Part shown: positions 1-64,000 of the stretch, one piece after another | Numbering within the stretch: position 1 is the first letter of the stretch | Layout: every line of letters starts with the position of its first letter | Assembly (NCBI RefSeq): GCF_900188275.1 | Contig: NZ_FZNY01000001.1 | Location: forward strand, 1,302,001-1,366,000 | DNA: 64,000 nucleotides | Source of the DNA: Dokdonia pacifica | GTDB lineage: Bacteria; Bacteroidota; Bacteroidia; Flavobacteriales; Flavobacteriaceae | Direction: 5' to 3' | The notes under the pieces: model-generated | What the model was told of the DNA's origin: nothing | The model's database searches: none | The model's input: only the letters and a program-made list of their open reading frames with translations | Translations under genes and position numbers: made by a program

Positions 1-1355
1 TTTATATCTGAGAAACTTTTAATAGGAGCAGGAGGTTCGTGTCCATAATTTACATGTTGGACCACCTCTCTTCTTTCGATAGGAGCTTGCGGCGGCATAT
101 CTTGAGCAACGTGTTGCTCTTGATGAGAAACAATTATCTTTTCATTACTTCCAAGTATATGCATCCAATGGTTAAATGCCATAGCTGCCTCTTCTGAAAG
201 TGGAGTATTACATTTACCTTCTGCCTGCAAAACTTCTAGTGTATATGGATTAATTTCTACAGTTGCTAATTTCTTTATAGTATCTCCTTCTTGTTTTCTT
301 AGTGAGAAAATACTTGTTTTTTTAGCATAACAATCATCAATATAATCTGCTACACAGTGATTCATGTCACATCCCTCCTGATATAACTCTTCAGAAGTCA
401 AAAGCTCTTTTGCACTGTATAGAATAGGAGCGTCATTTTTTACAATTTCTAAATGCATCCCTTTGATACCACTAGGAAGCCATGATAAGTAATTAGCCTT
501 ATTACGCATTTTTTGCATTTCTAGATGCCATTCTTGTGCTTGATTTAAAAGTGCCTCAAGGGATCTTCCTTTCATAGAAAAATATCTATCTCTTTGAATT
601 CTAGCCTCCAGATACTCCAATGCTTTATAGAGATCCCAATGATTGACTTGTTTTTGAATTGAAAAAAATTGAACTACACTTCTCCAAAATGAAGTGTTTC
701 CTTCTATTTGAGGCAATTTTGATCTTGTAAGCTCCATAGCCATTTGTTGTGATGCTCCATATCCTAATGCTTGTGCACGAACAATCGCTTCTGGCACACT
801 AAATCCTCTAGGGGTATTTCTAAACTCGTGCATCATTTTTGATGTGAATTTATCTGGCAAACCACTTAGTGATTTAACACTTTTACCAAAACCTAACTGT
901 ACATACCAAAGCTGATGTCTTAATGAAGATTCATAAAAAGAACTAATCAAAAAGACAGGAGTAGGATATTTTGCAAAGCAATAGTCGATTACATCTTCCA
1001 GTTGCTCTTCAGGATCAAAACTTGGGCGTTGCCACATTTCAATAGGACGTACTATCTTAAGTCCAAACGTACTTATGTTTGCTAGTACTTGTATATATAA
1101 CGGACTCCTTAAGATTTTATAACACCCTTGTGTATGCATGAGTATAAGTAAATCTTTAAATGTTGCACGTTTCCAAGTATGGCGTGTTTTGCTCATTTTT
1201 GAAAATGAACTCCATAGAAATGACTCTACTGTGCCTTTATTTTCTTGAGGTTTGTTTTCTGCATGGTAGATTTTTTCTACGAGAAGAATGTATTTACTCT
1301 TATTTTTTGAAGTTGTAGTTACTTCGGGTGGTTGTGTATTGTATAATGTTTCCAT
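1..1355 (-). CDS. PcfJ-like protein, 3' end cut by window edge
   Basis: I translated this by hand: an ATG at 1353-1355 opens a frame that runs without a stop off the left edge, giving 451 residues. Residues 325-385 carry the PcfJ-like signature (YQEGCDMNHCVADY, then SIFSLRK, ATVEI and LEVLQAEGKCN). The family is named after PcfJ of enterococcal conjugative plasmids, but related proteins are common on Bacteroidota chromosomes and their biochemical role is not established. The N-terminal 300 residues look helical and carry no motif I recognise. The tail after residue 410 is rich in Pro and Gln and may be a linker to a missing C-terminus. No conjugation gene is visible beside it, so a transfer role cannot be inferred from this window. 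Confidence 0.8.
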   Translation of the reverse strand, partial: METLYNTQPPEVTTTSKNKSKYILLVEKIYHAENKPQENKGTVESFLWSSFSKMSKTRHTWKRATFKDLLILMHTQGCYKILRSPLYIQVLANISTFGLKIVRPIEMWQRPSFDPEEQLEDVIDYCFAKYPTPVFLISSFYESSLRHQLWYVQLGFGKSVKSLSGLPDKFTSKMMHEFRNTPRGFSVPEAIVRAQALGYGASQQMAMELTRSKLPQIEGNTSFWRSVVQFFSIQKQVNHWDLYKALEYLEARIQRDRYFSMKGRSLEALLNQAQEWHLEMQKMRNKANYLSWLPSGIKGMHLEIVKNDAPILYSAKELLTSEELYQEGCDMNHCVADYIDDCYAKKTSIFSLRKQEGDTIKKLATVEINPYTLEVLQAEGKCNTPLSEEAAMAFNHWMHILGSNEKIIVSHQEQHVAQDMPPQAPIERREVVQHVNYGHEPPAPIKSFSDI

Positions 1356-1472
1356 GATTTCATAAACTTTAATTTTAGATGAAAGACTGGAAACACTGTG
1401 ATGTTTTCAGCCTATAGTTTGCTGTTTGTATTTGATAGCATATGATTGCTTTTTAATTGTATTTAAAACAAA

Positions 1473-1500
1473 AACCCCAGAGTTTTGAAGCTCTGGGGTT
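1473..1500 (-). terminator. Rho-independent terminator (minus strand)
   Basis: A 10-bp perfect stem (AACCCCAGAG / CTCTGGGGTT) with an 8-nt loop is followed on the minus strand by TTTTTGTTTT. It lies between the pcfJ-like start and the small ORF at 1522-1593, so it should end a short minus-strand transcript coming from the right. Confidence 0.75.
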
Positions 1501-1521
1501 CTATATATTGTTGACTATTAA

Positions 1522-1593
1522 TTAACTACAATATCGTGCCGTGAGCTGCGCATGTGCCTCGGAAATTTCTTGATATGTAATTACTATTGACAT
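1522..1593 (-). CDS. Possible small ORF or gene remnant upstream of pcfJ-like gene
   Basis: From the ATG at 1591-1593 this frame gives only 23 residues, but it stays open upstream to about position 1704, adding roughly 37 codons of protein-like composition (including PLDLHPHKQNVYEINKEK) without an ATG. A canonical terminator follows directly. This fits either a small gene with a non-ATG start or the 3' end of a decayed gene. An ATG in a different frame lies just upstream, so a frameshift is possible. I do not recognise the peptide and the call is weak. Confidence 0.25.
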   Translation of the reverse strand: MSIVITYQEISEAHAQLTARYCS

Positions 1594-1772
1594 TTTTTCT
1601 TTGTTTATCTCATAAACGTTTTGTTTATGAGGATGCAAATCTAAAGGCTTTTTTATGATTTCAAAATTTAATGTGTTATTTATATTTAGTCTAATTTTTA
1701 TTCAGGCATTTTATTTTTTGCATATGCCTTGTATTTTGTAGATTTAGTACTCCAATTAAAAACCAATCAACT

Positions 1773-2906
1773 ATGGGACTTTTTGATAAAATAAAAGAGA
1801 AACTTACCAATGAATTTATTGACATTGTTGAGTGGCTTGATTATACAGATGATACAATAGCGCATCGTTTTGAGCGCTATCAGAATGAGATTAAGAATGG
1901 CGCAAAATTAATTGTACGAGAGGGACAAGCAGCCGTTTTTGTGAACGAAGGACAACTTGCAGATGTATTTACACCAGGCTCTTATGATCTTACAACACAG
2001 AATTTACCGATTTTAACAACACTTAAGGGATGGAAGTATGGATTTAATTCTCCATTCAAAGCTGAGGTGTATTTTGTAAACACGCATCTTTTTACGGATG
2101 AGAAATGGGGGACTAAAAACCCTATTACTTTAAGTGATGAGCGTTTTGGTCTTGTCGAAATACGTGCCTTTGGAACGTATGCTTTTAAAGTGTCAGACCC
2201 AGGGAAATTTATTATAGATATTGTAGGTACAGATAGTAATTTTACCAACTTTGAGATTAATGAGCATCTAAAAAGTTTAATTGCTACTCGTTTTACAGAT
2301 ACGGTAGGAGAGGCAAATCTCCCTATAGAGTTATATGCGGCAAATACTTCAGAGTTGTCAGAAACCTGTCAAGAAGTAATGCAACCTGAATTTACCTCTG
2401 TGGGAATTTCATTAGAGCGTTTTTATATAGAAAATGTCTCTATGCCGGAAGAGCTTAAAAAGGAGATCTTCGAATATAGTCGTATCGATAAATTGGACCT
2501 AGATAAGTTAACTAAATTCAAAACAGCTAAGGCTATCGAGGCAGCCGCAGCTAATGAAGGAGGTACCGCAGGAGCAGGAATGGGAATGGGAATGGGCTTT
2601 GTATTGGCACAACAGATGGGAGGAATGATGAGCCCTCAAATGGGAGGACAACAACCGATGCAACAACAAGCGCCTGGAGTACCACCTCCAATGCCAGCAC
2701 AAACACAGTATTTTTATGCGGCAAATGGGACACAACAAGGGCCCGTTTCTTTTGAGCAATTGAAAGCGCTTTTTGCAAGTAGAACTATAAATCGTGATAG
2801 TTTAATATGGAAGCAAGGAATGGCTAATTGGACAGCACTTAAGGATGTTGAAGAATTGAAATCATTCTTGGGAGGAAATACACCACCACCATTACCACAA
2901 CAATAA
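1773..2906 (+). CDS. SPFH (band 7) domain protein with C-terminal GYF_2 domain
   Basis: A 377-residue protein in three parts. Residues 1-245 form an SPFH/band-7 type domain of the YdjI-like class (opening MGLFDKIKEKL, then KLIVREGQAAVFVNEGQ and FTPGSYDL). Residues 265-315 are a linker rich in Gly, Met, Gln and Pro. Residues 317-368 are a GYF_2 domain (FYAANGTQQGPVSFEQL, LIWKQGMANW). The family is known for membrane-associated scaffolding; in Bacillus, ydjI sits with zinc-ribbon and PspA-type genes in a membrane-stress operon. The gene 59 bases downstream encodes a zinc-ribbon membrane protein, which supports a similar pairing here, but no PspA homologue is present in the window. The envelope role is inferred from family and context. 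Confidence 0.8.
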   Translation: MGLFDKIKEKLTNEFIDIVEWLDYTDDTIAHRFERYQNEIKNGAKLIVREGQAAVFVNEGQLADVFTPGSYDLTTQNLPILTTLKGWKYGFNSPFKAEVYFVNTHLFTDEKWGTKNPITLSDERFGLVEIRAFGTYAFKVSDPGKFIIDIVGTDSNFTNFEINEHLKSLIATRFTDTVGEANLPIELYAANTSELSETCQEVMQPEFTSVGISLERFYIENVSMPEELKKEIFEYSRIDKLDLDKLTKFKTAKAIEAAAANEGGTAGAGMGMGMGFVLAQQMGGMMSPQMGGQQPMQQQAPGVPPPMPAQTQYFYAANGTQQGPVSFEQLKALFASRTINRDSLIWKQGMANWTALKDVEELKSFLGGNTPPPLPQQ

Positions 2907-2930
2907 ATAGAGATTTTTAAATTCATAATA

Positions 2931-2954
2931 AGTTGCGCTTTTTAAAGCGCAACT
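2931..2954 (+). promoter_or_regulatory. Perfect hairpin just upstream of zinc-ribbon gene
   Basis: AGTTGCGCTTT pairs perfectly with AAAGCGCAACT across a 2-nt centre, and the structure ends 10 bases before the start codon at 2965. There is no T-run, so it is not a classical terminator. It could tune expression of the second gene of the pair or be a processing site. Confidence 0.45.
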
Positions 2955-2964
2955 ATCTCAATGT

Positions 2965-4086
2965 ATGTCAACACCAGAATCTACTGTACAACAACACACA
3001 GAACTTAAAAGGTCATGTATCAATTGTGGAGCCGAGCTTAAATATAAGCCCGGAACTACATCTGTTACTTGTGAGTATTGTGGTCACAAAGAAGAAATCA
3101 CAGTAGATCCTAATGGTTTTGAAGAACTGGAACTCTCATTATATCTTAAGGAAATGGGAGCACAGTCACATAGTGAGAAAATCTCTATGTTACATTGTAA
3201 AAATTGTGGTGCCAATCAACATATAGAGGAGAATTACAAATCACTACATTGTGTGTATTGTAGTATGCCTTTAATTGTTGAAGACATGTATACAGAAGAT
3301 TGGATATTGCCAGGTGCTGTATTGCCTTTTCAAATAGATCAAAAACAATCATTCCAAACCTTTAAAAAATGGGTGAGCGGTCTTTGGTGGGCTCCTAATA
3401 ACCTTAAAAAGGCATCTCTTGATCCTCAGTTCACAAAAGGCTTGTATTTACCTTATTGGACTTTTGATGCACAGCTAAGAGCTACTTATACTGGACAACG
3501 AGGCGTATATTACTACGAAACACAACGATATAAAGATAGTAAAGGAAACTCACGCACACGACAAGTTCGTAAAACACGATGGTATCCTGCATCAGGCAGA
3601 ATATCGGGTTTTATAGATGATACTCTTATAAAAGCTTCACAACAAAAAACAGGGCGTATTCCTAAGAAAATTGCACGATGGAATCTGCAAAAACTACAAC
3701 CTTTTAATAGTAGTTTTTTAAGAGGATTTATCACAGAAAAATATACAATTCCTTTGCAAGAAGGACATTTAGAATCCAAAGAAGAAGCACGTCGTATAGC
3801 AGATCGTTGGTGTAGAAGAGATATAGGAGGAGATACACAACGTGTAAGCAGTATAGATATGAAGCTTTCTGAAGAAACTTTTAAGCATATATTACTTCCA
3901 GTTTATGTGAGCTCATATAGATATAATGGAAAAGAATATAATTTCTTTGTAAATGGAGAAACTGGGACTATTTCTGGAAGTAGGCCGTATTCTTTTTGGA
4001 AAATCTTTTTTGCTGTTGTCTTTGCTATCCTATTGATTGTAACTATTGTGTTTATAGCGCAAGCCTCTGAAGGTGCTTCTTACTGA
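2965..4086 (+). CDS. Double zinc-ribbon, single-pass membrane protein
   Basis: A 373-residue protein. Two CxxC...CxxC ribbons are visible: C18/C21 with C36/C39, and a second pair near residues 78-98 (LHCKNCG, LHCVYC). The middle is a beta-rich domain with Trp- and Tyr-rich segments (LYLPYWTFDAQLRATYTGQ, LLPVYVSSYRYNGKEYNFFV). A single hydrophobic helix spans about 345-367, leaving a short tail. Databases often mislabel such proteins as PriA helicases because of the zinc ribbon, and no helicase motif is present. The layout resembles zinc-ribbon partners of SPFH proteins such as YdjG. The gene follows the SPFH/GYF_2 gene in the same direction, probably in one operon. Function unknown; a membrane-stress or scaffold role is inferred. 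Confidence 0.7.
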   Translation: MSTPESTVQQHTELKRSCINCGAELKYKPGTTSVTCEYCGHKEEITVDPNGFEELELSLYLKEMGAQSHSEKISMLHCKNCGANQHIEENYKSLHCVYCSMPLIVEDMYTEDWILPGAVLPFQIDQKQSFQTFKKWVSGLWWAPNNLKKASLDPQFTKGLYLPYWTFDAQLRATYTGQRGVYYYETQRYKDSKGNSRTRQVRKTRWYPASGRISGFIDDTLIKASQQKTGRIPKKIARWNLQKLQPFNSSFLRGFITEKYTIPLQEGHLESKEEARRIADRWCRRDIGGDTQRVSSIDMKLSEETFKHILLPVYVSSYRYNGKEYNFFVNGETGTISGSRPYSFWKIFFAVVFAILLIVTIVFIAQASEGASY

Positions 4087-4145
4087 TTTTATATCTATTA
4101 TTTATTTAATAAATGATCCAAAAGAAATAAGTATAATACCCCTTT

Positions 4146-4874
4146 TTATAAACTAGGAATAAATCCTTCAAAAATAATAGTATCGTAAAGTGCTTTATAA
4201 AGCTCAATTTGTGACTGACTACGAGCTGTCCACAATAGTATAGGGACTCCCTTCTCTTTAAAGTAAGACACTCTTTTATTAGGTAAATCGTCTATGTCGT
4301 ATGCGACAAAATCAGGAGACATACGCTTGTTCAATTGAAAATAATTATAGATATGATTTATTGGAAAAATTAACGTAGAAGGCTCTGCAAGTTGTCCTAC
4401 ATTGTAGGTGTGAGTTTGCTTACTTAGCCATTTTACAGAAGATCTATTAAAGGACTGTAAAGCGACATCGCCTTTATACTCTTTAAGTAATGACAATGTA
4501 TTTTTTTCTAGTTTTTTTGAGAGACTATGTGTTTTAAATTCTATTAATAAAGGTACTTGCCCTTTTACAAAGTGCAATACTTCTTGAAGTGTAGGAATTG
4601 TTTGAGATGTATTAAAAAGAGAGTGGTTTTTTAATGTTGTTTTAGTGAGTGATTTTGTTTTTTTTGAACTATTACAAACTCGTTTTAAATCGGTATCGTG
4701 AAAAACAATAACGGTTCCGTCCTTTATAATCTGTATGTCAAGTTCTATCGGGTAATTTTCTTTTATTGCTTTCGCGAAAGCGGATAAAGAATTTTCCGGA
4801 ATTTTAAGATTGCCATCATGTAAACCACGATGAGCAATAGGTCTAGTGGTAAGCCATGTAGCAATCTTTTTCAC
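4146..4874 (-). CDS. Glycerophosphodiester phosphodiesterase
   Basis: A 242-residue GDPD-family protein. It would hydrolyse glycerophosphodiesters to sn-glycerol-3-phosphate and an alcohol using a divalent metal. The catalytic signature is complete: HRG at residues 15-17, PENS near 26-29, the ELD metal-binding acids near residues 45-47, and FHD with the second catalytic His near 60. No signal peptide is evident, so the protein is probably cytoplasmic (UgpQ-like). The palindrome GCTTTCGCGAAAGC lies inside the gene and encodes AFAKA within the segment ENSLSAFAKAI, where many GDPDs have a similar ENTLAAF helix, so it does not appear to break the fold. Family certain; exact substrate unknown. Confidence 0.9.
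   Translation of the reverse strand: MKKIATWLTTRPIAHRGLHDGNLKIPENSLSAFAKAIKENYPIELDIQIIKDGTVIVFHDTDLKRVCNSSKKTKSLTKTTLKNHSLFNTSQTIPTLQEVLHFVKGQVPLLIEFKTHSLSKKLEKNTLSLLKEYKGDVALQSFNRSSVKWLSKQTHTYNVGQLAEPSTLIFPINHIYNYFQLNKRMSPDFVAYDIDDLPNKRVSYFKEKGVPILLWTARSQSQIELYKALYDTIIFEGFIPSL
4768..4781. repeat. Palindrome GCTTTCGCGAAAGC, copy 1 (in GDPD gene)
   Basis: Exact 14-bp palindrome, read as AFAKA in the host gene. Confidence 0.95.
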
Positions 4875-4890
4875 TTCAAGGGTGTGTTAA

Positions 4891-5553
4891 TTATGCTTCT
4901 TCTGCAAGTTCTTTTTCTGTAAAAGCTCTAAAAGCAAATTTGTATCCTTCATATCCGGCAATAGCATAGAAGAATAAATCCATACCACTGAAAGTTTCTT
5001 TCATCATAGGGATGATTTCGGAAAGATTGATTAAACTAAAAGTCTCAAAATAACCAAGATTTTCATAATTAGCTATAGAGCCTACAAGGCTAAAGTAGTT
5101 TCCTAAAAGACAACTAACAATAGCAATAATAGCACCTGAGATTCCAAAAATTTGATCCATCCCTTTACCGAAAATACGCATAGAAATTCCTACACCAGCA
5201 CCTATGGCAATGGCCATATAACCAATCTGATACCCTGTGGCCACTGTGATTGCAGCCCATAATAAGGCGCCAATAAAGCCTACCAAAACCCCTGTGCCTA
5301 TAGCTGCAGGAAGATTTTGCTCTGATCTGTATTTTTCTAATGCTTTCTCTGAGACTCTAGCCATTGCAACTTGTCTATCAAGTGCTTCTGTGTCATCCAT
5401 TTGTTCTAATACAGTTTCGTCGTAATTATAATCTCGACATTCTCCTTCAAAATCAGCTTTCCTTTTAGTAAGGCTGCATAAGAGACCCTGTTCCATATCT
5501 AATTCTCGGTTAGTACATTTTTTACAAAATTGAAGATGTTCTTCTCTTGTCAT
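4891..5553 (-). CDS. Conserved flavobacterial membrane protein with Cys motif
   Basis: A 220-residue protein I cannot place in a named family. The first 45 residues are soluble and hold a spaced Cys pattern (FCKKCTNRELD, LLCSLTK, ECRDYNYDE) resembling a small metal-binding or redox module. A short acidic linker follows, then from about residue 82 three or four hydrophobic helices, one Gly-rich (IAIGAGVGISMRIFGKGMD). The C-terminus is soluble (EGYKFAFRAFTEKELAEEA). It ends 16 bases before the GDPD gene, and the two could be cotranscribed. A cytoplasmic Cys module with a membrane anchor is what can be seen; no function is proposed. Confidence 0.6.
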   Translation of the reverse strand: MTREEHLQFCKKCTNRELDMEQGLLCSLTKRKADFEGECRDYNYDETVLEQMDDTEALDRQVAMARVSEKALEKYRSEQNLPAAIGTGVLVGFIGALLWAAITVATGYQIGYMAIAIGAGVGISMRIFGKGMDQIFGISGAIIAIVSCLLGNYFSLVGSIANYENLGYFETFSLINLSEIIPMMKETFSGMDLFFYAIAGYEGYKFAFRAFTEKELAEEA

Positions 5554-5633
5554 AATTTGAATGGTTAATTGTTTTTAATTATTAGAATAGGAGGGTTTTG
5601 TGAGATCAATATACATTAATTTTATAGAGCAAT

Positions 5634-5663
5634 AAAAAGCCCCTTCTATAGAAGAGGCTTTTT
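5634..5663 (-). terminator. Rho-independent terminator (both directions possible)
   Basis: AAAAAGCC pairs with GGCTTTTT around an inner TTCTATAGAA hairpin. It sits just past the stop of the HhH protein gene (minus strand) and should end the HhH-OmpA operon. Confidence 0.8.
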
Positions 5664-5687
5664 GTGTTAAATTAGAGAAAGAGTTGT

Positions 5688-6290
5688 CTATTCTTTCCCG
5701 TAATCATGTTCATCTTGCCATTTTTTAAGTTCACCCCATTTTCCTTCGGCAGCTAGTTTTGCTTGCATAGGCCATGATTGAGGACGATGTATTTCAAAAC
5801 GTTTTCCACCACTTTGAAGAACTTCTTGGCATTTTTCTACAGTAGTGTCTCCTAAAGAGGCCCATGTCTTGATATCAAAATTGTGAAATAGTTCTCTTAT
5901 TTTTGGACCAATTCCTTCTACCACGGTAAGATCATCTTCTTTAATAGTTTTTCCAAAAGCTGCTTTTGCAGCTGCAGGATCATAAGGAACAATGGTAATA
6001 GTAGGTTCAGGAATTGTTTCCGTTTGAGCCGCAAATGATGAAGACATACTCGCAGTACTACTAGCGGCAACAGGTGCTGCAGTTGCTGTTTTAAGTTGTG
6101 AACGGCATGCTTCTAAATCTGCCTTTAAAGAAGCATTTTTACGTTTCCATAAATCGAGGTCATCACTAGAATCATTGCCTTTTCCAGCAAGACGTCCTAA
6201 TAAGTATCCTAAAATTGCGCATATAAGGCCAACAAGAAGCGGTATGAGCCAGCACGGTATGTTTGATAAGTCTATTATTAATAAATTCAT
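5688..6290 (-). CDS. Membrane-anchored protein with helix-hairpin-helix domain
   Basis: A 200-residue protein. One N-terminal membrane helix (about residues 10-32, IPCWLIPLLVGLICAILGYL) is followed by a coiled-coil segment, a low-complexity Ala/Ser/Thr linker, and a C-terminal domain of about 80 residues beginning LTVVEGIGPKI. The EGIGPK motif is typical of helix-hairpin-helix domains in the family often annotated as predicted 5' DNA nuclease or flap-endonuclease-like. No catalytic acids typical of a nuclease stand out, so a binding role is as likely. The gene lies 16 bases downstream of the double OmpA-like gene on the same strand, and this pairing of HhH and OmpA-like proteins recurs in Bacteroidota. 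Role unknown. Confidence 0.65.
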   Translation of the reverse strand: MNLLIIDLSNIPCWLIPLLVGLICAILGYLLGRLAGKGNDSSDDLDLWKRKNASLKADLEACRSQLKTATAAPVAASSTASMSSSFAAQTETIPEPTITIVPYDPAAAKAAFGKTIKEDDLTVVEGIGPKIRELFHNFDIKTWASLGDTTVEKCQEVLQSGGKRFEIHRPQSWPMQAKLAAEGKWGELKKWQDEHDYGKE

Positions 6291-6306
6291 TTCTTTAATT
6301 TTTTAG

Positions 6307-7257
6307 TTAGTTTATTCTGACGATAGAGCGTCTGTTTTTTGCTTTACCTTCTTCGGTTTCATTAGAAGCTATAGGTTCGTCTGGCCCTTTTGAGGTAGTA
6401 ATGATTTTGGATTCAGGTATTCCATTACCTTTAAAATATCCTTTTACATAATCGGCTCTTTTTTTACCTAAAGGCATGTTTGTAGCACGACTACCACTAT
6501 TATCTGTATGCCCTTCTATAGTTATAGAAGAACCTTCTACTTTGTCTAAATAACGACTAATATCTGCTATTTTTTGACGCTGTTCTGTCGTAAGGTTTAT
6601 GGATGCTTGCGCATTACCGAAATGAAGAATTAACGGATCGTCATTAATACGTTTTTTGAGATTTTCTAATTCTTTTAAATCACTGGCTTCATCAGTATTT
6701 GCGGCTCTATTATGTATTAAATAATTTATAGGTCCTTTAAATATAGAATCATTTGCTATTAAAGAATTGTCTTCTTTTCCAAAAATATTTAGTTGCCTAG
6801 AAGATATTCCTTTTGAACTTAAGTAATTCTTTACAGCATTTGCTCTAGCAACTCCCAAATTAGGAAATGCAGAGGGGTTATTTTCAGTAGAGGTATAAAG
6901 TCCTGTAATATCTAAATATTTCTCATTATTCTCATCAAGATATCTTTGCAACTCATCTATTCCTATGTTTATTTTATCAGAGATAGGGGTTAATGGGTTA
7001 AAGTCAGAAATAGTAAAGTTAAAATTATCATTGCTTGAATATGCAAAGTTTCCGTCGGGGTCTTTAAAAGTAAAGCCCATGTTTGTAGCAGTTGGAGGCG
7101 TTGTTTCAGCTACTGCTTCTTTTTGATTATTTAGGTGTTGATCTTCTTTAGATTCTTCCTTGTGTGTTGCATCTTTACAACAGAAAAACCACATTAAAAT
7201 CATTCCAATAATAATCGTAAGCAAAATACCGAAGAGGTATTTCGTTTTCTTACTCAT
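6307..7257 (-). CDS. Membrane-anchored protein with two OmpA-like domains
   Basis: A 316-residue protein. An N-terminal hydrophobic helix (about 7-26) ends in two Cys residues, followed by a charged linker. Two OmpA C-terminal-like (peptidoglycan-binding fold) domains follow: a divergent one around residues 95-165 (ARANAVKNYLSSKGI), and a canonical one around 210-316 with SITIEGHTDNSGS and KKRADYVKGYF, ending NRRSIVRIN. The first domain lacks the TDxxG signature, so only the second is expected to bind diaminopimelate-type peptidoglycan. The gene is first in a two-gene operon with the HhH protein. It probably links the cytoplasmic membrane to the cell wall; what it carries is unknown. Confidence 0.75.
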   Translation of the reverse strand: MSKKTKYLFGILLTIIIGMILMWFFCCKDATHKEESKEDQHLNNQKEAVAETTPPTATNMGFTFKDPDGNFAYSSNDNFNFTISDFNPLTPISDKINIGIDELQRYLDENNEKYLDITGLYTSTENNPSAFPNLGVARANAVKNYLSSKGISSRQLNIFGKEDNSLIANDSIFKGPINYLIHNRAANTDEASDLKELENLKKRINDDPLILHFGNAQASINLTTEQRQKIADISRYLDKVEGSSITIEGHTDNSGSRATNMPLGKKRADYVKGYFKGNGIPESKIITTSKGPDEPIASNETEEGKAKNRRSIVRIN

Positions 7258-7448
7258 TTTGGTTAGTTTTTGGTTAATAGTGTTTTAAAGTTACTAAAAA
7301 ATGTTAAAGAAACGCATTAGCGTTTTTTGGAAGAATATTTTGTAAATAATCGATAGAGATGCTACGGTTGTCGATAAAGAACTTAAGAAACGTTTTTTGT
7401 TTTAAATAAAGTAACTATACAAGGCTCATTGTTGTATCATAAAAATAA

Positions 7449-8633
7449 TCAATTACTTCTTTTTCTATAAATAGAAATTAAACCAAATAATGGACCTATT
7501 CCTAATACTAAAAATAAATAGGAAGGATTTATAAATGCTTGTAATAGAAGTAATAATTGAATACTTACAATGGTAATTGCAAAACCAATACAATTTACAA
7601 TAGTAAGAGCTGTTCCTTTGTATACAGGGTCGGCATTTTGAGCAACAAGTGTTGAAAATAAAGGCGAATCTGCGATAACAACCATCCCCCATACAGCTAG
7701 TAAGGTCATAAATAACAATTGTGAAGGTATTTCAAATAATAAGGGTGACATAAAACAAAAAACACCAGAGAGTGCAAGAGCTATAGTGGCTGTTTTTTTT
7801 GTTCCTTTTTTAAGGGATACATAACCAGCTATTATACAAGAAATAGCTCCTATCCCTATTACAATAAAAGAAGAAATGGCGATGTTTAAAGTGCTTTCAG
7901 GATGTAATGTATTATAGGAAGCTATAATCATAGGAACAAATGCCCAAAATGCATATAACTCCCACATGTGTCCAAAGTAACCGAAAGCTGCGGCTTTGAA
8001 TTTTTTATTTTTAAAAATGTTATGGATTACAGAAAAATCTAAAGTGGCGCTTTTTTTTCTATAAGGACCATCTGGAACTAGAAAAGCTAAAAGGAGTCCT
8101 CCTAGCAAAGCAATAATTGATGTAATTACTACGATTGTTTTCCAAGGAAGTTGTTCTGTAAAACCTTTTAAAATATGTGGAAAGGCAGTTCCTAATACTA
8201 GAGCTCCCACGAGAAAACCTAAAGACTTTCCTAATCCCTTATTGTAATAATCGGCAGCAATTTTCATTCCTACAGGATAAATACCTGCTAAGAAAAAACC
8301 AGTCAAAAAGCGTAAAATAAGAATACTTGTAAGAGAATTGTGATTCCAAACAATTGCAAGGTTAAAAATAGCAGCAATGAAGGCGCTTATTAAAAATACT
8401 TTTGAAGGAGAAAATCTATCGGCAATCGTAAAAATAGCAAATAAGAGCGTCCCTGCTATAAACCCAAATTGGACCGCAGAGGTTATATGGGCGAGTGTGT
8501 TTTCTGGAAGCGAAAAATGAATAATAAGATCTTGTAATATTGCATTACTAGAAAACCAAAGTGATGTGCCACAAAATTGAGAAACTACAATAACTGGTAA
8601 AATCCATTTAGGGATGGGTGTATTATTGATCAA
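7449..8633 (-). CDS. Major facilitator superfamily transporter
   Basis: A 394-residue protein with about 12 hydrophobic helices spread over its length and very short termini, the normal size for an MFS permease. The first helix pair contains QFCGTSLWFSSNAIL and the loop after helix 2 has ADRFSPSK, in the position of the MFS motif A. The substrate cannot be read from the sequence. It stands alone between a 190-base and a 345-base gap, so context does not help. Confidence 0.8.
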   Translation of the reverse strand: MINNTPIPKWILPVIVVSQFCGTSLWFSSNAILQDLIIHFSLPENTLAHITSAVQFGFIAGTLLFAIFTIADRFSPSKVFLISAFIAAIFNLAIVWNHNSLTSILILRFLTGFFLAGIYPVGMKIAADYYNKGLGKSLGFLVGALVLGTAFPHILKGFTEQLPWKTIVVITSIIALLGGLLLAFLVPDGPYRKKSATLDFSVIHNIFKNKKFKAAAFGYFGHMWELYAFWAFVPMIIASYNTLHPESTLNIAISSFIVIGIGAISCIIAGYVSLKKGTKKTATIALALSGVFCFMSPLLFEIPSQLLFMTLLAVWGMVVIADSPLFSTLVAQNADPVYKGTALTIVNCIGFAITIVSIQLLLLLQAFINPSYLFLVLGIGPLFGLISIYRKRSN

Positions 8634-8977
8634 AACTATTATAGATTAGTATGTGGTAATATATGTCTGTAAAATAGAGAATTACTATCATTTTATGACA
8701 TCAATTTTATTTTTTTCAAATAAAATGAAAATATAGGGTAGGAGTTATTGCTTTTCTGTTGTTTAATAAGCAAACGTATTAATCCTACTGATTAGAATTA
8801 AGTTTTTTTAACTGGAAATCATAACAAGACTACTAGATCTTAATCCTACTTATGCTATCTCTGTTTAGAAAGTACAGTTAAGAAATTCTTAATCGAAACT
8901 ACAAAACTACACAAAAGAAACCCCCGCATAATATATATTATGAGGGGGTTTTAGTTTTATATACTAATACCTATAGC
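8634..8977. other. Intergenic region between MFS and ALDH genes
   Basis: About 345 AT-rich bases. The only clear structure is the terminator at 8919-8953. I see no tRNA, small ORF with a plausible start, or repeat in the rest. Confidence 0.5.
8919..8953 (-). terminator. Rho-independent terminator of ALDH gene
   Basis: AAACCCCC pairs with GGGGGTTT around an AT-rich inner stem (ATAATATATATTAT). A T-run follows on the minus strand, and it lies 25 bases after the ALDH stop. Confidence 0.85.
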
Positions 8978-10531
8978 TTATAGATCAAATTTGATTCCTT
9001 GAGCTAGTGGCAATTGTGTCGTATAATTAATTGTATTTGTTTGACGGCGCATATATACTTTCCAAGCATCAGAACCAGACTCGCGCCCTCCTCCTGTATC
9101 TTTTTCTCCTCCAAAGGCACCTCCTATTTCTGCACCAGAAGTTCCAATATTTACATTTGCTATTCCACAATCAGACCCAGCAACACTTAAGAAACGCTCA
9201 GCCTCACGAAGATTATTAGTCATAATAGAACTAGATAATCCTTGTGCAACACCATTTTGAAGTTCAATAGCATCTTCTACACTTCCAGAATATTTAAGAA
9301 GATATAATACAGGAGCAAATGTTTCGTGCTGTACAATTGGGAAGCTATTATCTGCTTCGGCAATAGCTGGTTTTACATAGCATCCACTTTCATATCCTTC
9401 TCCAGATAACACGCCACCTTCAACAATAATTTTACCTCCTTGTGCAACTACTTGCTCTAAGGCATTATTATAATTTGCAACAGCATCTGTATCGATTAAT
9501 GGACCCACATGATTATTTTCATCTAATGGATTTCCTATGCGTAATTGCCCGTATGCATCTACAACAGCATCTCTTACTTTGTCATAAATACTTTCATGAA
9601 TAATAAGACGTCTTGTTGAGGTACAACGTTGACCACAAGTTCCCACAGCTCCAAATACACCTCCAATAACAGTCATCTTGATATCTGCATCTGGAGTTAC
9701 AATGATAGCATTATTTCCTCCTAATTCTAATAAAGAAGTACCTAGACGCTCTCCTACAGTACGAGAAACTATTTTACCCATACGTGTACTTCCTGTTGCA
9801 GAAACTAATGGAATTCGAGTATCTGTAGTTAAGTATTCACCTACTTTATAATCGCCATTAATAAGACAAGAAATACCTTCAGGAAGGTCATTTTCTTTTA
9901 ATACATCTGCAATGATATTTTGGCAGGCAACACCACATAAAGGTGTTTTTTCTGAAGGTTTCCAAACACATACATCTCCACATATCCAAGCAAGTGCAGT
10001 ATTCCAAGCCCATACAGCTACGGGAAAATTAAAGGCAGAAATAATTCCTACAACTCCTAATGGATGATATTGTTCATACATACGGTGTCCAGGACGTTCT
10101 GAGTGCATTGTAAGGCCGTGTAACTGACGTGAAAGACCAACTGCAAAATCACAGATGTCTATCATTTCTTGTACTTCTCCAAGACCTTCTTGATATGATT
10201 TCCCCATTTCGTAAGAAACCAATTTTCCTAAAGGCTCTTTAAGTTCGCGTAGTTTTTGTCCAAACTGACGTACTATTTCTCCTCTTAATGGAGCTGGTTT
10301 TGTTCTCCAAGTTTTGAAAGCAGCAGTAGCCGCATCCATTACTTGATCATAATCTTCACGTGTTGTGCTGGTTACTTTTCCTATAAGTTGGCCATCAACC
10401 GGAGAGTGTGACTCGATGATAGCTCCGTTAGAAAACCAATTATTTCCTGTGGAAGTTCCATCGTTTATATCTTTTAAACCAAGTTGTTTTAAAGCTTGAT
10501 CCATTCCAAAATCTGTAGCGACTGTACTCAT
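8978..10531 (-). CDS. amaB: ALDH7-type aldehyde dehydrogenase (aminoadipate semialdehyde type)
   Basis: A 517-residue NAD-dependent aldehyde dehydrogenase. Diagnostic blocks are FNFPVAVWAWN, the LELGGNNAIIV glutamate region, and the catalytic-Cys region GTCGQRCTSTRRL. The NN after LELGG, the GQRCTSTRR block and the N-terminal pattern fit the ALDH7 (antiquitin) clade, whose bacterial members oxidise alpha-aminoadipate semialdehyde/piperideine-6-carboxylate in lysine degradation. Length is normal. The gene is monocistronic or loosely linked to pdxH and the 3-hydroxyanthranilate dioxygenase downstream on the same strand, so a role on a kynurenine-pathway aldehyde is an alternative I cannot exclude. 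The symbol reflects the clade, not a proven substrate. Confidence 0.8.
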   Translation of the reverse strand: MSTVATDFGMDQALKQLGLKDINDGTSTGNNWFSNGAIIESHSPVDGQLIGKVTSTTREDYDQVMDAATAAFKTWRTKPAPLRGEIVRQFGQKLRELKEPLGKLVSYEMGKSYQEGLGEVQEMIDICDFAVGLSRQLHGLTMHSERPGHRMYEQYHPLGVVGIISAFNFPVAVWAWNTALAWICGDVCVWKPSEKTPLCGVACQNIIADVLKENDLPEGISCLINGDYKVGEYLTTDTRIPLVSATGSTRMGKIVSRTVGERLGTSLLELGGNNAIIVTPDADIKMTVIGGVFGAVGTCGQRCTSTRRLIIHESIYDKVRDAVVDAYGQLRIGNPLDENNHVGPLIDTDAVANYNNALEQVVAQGGKIIVEGGVLSGEGYESGCYVKPAIAEADNSFPIVQHETFAPVLYLLKYSGSVEDAIELQNGVAQGLSSSIMTNNLREAERFLSVAGSDCGIANVNIGTSGAEIGGAFGGEKDTGGGRESGSDAWKVYMRRQTNTINYTTQLPLAQGIKFDL

Positions 10532-10612
10532 TTTGTTTCGTTTTTTATATTTAAGAAATCGTTTGCGAAGATACAGATAATACTATGCCTGTAAAAGAAT
10601 AGAGCATCTTTC

Positions 10613-11200
10613 TTATGGTTCCAGTTGGATAATATCCCACCCTTCTTCAGATTGTGTATATAATACTCTGTTGTGGAACCTAGAGGCATTAAATTCTAAA
10701 AATTCGATACGGTAAGGTTTGATTTTCCAACCACTCCAATGAGCTGGTTTATTGATGGGTTGCTGTCTTTTTACGCTTTCGCGAAAGCGTACCCTTAATA
10801 ATTCTAAATCTTTTGCAGGGGCTCCTTGTGTACTTATGGTACTCACAATTTGGGATTCGTAACTCCTATCATTAAAAAAGAAAAGGGCATCTTCTTCGGA
10901 AATTACAGAAGCTGTTCCTTGAATGCGTACCTGACGTTTGGTTTCTTCCCACCAAAATGTAAGTGCTACTTTGGGATGTGCATCGATTTCTTTTCCTTTT
11001 CTGGATAAGGTAGATCCAGTGATGATGAGATATGGTTTTTCTATAGATTTGAGAGATACATTTCGAGCATTAGGAAAACCATCTAGTCCTTGAGTAGATA
11101 GGACACACGCAGATGGGTAGTTGTTTTTGGTAATGGATACGTATTCCTGTAGCCAGTGTGCAAATGTATCTATGGGTTCTGGATACTCTTGTTTGTTCAT
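10613..11200 (-). CDS. pdxH: Pyridoxamine/pyridoxine 5'-phosphate oxidase
   Basis: A 195-residue FMN-dependent enzyme that makes pyridoxal 5'-phosphate. Family marks include PSACVLSTQGLDGFPNARNV at the N-terminal FMN-binding strand region, the substrate loop FFFNDRSYESQI, and the C-terminal PAHWSGWKIKPYRIEF with ASRFHNRVLY. It starts 3 bases after the dioxygenase stop, indicating cotranscription. The palindrome at 10775 encodes RFRES in a surface-type charged segment (LLRVRFRESVKRQ). It is slightly shorter at the N-terminus than the E. coli enzyme, as in many Bacteroidota. Confidence 0.92.
   Translation of the reverse strand: MNKQEYPEPIDTFAHWLQEYVSITKNNYPSACVLSTQGLDGFPNARNVSLKSIEKPYLIITGSTLSRKGKEIDAHPKVALTFWWEETKRQVRIQGTASVISEEDALFFFNDRSYESQIVSTISTQGAPAKDLELLRVRFRESVKRQQPINKPAHWSGWKIKPYRIEFLEFNASRFHNRVLYTQSEEGWDIIQLEP
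10775..10788. repeat. Palindrome GCTTTCGCGAAAGC, copy 2 (in pdxH)
   Basis: Exact copy; symmetry extends to TACGCTTTCGCGAAAGCGTA. Read as RFRES in pdxH. Confidence 0.95.
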
Positions 11201-11203
11201 GAA

Positions 11204-11743
11204 TTATTCTTGCGGAACAAAGCGTTTATCTGTAGGCATTATTTCTCCACAATTAGAGCAGGTGCGTTTTTTCTCGTCACCGTAAAAATCTATAAAATGA
11301 CCTAAGAAATCTTTTTCAACATCTTCTAAAAGAAAGCGTACTTCATATAGTTTGGTATTACAGTTATCACAAAACCAAAGTAATCCGTCTTTTCCGTTTA
11401 AATGAATACGTTTACGCTCTATCACAAGACCAATAGAATTTTCATGTCGTACAGGAGAATGAGGTACACCTGCGGGATGTAAATACATATCTCCAGGTCC
11501 TAATTTCATTGTCTTTTTTTGTCCGTCTTCTTGAATATGTACTTCAATATGTCCTTCAAGTTGATAAAACAATTCTTCTGTTTCGTTGTAATGATAGTCT
11601 TTTCGTGCATTTGGACCACCTACTACCATTACGATATAGTCTCCAGCATCTTTGTATAAATTTTTGTTTCCTACAGGTGGTTTAAGAAGATCTCTATTTT
11701 CTTCTATCCATTGATTTAGGTTGAAAGGTTTTGCTATAGCCAT
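11204..11743 (-). CDS. nbaC: 3-hydroxyanthranilate 3,4-dioxygenase
   Basis: A 179-residue cupin enzyme that opens the ring of 3-hydroxyanthranilate in the kynurenine route from tryptophan to quinolinate or acetyl-CoA. I choose the start MAIAKPFNL at 11743 rather than an upstream ATG at 11776. With this numbering the iron ligands fall at H51, E57 and H95, and the rubredoxin-like zinc site at C125/C128 and C162/C165, matching the numbering known for the Cupriavidus enzyme. No other kynurenine-pathway gene is seen in the window. The gene is followed closely by pdxH; kynureninase needs PLP, which may explain the pairing, though that is inference. Confidence 0.93.
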   Translation of the reverse strand: MAIAKPFNLNQWIEENRDLLKPPVGNKNLYKDAGDYIVMVVGGPNARKDYHYNETEELFYQLEGHIEVHIQEDGQKKTMKLGPGDMYLHPAGVPHSPVRHENSIGLVIERKRIHLNGKDGLLWFCDNCNTKLYEVRFLLEDVEKDFLGHFIDFYGDEKKRTCSNCGEIMPTDKRFVPQE

Positions 11744-11823
11744 AATCTTAAAAGAATTTGTATAAAAATACAACAATCTCTTTTAGGTAGCTTCATGGAA
11801 GATTCTAATTCATATGCAAAAAA

Positions 11824-11854
11824 CAACCCCACCAGTAAAATACTAATGGGGCTG
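11824..11854 (-). terminator. Rho-independent terminator of CAP-domain gene
   Basis: On the minus strand CAGCCCCATTAGTA folds with TACTGGTGGGGTTG (a few mismatches), followed by TTTTTTG. It sits 25 bases past the stop of the CAP-domain lipoprotein. Confidence 0.7.
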
Positions 11855-11878
11855 TAAACCAATTATGGTTTGGGGTTC

Positions 11879-12373
11879 TTATTTAACAAAAATGTGTGTA
11901 AAGAAATTCACACCACTTTCTGTTTGTGCGACACTTATCCCTGAATGGGTAAAATCGCTTTCTATTGCTTCTTTATGATCTGGACTATTCAACCATCCAT
12001 CTACTACAGCTTGAGCAGTACGGTACCCAAAGGCAACATTTTCACTCACGGCATCTGCGCCATTTGCTCTTAAGTAATCTGAACGTTGAAAGAAATTATC
12101 ATGGCTTACTTTATTATTTACAATCATGTACGCCGTATGATCCAAAGCTTCTTCTTTGGCTAAAGTGTGTTGGGAAAAAGGTGGAAGATTCAGCGTTGCT
12201 CTATGGTCATTTATAATAGCTAAAATCTCATTAGACATAGCATCATTATTTTCAACAATGAATTCGCTTTCAAAATTTACAGAGGCAGATGGATCATCGA
12301 TTTCATCTGTACTACATGATACGAAAAGGCATACGAATCCCATGACAAACAGGGCATTTGTAATTAACTTCAT
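11879..12373 (-). CDS. CAP (SCP/PR1) domain lipoprotein
   Basis: A 164-residue exported protein. A lipoprotein signal ends with CLFVSCS, giving an acylated Cys around residue 20. The remainder (about 48-164) is a CAP domain: ILAIINDHRATLNLPP, then the HTAYM helix, NKVSHDNF, the SENVAFG block, and VVDGWLNSPDHKEAI. The cavity His and Glu residues of the family are present (H of SHDNF, E of SENV, H of PDHK). Bacterial CAP proteins are surface or periplasmic with mostly unknown activity. It has its own terminator and stands alone. Confidence 0.85.
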   Translation of the reverse strand: MKLITNALFVMGFVCLFVSCSTDEIDDPSASVNFESEFIVENNDAMSNEILAIINDHRATLNLPPFSQHTLAKEEALDHTAYMIVNNKVSHDNFFQRSDYLRANGADAVSENVAFGYRTAQAVVDGWLNSPDHKEAIESDFTHSGISVAQTESGVNFFTHIFVK

Positions 12374-12646
12374 GATTTGGGGTATTATGATTTGGGATTA
12401 CTAATATAAAATAAAAATGCAGATAAACGTTATAATTGTATATTTAATCGATGAAATACACAAATTCCTACAATATTTTTAATGAAACTATTGGAATTCT
12501 TACAAGAAGAAAAGGGAATTATAAAAATCACTAGTAATTAATTTATTACTTTTAAAAGGTAAGAAACGAAGTTTTGTGAATGTAAGTTATCATTTTTACA
12601 CTAGAAGTAATAATTAGTATACAACTAAAAAAGAACACTATATACT

Positions 12647-13000
12647 ATGGAGAAAAATTGTCTTGAATGCGGAACACGTATTATAGGTCGTTCTGACAAG
12701 AAGTTTTGTAATGATTCGTGTCGTAATAGTTATAATAATAAATTCAATAAAGATTCTAAAAACCTTGTGCGTAATATAAATAATAGATTACGTAAAAACT
12801 ACCGTATTCTAGAAGCGCTTAATCCTGACGAAAAAACAAAAACAACAAAATCAAAACTCACTACTGCAGGTTTTGATTTTAATTATTTCACTAGTATATA
12901 TACTACCAAGGCAGGGACGATATATTATTTTGTGTATGATCAAGGATATTTACCCATAGATGGCGGTGAGTATTATGCCCTTGTGAAACGTAAAACATAA
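12647..13000 (+). CDS. Small zinc-ribbon protein
   Basis: A 117-residue protein with one N-terminal treble-clef or ribbon-like site: C5 and C8 (NCLECGTRI), C21 and C25 (KKFCNDSCRNSYNNK). The rest is a basic helix (residues 35-60) followed by a short mixed domain ending GGEYYALVKRKT. Proteins of this make-up are widespread in flavobacteria and have no assigned function. The basic stretch after the metal site would suit nucleic acid binding, but that is inference. It stands alone, with long AT-rich gaps on both sides. Confidence 0.65.
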   Translation: MEKNCLECGTRIIGRSDKKFCNDSCRNSYNNKFNKDSKNLVRNINNRLRKNYRILEALNPDEKTKTTKSKLTTAGFDFNYFTSIYTTKAGTIYYFVYDQGYLPIDGGEYYALVKRKT

Positions 13001-13681
13001 GAATAATTGTCAGTTATAAAAACCTATTGAGCTTGTGGCTTAGTTTTTGTGATACGTTTAACGCGTATTTATTATGAATCTTTAAAAAGATTTTTTAAGT
13101 TTGATATATATACGAGGGGATATAAAAAATGGAGGTAACATGCTGTTTTTTATACGATAATTAGTATTTGTCCGTTGTACATAATACACCCTAAATCAAA
13201 AACAATAGATTCCTTTTTTAGGTATCAGTTCGCTTTCATGCACCACTTTAGAAAAGCGTTTTGTTTTTATAAATAAAACATAGTATAATTTAATTTTTAA
13301 AGTATTGAAAAAGCAACTAAACTTCTTTATGTTTTTACGTGCAAGGCATGATTTAAAAACAGTAACCTAATATTCTTTTTATCATAAAGAATAGTAATAA
13401 TTCCTTTTCTACAACCACACTTTAAGGAAAGTTTAAAATAAGTACTTGCTCTTATGTTTGAGAGCACTAAAATCGAGACTAAAATAGACGTCGTTGGGGG
13501 ACGATACCTATTAGATGAATCGTAAGCTATAGTATAGGTAACCATATGTATTATAGCTTGATATGATGGTATTTCTTTATGAGAAATATCAGTACTATGA
13601 CTTTTTATGCACCACATCTAAAAAGCATATTAGTGCTCTCCCTAAGAGCAATTACAACAAATAATTTAAAAAGAGATTCAC
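13001..13681. other. Long AT-rich intergenic region
   Basis: About 680 bases without a convincing gene. A 96-codon minus-strand frame (13327-13617) exists, but its translation has no family resemblance and no terminator, so I do not call it. I saw no tRNA, no GG-leader peptide and no strong hairpin. The region marks the left side of an accessory-looking stretch. Confidence 0.4.
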
Positions 13682-14719
13682 ATGAAGAAATATTCTTCAA
13701 AGGCAGATGTGGCCTTAATTGACCCAGCATTAAATACAAAGAGCAATAACCAGTATCTTATATATCCTCCAGCAAATAAAACAAGTCATTTTATTAAGAT
13801 TACTCGTATAAAAAATCAAGACAAGAGAGCAGCTGCTATGAAAAAAGCAGTAAGAATGTATAATGTATTTGAAAACAGTTTAGAGATTCGTAGTGCATTA
13901 CCATCATTATATGACTTTTCACTATGGCTAGCAGCACATAAAGAAGATTTTTCCTATCATTCTATTAAAAGAAATATAAAACAGACTACCTTATTATCGG
14001 AAGCACAAGAGATATTTTTATGGGAAAATCTGATATATCAAATTGTAGAGAAACAGTCATTAGTTGTTAAAGAAGCGCTTATCCGTTTATTAGTAACCAA
14101 TGAATTTTTAAAAACGTTTATTGATTTTAGTCAGCAAAATGATACCTATCATGAAGATGTGCTATTTACAGAAGAACAGTATCAAAAGTTTACAATGATA
14201 GCAAATGCAACTGTTGTCATCACAAAAGAATTGCTTGATGCAGAAATAAATGTTTCTGAGATTGGAATTAAAGACCAAAAACAGCAATTGTTTATTGAAA
14301 AATGTATTCTGTTACAGAATAAAATAGAAATGTATAAAGAAGTATTTGTAGAGCTAAAAAAAATAAACACCTTACATGATAAAGAATATGATCAAGGATT
14401 TAGCAAGGCGTTACAGCAACAAACAAAAACTATTACACTTGTTGCAGATAAAGTGTTAAGCACTAAGGAAACAATTATAGATGTTTATACCGGAGACGAA
14501 ATTGATGAGCAAGTTAAGATTCCTTCCTTTTCATTTGAGGTTAAAAAACCATTACAGCTACAATCGATACTCCACAAAGTAAAAGAAGCGTCAAAAGTAG
14601 TAATTGAAAAAGAATTAATTCCTGTTTGTAAAACACTCCTTGAGGGGTTACATTTATTAAGACAAACTATTCTTTATTATCAAAGATGTATGGATATATT
14701 CTCATCTAAAGCTCTATAA
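13682..14719 (+). CDS. Unknown 345-residue helical protein
   Basis: I do not recognise this protein. It has no signal peptide and no membrane helix. The first 90 residues are mixed (ALIDPALNTKSNNQYLIYPP); from about 95 to 345 it is strongly helical and Lys/Glu-rich, with likely coiled-coil segments (IEMYKEVFVELKKINTLHD, VKEASKVVIEKELIPVCK). There is no catalytic motif. It is monocistronic with its own strong terminator and lies beside the lanthipeptide-type precursor, transcribed toward it. Whether it is functionally tied to the peptide genes cannot be told from sequence. Confidence 0.6.
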   Translation: MKKYSSKADVALIDPALNTKSNNQYLIYPPANKTSHFIKITRIKNQDKRAAAMKKAVRMYNVFENSLEIRSALPSLYDFSLWLAAHKEDFSYHSIKRNIKQTTLLSEAQEIFLWENLIYQIVEKQSLVVKEALIRLLVTNEFLKTFIDFSQQNDTYHEDVLFTEEQYQKFTMIANATVVITKELLDAEINVSEIGIKDQKQQLFIEKCILLQNKIEMYKEVFVELKKINTLHDKEYDQGFSKALQQQTKTITLVADKVLSTKETIIDVYTGDEIDEQVKIPSFSFEVKKPLQLQSILHKVKEASKVVIEKELIPVCKTLLEGLHLLRQTILYYQRCMDIFSSKAL

Positions 14720-14749
14720 AATCTAATATGGTTTTATGCAGTACCTACA

Positions 14750-14786
14750 AAGCCTTGATGTATGAATACATCAAGGCTTTTTTTTA
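14750..14786 (+). terminator. Strong rho-independent terminator
   Basis: A 14-bp perfect stem (AAGCCTTGATGTAT / ATACATCAAGGCTT) with a 2-nt centre is followed by T8. It ends the unknown 345-residue gene. Confidence 0.9.
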
Positions 14787-14801
14787 GAAATTACTATGAA
14801 A

Positions 14802-14826
14802 AATAAAGTGATTGCATCACTTTATT
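14802..14826 (-). terminator. Terminator of lanthipeptide-type precursor gene
   Basis: AATAAAGTGAT pairs with ATCACTTTATT across a 3-nt loop, with a T-run on the minus strand. It lies 4 bases past the stop of the precursor gene. Confidence 0.8.
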
Positions 14827-14829
14827 AAT

Positions 14830-15039
14830 TTAGTTGCAACATACGGTTTGCTCTGAAGCAGTTTGAACCTCACAATCTACACCACAAGTAGCGCCCTCAC
14901 AAAATGATTGAGCAGTATCACACCCATTTCCTGGTGTTGTTCTCTTAGGGAGTGCTTTACCTCCTTGAATTGACATACTATTGAATCTAGAAATAACTTC
15001 TTTGTTAAGCGCTAGGCTTTTGATACTCTTTTTTTTCAT
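14830..15039 (-). CDS. Class I lanthipeptide-type precursor peptide
   Basis: A 69-residue peptide. I start at 15039 (MKKKSIKSLALNKEVISRFN) because this matches the Bacteroidota class I lanthipeptide leader pattern (Lys-rich start, L-x-L-x-K-x-x-I-S-x-x-N, then a GG at about residues 26-27). A longer frame from 15102 adds residues with no leader resemblance. The presumed core after GG has six Cys (CDTAQSFC, TCGVDC, VCCN) and several Ser/Thr, as expected for thioether ring formation. No LanB, LanC or transporter gene is within the window, so maturation would depend on enzymes elsewhere, or the peptide may be left unmodified. It has its own terminator. Confidence 0.75.
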   Translation of the reverse strand: MKKKSIKSLALNKEVISRFNSMSIQGGKALPKRTTPGNGCDTAQSFCEGATCGVDCEVQTASEQTVCCN

Positions 15040-15182
15040 AATGATATATTTAAGATGAATACCTGAAATTAAAGCAACTATAGCATGCATACAATAGTGC
15101 ATGTATATACGCGTGTAAAAGCTGTAAAACTGCTAGAGAGCACTTCATAAGAGTATTTTTATGGAATTATAAGGTAAAAGAA

Positions 15183-15202
15183 AAGCGAACCGAAGTTCGC
15201 TT
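15183..15202 (-). terminator. Terminator of GG-leader peptide gene 1
   Basis: AAGCGAAC pairs with GTTCGCTT across a 4-nt loop, followed on the minus strand by TTCTTTT. The same stem sequence recurs at 18231-18252 after the second GG-leader gene. Confidence 0.75.
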
Positions 15203-15220
15203 AATCTAGAAATGAAGTGT

Positions 15221-15412
15221 TTAGTAACAAATATAACAGGCTCCATACTCCCAAGAGTATCCATAACCAAAACATTGAGCTTGTGAATAGTTTGTTCTTT
15301 TTCCTCCTGTACCACCACATACATTAGGAATAAGAGGCGGTAAACCTCCAGCTATTTTTTTCTGATCTGCCTTGTCTAAAGTAATTCCTAAGGTTGACAT
15401 GTTTTTTAACAT
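15221..15412 (-). CDS. GG-leader (bacteriocin-like) peptide 1
   Basis: A 63-residue peptide. The leader MLKNMSTLGITLDKADQKKI ends in AGG, a double-glycine site used by C39-peptidase ABC exporters. The product would be about 39 residues, with Gly/Tyr-rich sequence and four Cys (VCGG, QCFG, ACYIC). A start at the internal Met5 is possible, but the paralogue at 18284-18463 also begins MLKN. No exporter or modification enzyme is nearby. Bacteriocin, signalling and self-acting roles are all open. Confidence 0.7.
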   Translation of the reverse strand: MLKNMSTLGITLDKADQKKIAGGLPPLIPNVCGGTGGKRTNYSQAQCFGYGYSWEYGACYICY

Positions 15413-15518
15413 ACTTCATGATTTATTGGGTTAATAATGCAGTTAATATAATTAAAATAAATTGATAATCAACATGTTACGGTTTTCGCGTAATGTGTAT
15501 ATGAAGTGTGTTGTATAC

Positions 15519-15532
15519 GCTTTCGCGAAAGC
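15519..15532. repeat. Palindrome GCTTTCGCGAAAGC, copy 3 (intergenic)
   Basis: Exact copy with symmetry extended to 22 bp (15515-15536). It lies between the GG-leader peptide 1 gene and the STAND ATPase gene, which are divergently transcribed. Confidence 0.95.
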
Positions 15533-15700
15533 GTATCACTCATTAAGGGAAACCGTACGATAGGCAAGACAATACTCTGTATTTTTCTTTCTATATTTAA
15601 AGGTTTGATAATCAATAAGATTTGTAAGGTTTGTAAATACAATAAAAGAAGTGTTTATTAGTATCTAAAAAGATGCATGAAGCTTTAATTATAAGAAAGA

Positions 15701-18160
15701 ATGACGATAGAATCCATTTTAATATATGTAGGGAAGAGTATTGCTAGACTGGCTTTCAAAACAGCTTTAAAAAATAAAATCACCCCTCTTTTTGGGGATA
15801 AAGAATCGTATGAAGCAAGCTTGTATCATGTGATTTTAAAAACCATAGAAGATTTTGAAAAAGAACATCCTAGCTCTAAAGTGACAGGTAAATTTCCTTT
15901 TTATAAAAGTCACTTGCTTTTTGATGCTTTAAGTCGCTATGTTTTATTTAATGAAGGCTCAAAGGAAACGTTAGATATTGCCTTTAAAGAAAACACAAAC
16001 ATTATACCTCCAACCAAAGAAGAACTTGAAGCATTCTATCAGTTGTTTTTGGACAATGTAGTTCAAGATCAAAAACTAAAGGATCTGTTTATCAGTGAAA
16101 ATTATCAAAAACAAATATTTTCCAATACTGAAAAACTGAAGAGTTTAATTAATTTAACTACTTCTGTAAAAGACGATACTCAAGAAATTATTAAACGATT
16201 AGACGGAGGGGTCTCTTCTCAAATTCCCAAAGAACTCACAACCCTACTACCTAAGTTAGAAAAAAGGAAAATTGTAGGAAGAAGATCAGAACTGGAAAAA
16301 CTTAAAAAAAGCTTATTTGACAATAAACAAGTCGTTTTGGTTAATGGTATGGGAGGGATAGGAAAGACAACCCTAGCGACCGTATACTTAACAGAGTTTT
16401 TTAATGAATATAATCATATTGCTTGGATAAGCGCCACTCAAAATGGATTCTATAATGATGTGGTTGCGGCAGCTGGACTTTTGGAATCTTTACGAATAGA
16501 ATTAGGAGGTACTCCAGAAGAAACATACAATGCCGTAAAAGCAAAGCTGAACAGCCTCAAAGGCAAAAATTTATTAATTATAGATAATGCTACAGAAGAT
16601 CTGGCTATTTATGCTTCTTATTTGCCTAGTCAACCTAAGTGGCATTTACTAGTGACTTCACGAGAGAAAATTGATTTTTTTGATACGATGGAGATTGGTT
16701 TTTTAAGTGAACCCGAAGCCGTACAACTTTTTAAAGAACACTACAAGTACCAGAAACTTCAAAATAAGGATATTAAAGAATTGGTAGCGGGTATTGAATA
16801 CCATACCCTCACTATAGAAATATTGGCCAAAACTGCCCAAGAATTGCGAATGTCTCCAACAGCATTGAATGCCGCCATTGTAAACAATATGGAGACAGAT
16901 ATTATCACAAGGCATCGCAATAAAAAAATAGGTAAAATCTTGTCTTATTTAACAGCTGTTTTTGATATGAGTGAGTTAACTAAAGATGGTATTACCGTAT
17001 TAAAATATATAAGTGTATTACCTTCTGAATACCTGCAAAATGAAGATTTGGAAGAGGTACTCTCTTTTTTACCAGATATCTTGCCTAGAGGGCGTGCAGA
17101 ATTACTAAAAAAAGGATGGGTGTTATATAACCCATCGGAAGATGCTTATAAACTACATCAAATTATTCAGGAGGTTGTAAAATCTAAGTTTACGCATGAT
17201 GCTGAGTTTTTGGAACCACTTATAATCTCATTGCAATCAGTTTTAAGCTTTAATATTGAAAATAAAGACAATCCCATCTCAAAATTTAAATGGATTCCAT
17301 ATGGGAAAACGTTTTTAAAGCAATTCGAAGAGAATACAGCCATAAATGTATCTACAATTCAAAATAATTTAGGGTTAATACTTAGGGATTTAGGAGATTA
17401 TGTGGGTGCTAAGGGTGTATTGGAAAAGTCAGTAGAGTCTCATGAGAAGTATTTTGGGGAAGATCATCCTAATACTATTAGTAGTTATTCTAATTTTGCG
17501 CTCTTTCTTCAAGATATAGGAGACTATAGAGGCGCAAAGAATTTAATAGAAAGAGTAGTGTCTTCTGATGAGAAAAATTTTGGAGAAGATCATCCTAATA
17601 CTGCAATTAGTTATTCGATTTTGGGATTAGTACTTAAAGATTTAAAGGACTATAGGGGCGCAAAGAATTTATTAGAAAAAGCATTAGTATCAGATGAGAA
17701 GAACTTTGGAGACCACCATCTTAATACTGCGACTAGTTATTTAAATTTAGCAACCACACTTCGAGGTATAGGGGATTATGAGGGCGCAAAGGATTTAATG
17801 GAAAAGGCGATGTCTTCTTATGAAAGAAATTTAGGAATGGATCATCCATACACTACTACTAGCTATTCAAATTTAGCATTGGTGCTTCAAGATTTAGGAA
17901 ATTATGAAGGCGCCAAGGATTTATTGGAAAAGGCAATAGCATCCGATATAAAGAACTTTGGGGAACATCACCCTGCTACTGCAAATCGATATTCTAATTT
18001 GGCTACTGTACATAAAGATTTAGGAAATTATGAAGGTGCAAAGGTTTTATTGGAAAAAGCTTATCAAATCTTTTTAAATAAACTAGGAGGTGAGCACCCT
18101 AACACCAAAATTGTGAAAGGTAATTTAAGTGTAATAATAAAAGAAATGGAAAATCAATAA
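15701..18160 (+). CDS. STAND ATPase (NB-ARC) with C-terminal TPR array
   Basis: An 819-residue NLR-like protein. Residues 1-170 are a helical N-terminal domain I cannot name (no TIR, CHAT, protease or nuclease motif seen). Residues 190-410 are the NB-ARC core, with Walker A GMGGIGKTT at 216-224, Walker B LLIID at 291-295 and the sensor segment LLVTSRE around 316-322. A winged-helix-like stretch (about 410-500) follows. From about 545 to the end there are six 42-residue kinesin-light-chain-type TPRs (for example LGDYVGAKGVLEKSV). In bacteria such proteins sense phage or other ligands through the repeats and activate an N-terminal effector. A defence role is plausible but not shown. The gene lies between two GG-leader peptide genes on the opposite strand. 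Confidence 0.85.
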   Translation: MTIESILIYVGKSIARLAFKTALKNKITPLFGDKESYEASLYHVILKTIEDFEKEHPSSKVTGKFPFYKSHLLFDALSRYVLFNEGSKETLDIAFKENTNIIPPTKEELEAFYQLFLDNVVQDQKLKDLFISENYQKQIFSNTEKLKSLINLTTSVKDDTQEIIKRLDGGVSSQIPKELTTLLPKLEKRKIVGRRSELEKLKKSLFDNKQVVLVNGMGGIGKTTLATVYLTEFFNEYNHIAWISATQNGFYNDVVAAAGLLESLRIELGGTPEETYNAVKAKLNSLKGKNLLIIDNATEDLAIYASYLPSQPKWHLLVTSREKIDFFDTMEIGFLSEPEAVQLFKEHYKYQKLQNKDIKELVAGIEYHTLTIEILAKTAQELRMSPTALNAAIVNNMETDIITRHRNKKIGKILSYLTAVFDMSELTKDGITVLKYISVLPSEYLQNEDLEEVLSFLPDILPRGRAELLKKGWVLYNPSEDAYKLHQIIQEVVKSKFTHDAEFLEPLIISLQSVLSFNIENKDNPISKFKWIPYGKTFLKQFEENTAINVSTIQNNLGLILRDLGDYVGAKGVLEKSVESHEKYFGEDHPNTISSYSNFALFLQDIGDYRGAKNLIERVVSSDEKNFGEDHPNTAISYSILGLVLKDLKDYRGAKNLLEKALVSDEKNFGDHHLNTATSYLNLATTLRGIGDYEGAKDLMEKAMSSYERNLGMDHPYTTTSYSNLALVLQDLGNYEGAKDLLEKAIASDIKNFGEHHPATANRYSNLATVHKDLGNYEGAKVLLEKAYQIFLNKLGGEHPNTKIVKGNLSVIIKEMENQ
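17380..18100 (+). repeat. In-gene 126-bp tandem repeats (TPR units)
   Basis: Six related units of 126 bp encode the TPRs of the STAND ATPase. Recurring words include GATTTAGGAAATTATGAAGG and CATCCTAATACT. DNA-level similarity between units is high enough for unit gain or loss by recombination, a usual way to diversify sensor repeats. Confidence 0.7.
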
Positions 18161-18230
18161 AGATCTGGCAACAAAAACACAAATTAATCATTACCCTAGT
18201 TAAAAAGAAATAACGGGAAAATAAAAATGA

Positions 18231-18252
18231 AAAGCGAACATAAGTTCGCTTT
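18231..18252 (-). terminator. Terminator of GG-leader peptide gene 2
   Basis: AAAGCGAAC pairs with GTTCGCTTT across ATAA, followed on the minus strand by TTCATTTTTATTTT. The stem matches the terminator at 15183-15202. Confidence 0.7.
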
Positions 18253-18265
18253 GTAATATATTATA

Positions 18266-18300
18266 TATAGTTCATCACCACTATTATAGTTCATCACCAC
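18266..18300. repeat. Tandem duplication at end of peptide gene 2
   Basis: The 16-mer TATAGTTCATCACCAC occurs at 18266-18281 and again at 18285-18300, a 19-bp period. The second copy contains the last codons of the peptide gene; the first lies just after its stop on the minus strand. Confidence 0.85.
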
Positions 18301-18463
18301 AACCGAGTAGCGTCATGCATTGCTCATAATTATTATCACTATCCAAAAGATTATGACATAAACTATGTGTCAAATTACATCGTATAGATCCTCCATTAAT
18401 ATTTTTTTGTTCTTGCTTGTTTAACTCTTGAACTCCTTCAAGGTTTGAAATATTTTTTAGCAT
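18284..18463 (-). CDS. GG-leader (bacteriocin-like) peptide 2
   Basis: I found this 59-residue peptide by reading the minus strand; it is short enough to be missed by length filters. It opens MLKNISNLEGVQELNKQEQ and reaches a double glycine at residues 24-25 (NINGG). The remaining 34 residues hold four Cys (IRCN, LCHN, QCMT, GCGDEL). The leader aligns with peptide 1 (MLKN-M/I-S-x-L, x-K-x-D/E-QK-x-I-x-GG), and both genes share the same terminator stem, so they are paralogues now separated by the STAND ATPase gene. The 3' end is partly duplicated in tandem. Confidence 0.72.
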   Translation of the reverse strand: MLKNISNLEGVQELNKQEQKNINGGSIRCNLTHSLCHNLLDSDNNYEQCMTLLGCGDEL

Positions 18464-18637
18464 AATGATTAATTTTAGAGTTAGTATTCTAAGCTAAAGA
18501 TATTAAAATTAATTGATTTCTATGTATTTAGCATGCACAATAAGTGGTGTTAGTGTTTTTAAAAATTGACTTGAGATTTAGACAGATTATCAATATAATT
18601 TATCAGTTATTTATGCTAGAATAGTATTCTTAAACCA

Positions 18638-18667
18638 AAAAGACTCCTTGTAAAACAAGAAGTCTTT
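18638..18667 (-). terminator. Terminator downstream of tRNA-Leu
   Basis: On the minus strand AAAGACTTCTTGT folds with ACAAGGAGTCTTT (one bulge/mismatch), followed by TTTTTGG. It lies immediately after the tRNA 3' end. Confidence 0.75.
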
Positions 18668-18669
18668 AG

Positions 18670-18749
18670 TACCTTGGGTGGGAATCGAACCCACACTCCT
18701 AGGAACGCGAGTTTGAGTCGCGCGCGTCTACCAATTCCGCCACCAAGGC
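18670..18749 (-). tRNA. tRNA-Leu (anticodon CAA)
   Basis: Read on the minus strand, the acceptor GCCTTGG pairs with CCAAGGT, the D-arm is TGGCGGAATTGGTAGACGC, the anticodon stem CGCGA/TCGCG encloses loop CTCAAAC (anticodon CAA), a short class II variable arm is present, and the T-arm is GTGGGTTCGATTCCCAC. CCA is not encoded. A terminator follows directly. Confidence 0.92.
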
Positions 18750-18757
18750 ATTTGTTA

Positions 18758-19003
18758 TCAAAGTGTATCTCTGATAATTCTGAGCTGTTCTTTTCCAACC
18801 CCAGATTTCCAGTATTTTTCTCGTTTCCGAGCACTGGGTCTATCAAGACATGCTTCTTGATAAATAATTTTATAAGGAAGATACGGTTTGGTAGTACGTT
18901 CTCTTCCTGTATTATGTCTATGAAAACGTTCTTCTAGATTCTCAGTCATTCCTACATAAATATAGTTATGATGTATACTAGAGAGTGCGTAAACATAGAT
19001 CAT
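18758..19003 (-). CDS. GIY-YIG family endonuclease, single domain
   Basis: An 81-residue protein consisting of just a GIY-YIG domain: VYAL and YIYVGMT in place of the name motifs, the catalytic Arg in NLEERFHRHN, and a Glu in KREKYWKSG. It belongs to the small UvrC-N-like group frequent in Bacteroidota, usually of unknown role. It lies exactly between tRNA-Leu and a truncated tRNA-Leu copy on the same strand, which suggests insertion or duplication at a tRNA locus. Cotranscription with the downstream tRNA is likely, since only 8 bases separate them. Confidence 0.85.
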   Translation of the reverse strand: MIYVYALSSIHHNYIYVGMTENLEERFHRHNTGRERTTKPYLPYKIIYQEACLDRPSARKREKYWKSGVGKEQLRIIRDTL

Positions 19004-19018
19004 TTCTTCAAAATTTCA

Positions 19019-19088
19019 ATGGCTACGATAGTGAGTCGCAGCGCGCCTGCCTGTCGGCAGACAGGTCTACCAATTCCGCCATTTCGGC
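19019..19088 (-). pseudogene. Truncated tRNA-Leu relic with inserted hairpin
   Basis: On the minus strand GCCGAAA starts a tRNA-like acceptor, then TGGCGGAATTGGTAGAC matches the D-arm of the intact tRNA-Leu over 17 bases. About 18-20 bases containing CTGTCTGCCGACAG follow, inserted where the D-arm should close. An anticodon-like stem-loop (loop CTCACTA) comes next and the sequence then ends: no variable arm, T-arm or 3' acceptor partner (TTTCGGC) is present before the GIY-YIG gene. It should not make a working tRNA. Confidence 0.7.
19047..19065. repeat. Small palindromic insertion in tRNA relic
   Basis: CTGCCTGTCGGCAGACAGG can fold in two overlapping ways (CTGCC/GGCAG or CTGTC/GACAG). It interrupts the tRNA-Leu relic, where the intact gene has none of it. 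Confidence 0.6.
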
Positions 19089-19172
19089 TAAGTGGACAGC
19101 AAAATTAAAGAATAAATTCGATCAAACAACATAAAACACTGACTTTTCTAAGGCTAGACTTATTTTTATTAC

Positions 19173-19180
19173 TATTTTTG
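19173..19180 (+). promoter_or_regulatory. Candidate -7 box of prs
   Basis: TATTTTTG matches the Bacteroidota -7 consensus TAnnTTTG and lies 53 bases before the prs start codon. The -33 element is not clear. Confidence 0.45.
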
Positions 19181-19233
19181 CACCTCCTTTTGAAAAAGGA
19201 ATTAATAATCAATCTGTTTAACCGTTACCAAAG

Positions 19234-20175
19234 ATGGCCGCTACAGTACCACAACCTAAAATATTTGCTTGTCAAAAAAGTAAAGTTCTTGCAGATGCAA
19301 TCGCTAAAGCTTTTGGGCAACCACTAGGAAATGTTATTACCTCTACCTATAGTGATGGAGAATTCCAACCTTCTTTTGAAGAGTCGGTACGTGGTTCTAG
19401 AGTTTTTATCATTGGAAGCACGATGCCTAACAGTGATAACCTCATGGAAATGTTGTTAATGCTAGATGCGGCAAAACGTGCGTCGGCTAGACACATTACT
19501 GCCGTAATTCCTTATTTTGGATGGGCGCGTCAAGATCGTAAAGACAAGCCTAGAGTTCCTATCGCAGCAAAACTAAAAGCAAGCTTATTAGAAACTGCTG
19601 GAGCTACACGTATTATCACTATGGATTTACACGCAGATCAAATCCAAGGATTTTTTGAGAAGCCAGTAGATCATTTATTTGCTTCGACGATATTCCTACC
19701 CTACTTACAAGACTTAGGATTAGAAAATCTTACCATTGCCTCTCCAGATATGGGAGGTAGTAAAAGAGCCTATGCCTATAGTAAAGCAATGGAAAGTGAT
19801 GTGGTGATTTGTTATAAGCAACGTGCTAAGGCAAATGTGATTTCTCACATGGAACTTATAGGTGATGTAGAAGGACAGCATGTAGTGCTTGTAGATGATA
19901 TGGTAGACACTGCCGGTACCTTAACAAAAGCTGCAGATTTGATGATGGAGAAAGGCGCATTAAGTGTACGTGCTATTTGTACACACGCAATTTTAAGCGG
20001 TAATGCCTATGAAAAATTAGAAAATAGTAAACTCAAAGAATTAATCGTAACAGATTCTATTCCTAGAGAGCACAGAAGCGATAAAGTAAAAGTATTGAGC
20101 TGTGCACCACTATTTGCAGATGTAATGCACCGTGTAAATAGCAACACGAGTATCGCATCTAAGTTTGTTATGTAA
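19234..20175 (+). CDS. prs: Ribose-phosphate pyrophosphokinase
   Basis: A 313-residue enzyme that makes PRPP from ribose 5-phosphate and ATP for nucleotide, His and Trp synthesis. Class I marks are present: YSDGEFQPSFEESVRG, the flexible-loop region YFGWARQDRKDKPR, the metal-binding MDLHADQIQGFF, and the PRPP-binding loop VVLVDDMVDTAGT. Length is normal. It is followed 26 bases later by the ribosomal protein L25 gene, an arrangement common in flavobacteria. Confidence 0.96.
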   Translation: MAATVPQPKIFACQKSKVLADAIAKAFGQPLGNVITSTYSDGEFQPSFEESVRGSRVFIIGSTMPNSDNLMEMLLMLDAAKRASARHITAVIPYFGWARQDRKDKPRVPIAAKLKASLLETAGATRIITMDLHADQIQGFFEKPVDHLFASTIFLPYLQDLGLENLTIASPDMGGSKRAYAYSKAMESDVVICYKQRAKANVISHMELIGDVEGQHVVLVDDMVDTAGTLTKAADLMMEKGALSVRAICTHAILSGNAYEKLENSKLKELIVTDSIPREHRSDKVKVLSCAPLFADVMHRVNSNTSIASKFVM

Positions 20176-20201
20176 TTAATTAATACTTAATATATTTTAA
20201 A

Positions 20202-20819
20202 ATGAAGTCAATTTCGATCAAAGGATCTAAAAGAGAAAGCGTGGGCAAGAAAGCTACTAAGGCCTTACGTAATGCTGGACAGGTACCTTGCGTAATCTAC
20301 GGAGGGGATCAGCCAATGCATTTTAGCGCAGGAGAATTAGCGTTTAAAGGTTTGGTATACACACCAGATGCGCATACTGTAGAGATTGAGCTTGAAGGAG
20401 CTACTTACCGTGCAATCCTTCAAGACATCCAATTTCACCCAGTAACAGATCGTATCTTACATATCGATTTCTATCAAATTTTTGATGACAAGGAAGTAAC
20501 TATGATCATCCCAGTAAAATTTGTAGGAAGTTCAAAAGGTGTACTTAATGGAGGTGTTCTACGTAAGAACAACCGTAAATTAAGAGTAAAAGCATTACCA
20601 GATAATCTTCCTGATTTTATCGAGGCAGATATTACAGAGCTTAAGATTGGTAACAAATTATATGTAACTGCACTTGAGAATGATGATTACACGTTCATGC
20701 ACCCTGATAACACAGTAGTATGTCAAGTAAGAACATCTCGTAACGCTGTTGCAGAGGATGAAGAAGAAGACGAAGATGAGGCAACTGAAGCTGCTCCAGC
20801 CGAAGCTGCAGCAGAATAA
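20202..20819 (+). CDS. rplY: 50S ribosomal protein L25/Ctc (TL5 type)
   Basis: A 205-residue long-form L25 that binds 5S rRNA. The N-terminal L25 domain (about 1-95) has [20 protein letters not shown] and the VIYGG strand; the C-terminal TL5 beta domain covers about 96-185. The last 25 residues are an acidic, low-complexity tail ([20 protein letters not shown]) usual for Bacteroidota L25. It is the second gene of the prs operon and is followed by a good terminator. Confidence 0.95.
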
Positions 20820-20844
20820 GTATACTCTTCTAAATAATACTATT

Positions 20845-20874
20845 AAAAGCGTCCTATATCAGGGCGCTTTTTTT
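20845..20874 (+). terminator. Terminator of prs-rplY
   Basis: AAAAGCGTCC pairs with GGGCGCTTTT (one wobble), followed by a T-run, 25 bases after rplY. Confidence 0.85.
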
Positions 20875-20975
20875 ATTGTACGCTTTACAAATACAAGAAT
20901 AGATTTTTAGTGCACGCGATATTTGTCAAGGCGTGATGCATTTAGTACTTTTATATTTTAAACGAACAGCGTATT

Positions 20976-21605
20976 ATGTTTTCTTTTTTGAATCGCATTT
21001 TTAAGAAAAAAGAGAGAAAACTCCCTGCTGAAGATCCTATGAAAAAATTTCTCATTGTAGGTTTGGGTAATATAGGTCCCAAATACACAAATACAAGACA
21101 TAACATTGGTTTTAAAGTTTTGGACGCTTTCGCGAAAGCTAAAGAAGCCACTTTTGAAACAGAAAAATTAGGCGACATCGTCAAAACCAAAATAAAAGGA
21201 AAAACAGTAGTTCTTCTCAAGCCTAGTACCTATATGAATTTAAGTGGAAAAGCAGTGCGATACTGGTTACAACAAGAAAAAATCCCATTAGAAAATCTAC
21301 TTGTCATCACAGATGATTTAAATCTAGAATTTGGAACCATCAGAGTAAAAACCAAAGGAAGTGACGGTGGACATAATGGTCTAAAAGATATTCAGGCACA
21401 ACTTAACACAACAAAATACAATAGATTTCGGTTTGGTATAAGTGACCAATTCTCAAAAGGACGTCAGGTAGATTATGTTCTTGGAGAATGGACCCCAGAT
21501 GAAGATGCGGCACTTCCTGAACGATTAGAAAAAAGTTGTGAGGTAATTACCTCTTTTATAGGAGCAGGAATAGGGAATACGATGAATGCATATAACGGCA
21601 AATAA
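20976..21605 (+). CDS. pth: Peptidyl-tRNA hydrolase
   Basis: A 209-residue enzyme that releases tRNA from stalled peptidyl-tRNA. It has the catalytic His block NTRHNIGF, PSTYMNLSG, ITDDLNLEFG and SDGGHNGLKDI. The first 21 residues (MFSFLNRIFKKKERK...) are a basic extension beyond the usual start MKKFLIVGLGNIG. Flavobacterial Pth proteins often carry such an extension, so I keep the upstream ATG, but residue 22 is a possible alternative. The palindrome at 21126 encodes AFAKA in the helix just after NIGFKVL. It ends two bases before ribF. Confidence 0.93.
   Translation: MFSFLNRIFKKKERKLPAEDPMKKFLIVGLGNIGPKYTNTRHNIGFKVLDAFAKAKEATFETEKLGDIVKTKIKGKTVVLLKPSTYMNLSGKAVRYWLQQEKIPLENLLVITDDLNLEFGTIRVKTKGSDGGHNGLKDIQAQLNTTKYNRFRFGISDQFSKGRQVDYVLGEWTPDEDAALPERLEKSCEVITSFIGAGIGNTMNAYNGK
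21126..21139. repeat. Palindrome GCTTTCGCGAAAGC, copy 4 (in pth)
   Basis: Exact copy, read as AFAKA (LDAFAKAKEA). Confidence 0.95.
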
Positions 21606-21607
21606 GA

Positions 21608-22543
21608 TTGAAAACACATTCAAGCGCACATACATTTACTAGCGAGAAAGGAACTGTAGTTACTATAGGAACTTTTGATGGTGTTCATATTGGACATAAA
21701 AAAATCATCGCTAGACTTACAGAAAGTGCCCAAGTAAATCAGTGGGAATCTGTAGTGCTTACTTTTTTTCCGCATCCTCGTATGTTATTACAAAAAGATG
21801 CCGATATAAAATTAATTAATACCATTACAGAACGAGGAGATTTATTAGAAAAACTAGGATTAGATCATCTTGTAGTACACCCATTTACTATTGATTTTTC
21901 GAGAATGCATGCCGAAGATTTTGTAGAAGAGATTCTTGTAAATGCCTTACATGCTAAGAAAGTCATTATAGGATATGATCATCGTTTTGGACGTAATCGT
22001 ACAGCAAATATTGATGATTTAAAACAATTTGGAGCACAATTTGGATTTGAAGTAGAAGAGATTTCTAAACAAGAACTAGAAGATGTAGCGGTGAGTTCTA
22101 CTAAAATTAGAACTGCTTTACATGAAGGTGATATTGATAAGGCAAATGCCTATTTAGGATATCCTATCATGCTAGAAGGGAATGTGGTTTACGGGAAAAG
22201 CCTTGGTAAGAAATTAGGATACCCTACAGCAAATCTTCACATTCAGGAAGACTATAAACTCATTCCTGGGCAAGGAGTGTATGTAGTGCGCTCTTATATA
22301 GAAGGAGCTATTGTATATGGAATGATGAACATTGGAACGAATCCTACCGTAGGAGGTGTAGCACAAACGATAGAAACTTATTTCTTTGATTTTGATAGTG
22401 ATTTGTATGGAAAGCGACTATCTATAGAAATTCTTTGTAAAATACGTAGCGAGCAAAATTTTGAATCTGTAGAGCTACTTATAGAAGCAATGAAAGAAGA
22501 CGAGATATTTTCGAGGACGTATATCCAATCACTAAAAGTGTAA
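21608..22543 (+). CDS. ribF: Bifunctional riboflavin kinase/FAD synthetase
   Basis: A 311-residue enzyme that makes FMN from riboflavin and then FAD. The N-terminal adenylyltransferase domain has GTFDGVHIGHKKI and IGYDHRFGRNR; the C-terminal kinase domain has GKSLGKKLGYPTANL and GMMNIGTNPTV. The start is a TTG two bases after the pth stop, which gives the expected N-terminus; no ATG fits. Length is normal. Translation is probably coupled to pth. Confidence 0.94.
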   Translation: MKTHSSAHTFTSEKGTVVTIGTFDGVHIGHKKIIARLTESAQVNQWESVVLTFFPHPRMLLQKDADIKLINTITERGDLLEKLGLDHLVVHPFTIDFSRMHAEDFVEEILVNALHAKKVIIGYDHRFGRNRTANIDDLKQFGAQFGFEVEEISKQELEDVAVSSTKIRTALHEGDIDKANAYLGYPIMLEGNVVYGKSLGKKLGYPTANLHIQEDYKLIPGQGVYVVRSYIEGAIVYGMMNIGTNPTVGGVAQTIETYFFDFDSDLYGKRLSIEILCKIRSEQNFESVELLIEAMKEDEIFSRTYIQSLKV

Positions 22544-22560
22544 TAGTAAAAAGAACCTAT

Positions 22561-23904
22561 ATGAAAGTGAATCAATTTCTTTTTTCACGTATAGATAATA
22601 GCCCACTAGTTGTTTTTAGGGTGTTCTTTGGGTTATTAATTATGCTAGAAGCATGGGGAGCGATTGCTACAGGTTGGGTAAAACGCATTTTTGTAGATCC
22701 GGAGTTTACATTTAATTTTATTGGGTTTGATTTTTTACAAACCTTTCCGGGTACAGGACCGCAAATGTATGTTTACTTTGTAGTGATGGGTATCTTTGGG
22801 CTCATGGTCATGTTAGGCTATCGTTATAGATTAGCCATTATAGGATATGCCATTATGTGGAGTGCCGTATATCTTATGCAAAAATCTGCTTATAACAACC
22901 ACTATTATTTGTTGATGTTGTTGTTATGGATTATGGCCCTATTTCCAGCACATACGTCTTTTTCACTAGATGCTAAAAGAAACCCTACTATACGAGATGA
23001 GAGTATGCCAAGATGGGTGCCTATTCTTATTATAGCACAACTATGGATTGTATATACGTATGCCTCTATTGCAAAGCTATATCCAGATTGGCTTGATGGA
23101 ACGGCCACTCGCTTGCTGATGTCAGGAAGAAAAGGTACTTGGCTTATAGGAGACATGTTACAATGGTCTTGGGTTCCTTGGGTAGTAGCATATGTAGGAA
23201 TTCTTTTTGATGGACTTATTATCCCAGCATTGCTTTGGAAAAAAACTCGAAAATGGGCTTTTGGAATTTCTATTTTCTTTCACTTGTTTAATTCTGTCGT
23301 ATTTCAAATAGGCATCTTCCCATATATGTCTCTGGCATTTACCTTATTTTTCTTTCCTACGGATGTTATACATCGCATATTTGTAAAAAAATGGAAGCTA
23401 TTTTATCAAAAAACAGATGAGATTCGAGTTCCAAAACTCAGAAACATAGGACTGGTAGTAATTATCACATACTTAATTGTACAAATAGCGTTGCCTTCTA
23501 GACATTGGTTAATAGATGATAATGTATTATGGTCTGAAGAAGGGCATCGATTAAGCTGGCGTATGATGTTACGTACAAAGTCAGGAACAAGCCATTTTAC
23601 AATACTAGATAAAGAGACTAAGAAAAAAGAAAATGTTAATCTTAAAGACTATTTATCAAAGAAGCAAATGCGAAATATCAGGACAAAACCTGACGTAATT
23701 TGGCAATTTGCACAACGTCTCAAAAGAGAATATGCTGCTAAAGGTCAAGATATTTCTGTATTTGTAAATTGTCGTGTCCGAATAAATGGAAGAAAATCAG
23801 CTAGACTTATAGATCCTAAAGTAGACCTGGCAGCTATTCCATGGGATCCATGGAATCATACAACGTGGTTGTTAGATAGTAAAGATTATTTAGATAAAGA
23901 ATAG
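22561..23904 (+). CDS. HTTM-domain membrane protein (gamma-carboxylase-like)
   Basis: A 447-residue membrane protein of the HTTM (horizontally transferred transmembrane) family related to vitamin K-dependent gamma-carboxylase. It starts with a soluble segment FLFSRIDNSPLVVFRVFFG, then six or more helices to about residue 320, with the conserved block YTYASIAKLYPDWLDG and HLFNSVVFQIGIFPY. The C-terminal 125 residues are soluble and rich in charged residues. Bacterial members lack a proven reaction. It follows ribF by 17 bases and is likely cotranscribed. Confidence 0.8.
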   Translation: MKVNQFLFSRIDNSPLVVFRVFFGLLIMLEAWGAIATGWVKRIFVDPEFTFNFIGFDFLQTFPGTGPQMYVYFVVMGIFGLMVMLGYRYRLAIIGYAIMWSAVYLMQKSAYNNHYYLLMLLLWIMALFPAHTSFSLDAKRNPTIRDESMPRWVPILIIAQLWIVYTYASIAKLYPDWLDGTATRLLMSGRKGTWLIGDMLQWSWVPWVVAYVGILFDGLIIPALLWKKTRKWAFGISIFFHLFNSVVFQIGIFPYMSLAFTLFFFPTDVIHRIFVKKWKLFYQKTDEIRVPKLRNIGLVVIITYLIVQIALPSRHWLIDDNVLWSEEGHRLSWRMMLRTKSGTSHFTILDKETKKKENVNLKDYLSKKQMRNIRTKPDVIWQFAQRLKREYAAKGQDISVFVNCRVRINGRKSARLIDPKVDLAAIPWDPWNHTTWLLDSKDYLDKE

Positions 23905-23927
23905 TACCTCTTGTTTTACTATTTGCT

Positions 23928-23935
23928 TAAATTTG
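23928..23935 (+). promoter_or_regulatory. Candidate -7 box of serS
   Basis: TAAATTTG matches TAnnTTTG. If used, transcription starts near 23942 and leaves a leader of about 120 bases before serS. Confidence 0.4.
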
Positions 23936-23999
23936 CCATCTTAAATAAAGGACCTCTAGGCAAAGCTCATGAGGCATTTATACGAAACTGAATTTTAAT

Positions 24000-24017
24000 T
24001 TCGAGGCTTGCCTCGAA
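24000..24017 (+). promoter_or_regulatory. Hairpin in serS leader
   Basis: TTCGAGGC pairs with GCCTCGAA across TT, 44 bases before the serS start. Downstream lies TTTGGCGGTGCC, faintly like a T-box bulge sequence. No T-run follows the hairpin. Leader control is possible but unproven. Confidence 0.35.
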
Positions 24018-24060
24018 GTAGTAAACCCTTTGGCGGTGCCAATAAAAAGAAGATACTATC

Positions 24061-25335
24061 ATGCTAGAAGTAGCTCAAATTAGAGAACACAAAGATGCTT
24101 ATGTAAAAGCACTTCAAAAAAGGAATATAGATGCAGCTGGATTATTAGATCAAGTTGTTGCTGCAGATGAAACTCGTCGTTCAACACAATCCCAATTAGA
24201 TCAAGTATTAGCAGATAGTAACAAGTTTTCAAAAGAGATCGGAATTCTTTTTAAAAATGGAGAAGCTCAAAAAGCAAACCTTCTTAAAGAAAAAGCGACA
24301 GGGTTAAGAGAGCAATCTAAGGTATTGCAAGAGCAATTAAATGAAGCAAGTGATGCACTTGAAAAACTATTGTTCACCATCCCCAATATTCCACATGAAA
24401 GTGTTCCAGAAGGAAATACAGACGAAGATAATGAAGAAGTATTCCGTAAAGGAGATATTCCTACATTACACGAAGGAGCACAACCACATTGGGAACTAGC
24501 AAAGAAATATGATATCATAGATTTTGAACTAGGCGTAAAAATTGCTGAATCTGGATTTCCAGTATATAAAGGGAAAGGTGCGCGTTTACAACGTGCTTTA
24601 ATCAGTTATTTTTTAGATAAAAATACAGCTGCTGGATATACAGAATATCAAGTGCCTCATTTAGTTAATGAAGCCTCTGGTTTTGGAACTGGGCAATTAC
24701 CAGATAAAGAAGGGCAAATGTATACGATTCCAGAGAAGAACCCTTTGTTTTTAATTCCAACAGCAGAAGTTCCTGTTACTAACATGTTTAGAGGAGATAT
24801 GATCGCTGCGAGTGATTTACCTATTACCTGCACAGGATATACTCCATGTTTCCGTCGTGAAGCAGGATCATATGGAGCGCATGTGCGAGGACTCAATAGA
24901 CTACATCAGTTTGATAAAGTAGAAATTGTACGCGTAGAACATCCAGATAATTCTGCAGCAGCACTTGACGGAATGGTAGATCACGTAAAAACTATCTTAG
25001 ACGAATTAGAATTACCCTATCGTATTTTGAGACTTTGTGGAGGTGATTTAGGATTTACAGCACATCTTACGTATGATTTTGAAGTCTTCTCTACTGCGCA
25101 AGATCGTTGGTTAGAAATTAGTTCTGTATCAAACTTCCAAACCTTCCAAGCAAATCGTTTAAAACTGCGTATTAAAGATAAAGATGGCAAGAAAATGCTA
25201 GCCCATACACTTAATGGAAGTGCATTAGCATTACCTCGTGTACTTGCCGGAATTCTTGAAAATTGCCAAACCCCAGAAGGAATTAAAATACCAAAAGTTT
25301 TAGTGCCTTACTGCGGATTTGAGATGATTCAATAG
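24061..25335 (+). CDS. serS: Seryl-tRNA synthetase
   Basis: A 424-residue class II synthetase. The N-terminal long coiled-coil arm that holds the tRNA-Ser variable arm spans about residues 27-105. Motif 2 is seen in CFRREAGSYG and motif 3 in LNGSALALPRVLAGILEN. Length is typical. It has an unusually structured leader of about 120 bases and is followed 85 bases later by the TPR protein gene, an order common in flavobacteria. Confidence 0.96.
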   Translation: MLEVAQIREHKDAYVKALQKRNIDAAGLLDQVVAADETRRSTQSQLDQVLADSNKFSKEIGILFKNGEAQKANLLKEKATGLREQSKVLQEQLNEASDALEKLLFTIPNIPHESVPEGNTDEDNEEVFRKGDIPTLHEGAQPHWELAKKYDIIDFELGVKIAESGFPVYKGKGARLQRALISYFLDKNTAAGYTEYQVPHLVNEASGFGTGQLPDKEGQMYTIPEKNPLFLIPTAEVPVTNMFRGDMIAASDLPITCTGYTPCFRREAGSYGAHVRGLNRLHQFDKVEIVRVEHPDNSAAALDGMVDHVKTILDELELPYRILRLCGGDLGFTAHLTYDFEVFSTAQDRWLEISSVSNFQTFQANRLKLRIKDKDGKKMLAHTLNGSALALPRVLAGILENCQTPEGIKIPKVLVPYCGFEMIQ

Positions 25336-25420
25336 AAAATAGTACAAAATATTGTTAAAACTCTCTTCTCCCTTTTAGAGAAGGGGTTTAGGGTTGTGGG
25401 CTTTTATGTATATTTAGCAT

Positions 25421-27214
25421 ATGAAGAAGAGATGTATATTTGTAATCGTACTTGTTTTTGGGGTATTCGCTTTCGCGAAAGCGCAAACCGAGCAACTTGC
25501 ACGTAATTACTTTGATCAGGGGCAGTTTGAAAAAGCACGTATTTCTTACCAAAAGGCACTAAAGAAACAGCCTACAAATAACACCGTACTTCTAGGTCTC
25601 ATTAAAACGCATCAACAATTAGAAGACTATGCTGCGGTTAAAACACTCATAGAAAAACAAGTTGATAATTCACGTTATAAAGGACTCTTGCATGTAGAAT
25701 TAGGCTATAATTATCAATTACAAGGACAAGACTCTATCGCAAAAGTTGAGTATGAAACTGCAATAGAATTAGTAAGAAATCGCATGACGAGTGCCTATCG
25801 TGTAGGCAAAACACTTCAAGACCATAGTCTTTTAGAAGAAGCAGTTAGAGCATATCAAGCAGGTATGGATGCCAACCCTAACAGTAATTTTAATAGACAG
25901 CTAGCTCGTATTTATGGAGAGTTAGGGCAACTGGATAAGATGTTTGATAGCTATCTAAATTTAGCTAATGAAAACCAAGCATATGTTGCATCTGCACAGC
26001 GTAATTTTGCGATGTTTATTACAGAAGATCCTACCAATGAAGCAAATATTGTTTTTAGAAAAACCTTACTTAAACGTCTTCAAACCGAACAAAATATCAT
26101 TTATAATGAATTGTTGAGTTGGCTATTTATCCAACAGAAGCAATATAAAAAAGCATTTGTACAAGAAAAGGCAATATTTAAACGTACCGATGGTGATATT
26201 ACAGGTGTAGTTGATCTTGCGGGTATTACGATAGAGGCAAATGCATTAGATGATGCACAAGATATTCTTGAATATATTAAAGAAGTTGCTATAGATGATG
26301 AGACAAAATTAGATGCAGAGCAACAACTTCTAAAAATTGAAATTAAAAAAGCAACTACCAATTCAAAAAGAGAAGAGATACGTAGTCGTTACGAAGTGCT
26401 TCTTGATCAATATGGAATCAATAGTTATACGGTACCTCTTCAAATAGATTATGCACATTTCTTAGCTTTTGAAATGAAAACACCTGGTGAAGGAGCTACC
26501 TTTTTAAAACAAAGTGTCAAAAAAGAAATCAATCGTTTTGATGAAGCAAGATTAAAAATGGAGCTTGCTGATATCTTAGTGTTACAAGAAAAATTTAACC
26601 AAGCTCTTATTTATTATTCTCAAATTCAGAATAAAATTAAGAATAGTGTCATTTCTCAAGAGGCACGTTTTAAAGTAGCAAAAACAAGTTATTATAAAGC
26701 AGATTTTAAGTGGGCAGAAACACAGCTAGATGTTTTAAAATCTAGTGCTACACAACTTATTGCCAATGACGCTTTAGAGCTTTTATTGGTTATCCGTGAC
26801 AATTCTTTGGATGATACATTACAAACAGCATTAAAGAAGTATGCCAGAGCCGATTTGTTAGGCTATCAAAATAAACCAGAATTGGCCATAAAGAAATATA
26901 ATGAGATTTTAGAACAGCATAAAGGAGAGAGTATTGAAGATGAAGCACTGCTCGCTCAGGCAACGTTGTATGAGCAGAAGTCCGCTTTCGCGAAAGCGGA
27001 AAAAAATTACATCACCATTATAGATTTTTATAAAGATGGCATCTTAGCAGATGATGCATATTACAGATTGGCACAACTTTATGAAGGACCATTGCAACAG
27101 CCTGAAAAAGCCAAAAATAACTATGAGCGTATTATCTTTGATTTTGCAGATAGCATTTATTATGTAGAAGCGCAAAAACGATTTAGAGCGCTGCGTGGAG
27201 ACGCAATTAATTAA
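25421..27214 (+). CDS. Exported TPR-repeat protein
   Basis: A 597-residue protein. A signal peptide of about 22 residues ends FAFAKAQ, so cleavage would fall right at the AFAKA encoded by palindrome copy 5. The mature chain consists of TPR-like helical repeats throughout (QGQFEKARISYQKAL near residue 35, LLEEAVRAYQAG near 145, NKPELAIKKYNEIL near 490, PEKAKNNYERIIFDFA near 565). A second palindrome encodes AFAKA at residue 523 within a TPR helix. No enzymatic domain is present. It probably acts in the periplasm as a scaffold. The conserved placement before DUF4286 and rsmA says little of function. Confidence 0.78.
   Translation: MKKRCIFVIVLVFGVFAFAKAQTEQLARNYFDQGQFEKARISYQKALKKQPTNNTVLLGLIKTHQQLEDYAAVKTLIEKQVDNSRYKGLLHVELGYNYQLQGQDSIAKVEYETAIELVRNRMTSAYRVGKTLQDHSLLEEAVRAYQAGMDANPNSNFNRQLARIYGELGQLDKMFDSYLNLANENQAYVASAQRNFAMFITEDPTNEANIVFRKTLLKRLQTEQNIIYNELLSWLFIQQKQYKKAFVQEKAIFKRTDGDITGVVDLAGITIEANALDDAQDILEYIKEVAIDDETKLDAEQQLLKIEIKKATTNSKREEIRSRYEVLLDQYGINSYTVPLQIDYAHFLAFEMKTPGEGATFLKQSVKKEINRFDEARLKMELADILVLQEKFNQALIYYSQIQNKIKNSVISQEARFKVAKTSYYKADFKWAETQLDVLKSSATQLIANDALELLLVIRDNSLDDTLQTALKKYARADLLGYQNKPELAIKKYNEILEQHKGESIEDEALLAQATLYEQKSAFAKAEKNYITIIDFYKDGILADDAYYRLAQLYEGPLQQPEKAKNNYERIIFDFADSIYYVEAQKRFRALRGDAIN
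25469..25482. repeat. Palindrome GCTTTCGCGAAAGC, copy 5 (in TPR gene signal peptide)
   Basis: Exact copy, read as AFAKA at the predicted signal-peptide cleavage site (AFAKA/QTEQ). Confidence 0.95.
26984..26997. repeat. Palindrome GCTTTCGCGAAAGC, copy 6 (same TPR gene)
   Basis: Exact copy; symmetry extends to TCCGC...GCGGA. Read as AFAKA (KSAFAKAEKN), second copy in one gene. Confidence 0.95.
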
Positions 27215-27241
27215 GCTGTTCTTTTAAACATACAGTTAGTT

Positions 27242-27556
27242 ATGATCATATACAATGTCACTATAAATATTGAAACTGCGATAGAGCAAGAATGGCTTAT
27301 CTGGATGAAAGAAGAACATATTCCAGATATGTTAGCCACAGGAAGGTTTACAAAAGCACTAATGACTAAAGTTCTTGTTGAAGAGGAGATGGGCGGTATT
27401 ACATATTCTATACAATATACCTGTTCAAGTGCTTCTCAGTTACAGGCATATTATGATCAAGATGCAGAGCGGTTACGATCAAAAAGTAGTCGTTTTACAG
27501 GGAAATTTGTGGCTTTTAGAACTGAACTTGATGTTATCTCAGAACAACATGTATAA
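27242..27556 (+). CDS. DUF4286 family protein
   Basis: A 104-residue soluble protein of the DUF4286 family, with the family opening MIIYNVTINIE, the WMKEEHIPDML segment and the C-terminal FTGKFVAFRTELDVI. The fold resembles ferredoxin-like dimers, but no function is known. It overlaps the next gene by 8 bases (ATGTATAA), which suggests translational coupling. Confidence 0.88.
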   Translation: MIIYNVTINIETAIEQEWLIWMKEEHIPDMLATGRFTKALMTKVLVEEEMGGITYSIQYTCSSASQLQAYYDQDAERLRSKSSRFTGKFVAFRTELDVISEQHV

Positions 27557-27986
27557 AGAGTATACTATAAATATATCACTTTGGTATCTCGTCAAACTTC
27601 TGTTTGTAGGGATAAGAGATTTTTTTAAGTTGATCGCTTACATCTGCTTCATTCTTTTACCTGATTTATTGGTGAATTGGTGGGTAGAAGGTGCTATTCT
27701 TTCTGAATACATAGAAGATTATAAAGCAGATATAAAAGACGCTCATTTAAGAAGGAGATGGGGAACTTTTGTGGTAGGAATTTCAGAGAATGAAATTTTT
27801 ACGAATGAGGGTGATTTTCAGATACATGATATCACTTCTTATCACCCTTCTTTAGGCAATAGTGAACCATATGTAATACTTACAAATGGAAGCAGAATTG
27901 TTATAGAAACTTCATGGCTTAAAAAAACAGAACGGTTAAAAGTAGATACTGCTTTACAAAAACTTATTAATGGGAAAAGGACATAA
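27549..27986 (+). CDS. Small protein with one hydrophobic segment, between DUF4286 and rsmA
   Basis: A 145-residue protein. I take the ATG at 27549 ([19 protein letters not shown]) because the longer frame upstream is a shadow of DUF4286. Residues 12-48 are hydrophobic ([30 protein letters not shown]) and form one or two membrane segments. The C-terminal 90 residues are soluble beta-type, resembling a PH-like fold ([33 protein letters not shown]). I do not recognise the family. It overlaps both neighbours (8 bases upstream, 17 downstream), so it is embedded in the operon. Confidence 0.6.
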
Positions 27987-28836
27987 ATCAAAACGCACTT
28001 TTGAAAAGTCACACAAAAAATCTACAAACCGAGATAGAGGGATTGTTGCAAAAAAACATCTAGGACAACATTTTTTAGGAGATGAAGAAGTAGCAGAACG
28101 TATAGGAAATACACTTACACTAGATGGATATTCAAATGTATTAGAGATAGGTCCGGGAACGGGAGTACTCACCAAATATATTCTTAGTAAACCTGTGCAA
28201 TTGATTGTTATGGATCTGGATACAGAATCTATAGGGTATCTAAATAGTTCTTTTAAATTGGAACAAAAAGTAAGTAGTCCAGATAAATTTCAAGTGCTGG
28301 AGGCTGATTTTTTAAAGTATCCATTAGAGACGTTATTTCCAGAGAAGCCTTTTGCAATCACAGGTAATTTTCCATACAATATATCTACTCAGATTGTATT
28401 TAAAATGCTAGAGCATAAAGAACGTATTCCTGAATTTACAGGCATGTTCCAAAAAGAAGTAGCACAGCGTATTTGTGCTCCTCATGGGAATAAGACCTAT
28501 GGGATTTTATCGGTGCTTGCGCAAGCATTTTATGAGGCAGAGTATCTTTTTACGGTACCTCCCACGGTTTTTATTCCTCCGCCAAAAGTAGATAGCGGTG
28601 TTCTTCGACTACGTCGTAAAGAAAATTATAAAGACATAGGTTGTGATGAGAAACAATTGTTTAAAGTGGTGAAAATGGCATTTCAACAGCGACGTAAAAC
28701 GTTACGAAATAGCTTAAAAGGAATGTCGCTAAGTGACCGCTTTCGCGAAAGCGAAATTCTAAATAAACGCCCCGAGCAATTGTCTGTTCAAGATTTTATA
28801 ACATTGACTAGTGATATTACATCGGATTTAGAATAG
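27970..28836 (+). CDS. rsmA: 16S rRNA dimethyladenosine transferase
   Basis: A 288-residue SAM-dependent enzyme that dimethylates two adjacent adenosines near the 3' end of 16S rRNA. The [14 protein letters not shown] opening, motif [15 protein letters not shown] and motif IV NFPYNIS are present. The first 25 residues are basic ([17 protein letters not shown]) and longer than usual; a start nearer KKHLGQHF is possible. The palindrome at 28739 encodes RFRES in the C-terminal domain ([10 protein letters not shown]) just before the [10 protein letters not shown] block. Confidence 0.93.
28739..28752. repeat. Palindrome GCTTTCGCGAAAGC, copy 7 (in rsmA)
   Basis: Exact copy, read as RFRES. Confidence 0.95.
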
Positions 28837-28844
28837 GGTTTCCC

Positions 28845-28852
28845 TATATTTG
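28845..28852 (+). promoter_or_regulatory. Candidate -7 box of mgtE
   Basis: TATATTTG matches TAnnTTTG, 22 bases before the mgtE ATG and 8 bases after the rsmA stop. Confidence 0.45.
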
Positions 28853-28874
28853 TGGCTGCCTAAACCGAAAAGGT

Positions 28875-30233
28875 ATGTCATTTGAAATTACAGACATATT
28901 ATTAGAAGAGATAAAAGTTCATATACGCAATGAAGATGATAAGATCTTGCTTGAACTTTTTGAAGATGTGCATCACGCCGATGTCGCAGAGATTCTTGAT
29001 GAAGTAAATTGGGATGAAGCGCTTTATTTATTACGATTACTAGATAGTGAGACTACTTCTGAGGCACTTATGGAACTGGATGATGATGTTCGTGAGCGTT
29101 TATTAGATAGTCTTACCCCAAAAGAAATTGCTGAGGAGATTGAAGAAATGGATACGGATGATGCGGTAGATGCTATTGCAGAGTTAGATTCAGCTATTCA
29201 AGAGGCAGTTATTGAGCAAATTGAAGATGAAGAGCACAAGGCCGATATCCGTGAGATGTTGCAGTATGATGAAGATTCTGCAGGTGGTCTTATGGCAAAA
29301 GAGCTTATTAGAGTAAAAGAAACCTGGACAGTTGCAGGTTGTGTGCGAGAAATGCGTCGTCAGGCAGAAGAAGTAACACGAGTACATTCTATTTATGTAG
29401 TGACTAAAGAAGATGTTCTTATAGGAAGATTGTCTCTTAAAGATCTATTAACTTCTGATACAAAGACTAAAATTTCTGAAATATATATTCCAAAAGTAGA
29501 TTCAGTTCACGTAAATGATGACGGGGAAGATGTTGCTAAGTTGATGCAGAAATATGACTTAGAAGCTATTCCAGTAGTAGATGATGAAAAAAAACTTTTA
29601 GGACGTATTACGATAGATGATATTGTAGATTTTATACGTGACGAGGCAAAGGAAGATTATCAGCTGGCGGCAGGTATTACACAGGAAGTAGAGGCAGATG
29701 ATAGTATTATTGAGCTCACACGTGCACGTTTACCATGGTTGTTTTTAGGATTGATAGGAGGAGTAGGAGCGGCTACTATTATGGGTGGTTTTGAAGATAT
29801 TTTAGAAGATTATGCGTTGCTTTTTTTCTATACGCCACTTATAGCTGCAATGGCTGGAAATGTAGGGGTGCAATCTAGTGCTATTATTGTACAAGGATTG
29901 GCAAATGATGATGTAAAAGGGAGTATAAGTAATCGTTTATTAAAAGAGATGGCACTTGCTGCTCTTAATGGATTATTATTAGGATTAGCTCTTTTTGCTT
30001 TTACAGCGCTTTGGTATCGTAATGAACCAGATAGTTTACATACTGCGCTGGCTATTTCTATTTCTCTTTTTGCTGTTATTATTATGGCAGGAATTATAGG
30101 TACTTTTATTCCATTATTTTTGAATAAAAGAGGGATTGATCCAGCAATTGCAACAGGTCCTTTTATTACAACAAGTAATGATATTTTTGGTATTTTGATT
30201 TACTTCTGGATCGCCAAACTCATCTTATTTTGA
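28875..30233 (+). CDS. mgtE: Magnesium transporter MgtE
   Basis: A 452-residue Mg2+ channel/transporter. The N-terminal MgtE_N superhelix (about 15-130) contains HHADVAEILDEVNWDEAL and repeated acidic segments. Two CBS domains (about 135-255) follow, then five membrane helices from about 283 to the end, with the pore-region words AGNVGVQSSAIIVQGLA and GIDPAIATGPFITTSND. The acidic CBS/N-domain interface is expected to gate the pore by Mg2+. Its stop overlaps the TTG start of the thioesterase gene. Confidence 0.94.
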   Translation: MSFEITDILLEEIKVHIRNEDDKILLELFEDVHHADVAEILDEVNWDEALYLLRLLDSETTSEALMELDDDVRERLLDSLTPKEIAEEIEEMDTDDAVDAIAELDSAIQEAVIEQIEDEEHKADIREMLQYDEDSAGGLMAKELIRVKETWTVAGCVREMRRQAEEVTRVHSIYVVTKEDVLIGRLSLKDLLTSDTKTKISEIYIPKVDSVHVNDDGEDVAKLMQKYDLEAIPVVDDEKKLLGRITIDDIVDFIRDEAKEDYQLAAGITQEVEADDSIIELTRARLPWLFLGLIGGVGAATIMGGFEDILEDYALLFFYTPLIAAMAGNVGVQSSAIIVQGLANDDVKGSISNRLLKEMALAALNGLLLGLALFAFTALWYRNEPDSLHTALAISISLFAVIIMAGIIGTFIPLFLNKRGIDPAIATGPFITTSNDIFGILIYFWIAKLILF

Positions 30234-30655
30234 AGCCACAGACATTTGAATATGAACTTACAGTACCTTCATCTGCCATAGATGTGATGGGACATGTGAA
30301 TAATGTAGTGTATTTGGATTGGGTACAAATGGCAGCCTCAAAACACTGGAATCACGCAACTGCATCTTATTTTAAAGATGAAGATCTTACCGAAGAGCGT
30401 ATAGGAATCAAAAAAATGGCTTGGGTAGTACTAGATCATCATATTAGTTATAAAGCAGAAGCACTAGAAGGTGATGTTTTAATCGTAACTACTTTTGTAG
30501 AAAAAATGACGGGAGTTCGCTCAGAACGCCATACAAGAATCACTCGAAAAAACGATCAAAAACTATTAGTTACAGCAGTTACAAATTGGTGTTTACTTAA
30601 AATGCCAGAAGGAAAACCCATGCGCATCCCAGAGGAACTACGCATTTTATTCTAA
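30230..30655 (+). CDS. Acyl-CoA thioesterase (hot-dog fold, 4HBT type)
   Basis: A 141-residue hot-dog protein. The 4HBT signature is VMGHVNNVVYLDWVQ, with the Asp/His region before it (SAIDVMGHVNN), followed by the central strand VVLDHHISYKAEALEGDVL. It starts at a TTG overlapping the mgtE stop (TTGA), so translation is coupled. It probably hydrolyses acyl-CoA or acyl-ACP, as in the YbgC/FatA-like groups; the acyl chain cannot be told. Confidence 0.85.
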   Translation: MKPQTFEYELTVPSSAIDVMGHVNNVVYLDWVQMAASKHWNHATASYFKDEDLTEERIGIKKMAWVVLDHHISYKAEALEGDVLIVTTFVEKMTGVRSERHTRITRKNDQKLLVTAVTNWCLLKMPEGKPMRIPEELRILF

Positions 30656-30667
30656 TTATTTCTTTTG

Positions 30668-32056
30668 TTATTTTAAATCTAAAGCATCAAGCTTTGATTT
30701 GATATTGGCATCAGAAGGTCTAGTGGCATCGGCACTTACAATATTACCTTCTGGATCTATAATGATAAATCTCGGAATTGCATTAATAGCATAGTCTTGA
30801 ATAAACTCAGAGCTAAAAGCATTTTCAGAGATAAGTTGTGTGCCTCCTAGTTCTTTATTGGCAACCATAGTGCGCCACTTTGAATAATCATTTTTTTCAT
30901 CTACAGAAATGCTTACAAATTCTATATTCTTACCTTCATAGGTATGTTCTAATTCTTTTAAATAAGGAATCTCTCCAATACAAGGACCGCACCAGGTAGC
31001 CCATACATCTATATATACATATTTACCTTTAAGATCTTGTAATGCTGTTTCTCCTCCTTTAAAATTTTCATAGTCAAAAGTAGGTGATGGCTGTCCTTTT
31101 ACAAGTTTTTTAATCTTGTCATAACGTGCTGTAATGGCTTCTTTTAGTTTCTCATCTGAGGCTAGTGCTAATAACCTGTCTTTCATAATGTGTACATCAC
31201 TTTCACCAGGGCTAAAAGCAAATAGCATGCTATTTAGTATGTGATTTTTAATAGTAGGGCTTTTATAATTTTCAAGTTCATTAACAATCCCTTCTAAGAA
31301 AGGAGCGACAGTATCTTTTTTTGCTTCTAGTGTATTTATAAGATCGTTTGTAACGATTTCTAAATACATACTATTATATTGTTTTGCGTCTGTATCGTTA
31401 TCTTTATTTAGTGCGATTACATCCTCTAAAAACCCTTCAGGAATCATGGAGTCATCTCCATTTGCTAAATACTTTTGATGACTAGCATATCTCATCTTTA
31501 GATTCATTTGGAAGAGTGTCAATGCCTTTGATTCTATTTTTTTGAATGCTTCTGGAAAGACACTAGAATCGAGTGCTTTCATTTGACGTTCTTTTAAACT
31601 ATTGATATCACTTATGAAAGTCTCAGGTTCTTGACCGAAAAATAATTCATAATCCTGCATCAAACTTACTTGACTTTCACTTTTAGTCATAATATATTGC
31701 TGTATTGCAGCGCTTTCCCCTGTAAAAACAGTTGGGCTATCTTGTGAGGCAATATCTGTAGTGAATGTAAGTTCATCTCCTTGAGATAAAAACATATCAA
31801 TAGTACTATAACCAGCTCTTAATTTTACATATCCGTTTTGAGATAGATGTAATGTATCTGTAAAAGTTCCATCTGGATTAACAGTGATAGGGCCATTAAC
31901 AGCAGGATTATCAAATAAGAACACTTTTAAGTCTCCAAGGTTTTTAATATTGCCGTGTAAAATGGCATAATCAATGACTTCTTCTTTCTCTTTTTTCTCA
32001 CAAGATGTGATGCATAACATACATAGTGCTACTATCAATACAATGTTTGTTTTCAT
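30668..32056 (-). CDS. TlpA-type thioredoxin lipoprotein
   Basis: A 462-residue lipoprotein. The signal ends CMLCITSCEKKEKEE, with Cys19 as the likely lipidation site. Residues 28-120 form a beta-sandwich of the DUF4369 type usual in Bacteroidota thioredoxins, 120-310 are helical, and 318-460 form a TlpA/AhpC-TSA-like thioredoxin domain with the active site WATWCGPCIGEIP and the cis-Pro region AINAIPRFIIID. It probably reduces disulfides on envelope proteins. It converges with the thioesterase gene, leaving only 12 bases. Confidence 0.88.
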   Translation of the reverse strand: MKTNIVLIVALCMLCITSCEKKEKEEVIDYAILHGNIKNLGDLKVFLFDNPAVNGPITVNPDGTFTDTLHLSQNGYVKLRAGYSTIDMFLSQGDELTFTTDIASQDSPTVFTGESAAIQQYIMTKSESQVSLMQDYELFFGQEPETFISDINSLKERQMKALDSSVFPEAFKKIESKALTLFQMNLKMRYASHQKYLANGDDSMIPEGFLEDVIALNKDNDTDAKQYNSMYLEIVTNDLINTLEAKKDTVAPFLEGIVNELENYKSPTIKNHILNSMLFAFSPGESDVHIMKDRLLALASDEKLKEAITARYDKIKKLVKGQPSPTFDYENFKGGETALQDLKGKYVYIDVWATWCGPCIGEIPYLKELEHTYEGKNIEFVSISVDEKNDYSKWRTMVANKELGGTQLISENAFSSEFIQDYAINAIPRFIIIDPEGNIVSADATRPSDANIKSKLDALDLK

Positions 32057-32180
32057 AGGATTTATGATAAATGTATAATGTAGTTCAATTTATATATTTT
32101 AAAAGAAATTATAGATGTTAGCTAGTATATTTTATTGTTAAATATCAATATCTTAGTACTTAAAAACAGAATGTATTGTT

Positions 32181-32567
32181 ATGAAACCTATTAATATAAA
32201 AGAAAAATATACCAAATTTGATACCCAATGGCATCCCCATCAAATTGCTTTGGTGGATGATATGCAAGTGATTTTGGCTAAAATTTCAGGAGAGTTTGTA
32301 TGGCACAGTCATAAAAACGAAGATGAGTTATTTTATGTACAAAGGGGTACATTATATATGCGCTTTCGCGAAAGCGGAAACCTAGAGAACGAATGGTCTG
32401 AAACTGTGCATGAGGGAGAAATCATAGTGGTGCCTAAAGGTGTTGAGCATTGCCCGACTACAAAGGACGGCGAAGAAGTACATTTATTGCTTTTTGAAAA
32501 ACAAAACACGGCTCATACTGGAGATGTTCAGCATGAAAAAACACAAACGGAATACCCTAAAATATAA
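32181..32567 (+). CDS. Cupin domain protein
   Basis: A 128-residue single cupin. The metal-site motifs are readable: GEFVWHSHKNEDELFYVQRG (motif 1, with two His and a Glu) and the second motif around VPKGVEHCPTT. Related proteins are often linked to sugar-isomerase or dioxygenase-like activity, but nothing decides between these. The palindrome at 32362 encodes RFRES between the two motifs (YMRFRESGNLE), a loop that varies in length in cupins. Confidence 0.85.
   Translation: MKPINIKEKYTKFDTQWHPHQIALVDDMQVILAKISGEFVWHSHKNEDELFYVQRGTLYMRFRESGNLENEWSETVHEGEIIVVPKGVEHCPTTKDGEEVHLLLFEKQNTAHTGDVQHEKTQTEYPKI
32362..32375. repeat. Palindrome GCTTTCGCGAAAGC, copy 8 (in cupin gene)
   Basis: Exact copy, read as RFRES. 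Confidence 0.95.
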
Positions 32568-32570
32568 GGG

Positions 32571-33581
32571 CTAAAAATCCATTGCTTCTTTACGGGACTT
32601 TATTTGAAGCTTACTGTATATATTACTTACGTGAGATTTTACAGTGCTTACACCTATGTTATGTTGTTCTGATATTTCTTTGTTGGAGTGACCTGCTTTT
32701 ATGAGATCAAATATTTTTCGTTCTTGAACACTGAGCGCTTTCAATTTTTTTGAAGATCGAGTGCCGGTTTTTGCATACCATTTATTTAAAAATACACCCG
32801 TAAACAAAAAGATGATCCCTAAAATAAGATATATCCAGAAAGAAGATAACTCTTTTTGAAGTACGAGTTCTTTGCGTAACATAGAAAAATAAGAAGATTT
32901 TTCTTTTTCCCATTTTTTGAAATATTCAGTATAAAATTCTGGATGTTCTATGGCATGACTTCTATAGTCACTTTTGTAGAGTGCATATAGAGAGGGTAAG
33001 GGCTCGGATAGCGTATCTGCTATATTGCGTAATTTTTCATGTACACCTGTAGCAATGAATTCTCTTTTTAGTTGAGAGCCCATATTTTGCGTACTATCTA
33101 CATAACTCGCTATAAGATCAACTTGCTTTAACCAACCAGTAGCAGAAGAGTTTGAAACAGATACTTTACTAAAAGGGAATTGTTGAGAATATCCTTGTAA
33201 TGAGACGCCTTTGGTTTTGCTAGCAATTACAAAAAAGTGATTTTCTTCGGGGCCGCCAATAATTAGAGAGGCTATAGGAGCTCCCTTTTTTGAAAAATGA
33301 ATTCGATATACCTGCTCTTCTTCTGGGAAGTAATTGGTTGGAAATTCAAAATAACCTTTTGAGTTAATGATGGTTTCTGCAATGATCATGTCTTTTGATA
33401 TAGTATACATATCATTAAATGATCGAATATGAGAAAGGTATGCTTTGGATTCCCAAAGTGTAGAATCCAAAACAAACGTTCCTTTTATCGCGATAGTTTC
33501 TTGTGTGTTTTGAGCAATAACACCTATAGATGTAAAACAAGAACTATATAGAGATATTAAAAATATAAGAGCTGATTTCAT
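32571..33581 (-). CDS. Membrane-spanning LuxR-type regulator
   Basis: A 336-residue one-component receptor. A signal peptide (about 1-23, ending VIAQ) leads a periplasmic domain of about 220 residues whose beginning (IAIKGTFVLDSTLWESKAYL) resembles the DUF4369 domain of TlpA lipoproteins. One membrane helix spans about 246-264 (FWIYLILGIIFLFTGVFLN). The cytoplasmic end is a LuxR/GerE HTH (LSVQERKIFDLIKAGHSNKEI, VSTVKSHVSNIYSKL). The design implies that an envelope signal is passed directly to DNA without a kinase. It is next to another exported protein gene on the same strand, 19 bases upstream, and to a cupin gene. Confidence 0.82.
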   Translation of the reverse strand: MKSALIFLISLYSSCFTSIGVIAQNTQETIAIKGTFVLDSTLWESKAYLSHIRSFNDMYTISKDMIIAETIINSKGYFEFPTNYFPEEEQVYRIHFSKKGAPIASLIIGGPEENHFFVIASKTKGVSLQGYSQQFPFSKVSVSNSSATGWLKQVDLIASYVDSTQNMGSQLKREFIATGVHEKLRNIADTLSEPLPSLYALYKSDYRSHAIEHPEFYTEYFKKWEKEKSSYFSMLRKELVLQKELSSFWIYLILGIIFLFTGVFLNKWYAKTGTRSSKKLKALSVQERKIFDLIKAGHSNKEISEQHNIGVSTVKSHVSNIYSKLQIKSRKEAMDF

Positions 33582-33600
33582 AAAGTGATGCGGCTACTTA

Positions 33601-34158
33601 TTATCTGACATTGGTTTTTATCAAAATATCTGCGGTTACTTTTTTTGCTACAAACGTGAGAATCCAGGATCCTTCCATTGGACTTGGAAATCGCTTGTTT
33701 ATAACACCACCTACGGTTTCTGACCAACCTGACTTATCATTACTTCCAATTACTGAGAAATTTCCCCTTTTAGTTCCTTTAGGGTCATAAATTTCAACAT
33801 TAAGAATTCCTGAGTTTAAATTACAATTTACAGAAACTAGAAACTCTAAAGAACCTTTATTAACTTCTATAGGAATTGTTTTTGATCCTGAATTATCAGA
33901 GAGCCTTATAGATCGGGTTAATGTGAAATCGGTTTCTTCAGATCGAGAAAATCCAGTTGCGATAACACGATTTGTAGTTATAGGAAGACTGTCTATGGTA
34001 TGATTTGTTTTAAACTTAAAGGAGTTTTTTAGTGTGACTGCTGGTGCTTCAAAATAGAATGTGTCAACCTTTGTAGGTTTCACTTTTTGACCAAAAGATT
34101 GCTGACCAATACTAAAACAAATGATAAGGATTAATAACTGTACGAACGTTTTTTTCAT
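33601..34158 (-). CDS. Exported protein of unknown function
   Basis: A 185-residue protein. I start at 34158 (MKKTFVQLLILIICF) because it gives a clean signal peptide ending SFGQ; an upstream ATG at 34212 would put 18 extra residues in front. The mature part is beta-rich (TLKNSFKFKTNHTI, DFTLTRSIRLSDNSGS, LEFLVSVNCNLNSGILNVEIYD) and contains a single Cys. I do not recognise a family. It lies 19 bases upstream of the membrane LuxR regulator on the same strand, so the two are likely cotranscribed, and it may be part of what that receptor senses. Confidence 0.6.
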   Translation of the reverse strand: MKKTFVQLLILIICFSIGQQSFGQKVKPTKVDTFYFEAPAVTLKNSFKFKTNHTIDSLPITTNRVIATGFSRSEETDFTLTRSIRLSDNSGSKTIPIEVNKGSLEFLVSVNCNLNSGILNVEIYDPKGTKRGNFSVIGSNDKSGWSETVGGVINKRFPSPMEGSWILTFVAKKVTADILIKTNVR

Positions 34159-34335
34159 GATGAGAATATTTAAAAATTTGTATGATACAAATCTATAAGT
34201 AAGTATCTCCAAATACAGAAAATAAAGGTTTGAAAAAGGTACTAAAAAAGGTTTAAAAAAGCCTGCATATTCTTATCTATAAGGGTTCAACCTATTTTAT
34301 GTTGTTTTAATGAGTGTATATAAGGCTATTGTAGT

Positions 34336-35424
34336 TTATGCTATTAGCATGGGGATTTTTATAGAAGTGTATACGCCTTTAGGTTGTTGATTTTCAAATT
34401 GGAAATTAAAATTATCTTGGTATAAGGTATCAAGACGAGCCAGAATATTTGTTAAACCAGTGCCGTATGTTATTTGAGAATTTTTTAAAGGAGCTCCATT
34501 ATTGGCAATAGTTATAAATAGATAATTTTCTTCCCGATAGATGTGAACATCTATGTTTAAAAAATCATGCGAATAGGAATAACCATGTTTAATGGCATTT
34601 TCTACAATAGGTTGCAATAATAACGGAGGCAGAAGACAGTCTTCAATTTCTGTTGTGTATTGAATATCATATTCTAGCTTTTCCTGATATCTTATTTTTT
34701 CTAATGAAAGATATTTACGAAGTAATGTCAACTCTTGTTTGAGGGTAATAAATTTTGTGTCTTTTAAACTAAGAGTTTGTCGTAGCATATCACTTAAATC
34801 TGCAATAGCATCTTGTGACTTTTCAGGATGGATATCTACCAATGAAGAGATGTCATTAAGCGCATTAAACAAAAAATGAGGTTGTAGTTGAGATTGTAGT
34901 GTGCTCATTTTAGCATCAGATAATTGTGTTTTTAAGATAGACTCTTGAATTTTATAATCTTTCTGTTTTTTAAAAAAATTATATGCATATACAATAGCAA
35001 TTACAGAGAAGTATAAGAAGAAGTTATAATCAGTTCCTAGAATAGCTCTTGTATAAATATAGTTCCAAGAGATGGCATCTTGAGTACCTAAAAACCAATT
35101 AGAAAGTAAGATTTGTGAGTATATAGAATAAAAAGTAAGTCCTACAGCAAAAATTGCATGAATACATAGTCCTATCCAATTTTTTGCTCCTTTGGCATAT
35201 ATATATTGTACGGTATAAATACCAGCCATAATAAATACAAATTTTGAGATATAACGCATCAATAAGTTTGCAAATAAACCACTCCAGCTATAACTTGAAT
35301 ATGCAACGCCTATCCCTTTTGCAATAAAACCCCCTATTCCAGAAATTAAAAAAGCAACTACAAAAAATAGTAAAATATACTTAAGTAGTGTTGTATCTAT
35401 CTTATGTTTAGAATGGATGTTCAT
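34336..35424 (-). CDS. LytS/YehU-type sensor histidine kinase
   Basis: A 362-residue kinase. Four or five membrane helices occupy residues 12-150. A short coiled coil leads into the His_kinase domain with the phosphoacceptor block QLQPHFLFNALNDI (H183). The ATPase domain has PLLLQPIVENAIKHGYSY (N box) and TYGTGLTNILARLDTLY (G box). The start overlaps the stop of the response regulator gene by 4 bases, so the two are cotranslated. The signal is unknown. Confidence 0.9.
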   Translation of the reverse strand: MNIHSKHKIDTTLLKYILLFFVVAFLISGIGGFIAKGIGVAYSSYSWSGLFANLLMRYISKFVFIMAGIYTVQYIYAKGAKNWIGLCIHAIFAVGLTFYSIYSQILLSNWFLGTQDAISWNYIYTRAILGTDYNFFLYFSVIAIVYAYNFFKKQKDYKIQESILKTQLSDAKMSTLQSQLQPHFLFNALNDISSLVDIHPEKSQDAIADLSDMLRQTLSLKDTKFITLKQELTLLRKYLSLEKIRYQEKLEYDIQYTTEIEDCLLPPLLLQPIVENAIKHGYSYSHDFLNIDVHIYREENYLFITIANNGAPLKNSQITYGTGLTNILARLDTLYQDNFNFQFENQQPKGVYTSIKIPMLIA

Positions 35425-36227
35425 TTAATTCCCATATGATTTAAAAAATCAGATTTATATTTTTTGGAGAGAGCATAAGAAGTTTTGTCTTTCATTACAA
35501 TACTATAATCTCCAGCACCTTCACTTATAACTTCCTGGATATGTTTTTTGTGTATAATAACGGATCTATTGACTCTAAAATAGTGCGCAGGATCTAGTTT
35601 TGATAGTAAATCTGTCATAGAGATTCTATGTACATGTCGTTCATTTGTTTCTGTAAATATTTCTACATAATATCCAGAAGAGGTTATATATTTTATATCA
35701 GATACTTTTAAGAAGTAATACTTCTTTTTTGATTTTAAGACAAGTGTTTCTATGTAGGAAGTATTTTCAATAATAGGATATCCTTCAAGATGCGGAATAG
35801 ATGCTACAAGTTTTGAAATCTTGTTTTGAAAAATATGCTGTTGCGATAATTGTAACTGCTTTAGACCTCTATCAAATGCTTCATAAAAACGATCTTTTTT
35901 ATAAGGTTTTAGTAAAAAATCAATGGCTTGTACTTCAAAAGCTTTTACTGCAAATGCATCAAAAGCAGTAACAAAAATGATGATGGGTATTTTATCTTTT
36001 GGTAGTTGCTGAAGTACTTCAAAACCGCTCATGTCAGTCATTTTAATATCTAAAAAAACAAGGTCTATTTTATATGTTTCTATAACGTGAAGTGCTTCTT
36101 TACCACTTGAGGCTTCTATAATTGTGCAATCTATAGTACTTTCTGTTATAAACTTCCTAACACGTTTACGAGCCAAAGATTCATCATCTGCAATTAATAT
36201 ATGTATGTGTTCTGATTCTTGGTACAT
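35421..36227 (-). CDS. LytTR-family response regulator
   Basis: A 268-residue regulator. The receiver domain (about 9-125) has the acidic pair DDES, the phosphoacceptor Asp in LVFLDIKMTDMSGFEVL, and the conserved Lys in FLLKPYKKDRF. A LytTR DNA-binding domain covers about 165-265 (TSSGYYVEIFTETNERHVHRI, YFRVNRSVIIHKKHI). It is first in an operon with the kinase. The divergent neighbour is the FG-GAP/ASPIC secreted protein, a possible target. Confidence 0.92.
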   Translation of the reverse strand: MYQESEHIHILIADDESLARKRVRKFITESTIDCTIIEASSGKEALHVIETYKIDLVFLDIKMTDMSGFEVLQQLPKDKIPIIIFVTAFDAFAVKAFEVQAIDFLLKPYKKDRFYEAFDRGLKQLQLSQQHIFQNKISKLVASIPHLEGYPIIENTSYIETLVLKSKKKYYFLKVSDIKYITSSGYYVEIFTETNERHVHRISMTDLLSKLDPAHYFRVNRSVIIHKKHIQEVISEGAGDYSIVMKDKTSYALSKKYKSDFLNHMGIK

Positions 36228-36467
36228 GAAAGAATATTAAGTAAGCAATTAAAGATACTATGTTTTAAGGAACATATATTTTGATATAAAAGATAGTATT
36301 TTATGATATATACCCTTTAAAAACTGATATAAAGATGTTTTGTTTTCGCGATAAGCGTCTTAATTAAAGGAGATTAACTTCATATCATAAAGTATAGTAT
36401 TCATATCTTTTTTAATCCAGCATTGATACGTTTATGCAATATTTATAGCTCAATTTTAAAACATATT

Positions 36468-38222
36468 ATGATGAGACTATATTACCAATTGTTATTAAGT
36501 ACTTTCATATGTACAAGTATTTCTATACAAGCACAATCTTTTGAAGAAGTTTCTGTGCCAGGACTTACAAATGTTCCTACAGCCTCGAGAAGTGCTAACT
36601 TTATTGATGTAAATGGAGACGGATGGGATGATATATTTATATCAAATGGCCCTTTTTCTGGACAAAATAACATGTTGTTCTTAAATGATCAAGACAATAC
36701 ATTTACAGCTGTTTCAGGAGAAGCGATTGTATTAGATAATGATCGAAGTGATGGCGCTAGTTTTGCAGATGCAGATAATGATGGAGACCTAGATGCCTTT
36801 GTTGTTACATTTGGCGCTAATGGGCAAGGGAAGAAAAATTATTTCTATCGCAATAATGGAGATGGATCATTTACATACGAGCCTACCATTGCAATGGGAA
36901 TACCACTTACCTATTCAGAAATGGCAAACTGGATAGATGTTAATAATGATCAAAACTTAGACTTGTATTTTACCAATAGCGTTGGGAACTTAAGAAATCT
37001 CTATTTTGAAAACCAAGGAGATATGTCTTTTGAAAGTGTTACTAATCTAGCTATTACAGGTGAGGTGCGTGCATCAAGATCTATAGACTGGGTAGATTAT
37101 GATCAGGATGGCGACAATGATTTATTTGTGACCAATGAAGAAAATAGCAGAAATGCTTTATATCGAAATGATGGCCCCAATACATTTACACAAATCTTTA
37201 ATCTTGTTATCGTAGACCAAACAAGAAACTCTGCAGGAAGCTCTTGGGGTGATATTGATAATGATGGCGATTTTGACCTATTTGTAGCAAATTATGGGAG
37301 TAGCGGACAAGCAAATCAGTTGTTTATTAATAATAACGGTTCTTTTGTAGAAGATACCAGCTCAATAATCGCTACACCTTTAACAAACTCGTTCGGATCT
37401 TCTTTTGGTGATATAGATAATGATGGTGATCTGGACCTATTAGTGTGTAATTCATTCTTAGCAGGGCAGAATACAAACTTTGTGTATATCAATGACGGAG
37501 CAGGGAATTTTAGCTTAGATACAACGAGTAGTTTGGCAAATCATCAAGGCTGGACTTTTGGCACTGCTTTTGGAGATTTTGATAATGATGGTTGGTTGGA
37601 CGTCATACTTGCCAATACCATAAATGAAAGTGAAACCAATTCTCTTTTTAGAAATACTGGCTCAGGAAATAACTGGATTAAAATCAATTTAGAAGGAACA
37701 GATTCAAATACAAGCGCCGTAGGAGCAGAAGTATTTTTAACAAGCACTATAAACGGGCAAGAAGTAACACAAACTCGTCATATCGCTGCGGCAAGCGGGT
37801 ATTGTAGTCAGAACTCGTATAGTGTTCATTTTGGATTAGGAAACAGTACGATCATAGATGAGATACGCATTGAGTGGCCTTCAGGTCTTTCAGAGTCTTA
37901 TGTAGATGTGTCTGTAAATGAAATCTATAGTTATTTAGAAGGCGCTACTTTTAGTGTAAATGAAACAAATAGCATACAACCCCTTATTTACCCTAATCCG
38001 GTAAAAGATCTGTTACATATTGTAGGTTTAGAATCTCTAGAAACATCACAAAACCTAAGCATACAAATATATACGACAGAAGGAAAATTAGTTCAGGAAG
38101 AAATGCACTCTAAAGGGATTCAAACACCCATACGTGTTTCAAAATTGGCATCGGGCACTTATATCTATACCATCGTAAGCGATGATAAACAAATGTATTC
38201 TGGCAGATTTATAAAGCAATAA
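36468..38222 (+). CDS. Secreted FG-GAP/VCBS and ASPIC/UnbV protein with T9SS signal
   Basis: A protein of about 584 residues from the ATG at 36468; the preceding frame from 36423 adds 15 unlikely residues. The signal peptide ends SISIQAQ. Six or more FG-GAP/VCBS repeats follow, with Ca2+-binding-like DxDxDGxxD loops (DADNDGDLDAF, DYDQDGDNDLF, DIDNDGDFDLF). An ASPIC/UnbV domain spans about 405-490 (AASGYCSQNSYSVHFGLG). The last 80 residues are a type A T9SS sorting domain (YPNPVKDLLHIVG, LASGTYIYTIV). It should be exported by the type IX system. Binding partner unknown. Confidence 0.88.
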   Translation: MMRLYYQLLLSTFICTSISIQAQSFEEVSVPGLTNVPTASRSANFIDVNGDGWDDIFISNGPFSGQNNMLFLNDQDNTFTAVSGEAIVLDNDRSDGASFADADNDGDLDAFVVTFGANGQGKKNYFYRNNGDGSFTYEPTIAMGIPLTYSEMANWIDVNNDQNLDLYFTNSVGNLRNLYFENQGDMSFESVTNLAITGEVRASRSIDWVDYDQDGDNDLFVTNEENSRNALYRNDGPNTFTQIFNLVIVDQTRNSAGSSWGDIDNDGDFDLFVANYGSSGQANQLFINNNGSFVEDTSSIIATPLTNSFGSSFGDIDNDGDLDLLVCNSFLAGQNTNFVYINDGAGNFSLDTTSSLANHQGWTFGTAFGDFDNDGWLDVILANTINESETNSLFRNTGSGNNWIKINLEGTDSNTSAVGAEVFLTSTINGQEVTQTRHIAAASGYCSQNSYSVHFGLGNSTIIDEIRIEWPSGLSESYVDVSVNEIYSYLEGATFSVNETNSIQPLIYPNPVKDLLHIVGLESLETSQNLSIQIYTTEGKLVQEEMHSKGIQTPIRVSKLASGTYIYTIVSDDKQMYSGRFIKQ

Positions 38223-38293
38223 AACAATAGCTATACTACAAACGATTATCTGGAAAAACCAATGCGTATCTTTGATGTAAATTACATTCAACG

Positions 38294-39232
38294 ATGCGCA
38301 TTCTTCATCTCGACCAAAATCATCCACTATTACTAGAGCAATTAGCACTTGCGGGACATCATAATGACGAAAATTATACCATTTCAAAAGAAGCAACAGA
38401 AAAGATCATTTCGAAATATGACGGTATTGTCATACGAAGCAGATTTAAAATTGACAAACAATTTATAGATGCTGCATCACAATTAAAATTTATTGCACGC
38501 GTAGGAGCTGGTTTAGAAAGTATCGATATTCCATATGCAGAAGGTAAAGGTATTTACCTGATAAGTGCTCCAGAAGGAAACCGCAATGCAGTAGGAGAAC
38601 ACGCATTAGGAATGATCCTTTCACTCTTTAATAAATTAAATCGTGCAGATGCTGAGGTGAAAGCAGGACATTGGAATCGAGAATCCAATCGCGGCTTAGA
38701 ACTAGAAGGAAAAACGATTGGAATTATTGGATATGGAAATATGGGAAAAGCTTTTGCAAAAAAACTAAAAGGCTTTGACTGCGAAGTGCTATGTTATGAT
38801 ATCTTAGATCAAGTAGGAGATGACAACGCACGTCAAGTATCCCTTCAAGAACTTCAAGAGAAGACAGATGTATTGAGTTTACACACCCCTTGGACGCCTC
38901 AAACAGACAAGATGGTTGATGATAATTTTATAAACGCTTTCGCGAAAGCGTTCTATCTCATAAACACGGCGAGAGGGAAAAGTGTGGTCACATCTGCACT
39001 GGTCACTGCTTTAAAAAGTGGAAAAATAAAAGGAGCAGGACTCGATGTATTAGAATATGAAAAACTATCTTTTGAAAACCTCTTTACTTCAAAAGAAGAA
39101 ATGCCAGATCCATTAAAATACCTTATTACAGCACAAAATGTATTACTAACTCCTCACATTGCTGGATGGACTATAGAAAGCAAGCGTAAATTGGCACAAA
39201 CCATTGTAGACAAAATTCTCGCTAGCTTTTAG
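38294..39232 (+). CDS. D-isomer 2-hydroxyacid dehydrogenase
   Basis: A 312-residue NAD-dependent dehydrogenase of the SerA-like family. The Rossmann motif is IIGYGNMGKAFAKKL; NAVGEHALGMIL, the catalytic Arg in NTARGKSVV and the His in TPHIAGWT are all present. There is no ACT regulatory domain, so it could be 3-phosphoglycerate dehydrogenase or another 2-hydroxyacid enzyme. The palindrome at 38936 encodes AFAKA (NAFAKAFYLINTARG) directly before the catalytic Arg segment, a position where homologues usually have a short helix. Confidence 0.85.
   Translation: MRILHLDQNHPLLLEQLALAGHHNDENYTISKEATEKIISKYDGIVIRSRFKIDKQFIDAASQLKFIARVGAGLESIDIPYAEGKGIYLISAPEGNRNAVGEHALGMILSLFNKLNRADAEVKAGHWNRESNRGLELEGKTIGIIGYGNMGKAFAKKLKGFDCEVLCYDILDQVGDDNARQVSLQELQEKTDVLSLHTPWTPQTDKMVDDNFINAFAKAFYLINTARGKSVVTSALVTALKSGKIKGAGLDVLEYEKLSFENLFTSKEEMPDPLKYLITAQNVLLTPHIAGWTIESKRKLAQTIVDKILASF
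38936..38949. repeat. Palindrome GCTTTCGCGAAAGC, copy 9 (in 2-hydroxyacid dehydrogenase)
   Basis: Exact copy; symmetry extends to AACGC...GCGTT. Read as AFAKA. Confidence 0.95.
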
Positions 39233-39246
39233 TATTTTTAAGACAG

Positions 39247-39660
39247 ATGAAGAAGACGGTTTTAATATTTGGGATGCTAGCTTTAGCCATTTTGGCATTA
39301 CTACAGTTGAGTCAATATAGTTTGCTGTCTGGAGATTTGAAAATAGAATTTGTCATAAGCGGTATTGCTATCGTGTTCTTTGTTATAGGGGTGTTTATTC
39401 AGAAGAAATTTAGAAAAGAAGAAGCTCCCTTTGTAGAAGTTGATCAAAAACAAATTGAAACCATAGGATTAAGCAAAAGAGAATATGAGGTGTTAGTTGA
39501 AATGGCTTCTGGTTATAGCAATAAAGAAATTGCCGATCGCCTTTTTGTGTCAGAAAGTACCATCAAAACACATGTCTCGAGTGTTCTTTTAAAATTAAAT
39601 GCAAAAAGACGTACACAAGCTATCCAAAAAGCAAAAGAGCTACAGATCTTACCATTTTAA
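39247..39660 (+). CDS. Small membrane-anchored LuxR-type regulator
   Basis: A 137-residue protein. Two N-terminal membrane helices (about 5-22 and 34-52) and a short linker lead to a GerE/LuxR HTH (LSKREYEVLVEMASGYSNKEI, STIKTHVSSVLLKL). There is no receiver or ligand domain, so any signal must come through the membrane part or a partner. This is the second membrane-bound LuxR-type regulator in the window, the other being at 32571-33581. Confidence 0.82.
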   Translation: MKKTVLIFGMLALAILALLQLSQYSLLSGDLKIEFVISGIAIVFFVIGVFIQKKFRKEEAPFVEVDQKQIETIGLSKREYEVLVEMASGYSNKEIADRLFVSESTIKTHVSSVLLKLNAKRRTQAIQKAKELQILPF

Positions 39661-39757
39661 AGCGATTCCTACCAAAGTAGGAGGTATTTAGTACTTTAGT
39701 ATGAGACTGTTTTTTTAGAGTTCAGGTACTTTTGATCCAACAATTCTAAACTAATAA

Positions 39758-39878
39758 ATTATGAAATGAGCATAAGCAAAATTAATTTTTTGCTTGTCTT
39801 CCGAAATAATTAAATTTTTTATGCGAAAGCGTAGCGGTTGATCTAAGCATTAAATTTTTGTTTAGTTTATTTCATAAT
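39758..39878. repeat. AT-rich element with inverted ends
   Basis: ATTATGAAAT at 39758-39767 is exactly inverted at 39869-39878, and the similarity continues inward with gaps for about 30 bases. Inside lie a hairpin (AAGCAAAA/TTTTGCTT, 39774-39795) and half of the window-wide palindrome (GCGAAAGCG, 39823-39831). It could be a small non-coding RNA, a leader for the DUF4199 gene or a decayed MITE-like element. Confidence 0.4.
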
Positions 39879-39897
39879 AAATAAAAATTTTAAGGAG

Positions 39898-40392
39898 ATG
39901 AAAAAAGTAGTTTTTAAATATGTAGCATATGCTATGATTACTGGGATGATAGCGTTTGGCTTTTCGTTGTTCTTAGGCGCTTCAGAAGTATTAGGATACA
40001 CGGCAATTTTTGTAGCCCTATCTTTTGTGTTTTTTGGAATCAAATATTTTAGAGATACCGAAAATGATGGAAAGATAAGTTTTACAAAGGCTTTTATAGT
40101 GGGAATATGTATCGCATTATTTACAGCACTAGGTATTGCTATTGTAGATGCATTATATGTTACTGTTATTGATCCTGATTTTTATCAAAACTATGGAGAA
40201 GCTGCTGTGATAGCAGCTAAAGAAACTGGAGATGTAGTAAAAATTACGGATGCAGAAACGCAGTTAAAAGAATTTAGCGCAATGTCAATAACACAACTAG
40301 GCCTTTTTTCAGGAGGTTTTATGTTTGCTCTCGTTGGAGTAATAGGACTCATTATCACGATTATTTCAGGATTGATATTACAGAAAAAGTAA
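39898..40392 (+). CDS. DUF4199 membrane protein
   Basis: A 164-residue protein with four hydrophobic helices (about 8-28, 33-50, 67-88, 136-160), matching the DUF4199 family found across Bacteroidota. The conserved cytoplasmic block YFRDTENDGKISFTKAFIVG is present after helix 2. No function is assigned to the family. A loop of about 45 charged residues lies between helices 3 and 4. Confidence 0.82.
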   Translation: MKKVVFKYVAYAMITGMIAFGFSLFLGASEVLGYTAIFVALSFVFFGIKYFRDTENDGKISFTKAFIVGICIALFTALGIAIVDALYVTVIDPDFYQNYGEAAVIAAKETGDVVKITDAETQLKEFSAMSITQLGLFSGGFMFALVGVIGLIITIISGLILQKK

Positions 40393-40437
40393 ATAGTTTA
40401 ATCATTAAAAACACCACGCTAGAGACGTGGCAAGCAT

Positions 40438-40821
40438 ATGAAAAGAGTTACAGGAATAGGAGGGATGTTTTTTAAAAGCGAAAACCCCGATGCACAAAAA
40501 GAATGGTATAAAAAACATTTAGGATTACCTACAGATCAATACGGTTGGACATTCTGGTGGAGAGATGAAAACGGAAATAAATGCTCTACACAATGGAGTC
40601 CTATGGGAGCAGATACTACCTATTTTTCCCCAAGCGAAAAGCCATTTATGTTTAACTTTAGGGTAGACAACCTTATAGAATTATTAAAAGTTCTTAAAGA
40701 AGAAGGAGTAACTGTAGTAGGTGATGTAGAGGAATATGACTACGGGAAATTTGGATGGATTCTTGATCCTGAAGGAAATAAAATAGAATTATGGGAGCCT
40801 GTAGATAGCGCCTTTTTGTAA
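40438..40821 (+). CDS. VOC-family (glyoxalase-like) protein
   Basis: A 127-residue single-module vicinal oxygen chelate protein. The opening MKRVTGIGGMFFKSENPDAQKEWYKKHLGL, the middle TTYFSPSEKPFMFNFRVDN and the end FGWILDPEGNKIELWEP are typical of the fold, with the terminal Glu a usual metal ligand. Members include glyoxalases, fosfomycin-resistance proteins and dioxygenases. The motif does not separate them. Confidence 0.85.
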   Translation: MKRVTGIGGMFFKSENPDAQKEWYKKHLGLPTDQYGWTFWWRDENGNKCSTQWSPMGADTTYFSPSEKPFMFNFRVDNLIELLKVLKEEGVTVVGDVEEYDYGKFGWILDPEGNKIELWEPVDSAFL

Positions 40822-40929
40822 GATTATACTGCTTTTTATAACATGTTTATATTTAAATAATGGAGTTTTTTAAGATTTCTGCCCTTTTTTTAATAGTTTT
40901 AAGATTCTAATTAACTAATCAATACAACA

Positions 40930-41364
40930 ATGAGCGAAGAAACGAACGAAGGTCTAGGGGATGATCTTAAAGACAAAGCAAAAAAAGCAGCTAGTGAAGC
41001 TAGTGAGAAAGCAAGTGAATTTGCAGATGATGTAAAAGAATCTGCAAAAGAATTTTCTGATAGTGCAAAAGAAGAATGGAATAAAGTAACTAACAGCAAC
41101 GATAATAAGAAAATACTTGCAGGAATATTGGCAATTATCTTAGGATCTTTAGGAATTCATAAATTTATTCTAGGATATCAGAAAGAAGGAATTATACTTC
41201 TTGTGGCTACAGTAATAGGATATGCCACTAGTTGTATAGGAATAGGCTTTTTTATTTTAATGGCAACAGGAGCTGTTGGTTTAATAGAAGGGATTATATA
41301 CCTCACAAAATCTGATGAAGAGTTTTACAACACGTACCAAGCGGGAGAAAAACCTTGGTTCTAA
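40930..41364 (+). CDS. TM2-domain protein with amphipathic N-terminal region
   Basis: A 144-residue protein. Residues 1-60 are a Lys/Glu/Ala-rich helix with LEA- or YtxH-like 11-residue periodicity (KDKAKKAASEASEKASEFADDV). Residues 62-130 form a TM2 domain: two membrane helices with LGIHKFILGYQKEG between them. TM2 proteins are widespread with unclear function. The acidic helix may lie on the membrane or shield proteins under stress, which is inference. Confidence 0.8.
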   Translation: MSEETNEGLGDDLKDKAKKAASEASEKASEFADDVKESAKEFSDSAKEEWNKVTNSNDNKKILAGILAIILGSLGIHKFILGYQKEGIILLVATVIGYATSCIGIGFFILMATGAVGLIEGIIYLTKSDEEFYNTYQAGEKPWF

Positions 41365-41376
41365 AATAGTATAGAG

Positions 41377-41407
41377 AAAAGCCTGAAAATCATTTTCAGG
41401 CTTTTTT
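41377..41407 (+). terminator. Terminator of TM2-protein gene
   Basis: A 14-bp perfect stem (AAAAGCCTGAAAAT / ATTTTCAGGCTTTT) with a 1-nt centre is followed by a T-run. Confidence 0.88.
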
Positions 41408-41415
41408 GTTAAATT

Positions 41416-41439
41416 TAATATCGTAATATTGCTATATTA
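41416..41439. promoter_or_regulatory. Candidate ArsR operator
   Basis: TAATAT-CGT-AATATT-GCT-ATATTA is a 24-bp dyad (outer and centre arms perfect) overlapping the -33 region of the arsR promoter. Position and symmetry suit autorepression by ArsR. Confidence 0.5.
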
Positions 41440-41459
41440 CTTTTTTATTTCTAATTTTG
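41429..41459 (+). promoter_or_regulatory. Promoter of ars operon
   Basis: TTG at 41429-41431 and TAATTTTG at 41452-41459 are 20 bases apart, matching the Bacteroidota -33/-7 layout. Transcription should begin near 41466. Confidence 0.55.
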
Positions 41460-41460
41460 T

Positions 41461-41511
41461 ACTAACATAATGGATGAATCCTCACAATAAGAGTCTATAC
41501 ATTATGTTAGT
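41461..41511 (+). promoter_or_regulatory. Long inverted repeat in arsR leader
   Basis: ACTAACATAATG (41461-41472) and CATTATGTTAGT (41500-41511) are a perfect 12-bp inverted repeat with a 27-base loop. It falls at the start of the predicted arsR mRNA and could be an RNA structure or a second protein-binding site. Confidence 0.55.
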
Positions 41512-41532
41512 TTAACACTAAATACATCTATT

Positions 41533-41856
41533 ATGGGAGTTACAAAAAGACACATACACTCTATGAGAGCAAACCAAATGGCAGATCTTGCAAAGGTGCT
41601 TTCTAATCCTGCCAGAGTAGCTATTTTAGAATATATAGGAGATTGTGATGGTTGCCTATGTCAAGATATCGCAGAAAAAATAAGACTATCACAACCTACA
41701 ACCTCACAGCACTTACAAGTGATCCGAAAAGCAGGCTTACTAAAAAGCCAGTTTAAAGGAAAAGCTCAGTACTACAGTATTGATGTGAGGAAGTGGGAAC
41801 AATTACAACAACACTTCCAAGATTTCTTTGAAGCTACCAAAGCAAAATGTTGCTAA
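41533..41856 (+). CDS. arsR: ArsR-family metalloregulator
   Basis: A 107-residue winged-helix repressor. The helix-turn-helix is near residues 42-68 (CQDIAEKIRLSQPTTSQHLQVI). Cys residues at 38, 41 and 43 (DCDGCLCQDI) lie on the DNA-recognition side, as in the ELCVCDL site of classical arsenite-responsive ArsR; the C-terminus adds a CC pair. It should leave DNA when As(III) or Sb(III) binds. It leads an operon of arsenic-type genes and has a fitting dyad over its promoter. Confidence 0.88.
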   Translation: MGVTKRHIHSMRANQMADLAKVLSNPARVAILEYIGDCDGCLCQDIAEKIRLSQPTTSQHLQVIRKAGLLKSQFKGKAQYYSIDVRKWEQLQQHFQDFFEATKAKCC

Positions 41857-41860
41857 TTGT

Positions 41861-43306
41861 ATGAGTACACCTACACTACATAAAGCATACGATAGTCGTT
41901 TATTTAGTGAACAAGGGAATGACTTAATCCTGCAGATAAGGAATCATCTTGAGCAAAATATAACAGGACAAAAAGAAACCATCACTAAATGGGTAGATCC
42001 TCAGGATGAATATACTTTTTGGAAGACATATACGCAAGAGAATCATACAACACAGTCTTTCTTTGAAACCGTTTTAAAACGCTCTATACACATACATCAT
42101 CCACATTATATTGGACATCAAATAGCGCCTACAGTGCCTGTATCTGCATTGGCAAATTTGTTGAGTGCACAACTTAATAATGGAATGGCAGTGTATGAGA
42201 TGGGGCAAGCGAGTTCTGCAATAGAAAGAGTGGTCATAGAGTTTTTTACAGAAACCATTGGGTGGCATGAAGGAGATGGATTTTTAACCTCTGGAGGAAC
42301 ATTAGCAAATCTTACGGCATTACTAGCTGCAAGAAAAATAAAAGCAAACTCAGATATTTGGAATGATGGATATGATGGCAAACTCGCTATTATGGTATCT
42401 GAAGAAGCACATTATTGTGTAGATCGTTCTGCCAGAATAATGGGACTAGGAGAAGCAGGAATTATCAAAGTACCCGTAGGAGAAGATTACAAAATACGTG
42501 TAGACCTCTTACAACACTATTATGATCAAGCTGTACAAGATGGCTTTGAAGTTATTGCCGTGATAGGAAGTGCGCCATCTACAAGTACAGGAATATACGA
42601 TGATTTAGATGGGGTTTCCGCTTTCGCGAAAGCGAATAATATCTGGTTTCATGTAGATGGAGCTCATGGAGGCGCTGCGATTTTTTCTAAAAAATACAAA
42701 CACCTACTGCAAGGCATAAACAAAGCAGATTCTGTTATTATAGATGGTCATAAAATGATGGGTACTTCTGCTATCACAACAGCAGTTCTTTTTAAAAATT
42801 CAGTAGATAGTTATGCCACCTTTAGTCAAAAAGCCCAATACCTATGGGAACAAAATGACGACCCAGAATGGTACAACCTTGCAAAACGAACCTTTGAGTG
42901 TACAAAAAGTATGATGAGTTTGCGATTTTATGCAATTCTTAATGCCTATGGCGCTCAGTTTTTTGATGATTTTGTAACCACACTTTACGATAGTGCATAT
43001 GTGTTTTCTGAATATATTAAGGAAAGCCCTGATTTTGAACTTGCCTTAGAAGCTCAAAGCAATATTGTGTGTTTTAGATATACGGGAGGTATTCCAAAAG
43101 AAAAAATTCAGGAAATAAATAAAACCATTAGAAAGACCCTTTTAGAAGAAGGGACATTTTATATCGTTTCTACTACTTTAAAAGGAGAATTGTGGTTGCG
43201 TACCACATTTATGAATCCATTTACAACAGAAGAACATACTCAAAAACTAACAGATAAAATAAGAACAATAGCAAAAAGCATACATCATAAAATGCAAGAC
43301 GCATAA
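41861..43306 (+). CDS. PLP-dependent group II amino-acid decarboxylase
   Basis: A 481-residue fold-type I decarboxylase related to diaminobutyrate, glutamate, tyrosine and aromatic amino acid decarboxylases. I start at 41861 (MSTPTLHKAYDSRLF), 4 bases after the arsR stop; an upstream ATG at 41828 overlaps arsR. The PLP Lys is in IIDGHKMMGTSA; HVDGAHGGAA holds the Asp that pairs with the pyridine nitrogen; EEAHYCVDRSARIMG holds the ring-stacking His. The substrate cannot be read. Its place directly after arsR is unusual. The palindrome at 42620 encodes AFAKA (VSAFAKANNIWFHVD) just before the PLP Asp. Confidence 0.87.
   Translation: MSTPTLHKAYDSRLFSEQGNDLILQIRNHLEQNITGQKETITKWVDPQDEYTFWKTYTQENHTTQSFFETVLKRSIHIHHPHYIGHQIAPTVPVSALANLLSAQLNNGMAVYEMGQASSAIERVVIEFFTETIGWHEGDGFLTSGGTLANLTALLAARKIKANSDIWNDGYDGKLAIMVSEEAHYCVDRSARIMGLGEAGIIKVPVGEDYKIRVDLLQHYYDQAVQDGFEVIAVIGSAPSTSTGIYDDLDGVSAFAKANNIWFHVDGAHGGAAIFSKKYKHLLQGINKADSVIIDGHKMMGTSAITTAVLFKNSVDSYATFSQKAQYLWEQNDDPEWYNLAKRTFECTKSMMSLRFYAILNAYGAQFFDDFVTTLYDSAYVFSEYIKESPDFELALEAQSNIVCFRYTGGIPKEKIQEINKTIRKTLLEEGTFYIVSTTLKGELWLRTTFMNPFTTEEHTQKLTDKIRTIAKSIHHKMQDA
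42620..42633. repeat. Palindrome GCTTTCGCGAAAGC, copy 10 (in decarboxylase gene)
   Basis: Exact copy, read as AFAKA. Confidence 0.95.
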
Positions 43307-43318
43307 AAAATAAGAAAG

Positions 43319-43810
43319 ATGAAAACACAAGAATTTTTAGAAATATTAAAAGAGCATCAAGGCAAATCATTATTATTTGAATATGCTCCCAATTTATTAG
43401 TAGGTGCAAATTATCACATCACAGAAGTAAAACACATTACCATTGATTCGGTAGATTGTGGTGCAGGTGTCGATGCTTGGAAAGAAACCATTATTCAACT
43501 ATGGGAAGACCCTAATGAATTAGGCAAAACAGAATTCATGAGTGCTTATAAAGCCATGGCTATTCTAGCCAAAGTAGGTCGTATGAAACCTTATGTAATG
43601 GATGCAGAAGTACGTATAGAATATAGCAATGCAAACTTTCATACAGCACAACTATATGTTAACGATTACGAAATACGCGGAAACAATTTACTGCTTAAAT
43701 TAGTCGGGCAACCTACAGATTGTAAGGCTAAGGAAGCTTGTGGTATTGCTGCTCCCGTAACCGCCGATGCACAAGCAGGTGGATGCGCTCCTGGAAGTGG
43801 ATGTTGCTAA
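43319..43810 (+). CDS. DUF6428 family protein with Cys-rich tail
   Basis: A 163-residue protein of the DUF6428 family, which recurs beside arsR and arsC in Bacteroidota. The body (1-135) is a soluble mixed domain (SLLFEYAPNLLVGANYHITEV, VDCGAGVDAWKETIIQLW). The tail carries six Cys (DCKAKEACG, GGCAPGSGCC), which would suit As(III) binding. This gene starts 12 bases after the decarboxylase, and the next gene starts 8 bases after it. An arsenic-binding role is inferred from tail and context. Confidence 0.78.
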   Translation: MKTQEFLEILKEHQGKSLLFEYAPNLLVGANYHITEVKHITIDSVDCGAGVDAWKETIIQLWEDPNELGKTEFMSAYKAMAILAKVGRMKPYVMDAEVRIEYSNANFHTAQLYVNDYEIRGNNLLLKLVGQPTDCKAKEACGIAAPVTADAQAGGCAPGSGCC

Positions 43811-43818
43811 TAAATGAT

Positions 43819-44325
43819 ATGCGTGTAGCTCAGCCAGATATTCAAATACGTTTGTTTCAAAAAAATGATTATTCCGCTTGCGCGAAAATTTATAAAGATG
43901 GCATGGATACAGGTATTGCAACTTTTGAAACAAAAGTACCAGATTGGGACACATGGAATGCTAAGTTTTTAAAGCAATGTCGTTTTGTAGCTGAAGCAAA
44001 TCAAACCATTTTAGGATGGTGTGCTCTCACGCCTTTCTCATCAAGAAAAGTCTATAAAGGAGTTGCTGAGGTGACTATTTATGTAGCAAAAGAAGCACAG
44101 CAAAAAGGAATAGGGAAGTTGCTATTACAACATCTTATAAAAGAAAGCGAGAAAGCAAATTTTTGGACCCTACAAGCAAAGATTTTTCCAGAAAACATTG
44201 CTAGTATCAAGTTGCATGAAAGCTATGGTTTTAGAAAAGTAGGAGTACGCAAAAAAATTGCTATGCGCGGTGGGATTTGGTATGATAATGTGTTGCTAGA
44301 GAGAAGAAGTCATCAGATTGTATGA
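43819..44325 (+). CDS. GNAT acetyltransferase, ArsN/PAT-like
   Basis: A 168-residue N-acetyltransferase of the phosphinothricin/arsinothricin type. I start at 43819 (MRVAQPDIQIRLF) because the longer frame upstream is a shadow of DUF6428. It has YKDGMDTGIATFETKVPDWD, WCALTPFSSRKVYKGVAEVTIYV and the acetyl-CoA loop AQQKGIGKLLLQHL. ArsN enzymes acetylate arsinothricin, an arsenic glutamate analogue. The position inside an ars operon favours that reading over a generic GNAT. A short overlap with the next gene's longer frame is not meaningful. Confidence 0.82.
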   Translation: MRVAQPDIQIRLFQKNDYSACAKIYKDGMDTGIATFETKVPDWDTWNAKFLKQCRFVAEANQTILGWCALTPFSSRKVYKGVAEVTIYVAKEAQQKGIGKLLLQHLIKESEKANFWTLQAKIFPENIASIKLHESYGFRKVGVRKKIAMRGGIWYDNVLLERRSHQIV

Positions 44326-44362
44326 AGTGGTTATTAATTGTTGTCAAATATTTATTAATACT

Positions 44363-45553
44363 ATGAAAAAAATAATGTATTTAATTTTCCTTCTGTCAAC
44401 GCTACAAATTACTAGCCAAGAATTGAATCTTGAGATTTTGAAAAAAACAATTACTACATTAAGTAATATTGAACGTGTTTTTTATACGTCAAGTTTTGAA
44501 GGAAATGAAGAAGGAGTCACGTACATCAATAGTGAAGATGCTATTTATTTTGATTTTTCAAATAGTACCAGAAATAAGACACCAAAATATTATATAAAAA
44601 ATAAAGAATCCGAACTGATATTTGATGGAGAAAGTCATGTCCAATCTTTAGTGAGTGAGAAATTAATAGCAACAGGAGGTTCTAGAAACCCTAACAATCC
44701 TCTATTATTAACATTGCACCCGATTAAAGAACTATTACCTCAACTAATTACTAACGAAAATGTCGAAATAAAAAGAAGTAATGATGTTTTTGTTAATGAG
44801 CAAAAAAACTACCAATTTGAATTCGTACTAAAAAATAGTAACATCGATTGGGAAAGACTACGTATAAATACTTTTGATCTAGCAGATGTAAAGTATACTA
44901 CGTATATACTAAACATAAATACTTCTGATTATTTACCCAGTAAAATAATAATGCCAAATGGACCCTCTGGAACCATGAGCAGAACTATAGAAAATGTAAA
45001 CCTCAATTATAAAGTTGATCCAAATCTATGGACTGGTGACTTACTTCCAAATGAATTTACTAAGATCTCTTTTGGAGATTATGTAAAGCAAATGCAAGAA
45101 AAAATGATGTTGCAAGTAAAAGAGAGTACTGCTAAAAATGAGACTAAAAAAATTGAAAATTGGGAACTTCCTAATTTAGATAATGATAAGCTTATAGATT
45201 TTTCAACATTTAAGGGGAATGTTGTTTTGTTAGAATTTTGGTTTAAGTTCTGTGGTCCATGTGTTAAAGCAGTACCAGAACTTAATGCATTAAGTGAAAA
45301 GTATAAAAACGAGAATTTTTTACTCTACGGGATAGAGTTTAGAGAAAATTTTCCAAAAGAAAATTTGCAAGAATATACTTCCAAAATAAAGATGAGTTAC
45401 CCAACATTATATAAAGGGAAAGAACTAGCTGATAAATATTCAGTTCAAGCGGCACCTACAGTAATGATTATAGATAAAAAGGGAACTATTATTTATGTAG
45501 CATCTGGATTTGATAAGGAAAAAATTGAAAGTATTATTAAAGATAATTTGTAA
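44363..45553 (+). CDS. Exported TlpA-like thioredoxin protein
   Basis: A 396-residue protein. I start at 44363 (MKKIMYLIFLLSTLQI) for a good signal peptide ending TSQ; the earlier ATG at 44318 would hide it. Residues 18-260 are a beta-rich region like outer-membrane lipoprotein carriers or DUF-type TlpA partners. The C-terminal 130 residues are a TlpA-type thioredoxin domain with WFKFCGPCVKAVPELN and the cis-Pro stretch QAAPTVMIID. The active site FCGPC replaces the usual WCGPC. Whether it belongs with the ars genes or is a passenger is unclear. Confidence 0.8.
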   Translation: MKKIMYLIFLLSTLQITSQELNLEILKKTITTLSNIERVFYTSSFEGNEEGVTYINSEDAIYFDFSNSTRNKTPKYYIKNKESELIFDGESHVQSLVSEKLIATGGSRNPNNPLLLTLHPIKELLPQLITNENVEIKRSNDVFVNEQKNYQFEFVLKNSNIDWERLRINTFDLADVKYTTYILNINTSDYLPSKIIMPNGPSGTMSRTIENVNLNYKVDPNLWTGDLLPNEFTKISFGDYVKQMQEKMMLQVKESTAKNETKKIENWELPNLDNDKLIDFSTFKGNVVLLEFWFKFCGPCVKAVPELNALSEKYKNENFLLYGIEFRENFPKENLQEYTSKIKMSYPTLYKGKELADKYSVQAAPTVMIIDKKGTIIYVASGFDKEKIESIIKDNL

Positions 45554-45601
45554 AAAGAATATTTATAAAGCGTATCAGATTATAATTACAAATTAAAAAA
45601 G

Positions 45602-45621
45602 ATATCCGCCTTCGCGGATAT
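45602..45621 (+). promoter_or_regulatory. Hairpin just before arsC
   Basis: ATATCCGC pairs with GCGGATAT across CTTC, 15 bases before the arsC ATG. The core CCGCCTTCGCGG resembles a degenerate copy of the window-wide palindrome. It might affect arsC translation. Confidence 0.45.
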
Positions 45622-45636
45622 GGAAATGAATTAATT

Positions 45637-46056
45637 ATGAAAAAAAACATACTCGTACTTTGTACAGGAAACAGCTGTCGTAGTCAGATGGCACATGGAT
45701 ATTTAAACCTATTAGCAGGTGATAAGGCAACGATCTATTCGGCAGGAATAGAAACCCACGGGATCAATCCGGGAGCAGCGGCTACTATGGCAAAAGATGG
45801 TATAGATATTACTGGGCATACCTCAAATCATGTAGATGAATATGAAGGGGTGGATTGGGATTTTATTATTACCGTATGTGATCATGCTTATGAGAACTGT
45901 CCATTCATTGCAGCGCCTAATGCCACACGATTACATCACAACTTTTACGATCCCTCAAAGTTTGTAGGATCTACTGAAGATACAGAGGCCGCTTTCGCGA
46001 AAGCGAGAAATGAAATAAAAGCATATTGTCAAGATTTTATATCAAATCATTTGTAA
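45637..46056 (+). CDS. arsC: Arsenate reductase, thioredoxin-coupled type
   Basis: A 139-residue low-molecular-weight phosphatase-type ArsC. The P-loop is LCTGNSCRSQM with catalytic C9, and the redox pair C81 and C88 (TVCDHAYENCPF) corresponds to C10/C82/C89 of the staphylococcal enzyme, so it should cycle with thioredoxin and reduce arsenate to arsenite. The palindrome at 45991 encodes AFAKA (EAAFAKARNEI) in the C-terminal helix. No arsenite efflux pump gene accompanies it here. Confidence 0.92.
   Translation: MKKNILVLCTGNSCRSQMAHGYLNLLAGDKATIYSAGIETHGINPGAAATMAKDGIDITGHTSNHVDEYEGVDWDFIITVCDHAYENCPFIAAPNATRLHHNFYDPSKFVGSTEDTEAAFAKARNEIKAYCQDFISNHL
45991..46004. repeat. Palindrome GCTTTCGCGAAAGC, copy 11 (in arsC)
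   Basis: Exact copy, read as AFAKA in the C-terminal helix of ArsC. Confidence 0.95.
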
Positions 46057-46080
46057 TTTTCTTGATTTAACGGGATTTTC

Positions 46081-46114
46081 TTACAAAAACAGGGAATTTC
46101 CCCTGTTTTTGTAA
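46081..46114 (+). terminator. Terminator after arsC
   Basis: A 14-bp perfect stem (TTACAAAAACAGGG / CCCTGTTTTTGTAA) with a 6-nt loop lies 25 bases past arsC. Probable end of the ars operon; the T-rich stem side makes it usable in both directions. Confidence 0.75.
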
Positions 46115-46237
46115 TTATAATTTTTTATACATTTAGGGCTATAAATTAACTAACCAATCCATTTTAGACAATTTCCTTGTCAAAATTAAAATAGTCAAGT
46201 TCCCTCGTATTGTCATTGGGTTACCAATAACAATAAA

Positions 46238-47269
46238 ATGAATCTTAAAAAATCAGTAGGCATCGCCGTCGTACTCGGCATTGCCTTTATTGCCATTTGG
46301 GAACTTTATGTCCGATCGCTAGGATATGTTTCAGAACTTGATGATAATAAAGCACTTTGGGCTATTCAAAGAGCCAAAGTAGATAAGCTCTCTTCAGATG
46401 ATATCGTATTATTGGGCTCTTCAAGAGTTCATTTTGATATTCAACTCAATGAATGGGAAGAAGCTACAGGCGTTCGTCCTATTATGCTAGCTTCTGATGG
46501 TACAACACCCACCCCTATTTTTAAAGAAATTGTTGAAGAGACTGATTTTAATGGTACCGTGGTCATAGGTGTGGCTCCGGCATTATTTTTTTCACAACCA
46601 GGAAAAGGATTTATGTGGGATCGTCCTACCAAAAGACTCCGTCATTATTATGAACAAACCTATGCCCAACGTGCCAACCATTACCTTTCCCTTCCTTTAG
46701 AACGCACCTTTTCGTTTCTTAATGCATCAGAAGAAGAATGGTCTGATGATATAGATTTAAAAACCCTAGTTAACAACATTAAAATAGGCAATCGTTTGCC
46801 CGAAGGGAGACCTCCTTTCAATAATTTTGGATTCGTAGATGCCGATCGAAATGTGACCATGTTTGAAAAGACCAAAACTGATACAGCCTTTGCAAATGGA
46901 ATTGTCAAAATATGGCTAGGAGGGATAGAGCGACGCCCAACACCTGTAGTAGACTCAGTAATACTTTATTACCAGCCTTTAATTGAAAAATTAAAAAAAC
47001 GTGGAGGAAATGCTATTTTCATACGATGTCCTTCTAGTGGAAAACTAAGAGAAAAAGAGAACGAAATATACTCCAGAACTGTCTGTTGGGATGAACTACT
47101 TTTACAATCTGGACTTAATGGCTATCACTTTGAAGATTATACACAGTTAAATCAATTTACCTGTCCAGAAGAATCTCATCTCTTTTCTACAGACGCACGT
47201 ATTTTTACCAAAGAGCTAGTGAAAATTCTTCTAGAGGATCAACAAATTTCTAACCTTAAAACTCGATAA
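46238..47269 (+). CDS. SGNH/DltD-like membrane-anchored protein, MBOAT partner
   Basis: A 343-residue protein with one N-terminal membrane anchor (about 7-26) and an extracytoplasmic SGNH-like domain. The first block is DIVLLGSSRVHFDIQ (nucleophile Ser), and the last is CPEESHLFSTDARIF with a candidate catalytic His. It ends 2 bases before the MBOAT gene. In DltB/DltD and AlgI/AlgJ-type systems, such a protein works with the MBOAT channel to move acyl groups to an extracellular polymer. The target polymer is unknown. Confidence 0.72.
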   Translation: MNLKKSVGIAVVLGIAFIAIWELYVRSLGYVSELDDNKALWAIQRAKVDKLSSDDIVLLGSSRVHFDIQLNEWEEATGVRPIMLASDGTTPTPIFKEIVEETDFNGTVVIGVAPALFFSQPGKGFMWDRPTKRLRHYYEQTYAQRANHYLSLPLERTFSFLNASEEEWSDDIDLKTLVNNIKIGNRLPEGRPPFNNFGFVDADRNVTMFEKTKTDTAFANGIVKIWLGGIERRPTPVVDSVILYYQPLIEKLKKRGGNAIFIRCPSSGKLREKENEIYSRTVCWDELLLQSGLNGYHFEDYTQLNQFTCPEESHLFSTDARIFTKELVKILLEDQQISNLKTR

Positions 47270-47271
47270 TT

Positions 47272-48687
47272 ATGTTATTCAATTCACTCAGTTTTGTGGT
47301 TTTTTTGATTGTTGTTTTAGCGCTTTATTATTCAAAAATACTATCCTGGACCGGAAAAAAGCGCATGCTTTTGCTATCTAGTTATGTGTTTTATGGAATG
47401 TGGAATCCACCCTTAGTTATTTTACTTTGGATTTCTACAGTTGTAGACTGGACTGCAGGAAAAAAACTAGCAACGCTAGAAAATAAAAAAAAGAGAAAAC
47501 TATGGCTCTTGTTGAGTATGGTTGTAAATCTTGGGTTTTTAGGATTCTTTAAGTACGGTAATTTTTTGTTAGAAAATTTTACGGCGATACTCCAAAGTAT
47601 AGGAATAGAATACGAGGCACTTCCTATGGATATCATTTTACCTATGGGAATTTCTTTTTATACGTTCCAGACCATGTCATATACTATAGATATGTATTAT
47701 AGAAAAGGGGAGCGTGCCCGTACTTTCCTAGATTTTGCATTATATGTGACCTTCTTCCCGCAATTAGTTGCAGGACCTATTGTGAGAGCAAAAGACTTGA
47801 TTACACAATTTTATGAGCCCAAAAAGGCAACGATTCATCAGTTTTTATGGGGATTGTTTTTATTGACCATAGGTGTGTTTCAGAAAGTAGTTTTGGCAGA
47901 TGCTTTACTCTCTAGTACGTCAGATAAAGTTTTTGATGCAGGTAAACTACTTCATGGGGTAGATGCATGGATAGGTACACTTGCCTTTTCAGGACAAATA
48001 TTTTTTGATTTTGCTGGATATTCTACCTGTGCAATCGGGATCGCATTGATGTTAGGTATTATATTACCAGATAACTTTAGATACCCTTATGCATCTATAG
48101 GTTTTTCTGACCTTTGGCGTAGATGGCATATTTCGCTGTCTAGTTGGTTACGTGACTATTTATATATCCCATTAGGAGGGAATCGTCATGGAATTACAAG
48201 AATGTATGTAGCACTTATGCTTACTATGTTATTGGGAGGATTATGGCATGGAGCCGCTTGGACATTTGTAATCTGGGGTGCTTTGCACGGAATATACTTG
48301 GTGGGAGAACGTTTACTTAAAAAATTAATTCCTATAAAAATTAATGCATGGAATGGAATTTTCTTAGCGTTCTTAACCTATACATTAGTCAATATTACGT
48401 GGGTCTTTTTTAGAGCCAAAGGATTTGCTACTGCAAATGACATGATTACCTCTATGTTTTTTCTGAATCCAGACGGAAGTAAAATTTTAGGAATTGCAGA
48501 AATTGGAAAGGTTGTTATTGTGATTACAGGACTGTTTTTATGTCATTGGTTTATGCGTAATACATCTATGAAAGAGGTGTCACTTAAAACTCCTTCTTGG
48601 GTATTAGGTGTTGGTTGGGCAGTATTATTCTTTTTGATTTGTTTAGCGCAAGGAAGTGGAGAACAGTTTATTTACTTTCAGTTCTAA
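47272..48687 (+). CDS. MBOAT-family O-acyltransferase (AlgI-like)
   Basis: A 471-residue polytopic enzyme of the AlgI/DltB type with about 11 helices. The family blocks are present: GISFYTFQTMSYTIDMYY, FFPQLVAGPIVRA, the histidine-bearing FSDLWRRWHISLSSWLRDYLYI region and the catalytic HG in GGLWHGAAWTFVIWG. It transfers acyl (often acetyl) groups to extracytoplasmic glycans. The partner SGNH-like gene directly upstream supports a two-protein system. No alginate or Dlt genes are nearby. Confidence 0.9.
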   Translation: MLFNSLSFVVFLIVVLALYYSKILSWTGKKRMLLLSSYVFYGMWNPPLVILLWISTVVDWTAGKKLATLENKKKRKLWLLLSMVVNLGFLGFFKYGNFLLENFTAILQSIGIEYEALPMDIILPMGISFYTFQTMSYTIDMYYRKGERARTFLDFALYVTFFPQLVAGPIVRAKDLITQFYEPKKATIHQFLWGLFLLTIGVFQKVVLADALLSSTSDKVFDAGKLLHGVDAWIGTLAFSGQIFFDFAGYSTCAIGIALMLGIILPDNFRYPYASIGFSDLWRRWHISLSSWLRDYLYIPLGGNRHGITRMYVALMLTMLLGGLWHGAAWTFVIWGALHGIYLVGERLLKKLIPIKINAWNGIFLAFLTYTLVNITWVFFRAKGFATANDMITSMFFLNPDGSKILGIAEIGKVVIVITGLFLCHWFMRNTSMKEVSLKTPSWVLGVGWAVLFFLICLAQGSGEQFIYFQF

Positions 48688-48707
48688 ACTATTTTTTGGT
48701 TGTTTTT

Positions 48708-48721
48708 GCTTTCGCGAAAGC
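48708..48721. repeat. Palindrome GCTTTCGCGAAAGC, copy 12 (intergenic)
   Basis: Exact copy, 21 bases after the MBOAT stop, preceded by TGTTTTT. It might double as a weak terminator. Confidence 0.95.
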
Positions 48722-48844
48722 GAACTTATGAGATAAGAAGAACGAAATGTTAAAGTGGGGAGATGAAATAAAAAGACATTCTCACAAAACATTAACAGTT
48801 CGTAGCGTGCTTTTTCTGTAATTTTAGGAAAACGAACCTTACCA

Positions 48845-51295
48845 ATGAAAAAAGTATTATTCTCACTAAGTTTTTTGCTAGTTGTTTCTAGTACAATTGC
48901 TCAAATTAATCTTGATTATCAGAAGCCTCCAAAAGAAATTTTAGACCTTGTTGATGTGCCACGTGCCCCAAGTGTACGTATGAATACAAATGGCGATACG
49001 ATGTTACTTTTATATAGAGATAGTTATAAAGATATCGCTACACTATCTGAAAAAGAACTCCGTTTAGGAGGGCTGCGTATAAATCCAAAAACAAATATTG
49101 GGAGTCGTGTTACCTATTTTAATAATGTTAAAATAAAAGGAGTTACCGAAAAAGAAGCACGACAGATTACGGGACTGCCTGATAATCCAAAACTAAGTAA
49201 TTTTAGTTGGTCTCCAGACGAATCTAAAATGGCACTTACAAATACTATAGATGATGCTGTAGAAGTCTGGATTCTTGATGTAGCTACAGCGAAAGCATCA
49301 AAGCTCGCCACACCTGCTCTCAATGCAAATATGGGAAACCCAATACGATGGTTTAAGGACGGTAGTAGCTTGTTAGTAAAAGTGATTCCAGATTCTAGAA
49401 AAGCACTTATTAATACAGCAGAAGCAGTACCTACAGGACCTACCATTTCTACAAGTGATGGCTCAAAAGCTCAAAATCGTACATATCAGGATTTATTACA
49501 AAACCCAAATGATGTATTTAATTTTGAACAATTAGCTACTTCTAGTCTTATAAAACTTGATTTAAATGGGATTATTACACCATGGAAAGAAGCGGCAATG
49601 TACAGCGGTATTTCGTTATCTCCAGATGGAAAATATTGGATGATTACTGTGATAGAAAAACCTTTTTCATATATAGTGCCTTATCGTCGTTTCCCGCAAA
49701 CATCTGTGGTTTATAATGTAGACGGGACTATTGTGAAAACGGTAAATGAAGTTCCGCTTATTGAAGAATTGCCCAAAGGTTTTATGGCTGCTCGCAAAGG
49801 GAAACGAAGAATGCAATGGCGATCTGATGCCCCTGCAACCTTGGTTTGGGCAGAAGTGTTAGATAATGGCGATCCTGAAGTAGATGTGGCATTTCGTGAT
49901 CAAGTATTTATGCAAGCAGCACCTTTTACAAATACACCTCAAAAAGTACTTCAAACGGTAGGACGTTTTAGCGGAATCCAATGGGGGAATGATCAAACAG
50001 CTATAGCTTATGACTATTGGTGGAATACACGTAATACAAAAACGTATCTTTTTGATCCTTCTAGTAAAAGTAATAATGGGAAGATTATTACAGATCGTAA
50101 TTACCAAGATGTGTATAGCGATCCAGGTGCTTTTGTGACACACGAAAATGAATATGGGCGTTATGTTCTTACCATAGAAAACAATGAACTCTTTCTGACG
50201 GGAGATGGTTATAGCGAGAAAGGGCAATTTCCGTTTATAGATGCAATGAGTCTAAAAACAGGAAAAACAAAACGCATGTATGAATCTACATATACAGATA
50301 AGCTAGAAAATTTACTAGGCGCTATCGATATGAAAAAAGGAGAAATTTTAGTTCGTATTGAGTCACCTACAGAATATCCTAATTACTATATACGTAATAT
50401 CAAAAAAGATAAACTTACACAGATTACAGATTTTGAAAATCCTTTTGCAAGTATACAAGATGTGCATAAGGAAGTGATTACCTATAAGCGAGATGATGGT
50501 CTAGAGCTTTCGGGAACTTTATATTTGCCAGTAGGTTATGATAAGGAAAAGAAAGAAAAAATGCCCATGATTTTATGGGCGTATCCTGAAGAGTTTAAAG
50601 ATAAAAATAGTGCATCACAATCTACTAAGAACGCAAATGCATTTACATTTCCTTATTATGGATCTATGATTTATTGGATTACTCGTGGATATGTAGTGTT
50701 GGATGATGCTTCTTTTCCAATTGTAGGAGAAGGAGATGAAGAGCCTAATGATAGTTTTAGAAAACAATTGGTGGCTAATGGGAAAGCAGCGATTGATGCT
50801 GTGGATGCATTAGGATATATAGATCGTAATCGAGTAGGCGTAGGAGGTCATTCGTATGGAGCATTTATGACGGCTAATTTACTTTCTCATTCCAATTTAT
50901 TTGCAGCAGGGATTGCTCGTAGTGGTGCATATAATAGAACCTTAACACCCTTTGGTTTCCAGAGTGAGCAACGTAGTTATTGGGAAGCACCAGAGGTATA
51001 TTATAATATGTCTCCATTTATGCATGCAGATAAAATGAAAACCCCTTTACTTCTTGTACATGGTGTAGCAGATAATAATTCAGGGACGTATCCTTTACAG
51101 AGTGAACGCTATTTTAATGCACTGAAAGGGTTAGGAGCCACAGCAAGGCTTGTCATGCTTCCTAAAGAAAGTCATGGATATCGTGCTAAGGAATCTATAC
51201 TTCACCTTTTATGGGAACAAGATCAATGGTTAGATACCTATGTAAAGAATAGAGGAACTTCAGAGATTAATGATGACGAAGAATTAAAAAACTAA
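48845..51295 (+). CDS. S9 family (glutamyl-type prolyl oligopeptidase) serine peptidase
   Basis: An 816-residue exported peptidase. A signal peptide ends SSTIAQ. Residues 30-560 form a beta-propeller-like region, and 570-800 an alpha/beta hydrolase domain with the nucleophile motif GVGGHSYGAFMTANLL, an Asp in LLLVHGVADNNSG and the His in LPKESHGYRAKES. The sequence around GGHSYGAF and the length fit the S9D group related to glutamyl endopeptidases. It probably degrades peptides in the periplasm. Its own terminator follows. Confidence 0.88.
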   Translation: MKKVLFSLSFLLVVSSTIAQINLDYQKPPKEILDLVDVPRAPSVRMNTNGDTMLLLYRDSYKDIATLSEKELRLGGLRINPKTNIGSRVTYFNNVKIKGVTEKEARQITGLPDNPKLSNFSWSPDESKMALTNTIDDAVEVWILDVATAKASKLATPALNANMGNPIRWFKDGSSLLVKVIPDSRKALINTAEAVPTGPTISTSDGSKAQNRTYQDLLQNPNDVFNFEQLATSSLIKLDLNGIITPWKEAAMYSGISLSPDGKYWMITVIEKPFSYIVPYRRFPQTSVVYNVDGTIVKTVNEVPLIEELPKGFMAARKGKRRMQWRSDAPATLVWAEVLDNGDPEVDVAFRDQVFMQAAPFTNTPQKVLQTVGRFSGIQWGNDQTAIAYDYWWNTRNTKTYLFDPSSKSNNGKIITDRNYQDVYSDPGAFVTHENEYGRYVLTIENNELFLTGDGYSEKGQFPFIDAMSLKTGKTKRMYESTYTDKLENLLGAIDMKKGEILVRIESPTEYPNYYIRNIKKDKLTQITDFENPFASIQDVHKEVITYKRDDGLELSGTLYLPVGYDKEKKEKMPMILWAYPEEFKDKNSASQSTKNANAFTFPYYGSMIYWITRGYVVLDDASFPIVGEGDEEPNDSFRKQLVANGKAAIDAVDALGYIDRNRVGVGGHSYGAFMTANLLSHSNLFAAGIARSGAYNRTLTPFGFQSEQRSYWEAPEVYYNMSPFMHADKMKTPLLLVHGVADNNSGTYPLQSERYFNALKGLGATARLVMLPKESHGYRAKESILHLLWEQDQWLDTYVKNRGTSEINDDEELKN

Positions 51296-51309
51296 TACGA
51301 TATAAGTAT

Positions 51310-51353
51310 AAAAAACCACTTGACTATCTGTTTATCTGTTAGGTGGTTTTTTT
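51310..51353 (+). terminator. Terminator of S9 peptidase gene
   Basis: AAAAACCAC pairs with GTGGTTTTT around a 23-base loop, followed by further Ts. Confidence 0.75.
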
Positions 51354-51360
51354 ACCTTTC

Positions 51361-51407
51361 GCTCTTTCTGTGGTTGTGAATCTTGCAGGCTCGATTTCGC
51401 GAAAGCG
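51361..51407. repeat. Composite repeat, copy A
   Basis: Ends in TCGATTTCGCGAAAGCG, one mismatch from the palindrome. About 30 bases before it (GTTGTGAATCTTGCAGGCTCG) match copy B at 53849-53896. Confidence 0.7.
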
Positions 51408-51446
51408 AGAAAAGCTATAAAAGAATGCTTAATTATAAGTAACATC

Positions 51447-52199
51447 TTAACTACTTAAAACATCGGCTACTTTTGCTACATTTTTACTTTCAAACCAACG
51501 TATAAATCGAATCACCCATCGCAAAATCCTACTTTTAGTAGTAGATAGTTTAATGGCTATATCCCCAATAGAAGTATCGCGTTTTGAGAAAACAGTTTCT
51601 TTGTCTGTAGCATCATGATATTCATTGGCAAATAACCATGCTTCATCACGAGCAATATTAATGCTAAAGGTCGCAATAAGATCTTCTTTTCCATCTGCTA
51701 CTTTGTCAAGTAAATAAAAGAATGGAGATACACGTCCTATCTTTTGCTGTACACCGTCTACCATACTGGCTAAAATGGCATTGATTTTATTAAAATCTGC
51801 ATGAATATTTTCTAAATTACCATCTGGTCCCATAGTTTCAGAAACAGCGATACCTAGGTCTAAATTAATATGTGCATTAATTCCTAAAAGAAGATGCTGT
51901 AAGATTAAGAGCCGTTGATTTTTTGCAACTTCAAAAGCATTTTCCCATGAAAGCGATGGTTTTTTTCCTTCTTTATACGTAAAATAAGCCTCTAGATATC
52001 TATTGGCAAAAATCACATCAAGTCGCTCCATTCTTGGATTGTCTTCAAATTCTTTTTGAATGATTCCTTCTTTAATGCGTTCTGTTACTTTTTTATAAAG
52101 GATTGGAAAAAAAGCAAGATTACTATTTGCAGCTACTTCGGTAGTGATAATATCTCCCAAAATTGCAATAACTTCATCTATGGTTGTAGCCTGTTTCAT
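51447..52199 (-). CDS. DUF5995 family protein
   Basis: A 250-residue helical protein of the DUF5995 family. The block HLLLGINAHINLDLGIAVSE resembles a di-metal or His-rich helix pair as in zinc-dependent phospholipase C-like folds, and NPRMERLDVIFANRYLEAY precedes it. No signal peptide is present. Function is unknown; the His/Asp spacing suggests metal binding, which is inference. It stands alone between two peptidase genes. Confidence 0.75.
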   Translation of the reverse strand: MKQATTIDEVIAILGDIITTEVAANSNLAFFPILYKKVTERIKEGIIQKEFEDNPRMERLDVIFANRYLEAYFTYKEGKKPSLSWENAFEVAKNQRLLILQHLLLGINAHINLDLGIAVSETMGPDGNLENIHADFNKINAILASMVDGVQQKIGRVSPFFYLLDKVADGKEDLIATFSINIARDEAWLFANEYHDATDKETVFSKRDTSIGDIAIKLSTTKSRILRWVIRFIRWFESKNVAKVADVLSS

Positions 52200-52346
52200 G
52201 TCATATAATCAGATAGTTATAGAGATTAAAGTTAGAGATAAGTAGGTATATGATCAAATTATTTAGAGACTATAATCTTTAAAGGAGATATTTACTACTT
52301 AATTTAAGTATATAATTACTTACTTTTAAAGCATAAATTAAATATC

Positions 52347-53819
52347 ATGAAAAAATTTGCATTTCTTTTTTTAGTAGTATTAAGTACGACAATCACTTTT
52401 GGACAAAGTGATAAAATTAAAGTCCAAGAGACCGTTACAAAATCAAAAATTGAAGGGCATATTTATTTCTTAGCTGATGATTTATTAAAGGGAAGAGAAA
52501 CAGGAACTCCTGAAAATAAAATTGCGGCATCGTATCTAGCAAATACATTGCGTAGTTATGGCGTAAAACCTAATCCTAAAACTGGAGATTATTATCAAGA
52601 AGTAACTCTTCAAAAAATAGCGCCACCTAAAGATGTTATAATCTCTATAAATGGCAGCACTATAAAAGACTATGCGGTATTAGATGTAGCAGTTACAGAT
52701 TTTTCTAAAGGCGCTGTCTATTTAGGATATGGATTAGAGCAAGATTATAAAGGAAAATCAGTAGATGGGAAGCTTGTTATTGTAAAAGCGGGTAGTGCCG
52801 ATGCAAAAGATGCACGTGCTGCTTTTGGACTCCGAGATCTAAAACGAGAACTGGCGAAACAAAATGGTGCTGTAGGAGTTCTTGAATTATTAGATGCACA
52901 AGAACAAATGTGGGGATTTATAGAGCATAATTTTAATGCTCCTTCACTTGATATTGTAAAGGAGGAAAGTAAGAAGTCTAACATGCCTTATGTCTGGATA
53001 TTAGATAAAGGAAGTAACATAGCAAACAGCCTTTCTACAAATAAACCTGTAGCCGCGTCACTTACAATGAGTGATTCTCAAAAAGAGATCGTAAAATCTC
53101 AAAATGTAATAGGTATTGTAGAAGGTACAGATCCAACATTAAAAAATGAATATATCATATATTCTGGGCATTATGATCATGTAGGGATAGGTACGCCAGA
53201 CGAAACAGGAGATGTTATTTATAATGGAGCTCGTGATAATGCCGTAGGGACAACCACAGTGTTGAGCATGGCAGAAAACCTTGCAAAATACCCAACAAAA
53301 CGATCGGCGTTATTTATTTTATTTACCGGAGAAGAAAAAGGATTGCTTGGAAGTTCTTTTTATGTAGAAAATCCTGTGCTTCCTCTTGAACAAATGGTGT
53401 ATTGTTTTAATAGTGATAATGGTGGGTATAATGACACGTCTTTGGCTACAATTATTGGATTGCCTAGAACAACTGCGGCACAACATATAAAAGATGCAGC
53501 AAGTGCTTTTGGATTAACGGCTATAGATGATCCTGCACCAGAGCAAGGACTTTTTGATAGAAGCGATAATGTAAATTTTGCTGCAAAAGGAATTCCTGCA
53601 CCTACATTTTCCTTAGGTTTTACTGCTTTTAATGGTGATGTGACGAAATACTATCACAGACCAGGGGATGAAGCAAATACGCTGGATTATGACTATCTAT
53701 TTAAGTTTTTTAGTGCTTATGTACTTGCGGGAAGAAATATCGGGAATGATCCAGTAACCCCTACTTGGACGGCTGGCGATAAATATGAAGCAGCAGGGAA
53801 GGCGTTGTATAAAAACTAA
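52347..53819 (+). CDS. M28 family aminopeptidase
   Basis: A 490-residue exported zinc peptidase. A signal peptide ends ITFGQ. A PA-like insert (about 90-240) precedes the catalytic domain, in which the two-zinc site is visible: SGHYDHVGI (His, Asp), NGARDNAVGT (bridging Asp), FTGEEKGLLGS (Glu pair), FNSDNGG, and a final His in YYHRPGDEANTL. It removes N-terminal residues in the periplasm or outside. Length is typical. Confidence 0.9.
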   Translation: MKKFAFLFLVVLSTTITFGQSDKIKVQETVTKSKIEGHIYFLADDLLKGRETGTPENKIAASYLANTLRSYGVKPNPKTGDYYQEVTLQKIAPPKDVIISINGSTIKDYAVLDVAVTDFSKGAVYLGYGLEQDYKGKSVDGKLVIVKAGSADAKDARAAFGLRDLKRELAKQNGAVGVLELLDAQEQMWGFIEHNFNAPSLDIVKEESKKSNMPYVWILDKGSNIANSLSTNKPVAASLTMSDSQKEIVKSQNVIGIVEGTDPTLKNEYIIYSGHYDHVGIGTPDETGDVIYNGARDNAVGTTTVLSMAENLAKYPTKRSALFILFTGEEKGLLGSSFYVENPVLPLEQMVYCFNSDNGGYNDTSLATIIGLPRTTAAQHIKDAASAFGLTAIDDPAPEQGLFDRSDNVNFAAKGIPAPTFSLGFTAFNGDVTKYYHRPGDEANTLDYDYLFKFFSAYVLAGRNIGNDPVTPTWTAGDKYEAAGKALYKN

Positions 53820-53848
53820 TTTTAAGCCTGTGTACGCTTTAACGCTTC

Positions 53849-53896
53849 GCTCTCCTTAATAGTCGTGAACCTCACAGGTTCGCTTTCGCGAAAGCG
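53849..53896. repeat. Composite repeat, copy B
   Basis: GTCGTGAACCTCACAGGTTCG followed by the exact palindrome. GAACCT/AGGTTC forms a perfect hairpin with a 3-nt loop. It lies between convergent M28 and acyltransferase genes. Confidence 0.75.
53882..53895. repeat. Palindrome GCTTTCGCGAAAGC, copy 13 (intergenic)
   Basis: Exact copy within composite repeat B. Confidence 0.95.
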
Positions 53897-53943
53897 TATA
53901 ATGAATAAGATAGATTAAGAATTAAAACCGTAGAAATCGAAGA

Positions 53944-55758
53944 CTATTCTTCTTCTAGATTTCTATGGCCATATTTTTTTTCAAGTTCTGCTTGAAACTC
54001 TTCCATTACAGGCTTTACAGTACTTTCAGGAAGGTCTGCAATACGTATGTACATAAGACCATCTACTGCGTTATTAAATAGTGGGTCTACATTAAAGGCA
54101 ACTACTTTTGCGTTTTGTTTTATATATTTTTTGATAAGTACAGGAAGCCTAAGAGAGCCCGGTTCTACTTCATCTATGAGCTTGTCAAACTTGTTAAGAT
54201 CGGCAGCGCTTTCGTCAAAAACAAATTCTTTATCGGCGTCTTTAAGTCGTACTTTGAATTCTTTTTTAGGGCGAATGTATTGGGCTACATAAGGGTCCCA
54301 ATAATGAGATTTCATAAACTCAATCATCAAGGATTTTGAAAAATTTGAGAATTGATTAGAAATACTAACTCCTCCGATGAGGTATTTATGTTTTGGAAAA
54401 CGTAAGGTAGTATGAACAATACCTTTCCATAATAGGAATAAGGGCATTGGTTTTTGTTGATATTCACTAATAATAAAAGCACGTCCCATTTCGATACTTT
54501 GGCTCATCATTGTATGTAATTCGGTATCAAAACGAAAAAGGTCTTGAAGATAAAATCCATCAATACCATATTTTTCATAGATTTCTGAACCTAATCCCAT
54601 ACGGTAGGCTCCTGCTATTTTTTTTGCATCACTATCCCATAAAAACATATGATGGTAGTAACGATCAAATTTGTCCAGATCTGTAGCTTCATTAGTTCCT
54701 TCTCCAATGGCTCTAAATGTGATTTCGCGTAAGCGTCCTATTTCCCGAAGTGTATTGAGCATTTCATCTGCAGGTGCAAGAAAAACTTCATAGTTTTTGG
54801 ATTGTAACAGGCGACGGTCATTAGATCGTAGTTTATCAATCTCTTCATAAATTAAATCACTACTTATTGAAACGGCAATTTCTTTGGGTTCTTTAGGAAC
54901 TTTAAGAGTTTGTGGTATGGTGCTAAGACGACTTTTTGTTTCAAAAGATTTCGCTAGCATATATGTTTTCTTACGAAGAAACTCTGTAAAACTAGGTAAG
55001 TCTGTATATTCTTTTTGAGCAGTAACTTTTATAGGGTTTCCAATACGAACTTTAATCACTCTATTTTTTTGAGTAAGTAATTCGCTAGGAAGTTTAGCGG
55101 TTCGTAAGGTGCTACTTATACGTGATAGTTGATAGAATAACCTACTGTTTTTTGCATGAAAATAGATAGGTACAATAGGGACCTCTGCTTTTTTGATAAG
55201 CTTTATAGCTGCTTCTTCCCATGGTTTATCAATAATGAGTTTGTCATCTTTATAGGTAGAGACTTCTCCTGCCGGGAAAATTCCTAGTGGGCATCCATTT
55301 TGGAGATGTAATAGTGCATTTTTAAAACCAGCAATACTAGATTTTACATCTTTACGATCTTCAAAAGGATTTACGGGCATTACGTAAGGTTTTAAAGGAT
55401 CTATACGGTGTAAAAGAAAATTTGCTATAATTTTAAAATCATCACGCTGTTCAAGCATGAGTTTAAGTAAAAGAATACCATCAATCCCTCCTAATGGGTG
55501 ATTTGAGATAGTTATATAAGCACCATTTTTAGGAAGACGTTTAAGATCTTCTTCAGGGATATCAAATTTGATTTGAAATTCATCTAGAAGGGCATTTAAG
55601 AAATCGAGATCACTCAGATGTTTATTGCGATCATAAATTTTATTTAGGCTAGAAATTTTAAGTGTTTTCATGAGTGACCAACCAAGAAAAGTACCTATAA
55701 AGCCGAATTTATCAACGTTTATGGCTTGGGCAACTTCTTTTGCGGTAACTAAACTCAT
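53944..55758 (-). CDS. Fused lysophospholipid acyltransferase and GNAT-type N-acyltransferase (OlsF/GlsF-like)
   Basis: A 604-residue fusion. Residues 70-280 are an LPLAT-type O-acyltransferase with YITISNHPLGGIDG as the His/Asp motif and LGIFPAGEVSTY. Residues 325-530 are an acyl-ACP-dependent N-acyltransferase of the OlsB class (EVFLAPADEMLNTLREIG, REITFRAIGEGTNE, GFYLQDLFRF). Bacteroidota enzymes of this layout (OlsF, GlsF) make ornithine or glycine aminolipids from the amino acid and two acyl chains. Which amino acid is used cannot be told. The phosphate-free lipids it would make are common in marine flavobacteria. Confidence 0.85.
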   Translation of the reverse strand: MSLVTAKEVAQAINVDKFGFIGTFLGWSLMKTLKISSLNKIYDRNKHLSDLDFLNALLDEFQIKFDIPEEDLKRLPKNGAYITISNHPLGGIDGILLLKLMLEQRDDFKIIANFLLHRIDPLKPYVMPVNPFEDRKDVKSSIAGFKNALLHLQNGCPLGIFPAGEVSTYKDDKLIIDKPWEEAAIKLIKKAEVPIVPIYFHAKNSRLFYQLSRISSTLRTAKLPSELLTQKNRVIKVRIGNPIKVTAQKEYTDLPSFTEFLRKKTYMLAKSFETKSRLSTIPQTLKVPKEPKEIAVSISSDLIYEEIDKLRSNDRRLLQSKNYEVFLAPADEMLNTLREIGRLREITFRAIGEGTNEATDLDKFDRYYHHMFLWDSDAKKIAGAYRMGLGSEIYEKYGIDGFYLQDLFRFDTELHTMMSQSIEMGRAFIISEYQQKPMPLFLLWKGIVHTTLRFPKHKYLIGGVSISNQFSNFSKSLMIEFMKSHYWDPYVAQYIRPKKEFKVRLKDADKEFVFDESAADLNKFDKLIDEVEPGSLRLPVLIKKYIKQNAKVVAFNVDPLFNNAVDGLMYIRIADLPESTVKPVMEEFQAELEKKYGHRNLEEE

Positions 55759-55798
55759 ATACTATTATTTATAACTATATAATCAAATATAACAATAC

Positions 55799-57052
55799 TT
55801 ACTCTTCTTTTAGCACATACTGAGTAACTGTTCTATTTTCTTGTTTTAAAAGTACTTTTCGTCCATGTAAAAGCAGATTCATCTCATTAGGTGAAGCATG
55901 CCTAGCAGTAAGTAATGTAACACCTTCATTCCATCTTACTTTATAGGTTGCTCTCAATTTTTTAAGTAACGGTTCTAGGGTATTAAACTTATTTTCAATG
56001 CAAACGGAAAAGCTAATAGCTGAGTTTTGCATCATGGTTACTTTCATTTTATAGATGTGCAACAAGTTAAAGATGTCACTTATATTCTCTTCCATTATAA
56101 AACTAAAATCAATAGAAGATAAGGAGATAAGAATTTGGTTTTTTTTCACAATAAAACAAGCAACCATAGGATCTAACTGTATTCCTTTTCCTATGTATGT
56201 GCCTGGATTTTCAGGAGTAATAAATGATTTTACATAAAGTGGTATTTCTTTTCTCTGTAATGGTTGCAGCGTTTTAGGGTGTATTACAGAGGCTCCATAA
56301 AATGCCATTTCAATAGCTTCATTGTATGAAATTCGTTTTAATAATTTGGTGTTTTTAAATACTCTTGGATCACCGTTTAAAACACCAGGAACATCTTTCC
56401 AGATAGTGAGATTTTCTGCGTTTAGGCAATATGCAAAAATAGCACCTGTATAATCACTTCCTTCTCTACCCAATGTTGTTGTAAAATTATTTCCTTCAGA
56501 AGCAACAAAACCTTGTGTGACGAAAAGCCCTTCTTTTTGAATGGTATCTTGGATATTTTTTTTGGTTGTTTCCCAATCTACATGAGCATCTCTATAATTT
56601 GCATCTGTTTTTATAAGTTCGCGAGCATCTATCCATTGATTTTTAATATTATTTTCAGAAAGGAAAGCACTCACTATATGTGTAGATGTAAGTTCGCCGT
56701 AGCAAATTACTTGGTCATAAACAAAATCATAGTTAGGTGATTTATTAAGTTCTAGGAAATTTCCGAGCTGTTTAAATAAAGTATGAACAGTCTCAAAAAT
56801 AGCGTGACCTTTAGGAAAGAGAATAGAAATTATATCAAGGTGATAGTCAAGGCATGTTTCAATAGTATCAGTAACCTTAGTGCTATCATTAAAATATGCG
56901 TGTATTACATTTTCTAATGCATTGGTGGTTTTTCCCATAGCAGAGATCACAATTAATTTATTTGTGAAACCTGTCTTTTTTAAGACAGTGGCTATGTTTT
57001 TTACGCTATCTGCATCTTTTACAGAAGCTCCTCCAAATTTAAATACTTGCAT
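55799..57052 (-). CDS. Aspartate kinase
   Basis: A 417-residue monofunctional aspartokinase, the first step towards Lys, Met and Thr. It has KFGGASVKDADSV, VISAMGKTTNAL, TTTLGREGSDYTGA and the ATP-site block IWKDVPGVLNGDPRV. The C-terminal ACT region (about 300-417) is present but divergent, so feedback control may be altered. It ends 41 bases before the fused acyltransferase gene and starts 12 bases after the GNAT gene on the same strand, giving a likely three-gene transcript. Confidence 0.9.
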   Translation of the reverse strand: MQVFKFGGASVKDADSVKNIATVLKKTGFTNKLIVISAMGKTTNALENVIHAYFNDSTKVTDTIETCLDYHLDIISILFPKGHAIFETVHTLFKQLGNFLELNKSPNYDFVYDQVICYGELTSTHIVSAFLSENNIKNQWIDARELIKTDANYRDAHVDWETTKKNIQDTIQKEGLFVTQGFVASEGNNFTTTLGREGSDYTGAIFAYCLNAENLTIWKDVPGVLNGDPRVFKNTKLLKRISYNEAIEMAFYGASVIHPKTLQPLQRKEIPLYVKSFITPENPGTYIGKGIQLDPMVACFIVKKNQILISLSSIDFSFIMEENISDIFNLLHIYKMKVTMMQNSAISFSVCIENKFNTLEPLLKKLRATYKVRWNEGVTLLTARHASPNEMNLLLHGRKVLLKQENRTVTQYVLKEE

Positions 57053-57064
57053 TTTATATCGTAA

Positions 57065-57547
57065 TTATGCTATTGAACGAATATAGTTATGTAATCTCTC
57101 TTTATTCATTTGAACAAGATGCCAATTTTTTAGTAATAGTGCACCACTATTTTCATAAAAAGTAATTGCAGGAGTATTCCAGTCTAACACAACCCATTCT
57201 ACTCTATTAACATCTTGACTTATAGCATAACGCATAACTTCATTATATAATGCTCTTCCAAAGCCTTTTCCTCTATAATTTTGTGATACAATAAGGTCTT
57301 CAAGGTGTAAAGATTTTCCTTCCCAAGTAGAAAATCTATAATAAACAAGTGCCATTCCTACAATTGTTTCTTCATGTTCTGCTACAAAACAAGTAAATAA
57401 GGGATTTGTTCCTGTGCCGTTTTTAATAAGGGTGTCTACAGAGATGTTAACTGCATCAGGTTCTTTTTCAAAAACAGCAAGCTCATTGATAAGAGCAAGA
57501 ACAGCTGGCATATCCTCTACCTCTGCTCTGCGAATAAAATAATCCAT
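57065..57547 (-). CDS. GNAT family N-acetyltransferase
   Basis: A 160-residue acetyltransferase resembling the diamine/spermidine N1-acetyltransferase group: IRRAEVEDMPAVLALINELAVFE at the start, SLHLEDLIVSQNYRGKGFGRALYNEV as the acetyl-CoA loop (RGKGFG), and WVVLDWNTPAITFYENSGA. Substrate is inferred only from similarity. It is the first gene of the minus-strand group with aspartate kinase. Confidence 0.82.
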   Translation of the reverse strand: MDYFIRRAEVEDMPAVLALINELAVFEKEPDAVNISVDTLIKNGTGTNPLFTCFVAEHEETIVGMALVYYRFSTWEGKSLHLEDLIVSQNYRGKGFGRALYNEVMRYAISQDVNRVEWVVLDWNTPAITFYENSGALLLKNWHLVQMNKERLHNYIRSIA

Positions 57548-57633
57548 AAGAAATCCGATCTAAGCGAGCTAAAGTAAAAAAATATATAGATAAAAGAATA
57601 CGAAATCGTTGTAGTGGTGGTGTTTTTTTTGAA

Positions 57634-57641
57634 TATTTTTG
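57634..57641 (+). promoter_or_regulatory. Candidate -7 box of fbp
   Basis: TATTTTTG matches TAnnTTTG, with TTG about 22 bases upstream. It lies 25 bases before the ATG at 57666, which rules out the ATG at 57639 as the start. Confidence 0.5.
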
Positions 57642-57665
57642 CAAAAAAATAATGATAGACACTAC

Positions 57666-58673
57666 ATGGCACGTAAAAATCAAACTTTAGGAGAATTTAT
57701 AATAGAAAATCAATCAGAATTTAAGTATTCTTCTGGTGAATTGTCTCGACTGATTAATGCAATTCGATTAGCTGCTAAAGTGGTAAATCATCAAGTTAAC
57801 AAGGCTGGACTTGTTGATATATTAGGAGGAGTAGGAGATACAAATGTACAAGGTGAAGATCAACAAAAGTTAGATGTTATTGCAAATGAAGCTTTTATAA
57901 ATACACTTAAAAATAGAGAGATTGTTTGTGGTATTGGTAGTGAAGAAAATGATGACTTTATTACGGTAGAAGGGCATAATGACGATCATAATAATAAGTA
58001 TGTAATTCTTATGGATCCTTTAGATGGTTCTTCAAACATAGATGTAAATGTTTCTGTAGGTACCATTTTTTCTATCTACAGAAGAATTACTGATCCAGGA
58101 ACTCCTGTTACTTTAGAAGATTTCTTGCAACCAGGACGTAATCAAGTGGCTGCAGGATATATTATTTACGGCACTAGTACAATGTTAGTATATACAACAG
58201 GTCATGGAGTTAATGGATTTACATTAAACCCAGCAATTGGAACATTTTACTTATCTCATCCTAACATGAAATTCCCTGAAGAAGGAAATATTTATTCTGT
58301 AAATGAAGGAAATTATACACATTTCCCACAAGGGGTAAAAAACTATATTAAATATTGCCAAGAAGAGTCTGAAAACCGTCCTTATACATCTAGATACATA
58401 GGATCTCTGGTTTCAGATATACATCGTAATATGATTAAAGGAGGTATTTATATGTACCCAAAGAGCTCTCTTAACGCAAAAGGGAAGCTTAGATTATTGT
58501 ATGAATGTAATCCAATGGCATTCATAACTGAACAAGCTGGAGGCAAGGCAAGTGATGGATATACGTCAATATTAGACCTCCAACCTACTGAATTACATGA
58601 GAGGGTTCCTTTCTTTTGTGGAAGTAAAAAAATGGTTGAAAAAGCAGAAGCTTTTATGGCAGAATCATTATAA
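57666..58673 (+). CDS. fbp: Fructose-1,6-bisphosphatase, class I
   Basis: A 335-residue gluconeogenic enzyme. I start at 57666 ([12 protein letters not shown]) since the upstream ATG falls inside the probable promoter. The metal site is [10 protein letters not shown] at about 119-128, preceded by GSEENDDFI; the substrate Tyr/Arg region [15 protein letters not shown] and the catalytic-end block [18 protein letters not shown] are intact. Length is typical. It is followed by the coiled-coil/GTPase operon in the same direction. Confidence 0.95.
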
Positions 58674-58750
58674 TCCCTATATGTCTAGGCGCTTATCGTC
58701 ATTTTTTATATATTTGATTTGCTATAACGCAATGAATCCCTCATCACATT

Positions 58751-59101
58751 ATGTCTAAAGGAAATAAAGAGAAGAGCAATCAAAATCAATTAGAAGCAAA
58801 TTCTAAAATAGATGCTATTAAGCAGCTTATTTTTGGAGAAAACATGGCTGAATATAGCCAAGAGTTTGATACGCTAAAAAAAGAGCTTGAAAAAAGACGA
58901 CACGAGTTAACAGATTATATTGATGACACTCGAAAAGAACTTATGACTGCTATTGACAATCTAAGTACAGATGTTAATATTCGAATATCTGACCTAGAAG
59001 AATCATTAAATGACAAAGCAACGTCTTTGGATGAGAAAAAAGTAGATAAATCGCAATTAGGCAATTTATTAATAAAGTTAGGCGAGAGTATAAAATCTTA
59101 A
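58751..59101 (+). CDS. Coiled-coil protein, first of GTPase operon
   Basis: A 116-residue soluble protein. After a short polar start it is almost entirely helical with heptad-like spacing (FDTLKKELEKRRHELTDYID, TAIDNLSTDVNIRISDLEESL) and ends LGNLLIKLGESIKS. I do not recognise a family. It is 78 bases after fbp and 21 before the next coiled-coil gene. Its likely use is as an oligomerising partner of the proteins encoded downstream; this is inferred from operon structure. Confidence 0.68.
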   Translation: MSKGNKEKSNQNQLEANSKIDAIKQLIFGENMAEYSQEFDTLKKELEKRRHELTDYIDDTRKELMTAIDNLSTDVNIRISDLEESLNDKATSLDEKKVDKSQLGNLLIKLGESIKS

Positions 59102-59122
59102 TAGTTCTAACTATTCTCTGTC

Positions 59123-59920
59123 ATGGACTCTAAGGAAAGACTCGAGATTTTAAAGGAAATCTTACTTACAGAAGAGCGTGAGTTTGACAAAGACCTTGTG
59201 CTTAAGATTGAAAAATTAAAATCAAGACAAGATAACCTTTCTGATAGAGTAACTCCAATACTTGATGAACGTATGGATGATTTTGTCGAAAATATGCCTA
59301 AAGCGCTAGGACCTGTAATTACAGAAACTCTTAAGACAGAAATAAAAAAATCTCAAGAAGCAGTAGCCGAAGCACTATACCCAGTAATGGGTAAAATGAT
59401 TAAAAAATATGTTCAAGCTGAGATTAAAAAGCTTAATGAAGATATTAATAAAAGGCTTAATAAAACATTTTCATTTAGAAATTGGTTTTCAGGAAAGGAT
59501 AACAATATTGATGCTGCCGCATTAATGTATGAACAGTATAAAGCAAGAATTGAGCAAATTATGATCATTGAAAAAGGATCAGGATTGCTTAAAGCTAATT
59601 ATGCTAAAAGACCTACTCTTGATGAAGATATGTTAGCGGGCATGTTAACGGCTATCAAAAGCTTTGTAGAAGATGCCTATAACCAAGGAGAGATGGAATT
59701 GGAAAGAATAGATTATGAATTATTTACAATTCACCTTCAAAACTTTTCAAATTATTATATTGCAGTAGTTATTACGGGTATTTATGACGATGATTATAAA
59801 GATAAACTAGAAGATGTGCTATTAGATTTTGCACAATTTGTTGTAAACAAAAGCGATTTAGAAAACCCAGAAACTTTTACCAAAAAATTAAAATCATATT
59901 TTACAGATGAGCGTATCTAA
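59123..59920 (+). CDS. Coiled-coil scaffold protein, second of GTPase operon
   Basis: A 265-residue soluble protein. Residues 1-115 are helical, with DKDLVLKIEKLKSRQDNLSD and MIKKYVQAEIKKLNEDINKRLN, the latter giving a basic coiled coil. Residues 135-265 form a separate domain (LMYEQYKARIEQIMIIEKGSGLL, LERIDYELFTIHLQNFSNYYIAVVITGIYDDDY) of about 130 residues that I cannot name; similar proteins are sometimes labelled OmpA-related, but no OmpA motif is seen. The gene overlaps the GTPase gene by 14 bases. A GTPase-regulating or effector role is inferred. Confidence 0.66.
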   Translation: MDSKERLEILKEILLTEEREFDKDLVLKIEKLKSRQDNLSDRVTPILDERMDDFVENMPKALGPVITETLKTEIKKSQEAVAEALYPVMGKMIKKYVQAEIKKLNEDINKRLNKTFSFRNWFSGKDNNIDAAALMYEQYKARIEQIMIIEKGSGLLKANYAKRPTLDEDMLAGMLTAIKSFVEDAYNQGEMELERIDYELFTIHLQNFSNYYIAVVITGIYDDDYKDKLEDVLLDFAQFVVNKSDLENPETFTKKLKSYFTDERI

Positions 59921-60401
59921 AAAAGTTGTACTGTTAGGACATTTTGGCGTAGGAAAGTCTTCACTTCTTAGACGTTTTGTAGAAAATACCTTTTCAGAAA
60001 GTTATACCGTTACTATCGGAGTTCATATCATGAAAAAGGAAGTGCATTTAGAAAAAGAAAGCGTTACTTTAGTGATATGGGATGTTGAAGGAACAGACGA
60101 TTTTACTAAATATAGACCCTCATATCTTATGGGAGCGTCTAGCTTTATATATGTTTTTGATGCCTCTAGGCCAGTTACTTATAGTGATATAAAATATAAC
60201 TTAGAGCATCTAAAAGAGAAATTCCCTCATGTTTCTGTGCACATTATCGGTAATAAAGTGGATTTGGTCGATTCTGAAGTGATTTTAAATGATTTAAAAG
60301 CACAAGATATTCAGCATTCTTATCTTTCTAGTGCTAAGACTGGAGAAAATGTTGAATTGCTGTTTCAAAATGTAGCAGCACAATTACTTGAGAATGCTTG
60401 A
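59907..60401 (+). CDS. Ras/Rab-like small GTPase
   Basis: A 164-residue stand-alone GTPase. G1 is GHFGVGKS (11-18), a switch I Thr is at 36 (YTVTIGVHI), G3 is DVEG (59-62), G4 is NKVD (116-119) and G5 is SSAKTG (141-146). Thr63 stands where Ras has the catalytic Gln, so intrinsic hydrolysis should be slow and may need a partner. The overall sequence is closer to eukaryotic Rab-type GTPases than to Era or MglA. It overlaps the coiled-coil gene by 14 bases and the kinase gene by 8, so translation is coupled. Confidence 0.88.
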   Translation: MSVSKKVVLLGHFGVGKSSLLRRFVENTFSESYTVTIGVHIMKKEVHLEKESVTLVIWDVEGTDDFTKYRPSYLMGASSFIYVFDASRPVTYSDIKYNLEHLKEKFPHVSVHIIGNKVDLVDSEVILNDLKAQDIQHSYLSSAKTGENVELLFQNVAAQLLENA

Positions 60402-61962
60402 TAAGCTCAGACAAGATTTTTTAGAGAAGACCACTCAAATACTTATTTTAGATAATACAAATCGAGTTTTAGAGACGGATAACTCTTTATTTTACATAAA
60501 GAGAGATTCTGATATTACTGATTTTCACCCCTTCTTTCACGTTATTTCATCTCTTTTTGAAGATAAGAGAAACGAACAAAAGTTCTATTGTGTACAGATG
60601 GAGGTAAAAGGTAAAACTTGCTTTTATGATATAAGGACAGTAGTCGATTCTGAAAAAAAACAAATTGTATTATTTATAGAAGACCTTACTGATCATTATA
60701 AAACGGTACATCAAATAAAACAAGTGCGTAATGAATCTATTATAAACTTTAATATTACGCAAGAATTGAATCATGAGCTAAATGTTCAAAGAGGATTTAA
60801 GAACAAGTTTTTAGCAAATGTTAGCCATGAAATTAGAACGCCTCTCAATAGTATCCTAGGATTTTTAAGTGTACTTGAAAATACAAGTGTAGATAGAGAG
60901 CAATTAGACTTAATAAGTATTATTAAAGAGTCTTCTAAAAACTTAGTCTCTATCGTAGATGATCTTTTAGATATTTCAAAAATAGAAGCAGGAAGGCTAG
61001 AAATCAAGAATAAGCGATTTAATTTTAAAAAATTTACAGAGTCACTTGTAAAAACGTATGAACTTCAAGCTGAAGAAAAACGCTTGAAATTTGTTGCTGA
61101 TATAGGAGCAAACCTTCCTCGTTTCCTGATTGGAGATCAACTTAGATTAAATCAAATTTTAATTAATTTACTGGAAAATGCTTTAAAGTATACACATCAA
61201 GGTACTGTTATGCTACGTGTATCAACAAACTCACGTAATATGCGTCGTATTCCAGTAACTTTTGAAATTAAAGATACAGGTATAGGGATTCCTAAAGAAC
61301 ACCTTACTACTATTTTTGAAAGTTTTACGCAATTAGAAAAACGAGGTTTGTTTGGCGGTTCTGGATTAGGACTTAGTATTGTAAAACAGCTTACCCAATT
61401 AATGGATAGTGATCTTGAAGTAGAAAGTGTAGAAGGTGAAGGCTCTATATTTAAGTTTACGATTTATATGGGTGTTTCTCATGATCAAAAAGAAGAAAAA
61501 GAAGTATCGATTACTAGAAAAATAGATAGAAAAAGCGGAGGTGCAAAAAAGAAAAAATATCGTATTCTATTAGGGGAAGATATAGAAGTAAATCAGCTTC
61601 TCATGATGCGATTATTTGCAGATGAAGGCAGTTATAGTTTAGATATTGCAAAAAACGGAGAGCAAGTAGTGCTTTTTCTTGAAAAATATCAATATGATCT
61701 TGTTTTGATGGATTTGACCATGCCTGTTATGGACGGATATGACGCTGCATTACGAATTCGAAACCATACAGATAAGAAAATAAAGAAAATTCCTATTATT
61801 GCTTTAACTGCTCGTACTACAGAAGAAGAAAGAGAGGCGGCTAAAGAAAGTGGAATGAATGCATACTTGACAAAACCTGTAAATTCGGAAGTTTTATTTA
61901 AAACAATAGATCGATTATTGCATCGCTATAAGAATAAGAAAACTCAAGAAAGTGTGAAATAA
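60394..61962 (+). CDS. Hybrid histidine kinase with receiver domain, coupled to GTPase
   Basis: A 522-residue cytoplasmic kinase. I start at the ATG at 60394 (MLDKLRQDF); a TTG at 60388 is also possible. Residues 1-100 are a PAS-like domain, followed by a short coiled coil; the HisKA motif is NVSHEIRTPLNS (H145) and the ATPase motifs are NLLENALKYT, DTGIGIPKEH and GGSGLGLSI. A receiver domain spans about 390-510 (LLGEDIEVNQ, phospho-Asp in LMDLTMPVMDG, Lys in AYLTKP). No membrane helix is present and no DNA-binding regulator is nearby. The GTPase probably gates or reports to this kinase, an inference from gene overlap. Confidence 0.9.
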   Translation: MLDKLRQDFLEKTTQILILDNTNRVLETDNSLFYIKRDSDITDFHPFFHVISSLFEDKRNEQKFYCVQMEVKGKTCFYDIRTVVDSEKKQIVLFIEDLTDHYKTVHQIKQVRNESIINFNITQELNHELNVQRGFKNKFLANVSHEIRTPLNSILGFLSVLENTSVDREQLDLISIIKESSKNLVSIVDDLLDISKIEAGRLEIKNKRFNFKKFTESLVKTYELQAEEKRLKFVADIGANLPRFLIGDQLRLNQILINLLENALKYTHQGTVMLRVSTNSRNMRRIPVTFEIKDTGIGIPKEHLTTIFESFTQLEKRGLFGGSGLGLSIVKQLTQLMDSDLEVESVEGEGSIFKFTIYMGVSHDQKEEKEVSITRKIDRKSGGAKKKKYRILLGEDIEVNQLLMMRLFADEGSYSLDIAKNGEQVVLFLEKYQYDLVLMDLTMPVMDGYDAALRIRNHTDKKIKKIPIIALTARTTEEEREAAKESGMNAYLTKPVNSEVLFKTIDRLLHRYKNKKTQESVK

Positions 61963-61963
61963 T

Positions 61964-61993
61964 AAAAAAGGCGACAAATTTGTCGCCTTTTTT
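61964..61993. terminator. Bidirectional terminator
   Basis: AAAAAAGGCGACAAA is followed by its exact inverse TTTGTCGCCTTTTTT. It ends both the kinase operon and the convergent TerB gene. Confidence 0.92.
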
Positions 61994-62012
61994 ATGAAAT
62001 ATGATAGTGTTA

Positions 62013-62444
62013 TTAACGATTCATTAATTTGATTTCTTCCTTAAAAGTATCTAGATCTACACCTTCACTCACAAGAGACAATGCTTTGTCTACAACATAC
62101 TTTACATTATTTACTGTAAATCCTAAACCTACAGCAAGTCTTTCTAGCATGATAGTTTGCTTATCTCCAAGCTCATGATCTGCATAAACCATTCTTCCTA
62201 AGTCAAAAAGACGTTCTAAACGGCTTTCATATGTAATAGGAGGATTGATTTTATGAGTTTTATAATCTTTTAATATGGCTTTGTAATCTTCTTCTGAAAT
62301 ATCGAGATTACGAGCTGTTCTATCTAGGAATTTTTTTTCATCTTCAGTGATGATGGTATCACTCATTGCAATACGTACCATAGCTGCAAAATGATCTTCA
62401 TTACGCTTGCGGAAACCGCTATCATACAAATCTGAAATAGACAT
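62013..62444 (-). CDS. TerB-like protein
   Basis: A 143-residue helical protein of the TerB (tellurite-resistance-like) family. The signature FAAMVRIAMSDTIITEDEKKFL holds the conserved acidic metal-binding helix, and MVYADHELGDKQTIMLERLA repeats it. I start at 62444 (MSISDLYDSG), since TATATTTG at 62476-62469 is a good minus-strand -7 box and excludes the ATG at 62471. No other Ter genes are present, so a direct link to tellurite is not expected. Confidence 0.85.
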   Translation of the reverse strand: MSISDLYDSGFRKRNEDHFAAMVRIAMSDTIITEDEKKFLDRTARNLDISEEDYKAILKDYKTHKINPPITYESRLERLFDLGRMVYADHELGDKQTIMLERLAVGLGFTVNNVKYVVDKALSLVSEGVDLDTFKEEIKLMNR

Positions 62445-62468
62445 AGTTTTATCTTTATAATTAAGTCG

Positions 62469-62510
62469 CAAATATAGCTATTATTGCATCATTTTTAATT
62501 TGTACATTTG
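62469..62510. promoter_or_regulatory. Divergent promoters of terB-like and hupE-like genes
   Basis: Minus strand TATATTTG (62476 to 62469) faces TerB; plus strand TACATTTG (62503-62510) faces the HupE gene, about 24 bases before its ATG. Both match TAnnTTTG. Confidence 0.5.
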
Positions 62511-62533
62511 GAAAACCCCCTAATATATTTTTG

Positions 62534-63127
62534 ATGGATACTTTTTGGTTTTATTTTAAAGAAGGACTTTTCCATGTACTTGATTGGAATGCCTATGACC
62601 ACATTCTTTTTATTATAGTTTTAACCGTTCCATACACTTTTTCTAACTGGAAAAGATTATTATCGTTAGTAACTATTTTTACCGTAGGACATACCATATC
62701 GCTTAGTCTTTCTGCATATGAAGTTGTCAAAATTAATACAACCCTTATAGAGTTTCTAATTCCTGTGACGATTCTAATTACAGCCCTATATAACATTTTT
62801 ACAGCAGGGAAAAAGGGAAGAAAAGAACAAGTGGGGGTTTACTTTATTAGTACATTGTTTTTTGGGCTTATTCACGGTTTTGGGTTTTCTACGTATTTTA
62901 AAATGATGACCGCTAGTACAGAGAATAAATTTATACCCCTATTAGAATATACATTGGGTATAGAAGCATCTCAAATTATTATAGTACTTTTAGTGCTCAT
63001 TATGAGCTTTGTAGGCCAGTTTTTGTTCCGTTTTTCATTAAGAGATTGGGTCATGGTCATTTCTGCTATTGTGATTGGGGTTGCAATTCCTATTTTTAGA
63101 AATGCATTATTTGCGTTAAATATTTAA
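62534..63127 (+). CDS. HupE/UreJ-like membrane protein
   Basis: A 197-residue protein with six hydrophobic helices. I prefer the ATG at 62534 (MDTFWFYFKEGLFHVLD) over a TTG at 62531. The family marks are LDWNAYDHILFI and FTVGHTISLSLSA in the N-terminal half and FFGLIHGFGFS in the C-terminal half, with His residues that could bind nickel or another metal. HupE/UreJ proteins are metal permeases, but this short Bacteroidota form has no hydrogenase or urease genes beside it, so the metal is unknown. Confidence 0.85.
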   Translation: MDTFWFYFKEGLFHVLDWNAYDHILFIIVLTVPYTFSNWKRLLSLVTIFTVGHTISLSLSAYEVVKINTTLIEFLIPVTILITALYNIFTAGKKGRKEQVGVYFISTLFFGLIHGFGFSTYFKMMTASTENKFIPLLEYTLGIEASQIIIVLLVLIMSFVGQFLFRFSLRDWVMVISAIVIGVAIPIFRNALFALNI

Positions 63128-63195
63128 TAATCGGTTGCGTATCCCGTAAGAGGCACTTACTTTAGTAGTTATAAATTGGGTTTGGTTATTTATAC

Positions 63196-63209
63196 GCTTT
63201 CGCGAAAGC
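63196..63209. repeat. Palindrome GCTTTCGCGAAAGC, copy 14 (intergenic)
   Basis: Exact copy with symmetry extended to 24 bp (63191-63214). It lies 22 bases before the dCMP deaminase start. Confidence 0.95.
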
Positions 63210-63230
63210 GTATACCCGCATAATAAATAC

Positions 63231-63659
63231 ATGGGTTTAAAGCAACATAAATACGATATCGCCTATCTAAGAATGGCGCGCGAATGGGGAAAACTATCTT
63301 ACTGTGAGCGTAAACAAGTTGGCGCAATTATTGTAAAAGATAAAATGATCATATCTGATGGCTATAATGGAACGCCTACAGGATTTGAGAATTTTTGTGA
63401 AGATGAAGAAGGATATACAAAGTGGTATGTTTTACACGCCGAAGCAAATGCAATTTTAAAAGTAGCATCATCTACACAATCTTGTAAAGGAGCTACGTTA
63501 TACATTACATTAAGTCCTTGTAAAGAATGCAGTAAGCTTATTCATCAAGCTGGAATAAATCGCGTTGTTTTTAAAGAAGGTTATAAAGATCAGAGCGGTG
63601 TGAAATTTTTAGAAAAAGCAGGCGTTGAGATAGTACATCTTTCAAATTTAGAAGATTAA
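63231..63659 (+). CDS. dCMP deaminase family protein
   Basis: A 142-residue zinc deaminase. The zinc site is HAEANAILK plus PCKECSKL, preceded by VGAIIVKDKMIISDGYNGTP, which is the ComEB/dCMP deaminase pattern. It would convert dCMP to dUMP for thymidylate synthesis. The stop overlaps the ATG of the S41 peptidase gene (TAATG), so the two are coupled. Confidence 0.9.
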   Translation: MGLKQHKYDIAYLRMAREWGKLSYCERKQVGAIIVKDKMIISDGYNGTPTGFENFCEDEEGYTKWYVLHAEANAILKVASSTQSCKGATLYITLSPCKECSKLIHQAGINRVVFKEGYKDQSGVKFLEKAGVEIVHLSNLED

Positions 63660-64000
63660 TGAAATTAAAAAAGAAATACGTACCCATCCTTTTTAGCTTA
63701 GGAATCGTTTTTGGAATTGTGCTAGGTAGTTTTTTAAACTTTGGTACTTCTTCCGATACCGCTTTTTTTAGTTCAAACAGTAAAAAAGAAAAACTTAATA
63801 AACTCATAGATTATATAGACTATGAGTATGTAGATACTGTAAATACAGATAGTATTGTAGAAGTAACTGTAAATGGAATTTTAGATAACCTAGATCCTCA
63901 CTCTACATATATTCCTCCAGAAGAATTAAAAGAGATTGAAGAAAATATGAAGGGTGATTTTGTAGGGATAGGTATAAGTTTCTACCCTTACCAAGATTCT
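63659..64000 (+). CDS. S41 family C-terminal processing peptidase, 5' part
   Basis: A frame from the ATG at 63659 runs off the right edge with 114 codons. A membrane anchor or uncleaved signal occupies residues 7-29. The N-terminal helix domain has LIDYIDYEYVDTVNT and the conserved LDNLDPHSTYIPPEEL, and a PDZ domain begins at about residue 98 (GDFVGIGISF). This is typical of carboxyl-terminal processing proteases (CtpA/Prc). The catalytic Ser/Lys lie beyond the window. Confidence 0.88.
   Translation, partial: MKLKKKYVPILFSLGIVFGIVLGSFLNFGTSSDTAFFSSNSKKEKLNKLIDYIDYEYVDTVNTDSIVEVTVNGILDNLDPHSTYIPPEELKEIEENMKGDFVGIGISFYPYQDS

What the first reader, a model, noticed from the sequence alone, without database searches (positions are those of the whole stretch)
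4768..63209. A 14-bp perfect palindrome, GCTTTCGCGAAAGC, repeated 14 times
Exact copies at 4768, 10775, 15519, 21126, 25469, 26984, 28739, 32362, 38936, 42620, 45991, 48708, 53882 and 63196. A random 14-mer is expected about 0.0002 times in 64 kb on base count alone, and this one is GC-rich in an AT-rich genome. Several copies have symmetry extended to 20-24 bp. Degenerate forms occur near 39823, 43876, 45606, 51393 and 54722. It resembles cyanobacterial HIP1 in being short, dispersed and mostly inside genes. Possible roles are a DNA-binding or methylation site (it contains TCGCGA), an uptake signal or a self-propagating repeat.
Basis: partly seen in the sequence, partly recalled or inferred. 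Interest (0 to 1): 0.78.

Follow-up and report, generated by a model that had tools for sequence, protein, structure and literature searches.

The report
Regularly spaced palindrome across Dokdonia genomes
Marine Dokdonia bacteria, and some phages, keep many copies of one palindromic DNA sequence, spaced every few thousand bases and preserved almost letter for letter; it looks like a landing site for an unknown protein that the cell's DNA needs.

Summary
GCTTTCGCGAAAGC occurs 14 times in the window and 903 times in its 5.5-Mb genome, reversed control 0. All 18 genomes searched in the genus, Dokdonia, hold 369-905 copies; two other genera sampled have hundreds, the other family genomes 0-17.

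The element is larger than the 14-mer: a dyad core plus 18-bp G-poor arms, about 50 bp. Spacing is more even than random in 5 of 6 stretches. In genes, 26 of 27 alignable copies are intact in a relative at 85% identity, against 17% of ordinary 14-mers; third codon positions inside it are identical at 120 of 121, against 69% elsewhere. Gene copies arise by substitution, not insertion. Tailed phages carry and conserve it.

Methylation, REP/RAYT, ParB and hairpin readings fare poorly. It resembles Neisseria uptake sequences statistically, but no pilus-type ATPase was found in 9 of 15 carriers and phages keep it. Best reading: a cis-acting protein site, perhaps a bidirectional Chi-like self mark; reader unidentified. 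No held paper contains the 14-mer.

The parts
4768..4781 (.). exact 14-mer, in ORF 4146-4874(-), frame AFAKA
10775..10788 (.). exact 14-mer, 20-bp symmetry, in ORF 10613-11200(-)
15519..15532 (.). exact 14-mer, 22-bp symmetry, intergenic
21126..21139 (.). exact 14-mer, in ORF 20976-21605(+)
25469..25482 (.). exact 14-mer near the start of TPR-protein ORF 25421-27214(+)
26984..26997 (.). exact 14-mer in the same TPR ORF; the G017 orthologue differs by substitutions, without a gap
28739..28752 (.). exact 14-mer, in ORF 27970-28836(+); the G017 orthologue has one mismatch
32362..32375 (.). exact 14-mer, in ORF 32181-32567(+); the one coding copy of 27 that is not exact in G015 (one mismatch)
38936..38949 (.). 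exact 14-mer, 20-bp symmetry, in ORF 38294-39232(+)
42620..42633 (.). exact 14-mer in the PLP-decarboxylase ORF 41828-43306(+)
45991..46004 (.). exact 14-mer near the end of ORF 45637-46056(+)
48708..48721 (.). exact 14-mer, intergenic, starting 21 bp after the last base of the MBOAT ORF
51393..51406 (.). one-mismatch copy (GATTTCGCGAAAGC), intergenic after the S9 peptidase ORF
53882..53895 (.). exact 14-mer, intergenic, at the end of a small repeated element
53833..53881 (+). repeated element that looks inserted into the palindrome with CGCTTT duplicated; the G015 orthologue has the bare palindrome (direction of change inferred)
54721..54734 (.). two-mismatch copy
63196..63209 (.). exact 14-mer, 24-bp symmetry, intergenic

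Best explanation
SHOWN: the unit is a two-fold symmetric DNA element of about 50 bp: a strict core TTTCGCGAAA, usually within CGCTTTCGCGAAAGCG, flanked on both sides by 18-bp arms whose outgoing strand is poor in G and rich in A/C. It is held by strong constraint at DNA level. In genes it appears by base substitution and not by insertion. It recurs on average every 3-7 kb in the stretches read, and it is present and conserved in tailed phages. INFERRED: it is the binding site of one host protein that reads it as a dimer. The element works in cis as a permission or self mark: double-stranded DNA that lacks a site over several kb is at a disadvantage. The mechanism I find most likely is a Chi-like site readable from both directions, met by a DNA-processing machine. 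The G/T-rich, C-poor strand running into the core would then favour loading of a RecA-type filament; the arms are 18 nt with a period of 3, about one turn of such a filament (filament figures and RecA's preference are recalled). The reader protein is unknown.
For: Genome count 903, reversed control 0; 369-905 in 18 of 18 genomes of the genus. Codon-matched flank bias falls off after position 18 on 201 coding copies with 4000 control positions; similar G-poverty in 82 strictly noncoding copies, with period 3, P=0.0009 by column permutation, a test chosen after seeing the pattern. Both sets pool copies from up to eight stretch sets, so orthologous copies count more than once. No mirror covariation of the arms, and 1 of 58 two-mismatch sites is palindromic, so half-site reading rather than a hairpin. 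26 of 27 alignable coding copies intact at 85% identity against 17% of 14-mers; third codon positions 120/121 against 0.692. Spacing CV 0.45-0.57 in four stretches and 0.74 in G001, against 0.94-0.99 random; var/mean 0.30 over 20 samples of 20 kb round the G001 chromosome. Phages: 38 copies in the 224 kb seen of 14 viral contigs; 3 of 4 independent phage sites exact between phage types at 64-72% identity, where 0-5% of 14-mers are.
Against: No reader protein was found. Ends of alignment blocks are not closer to sites than random, rather farther (1158 against 854 bp and 1345 against 651 bp), which is no sign of recombination hotspots. Known Chi sites are short and one-directional (recalled). 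Spacing in G207 is not significantly regular (n=19, 0.115 of random sets as even). The phage contigs were chosen for carrying the motif, several are near copies of one another, their hosts are not shown, and one of the conserved phage sites has one mismatch in a third phage type. Inside the arms positions 8, 14 and 15 show little bias in coding copies, and in noncoding copies G stays somewhat low to about position 22, so the edge is not equally sharp in both.
Confidence: 0.35

Rival explanations
1. A DNA uptake sequence: competent cells bind DNA carrying it, and copies build up by biased uptake and recombination, as DUS do in Neisseria.
For: Same signature as read for DUS in PMC2397512 (abstract and passages): high conservation, permissive places, a link of spacing to recombination. 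Here identity is lowest 8-25 bp from the core against G017 (0.689 against 0.760-0.777 farther out), and some sites differ from G017 by many substitutions at once, so replacement by recombination is possible. ComEC is present in 31 of 31 genomes.
Against: A T2SSE/PilB-type ATPase (PF00437) reaches the cut-off in only 6 of 15 motif-rich genomes, and not in G001 with 899 copies; ComEC is equally present in motif-poor genera; phages conserve the site; known uptake sequences are not palindromes (recalled).
Confidence: 0.2
2. A nucleoid-structuring protein (of Noc/MatP/SlmA type in function, not in family) bound every few kb around the chromosome.
For: Dyad site with long footprint; even spacing and 3-9 copies in each of 20 samples round the G001 chromosome, with no trend that I could see; no clear preference among intergenic types, 19 co-directional, 10 divergent, 3 convergent against 24.8, 12.8 and 5.8 kb of such DNA.
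Against: ParB is single in 13 of 15 motif-rich genomes and the own genome holds 3 canonical parS sites, so ParB is an unlikely reader; it is unclear why phages would conserve such a site; counts do not follow genome size (899 in 3.3 Mb, 903 in 5.5 Mb).
Confidence: 0.28
3. A single-strand hairpin signal, e.g. for replication restart or priming.
For: The 16-mer folds to a 6-bp stem with loop CGCG, -4.3 kcal/mol as DNA.
Against: Shuffles fold as well in 52 of 200; no excess of compensated variants, 1 of 58; arms do not covary.
Confidence: 0.07
4. HIP1-like: created and kept by a DNA methyltransferase and linked repair.
For: Short, palindromic, dispersed, mostly in genes. Inner TTTCGCGAAA occurs 16 times outside the exact 14-mer in the own stretch, where about 0.5 in all is expected.
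Against: PF01555 and PF00145 both without a hit over cut-off in 8 of 15 motif-rich genomes, the own one included; TCGCGA outside the 14-mer is not in excess in the own stretch (30 against 42.8 expected), though somewhat in G207 (41 against 27.8); a footprint of about 50 bp is far longer than a methylase site (recalled). Other MTase families not tested.
Confidence: 0.03
5. A mobile repeat (REP/RAYT or MITE) that spreads by insertion.
For: 8 intergenic places in the own 464 kb bear a longer repeated element ending in the palindrome or a degenerate form of it.
Against: 9 of 10 coding differences to G017 show no gap inside the 14-mer; no Y1 transposase in 6 of 9 motif-rich genomes; at 53882 the bare palindrome is present in G015 without the element.
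Confidence: 0.02

Closest known systems
Neisseria DUS / Haemophilus USS
   Same: Hundreds to thousands of copies, strong conservation, permissive sites, core plus weaker flanks (flanks: Haemophilus)
   Different: Palindromic, two symmetric arms; most carriers tested show no pilus-type ATPase; conserved in phages
HIP1 (GCGATCGC) of cyanobacteria
   Same: Iterated palindrome, mostly in genes, lineage-bound
   Different: 14-16 bp core with 18-bp arms; no common methyltransferase of the two families tested; inner hexamer not clearly enriched by itself
Chi sites (recalled)
   Same: Roughly one per few kb; proposed self mark for a DNA-processing machine
   Different: Palindromic and long; no RecC in any of 60 genomes tested; no breakpoint enrichment seen
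parS / Noc-binding sites (recalled)
   Same: 14-16 bp palindromes read by dimers
   Different: Hundreds of copies spread over the chromosome; canonical parS exists separately in the own genome
REP / RAYT elements (recalled)
   Same: Repeated palindrome
   Different: Arises by substitution, mostly in genes, transposase absent in 6 of 9 carriers tested

Membership tests
DNA uptake sequences (DUS/USS) | Over-represented and far more conserved than surrounding DNA | tested here: met
DNA uptake sequences (DUS/USS) | Carriers have a pilus-type uptake machine | tested here: not met
   PF00437 over cut-off in 6 of 15 motif-rich genomes; one family only
DNA uptake sequences (DUS/USS) | Raises DNA uptake by competent cells | not testable with these tools
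   experiment needed
HIP1 | Methyltransferase for an inner part of the motif present in carriers | tested here: inconclusive
   PF01555 and PF00145 both missing in 8 of 15 carriers; PF02086, PF02384 and others not tested
HIP1 | Highly iterated short palindrome, mainly in genes | tested here: met
   61 of 93 copies coding in 464 kb
REP / RAYT | Y1 transposase of the RAYT kind in the genome | tested here: not met
   absent in 6 of 9 motif-rich genomes
REP / RAYT | Spreads by insertion as a unit | tested here: not met
   for copies in genes
ParB-parS / Noc | Reader is a ParB-family protein | tested here: inconclusive
   single ParB in 13 of 15 motif-rich genomes; 3 canonical parS in the own genome; binding not tested
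Chi | RecBCD-type nuclease reads it | tested here: not met
   RecC 0 of 60
Chi | AddAB-type nuclease reads it | not tested
   biochemistry needed

The most novel reading that the evidence does not exclude
A bacterial 'self' code written in sequence and not in methylation: a 50-bp dyad element with triplet-periodic arms must occur every few kb on any DNA that is to persist in the cell, and phages of these hosts have taken it up to pass as self.
Probability: 0.25. Interest if true: 0.95.

Novelty: new variant of a known kind. Interest (0 to 1): 0.8.

Why it matters
Only a few kinds of genome-wide, position-conserved short sequences are known in bacteria (uptake sequences, Chi, HIP1, KOPS, parS-type sites; list recalled). 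None that I know of is a long palindrome with 18-bp arms, kept in genes and in phages alike. If it is a self mark, it is a new way to tell own from foreign DNA; if it is structural, it gives Bacteroidota a chromosome-organising code.

Tried and rejected
Methylation: two MTase families and the count of TCGCGA outside the motif. REP/RAYT: and alignments. ParB. RecC. Pilus-type ATPase and ComEC. Hairpin. Recombination breakpoints: block ends not near sites. Single origin: a parA-parB-dapB tree of 25 rows needs 3 changes of the trait, 2 of them forced by well-supported branches; g11 is on a long branch, so gain versus loss is open. Remnants in the closest motif-free relatives: only one own site could be aligned to each of L163 and L164, and no palindrome is there. 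Search for other iterated palindromes (10-14 bp, 3 or more copies) in 80 named loci: beyond the three Dokdonia loci only L177 and L227 gave any, 3 copies each. Naming of genera g11 and g191 failed for lack of close named loci. An earlier count gave '75 of 80' named loci without the 14-mer; one search shows 77 of 80. One search gave no alignments, probably because of its gap-cost options, and was repeated with others. Papers: PMC4390886 abstract, outline and passages; PMC2397512 passages including its abstract; PMC7811141 passages; others only as search listings. Searches that found no paper on this motif: 14-mer, 0 papers; 10-mer, 10 papers, none on it by title.
Full report
The 14-mer is at all 14 places, and the control of 100 shuffles gives a mean of 0.14 matches at up to two mismatches against 16 seen. 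In the whole genome (5,520,745 bases, 31 contigs) it occurs 903 times and the reversed pattern 0 times. The window is C21:1302001-1366000 of that genome.

In the genus 18 of 18 genomes hold 369-905 copies with control 0; the two lowest counts are in genomes of 78 and 85% completeness. The number does not follow genome size. Of 249 genomes of the family, 53 have a match, but hundreds occur only in the own genus (2 rows), g11 (G027 578, G258 664) and g191 (G207 408); all others have 0-17. Of 296 genomes drawn from the phylum 16 have a match; outside the family there is at most one copy, and the reversed control has single matches in about a dozen genomes too, so these are chance. Of 80 named loci around a conserved peptidase, 3 hold the 14-mer, all Dokdonia and all from genomes already counted.

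Anatomy. In 464 kb of the own genome there are 93 exact copies, 8 with one and 16 with two mismatches, while ten permuted palindromes of the same letters give 0 exact, 0.2 and 0.4 on average. 61 copies are in called genes and 32 between genes, though genes cover 91%, so intergenic DNA is enriched. In genes 42 of 61 read AFAKA. Aligning the flanks against same-gene, same-frame controls (201 copies, 4000 control positions) shows a bias that runs to position 18 and then drops to near zero, with weak places at 8, 14 and 15: G is avoided and A and C preferred on the strand leaving the core. In 82 copies with stops in all six frames the same is seen, G staying somewhat low to about 22, and the A/C preference has period 3 (the test was chosen after the pattern was seen). 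These sets pool several genomes, so orthologous copies count more than once. The arms do not pair with each other, and variants are not compensated: 1 of 58 two-mismatch sites is a palindrome, and the 30 one-mismatch changes fall on positions 1, 2, 5 and 6 of the half-site. This is what dimeric reading of duplex DNA gives. Near-miss sites have arms of intermediate quality.

Spacing. The spread of distances is well below random in own, G015, G017, G258 and the first 100 copies of G001 (fraction of random sets as even: 0, 0, 0.0002, 0 and 0.001) but not significantly in G207 (0.115, n=19). Mean spacing in these is 3.8-7.3 kb. Twenty 20-kb samples round the G001 chromosome hold 3-9 copies each, variance/mean 0.30.

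Evolution. Against G015 (85% identity) 33 of 93 own copies could be aligned, mainly because only 200 kb of G015 was fetched. 30 of 33 are exact: 26 of 27 in genes, 4 of 6 between genes. Ordinary 14-mers are conserved at 17%. Third codon positions inside the 14-mer are identical at 120 of 121, against 0.692 elsewhere. Against G017 (75%) 9 of 20 alignable copies are exact against 4.8% of 14-mers; of the 11 that differ, 10 are in genes, and 9 of these 10 show no gap inside the 14-mer. Some differ by many letters at once, so stepwise mutation and replacement by recombination cannot be told apart. In the reverse direction 9 of 10 are exact, so the own lineage has more sites. DNA 8-25 bp from the site is less conserved than average against G017, hardly so against G015.

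Phages. An extended pattern finds 17 stretches in 14 contigs. These hold 38 copies in the 223,909 bp seen, at least two in each. The density is biased upward because only stretches with matches are held, and several contigs are near-identical. Portal, major head, terminase, tape-measure or transposase (phrog_310) genes were found in stretches carrying the motif; 4 of the 20 proteins scanned had no PHROG match (the two transposase stretches, L084 and L115, belong to contigs outside the 14). Phages with a related capsid or primase (about 45% identity) of Cellulophaga and Flavobacterium hosts have no exact copy in the parts read (L312, L313). Between phage types at 64-72% identity, where 0-5% of ordinary 14-mers survive, 3 of 4 independent sites are exact; one of the three has a single mismatch in a further type. 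The hosts of these phages are inferred, not shown. The site is thus probably useful to, or required of, DNA that lives in such a host.

What reads it is open. ParB is single in 13 of 15 carriers, and the own genome has canonical parS. RecC is absent in 60 of 60. Two methyltransferase families are both missing in 8 of 15 carriers. Y1 transposases are missing in 6 of 9. A pilus-type ATPase is over cut-off in 6 of 15 carriers and 11 of 45 non-carriers. ComEC is in 31 of 31.

My reading: a dyad protein-binding site needed in cis, most likely a self or permission mark in the manner of Chi but readable from both sides. The link of the 18-nt, period-3 arms to a RecA-type filament is a recalled analogy and an inference. 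A nucleoid protein is nearly as likely; an uptake sequence is less likely because of phages and the missing pilus ATPase, but it fits the published statistics of DUS (PMC2397512, passages) and is not excluded. The absence of the 14-mer from print rests and, for related themes.

Noticed in passing
window 53833-53881; further copies in own stretch, G015, G013, G002, G207: A repeated element of about 45 bp looks inserted into the palindrome with CGCTTT duplicated, leaving an intact palindrome; G015 has the bare palindrome at the same place.
   Followed up: partly
L275-L280 (G118, G231, G095, G104): A copper-resistance-like island (RND pump, outer-membrane efflux protein, multicopper oxidase; read in L275) shared by genera without the genome-wide motif carries the palindrome, with two copies 933 bp apart in L275, L277, L278 and L280, as if imported from a motif-rich host.
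   Followed up: partly
L016 12342-14356 (G000 C21 near 1.154-1.156 Mb): Three parS-like sites TGTTCCACGTGAAACA; the replication origin is probably near, about 150 kb before the window.
   Followed up: no
window 22561-23904: Protein with HTTM and vitamin K-dependent gamma-carboxylase lumenal domains.
   Followed up: no
window 15701-18160: NB-ARC ATPase with TPR repeats, a domain make-up seen in bacterial defence-like proteins (the last part recalled).
   Followed up: no
L163, L164 (Flavobacteriaceae MAGs): Their S9 peptidase is closer to the window's (85-86% aa) than that of Dokdonia sinensis (81%), yet the loci hold no copy of the palindrome.
   Followed up: partly
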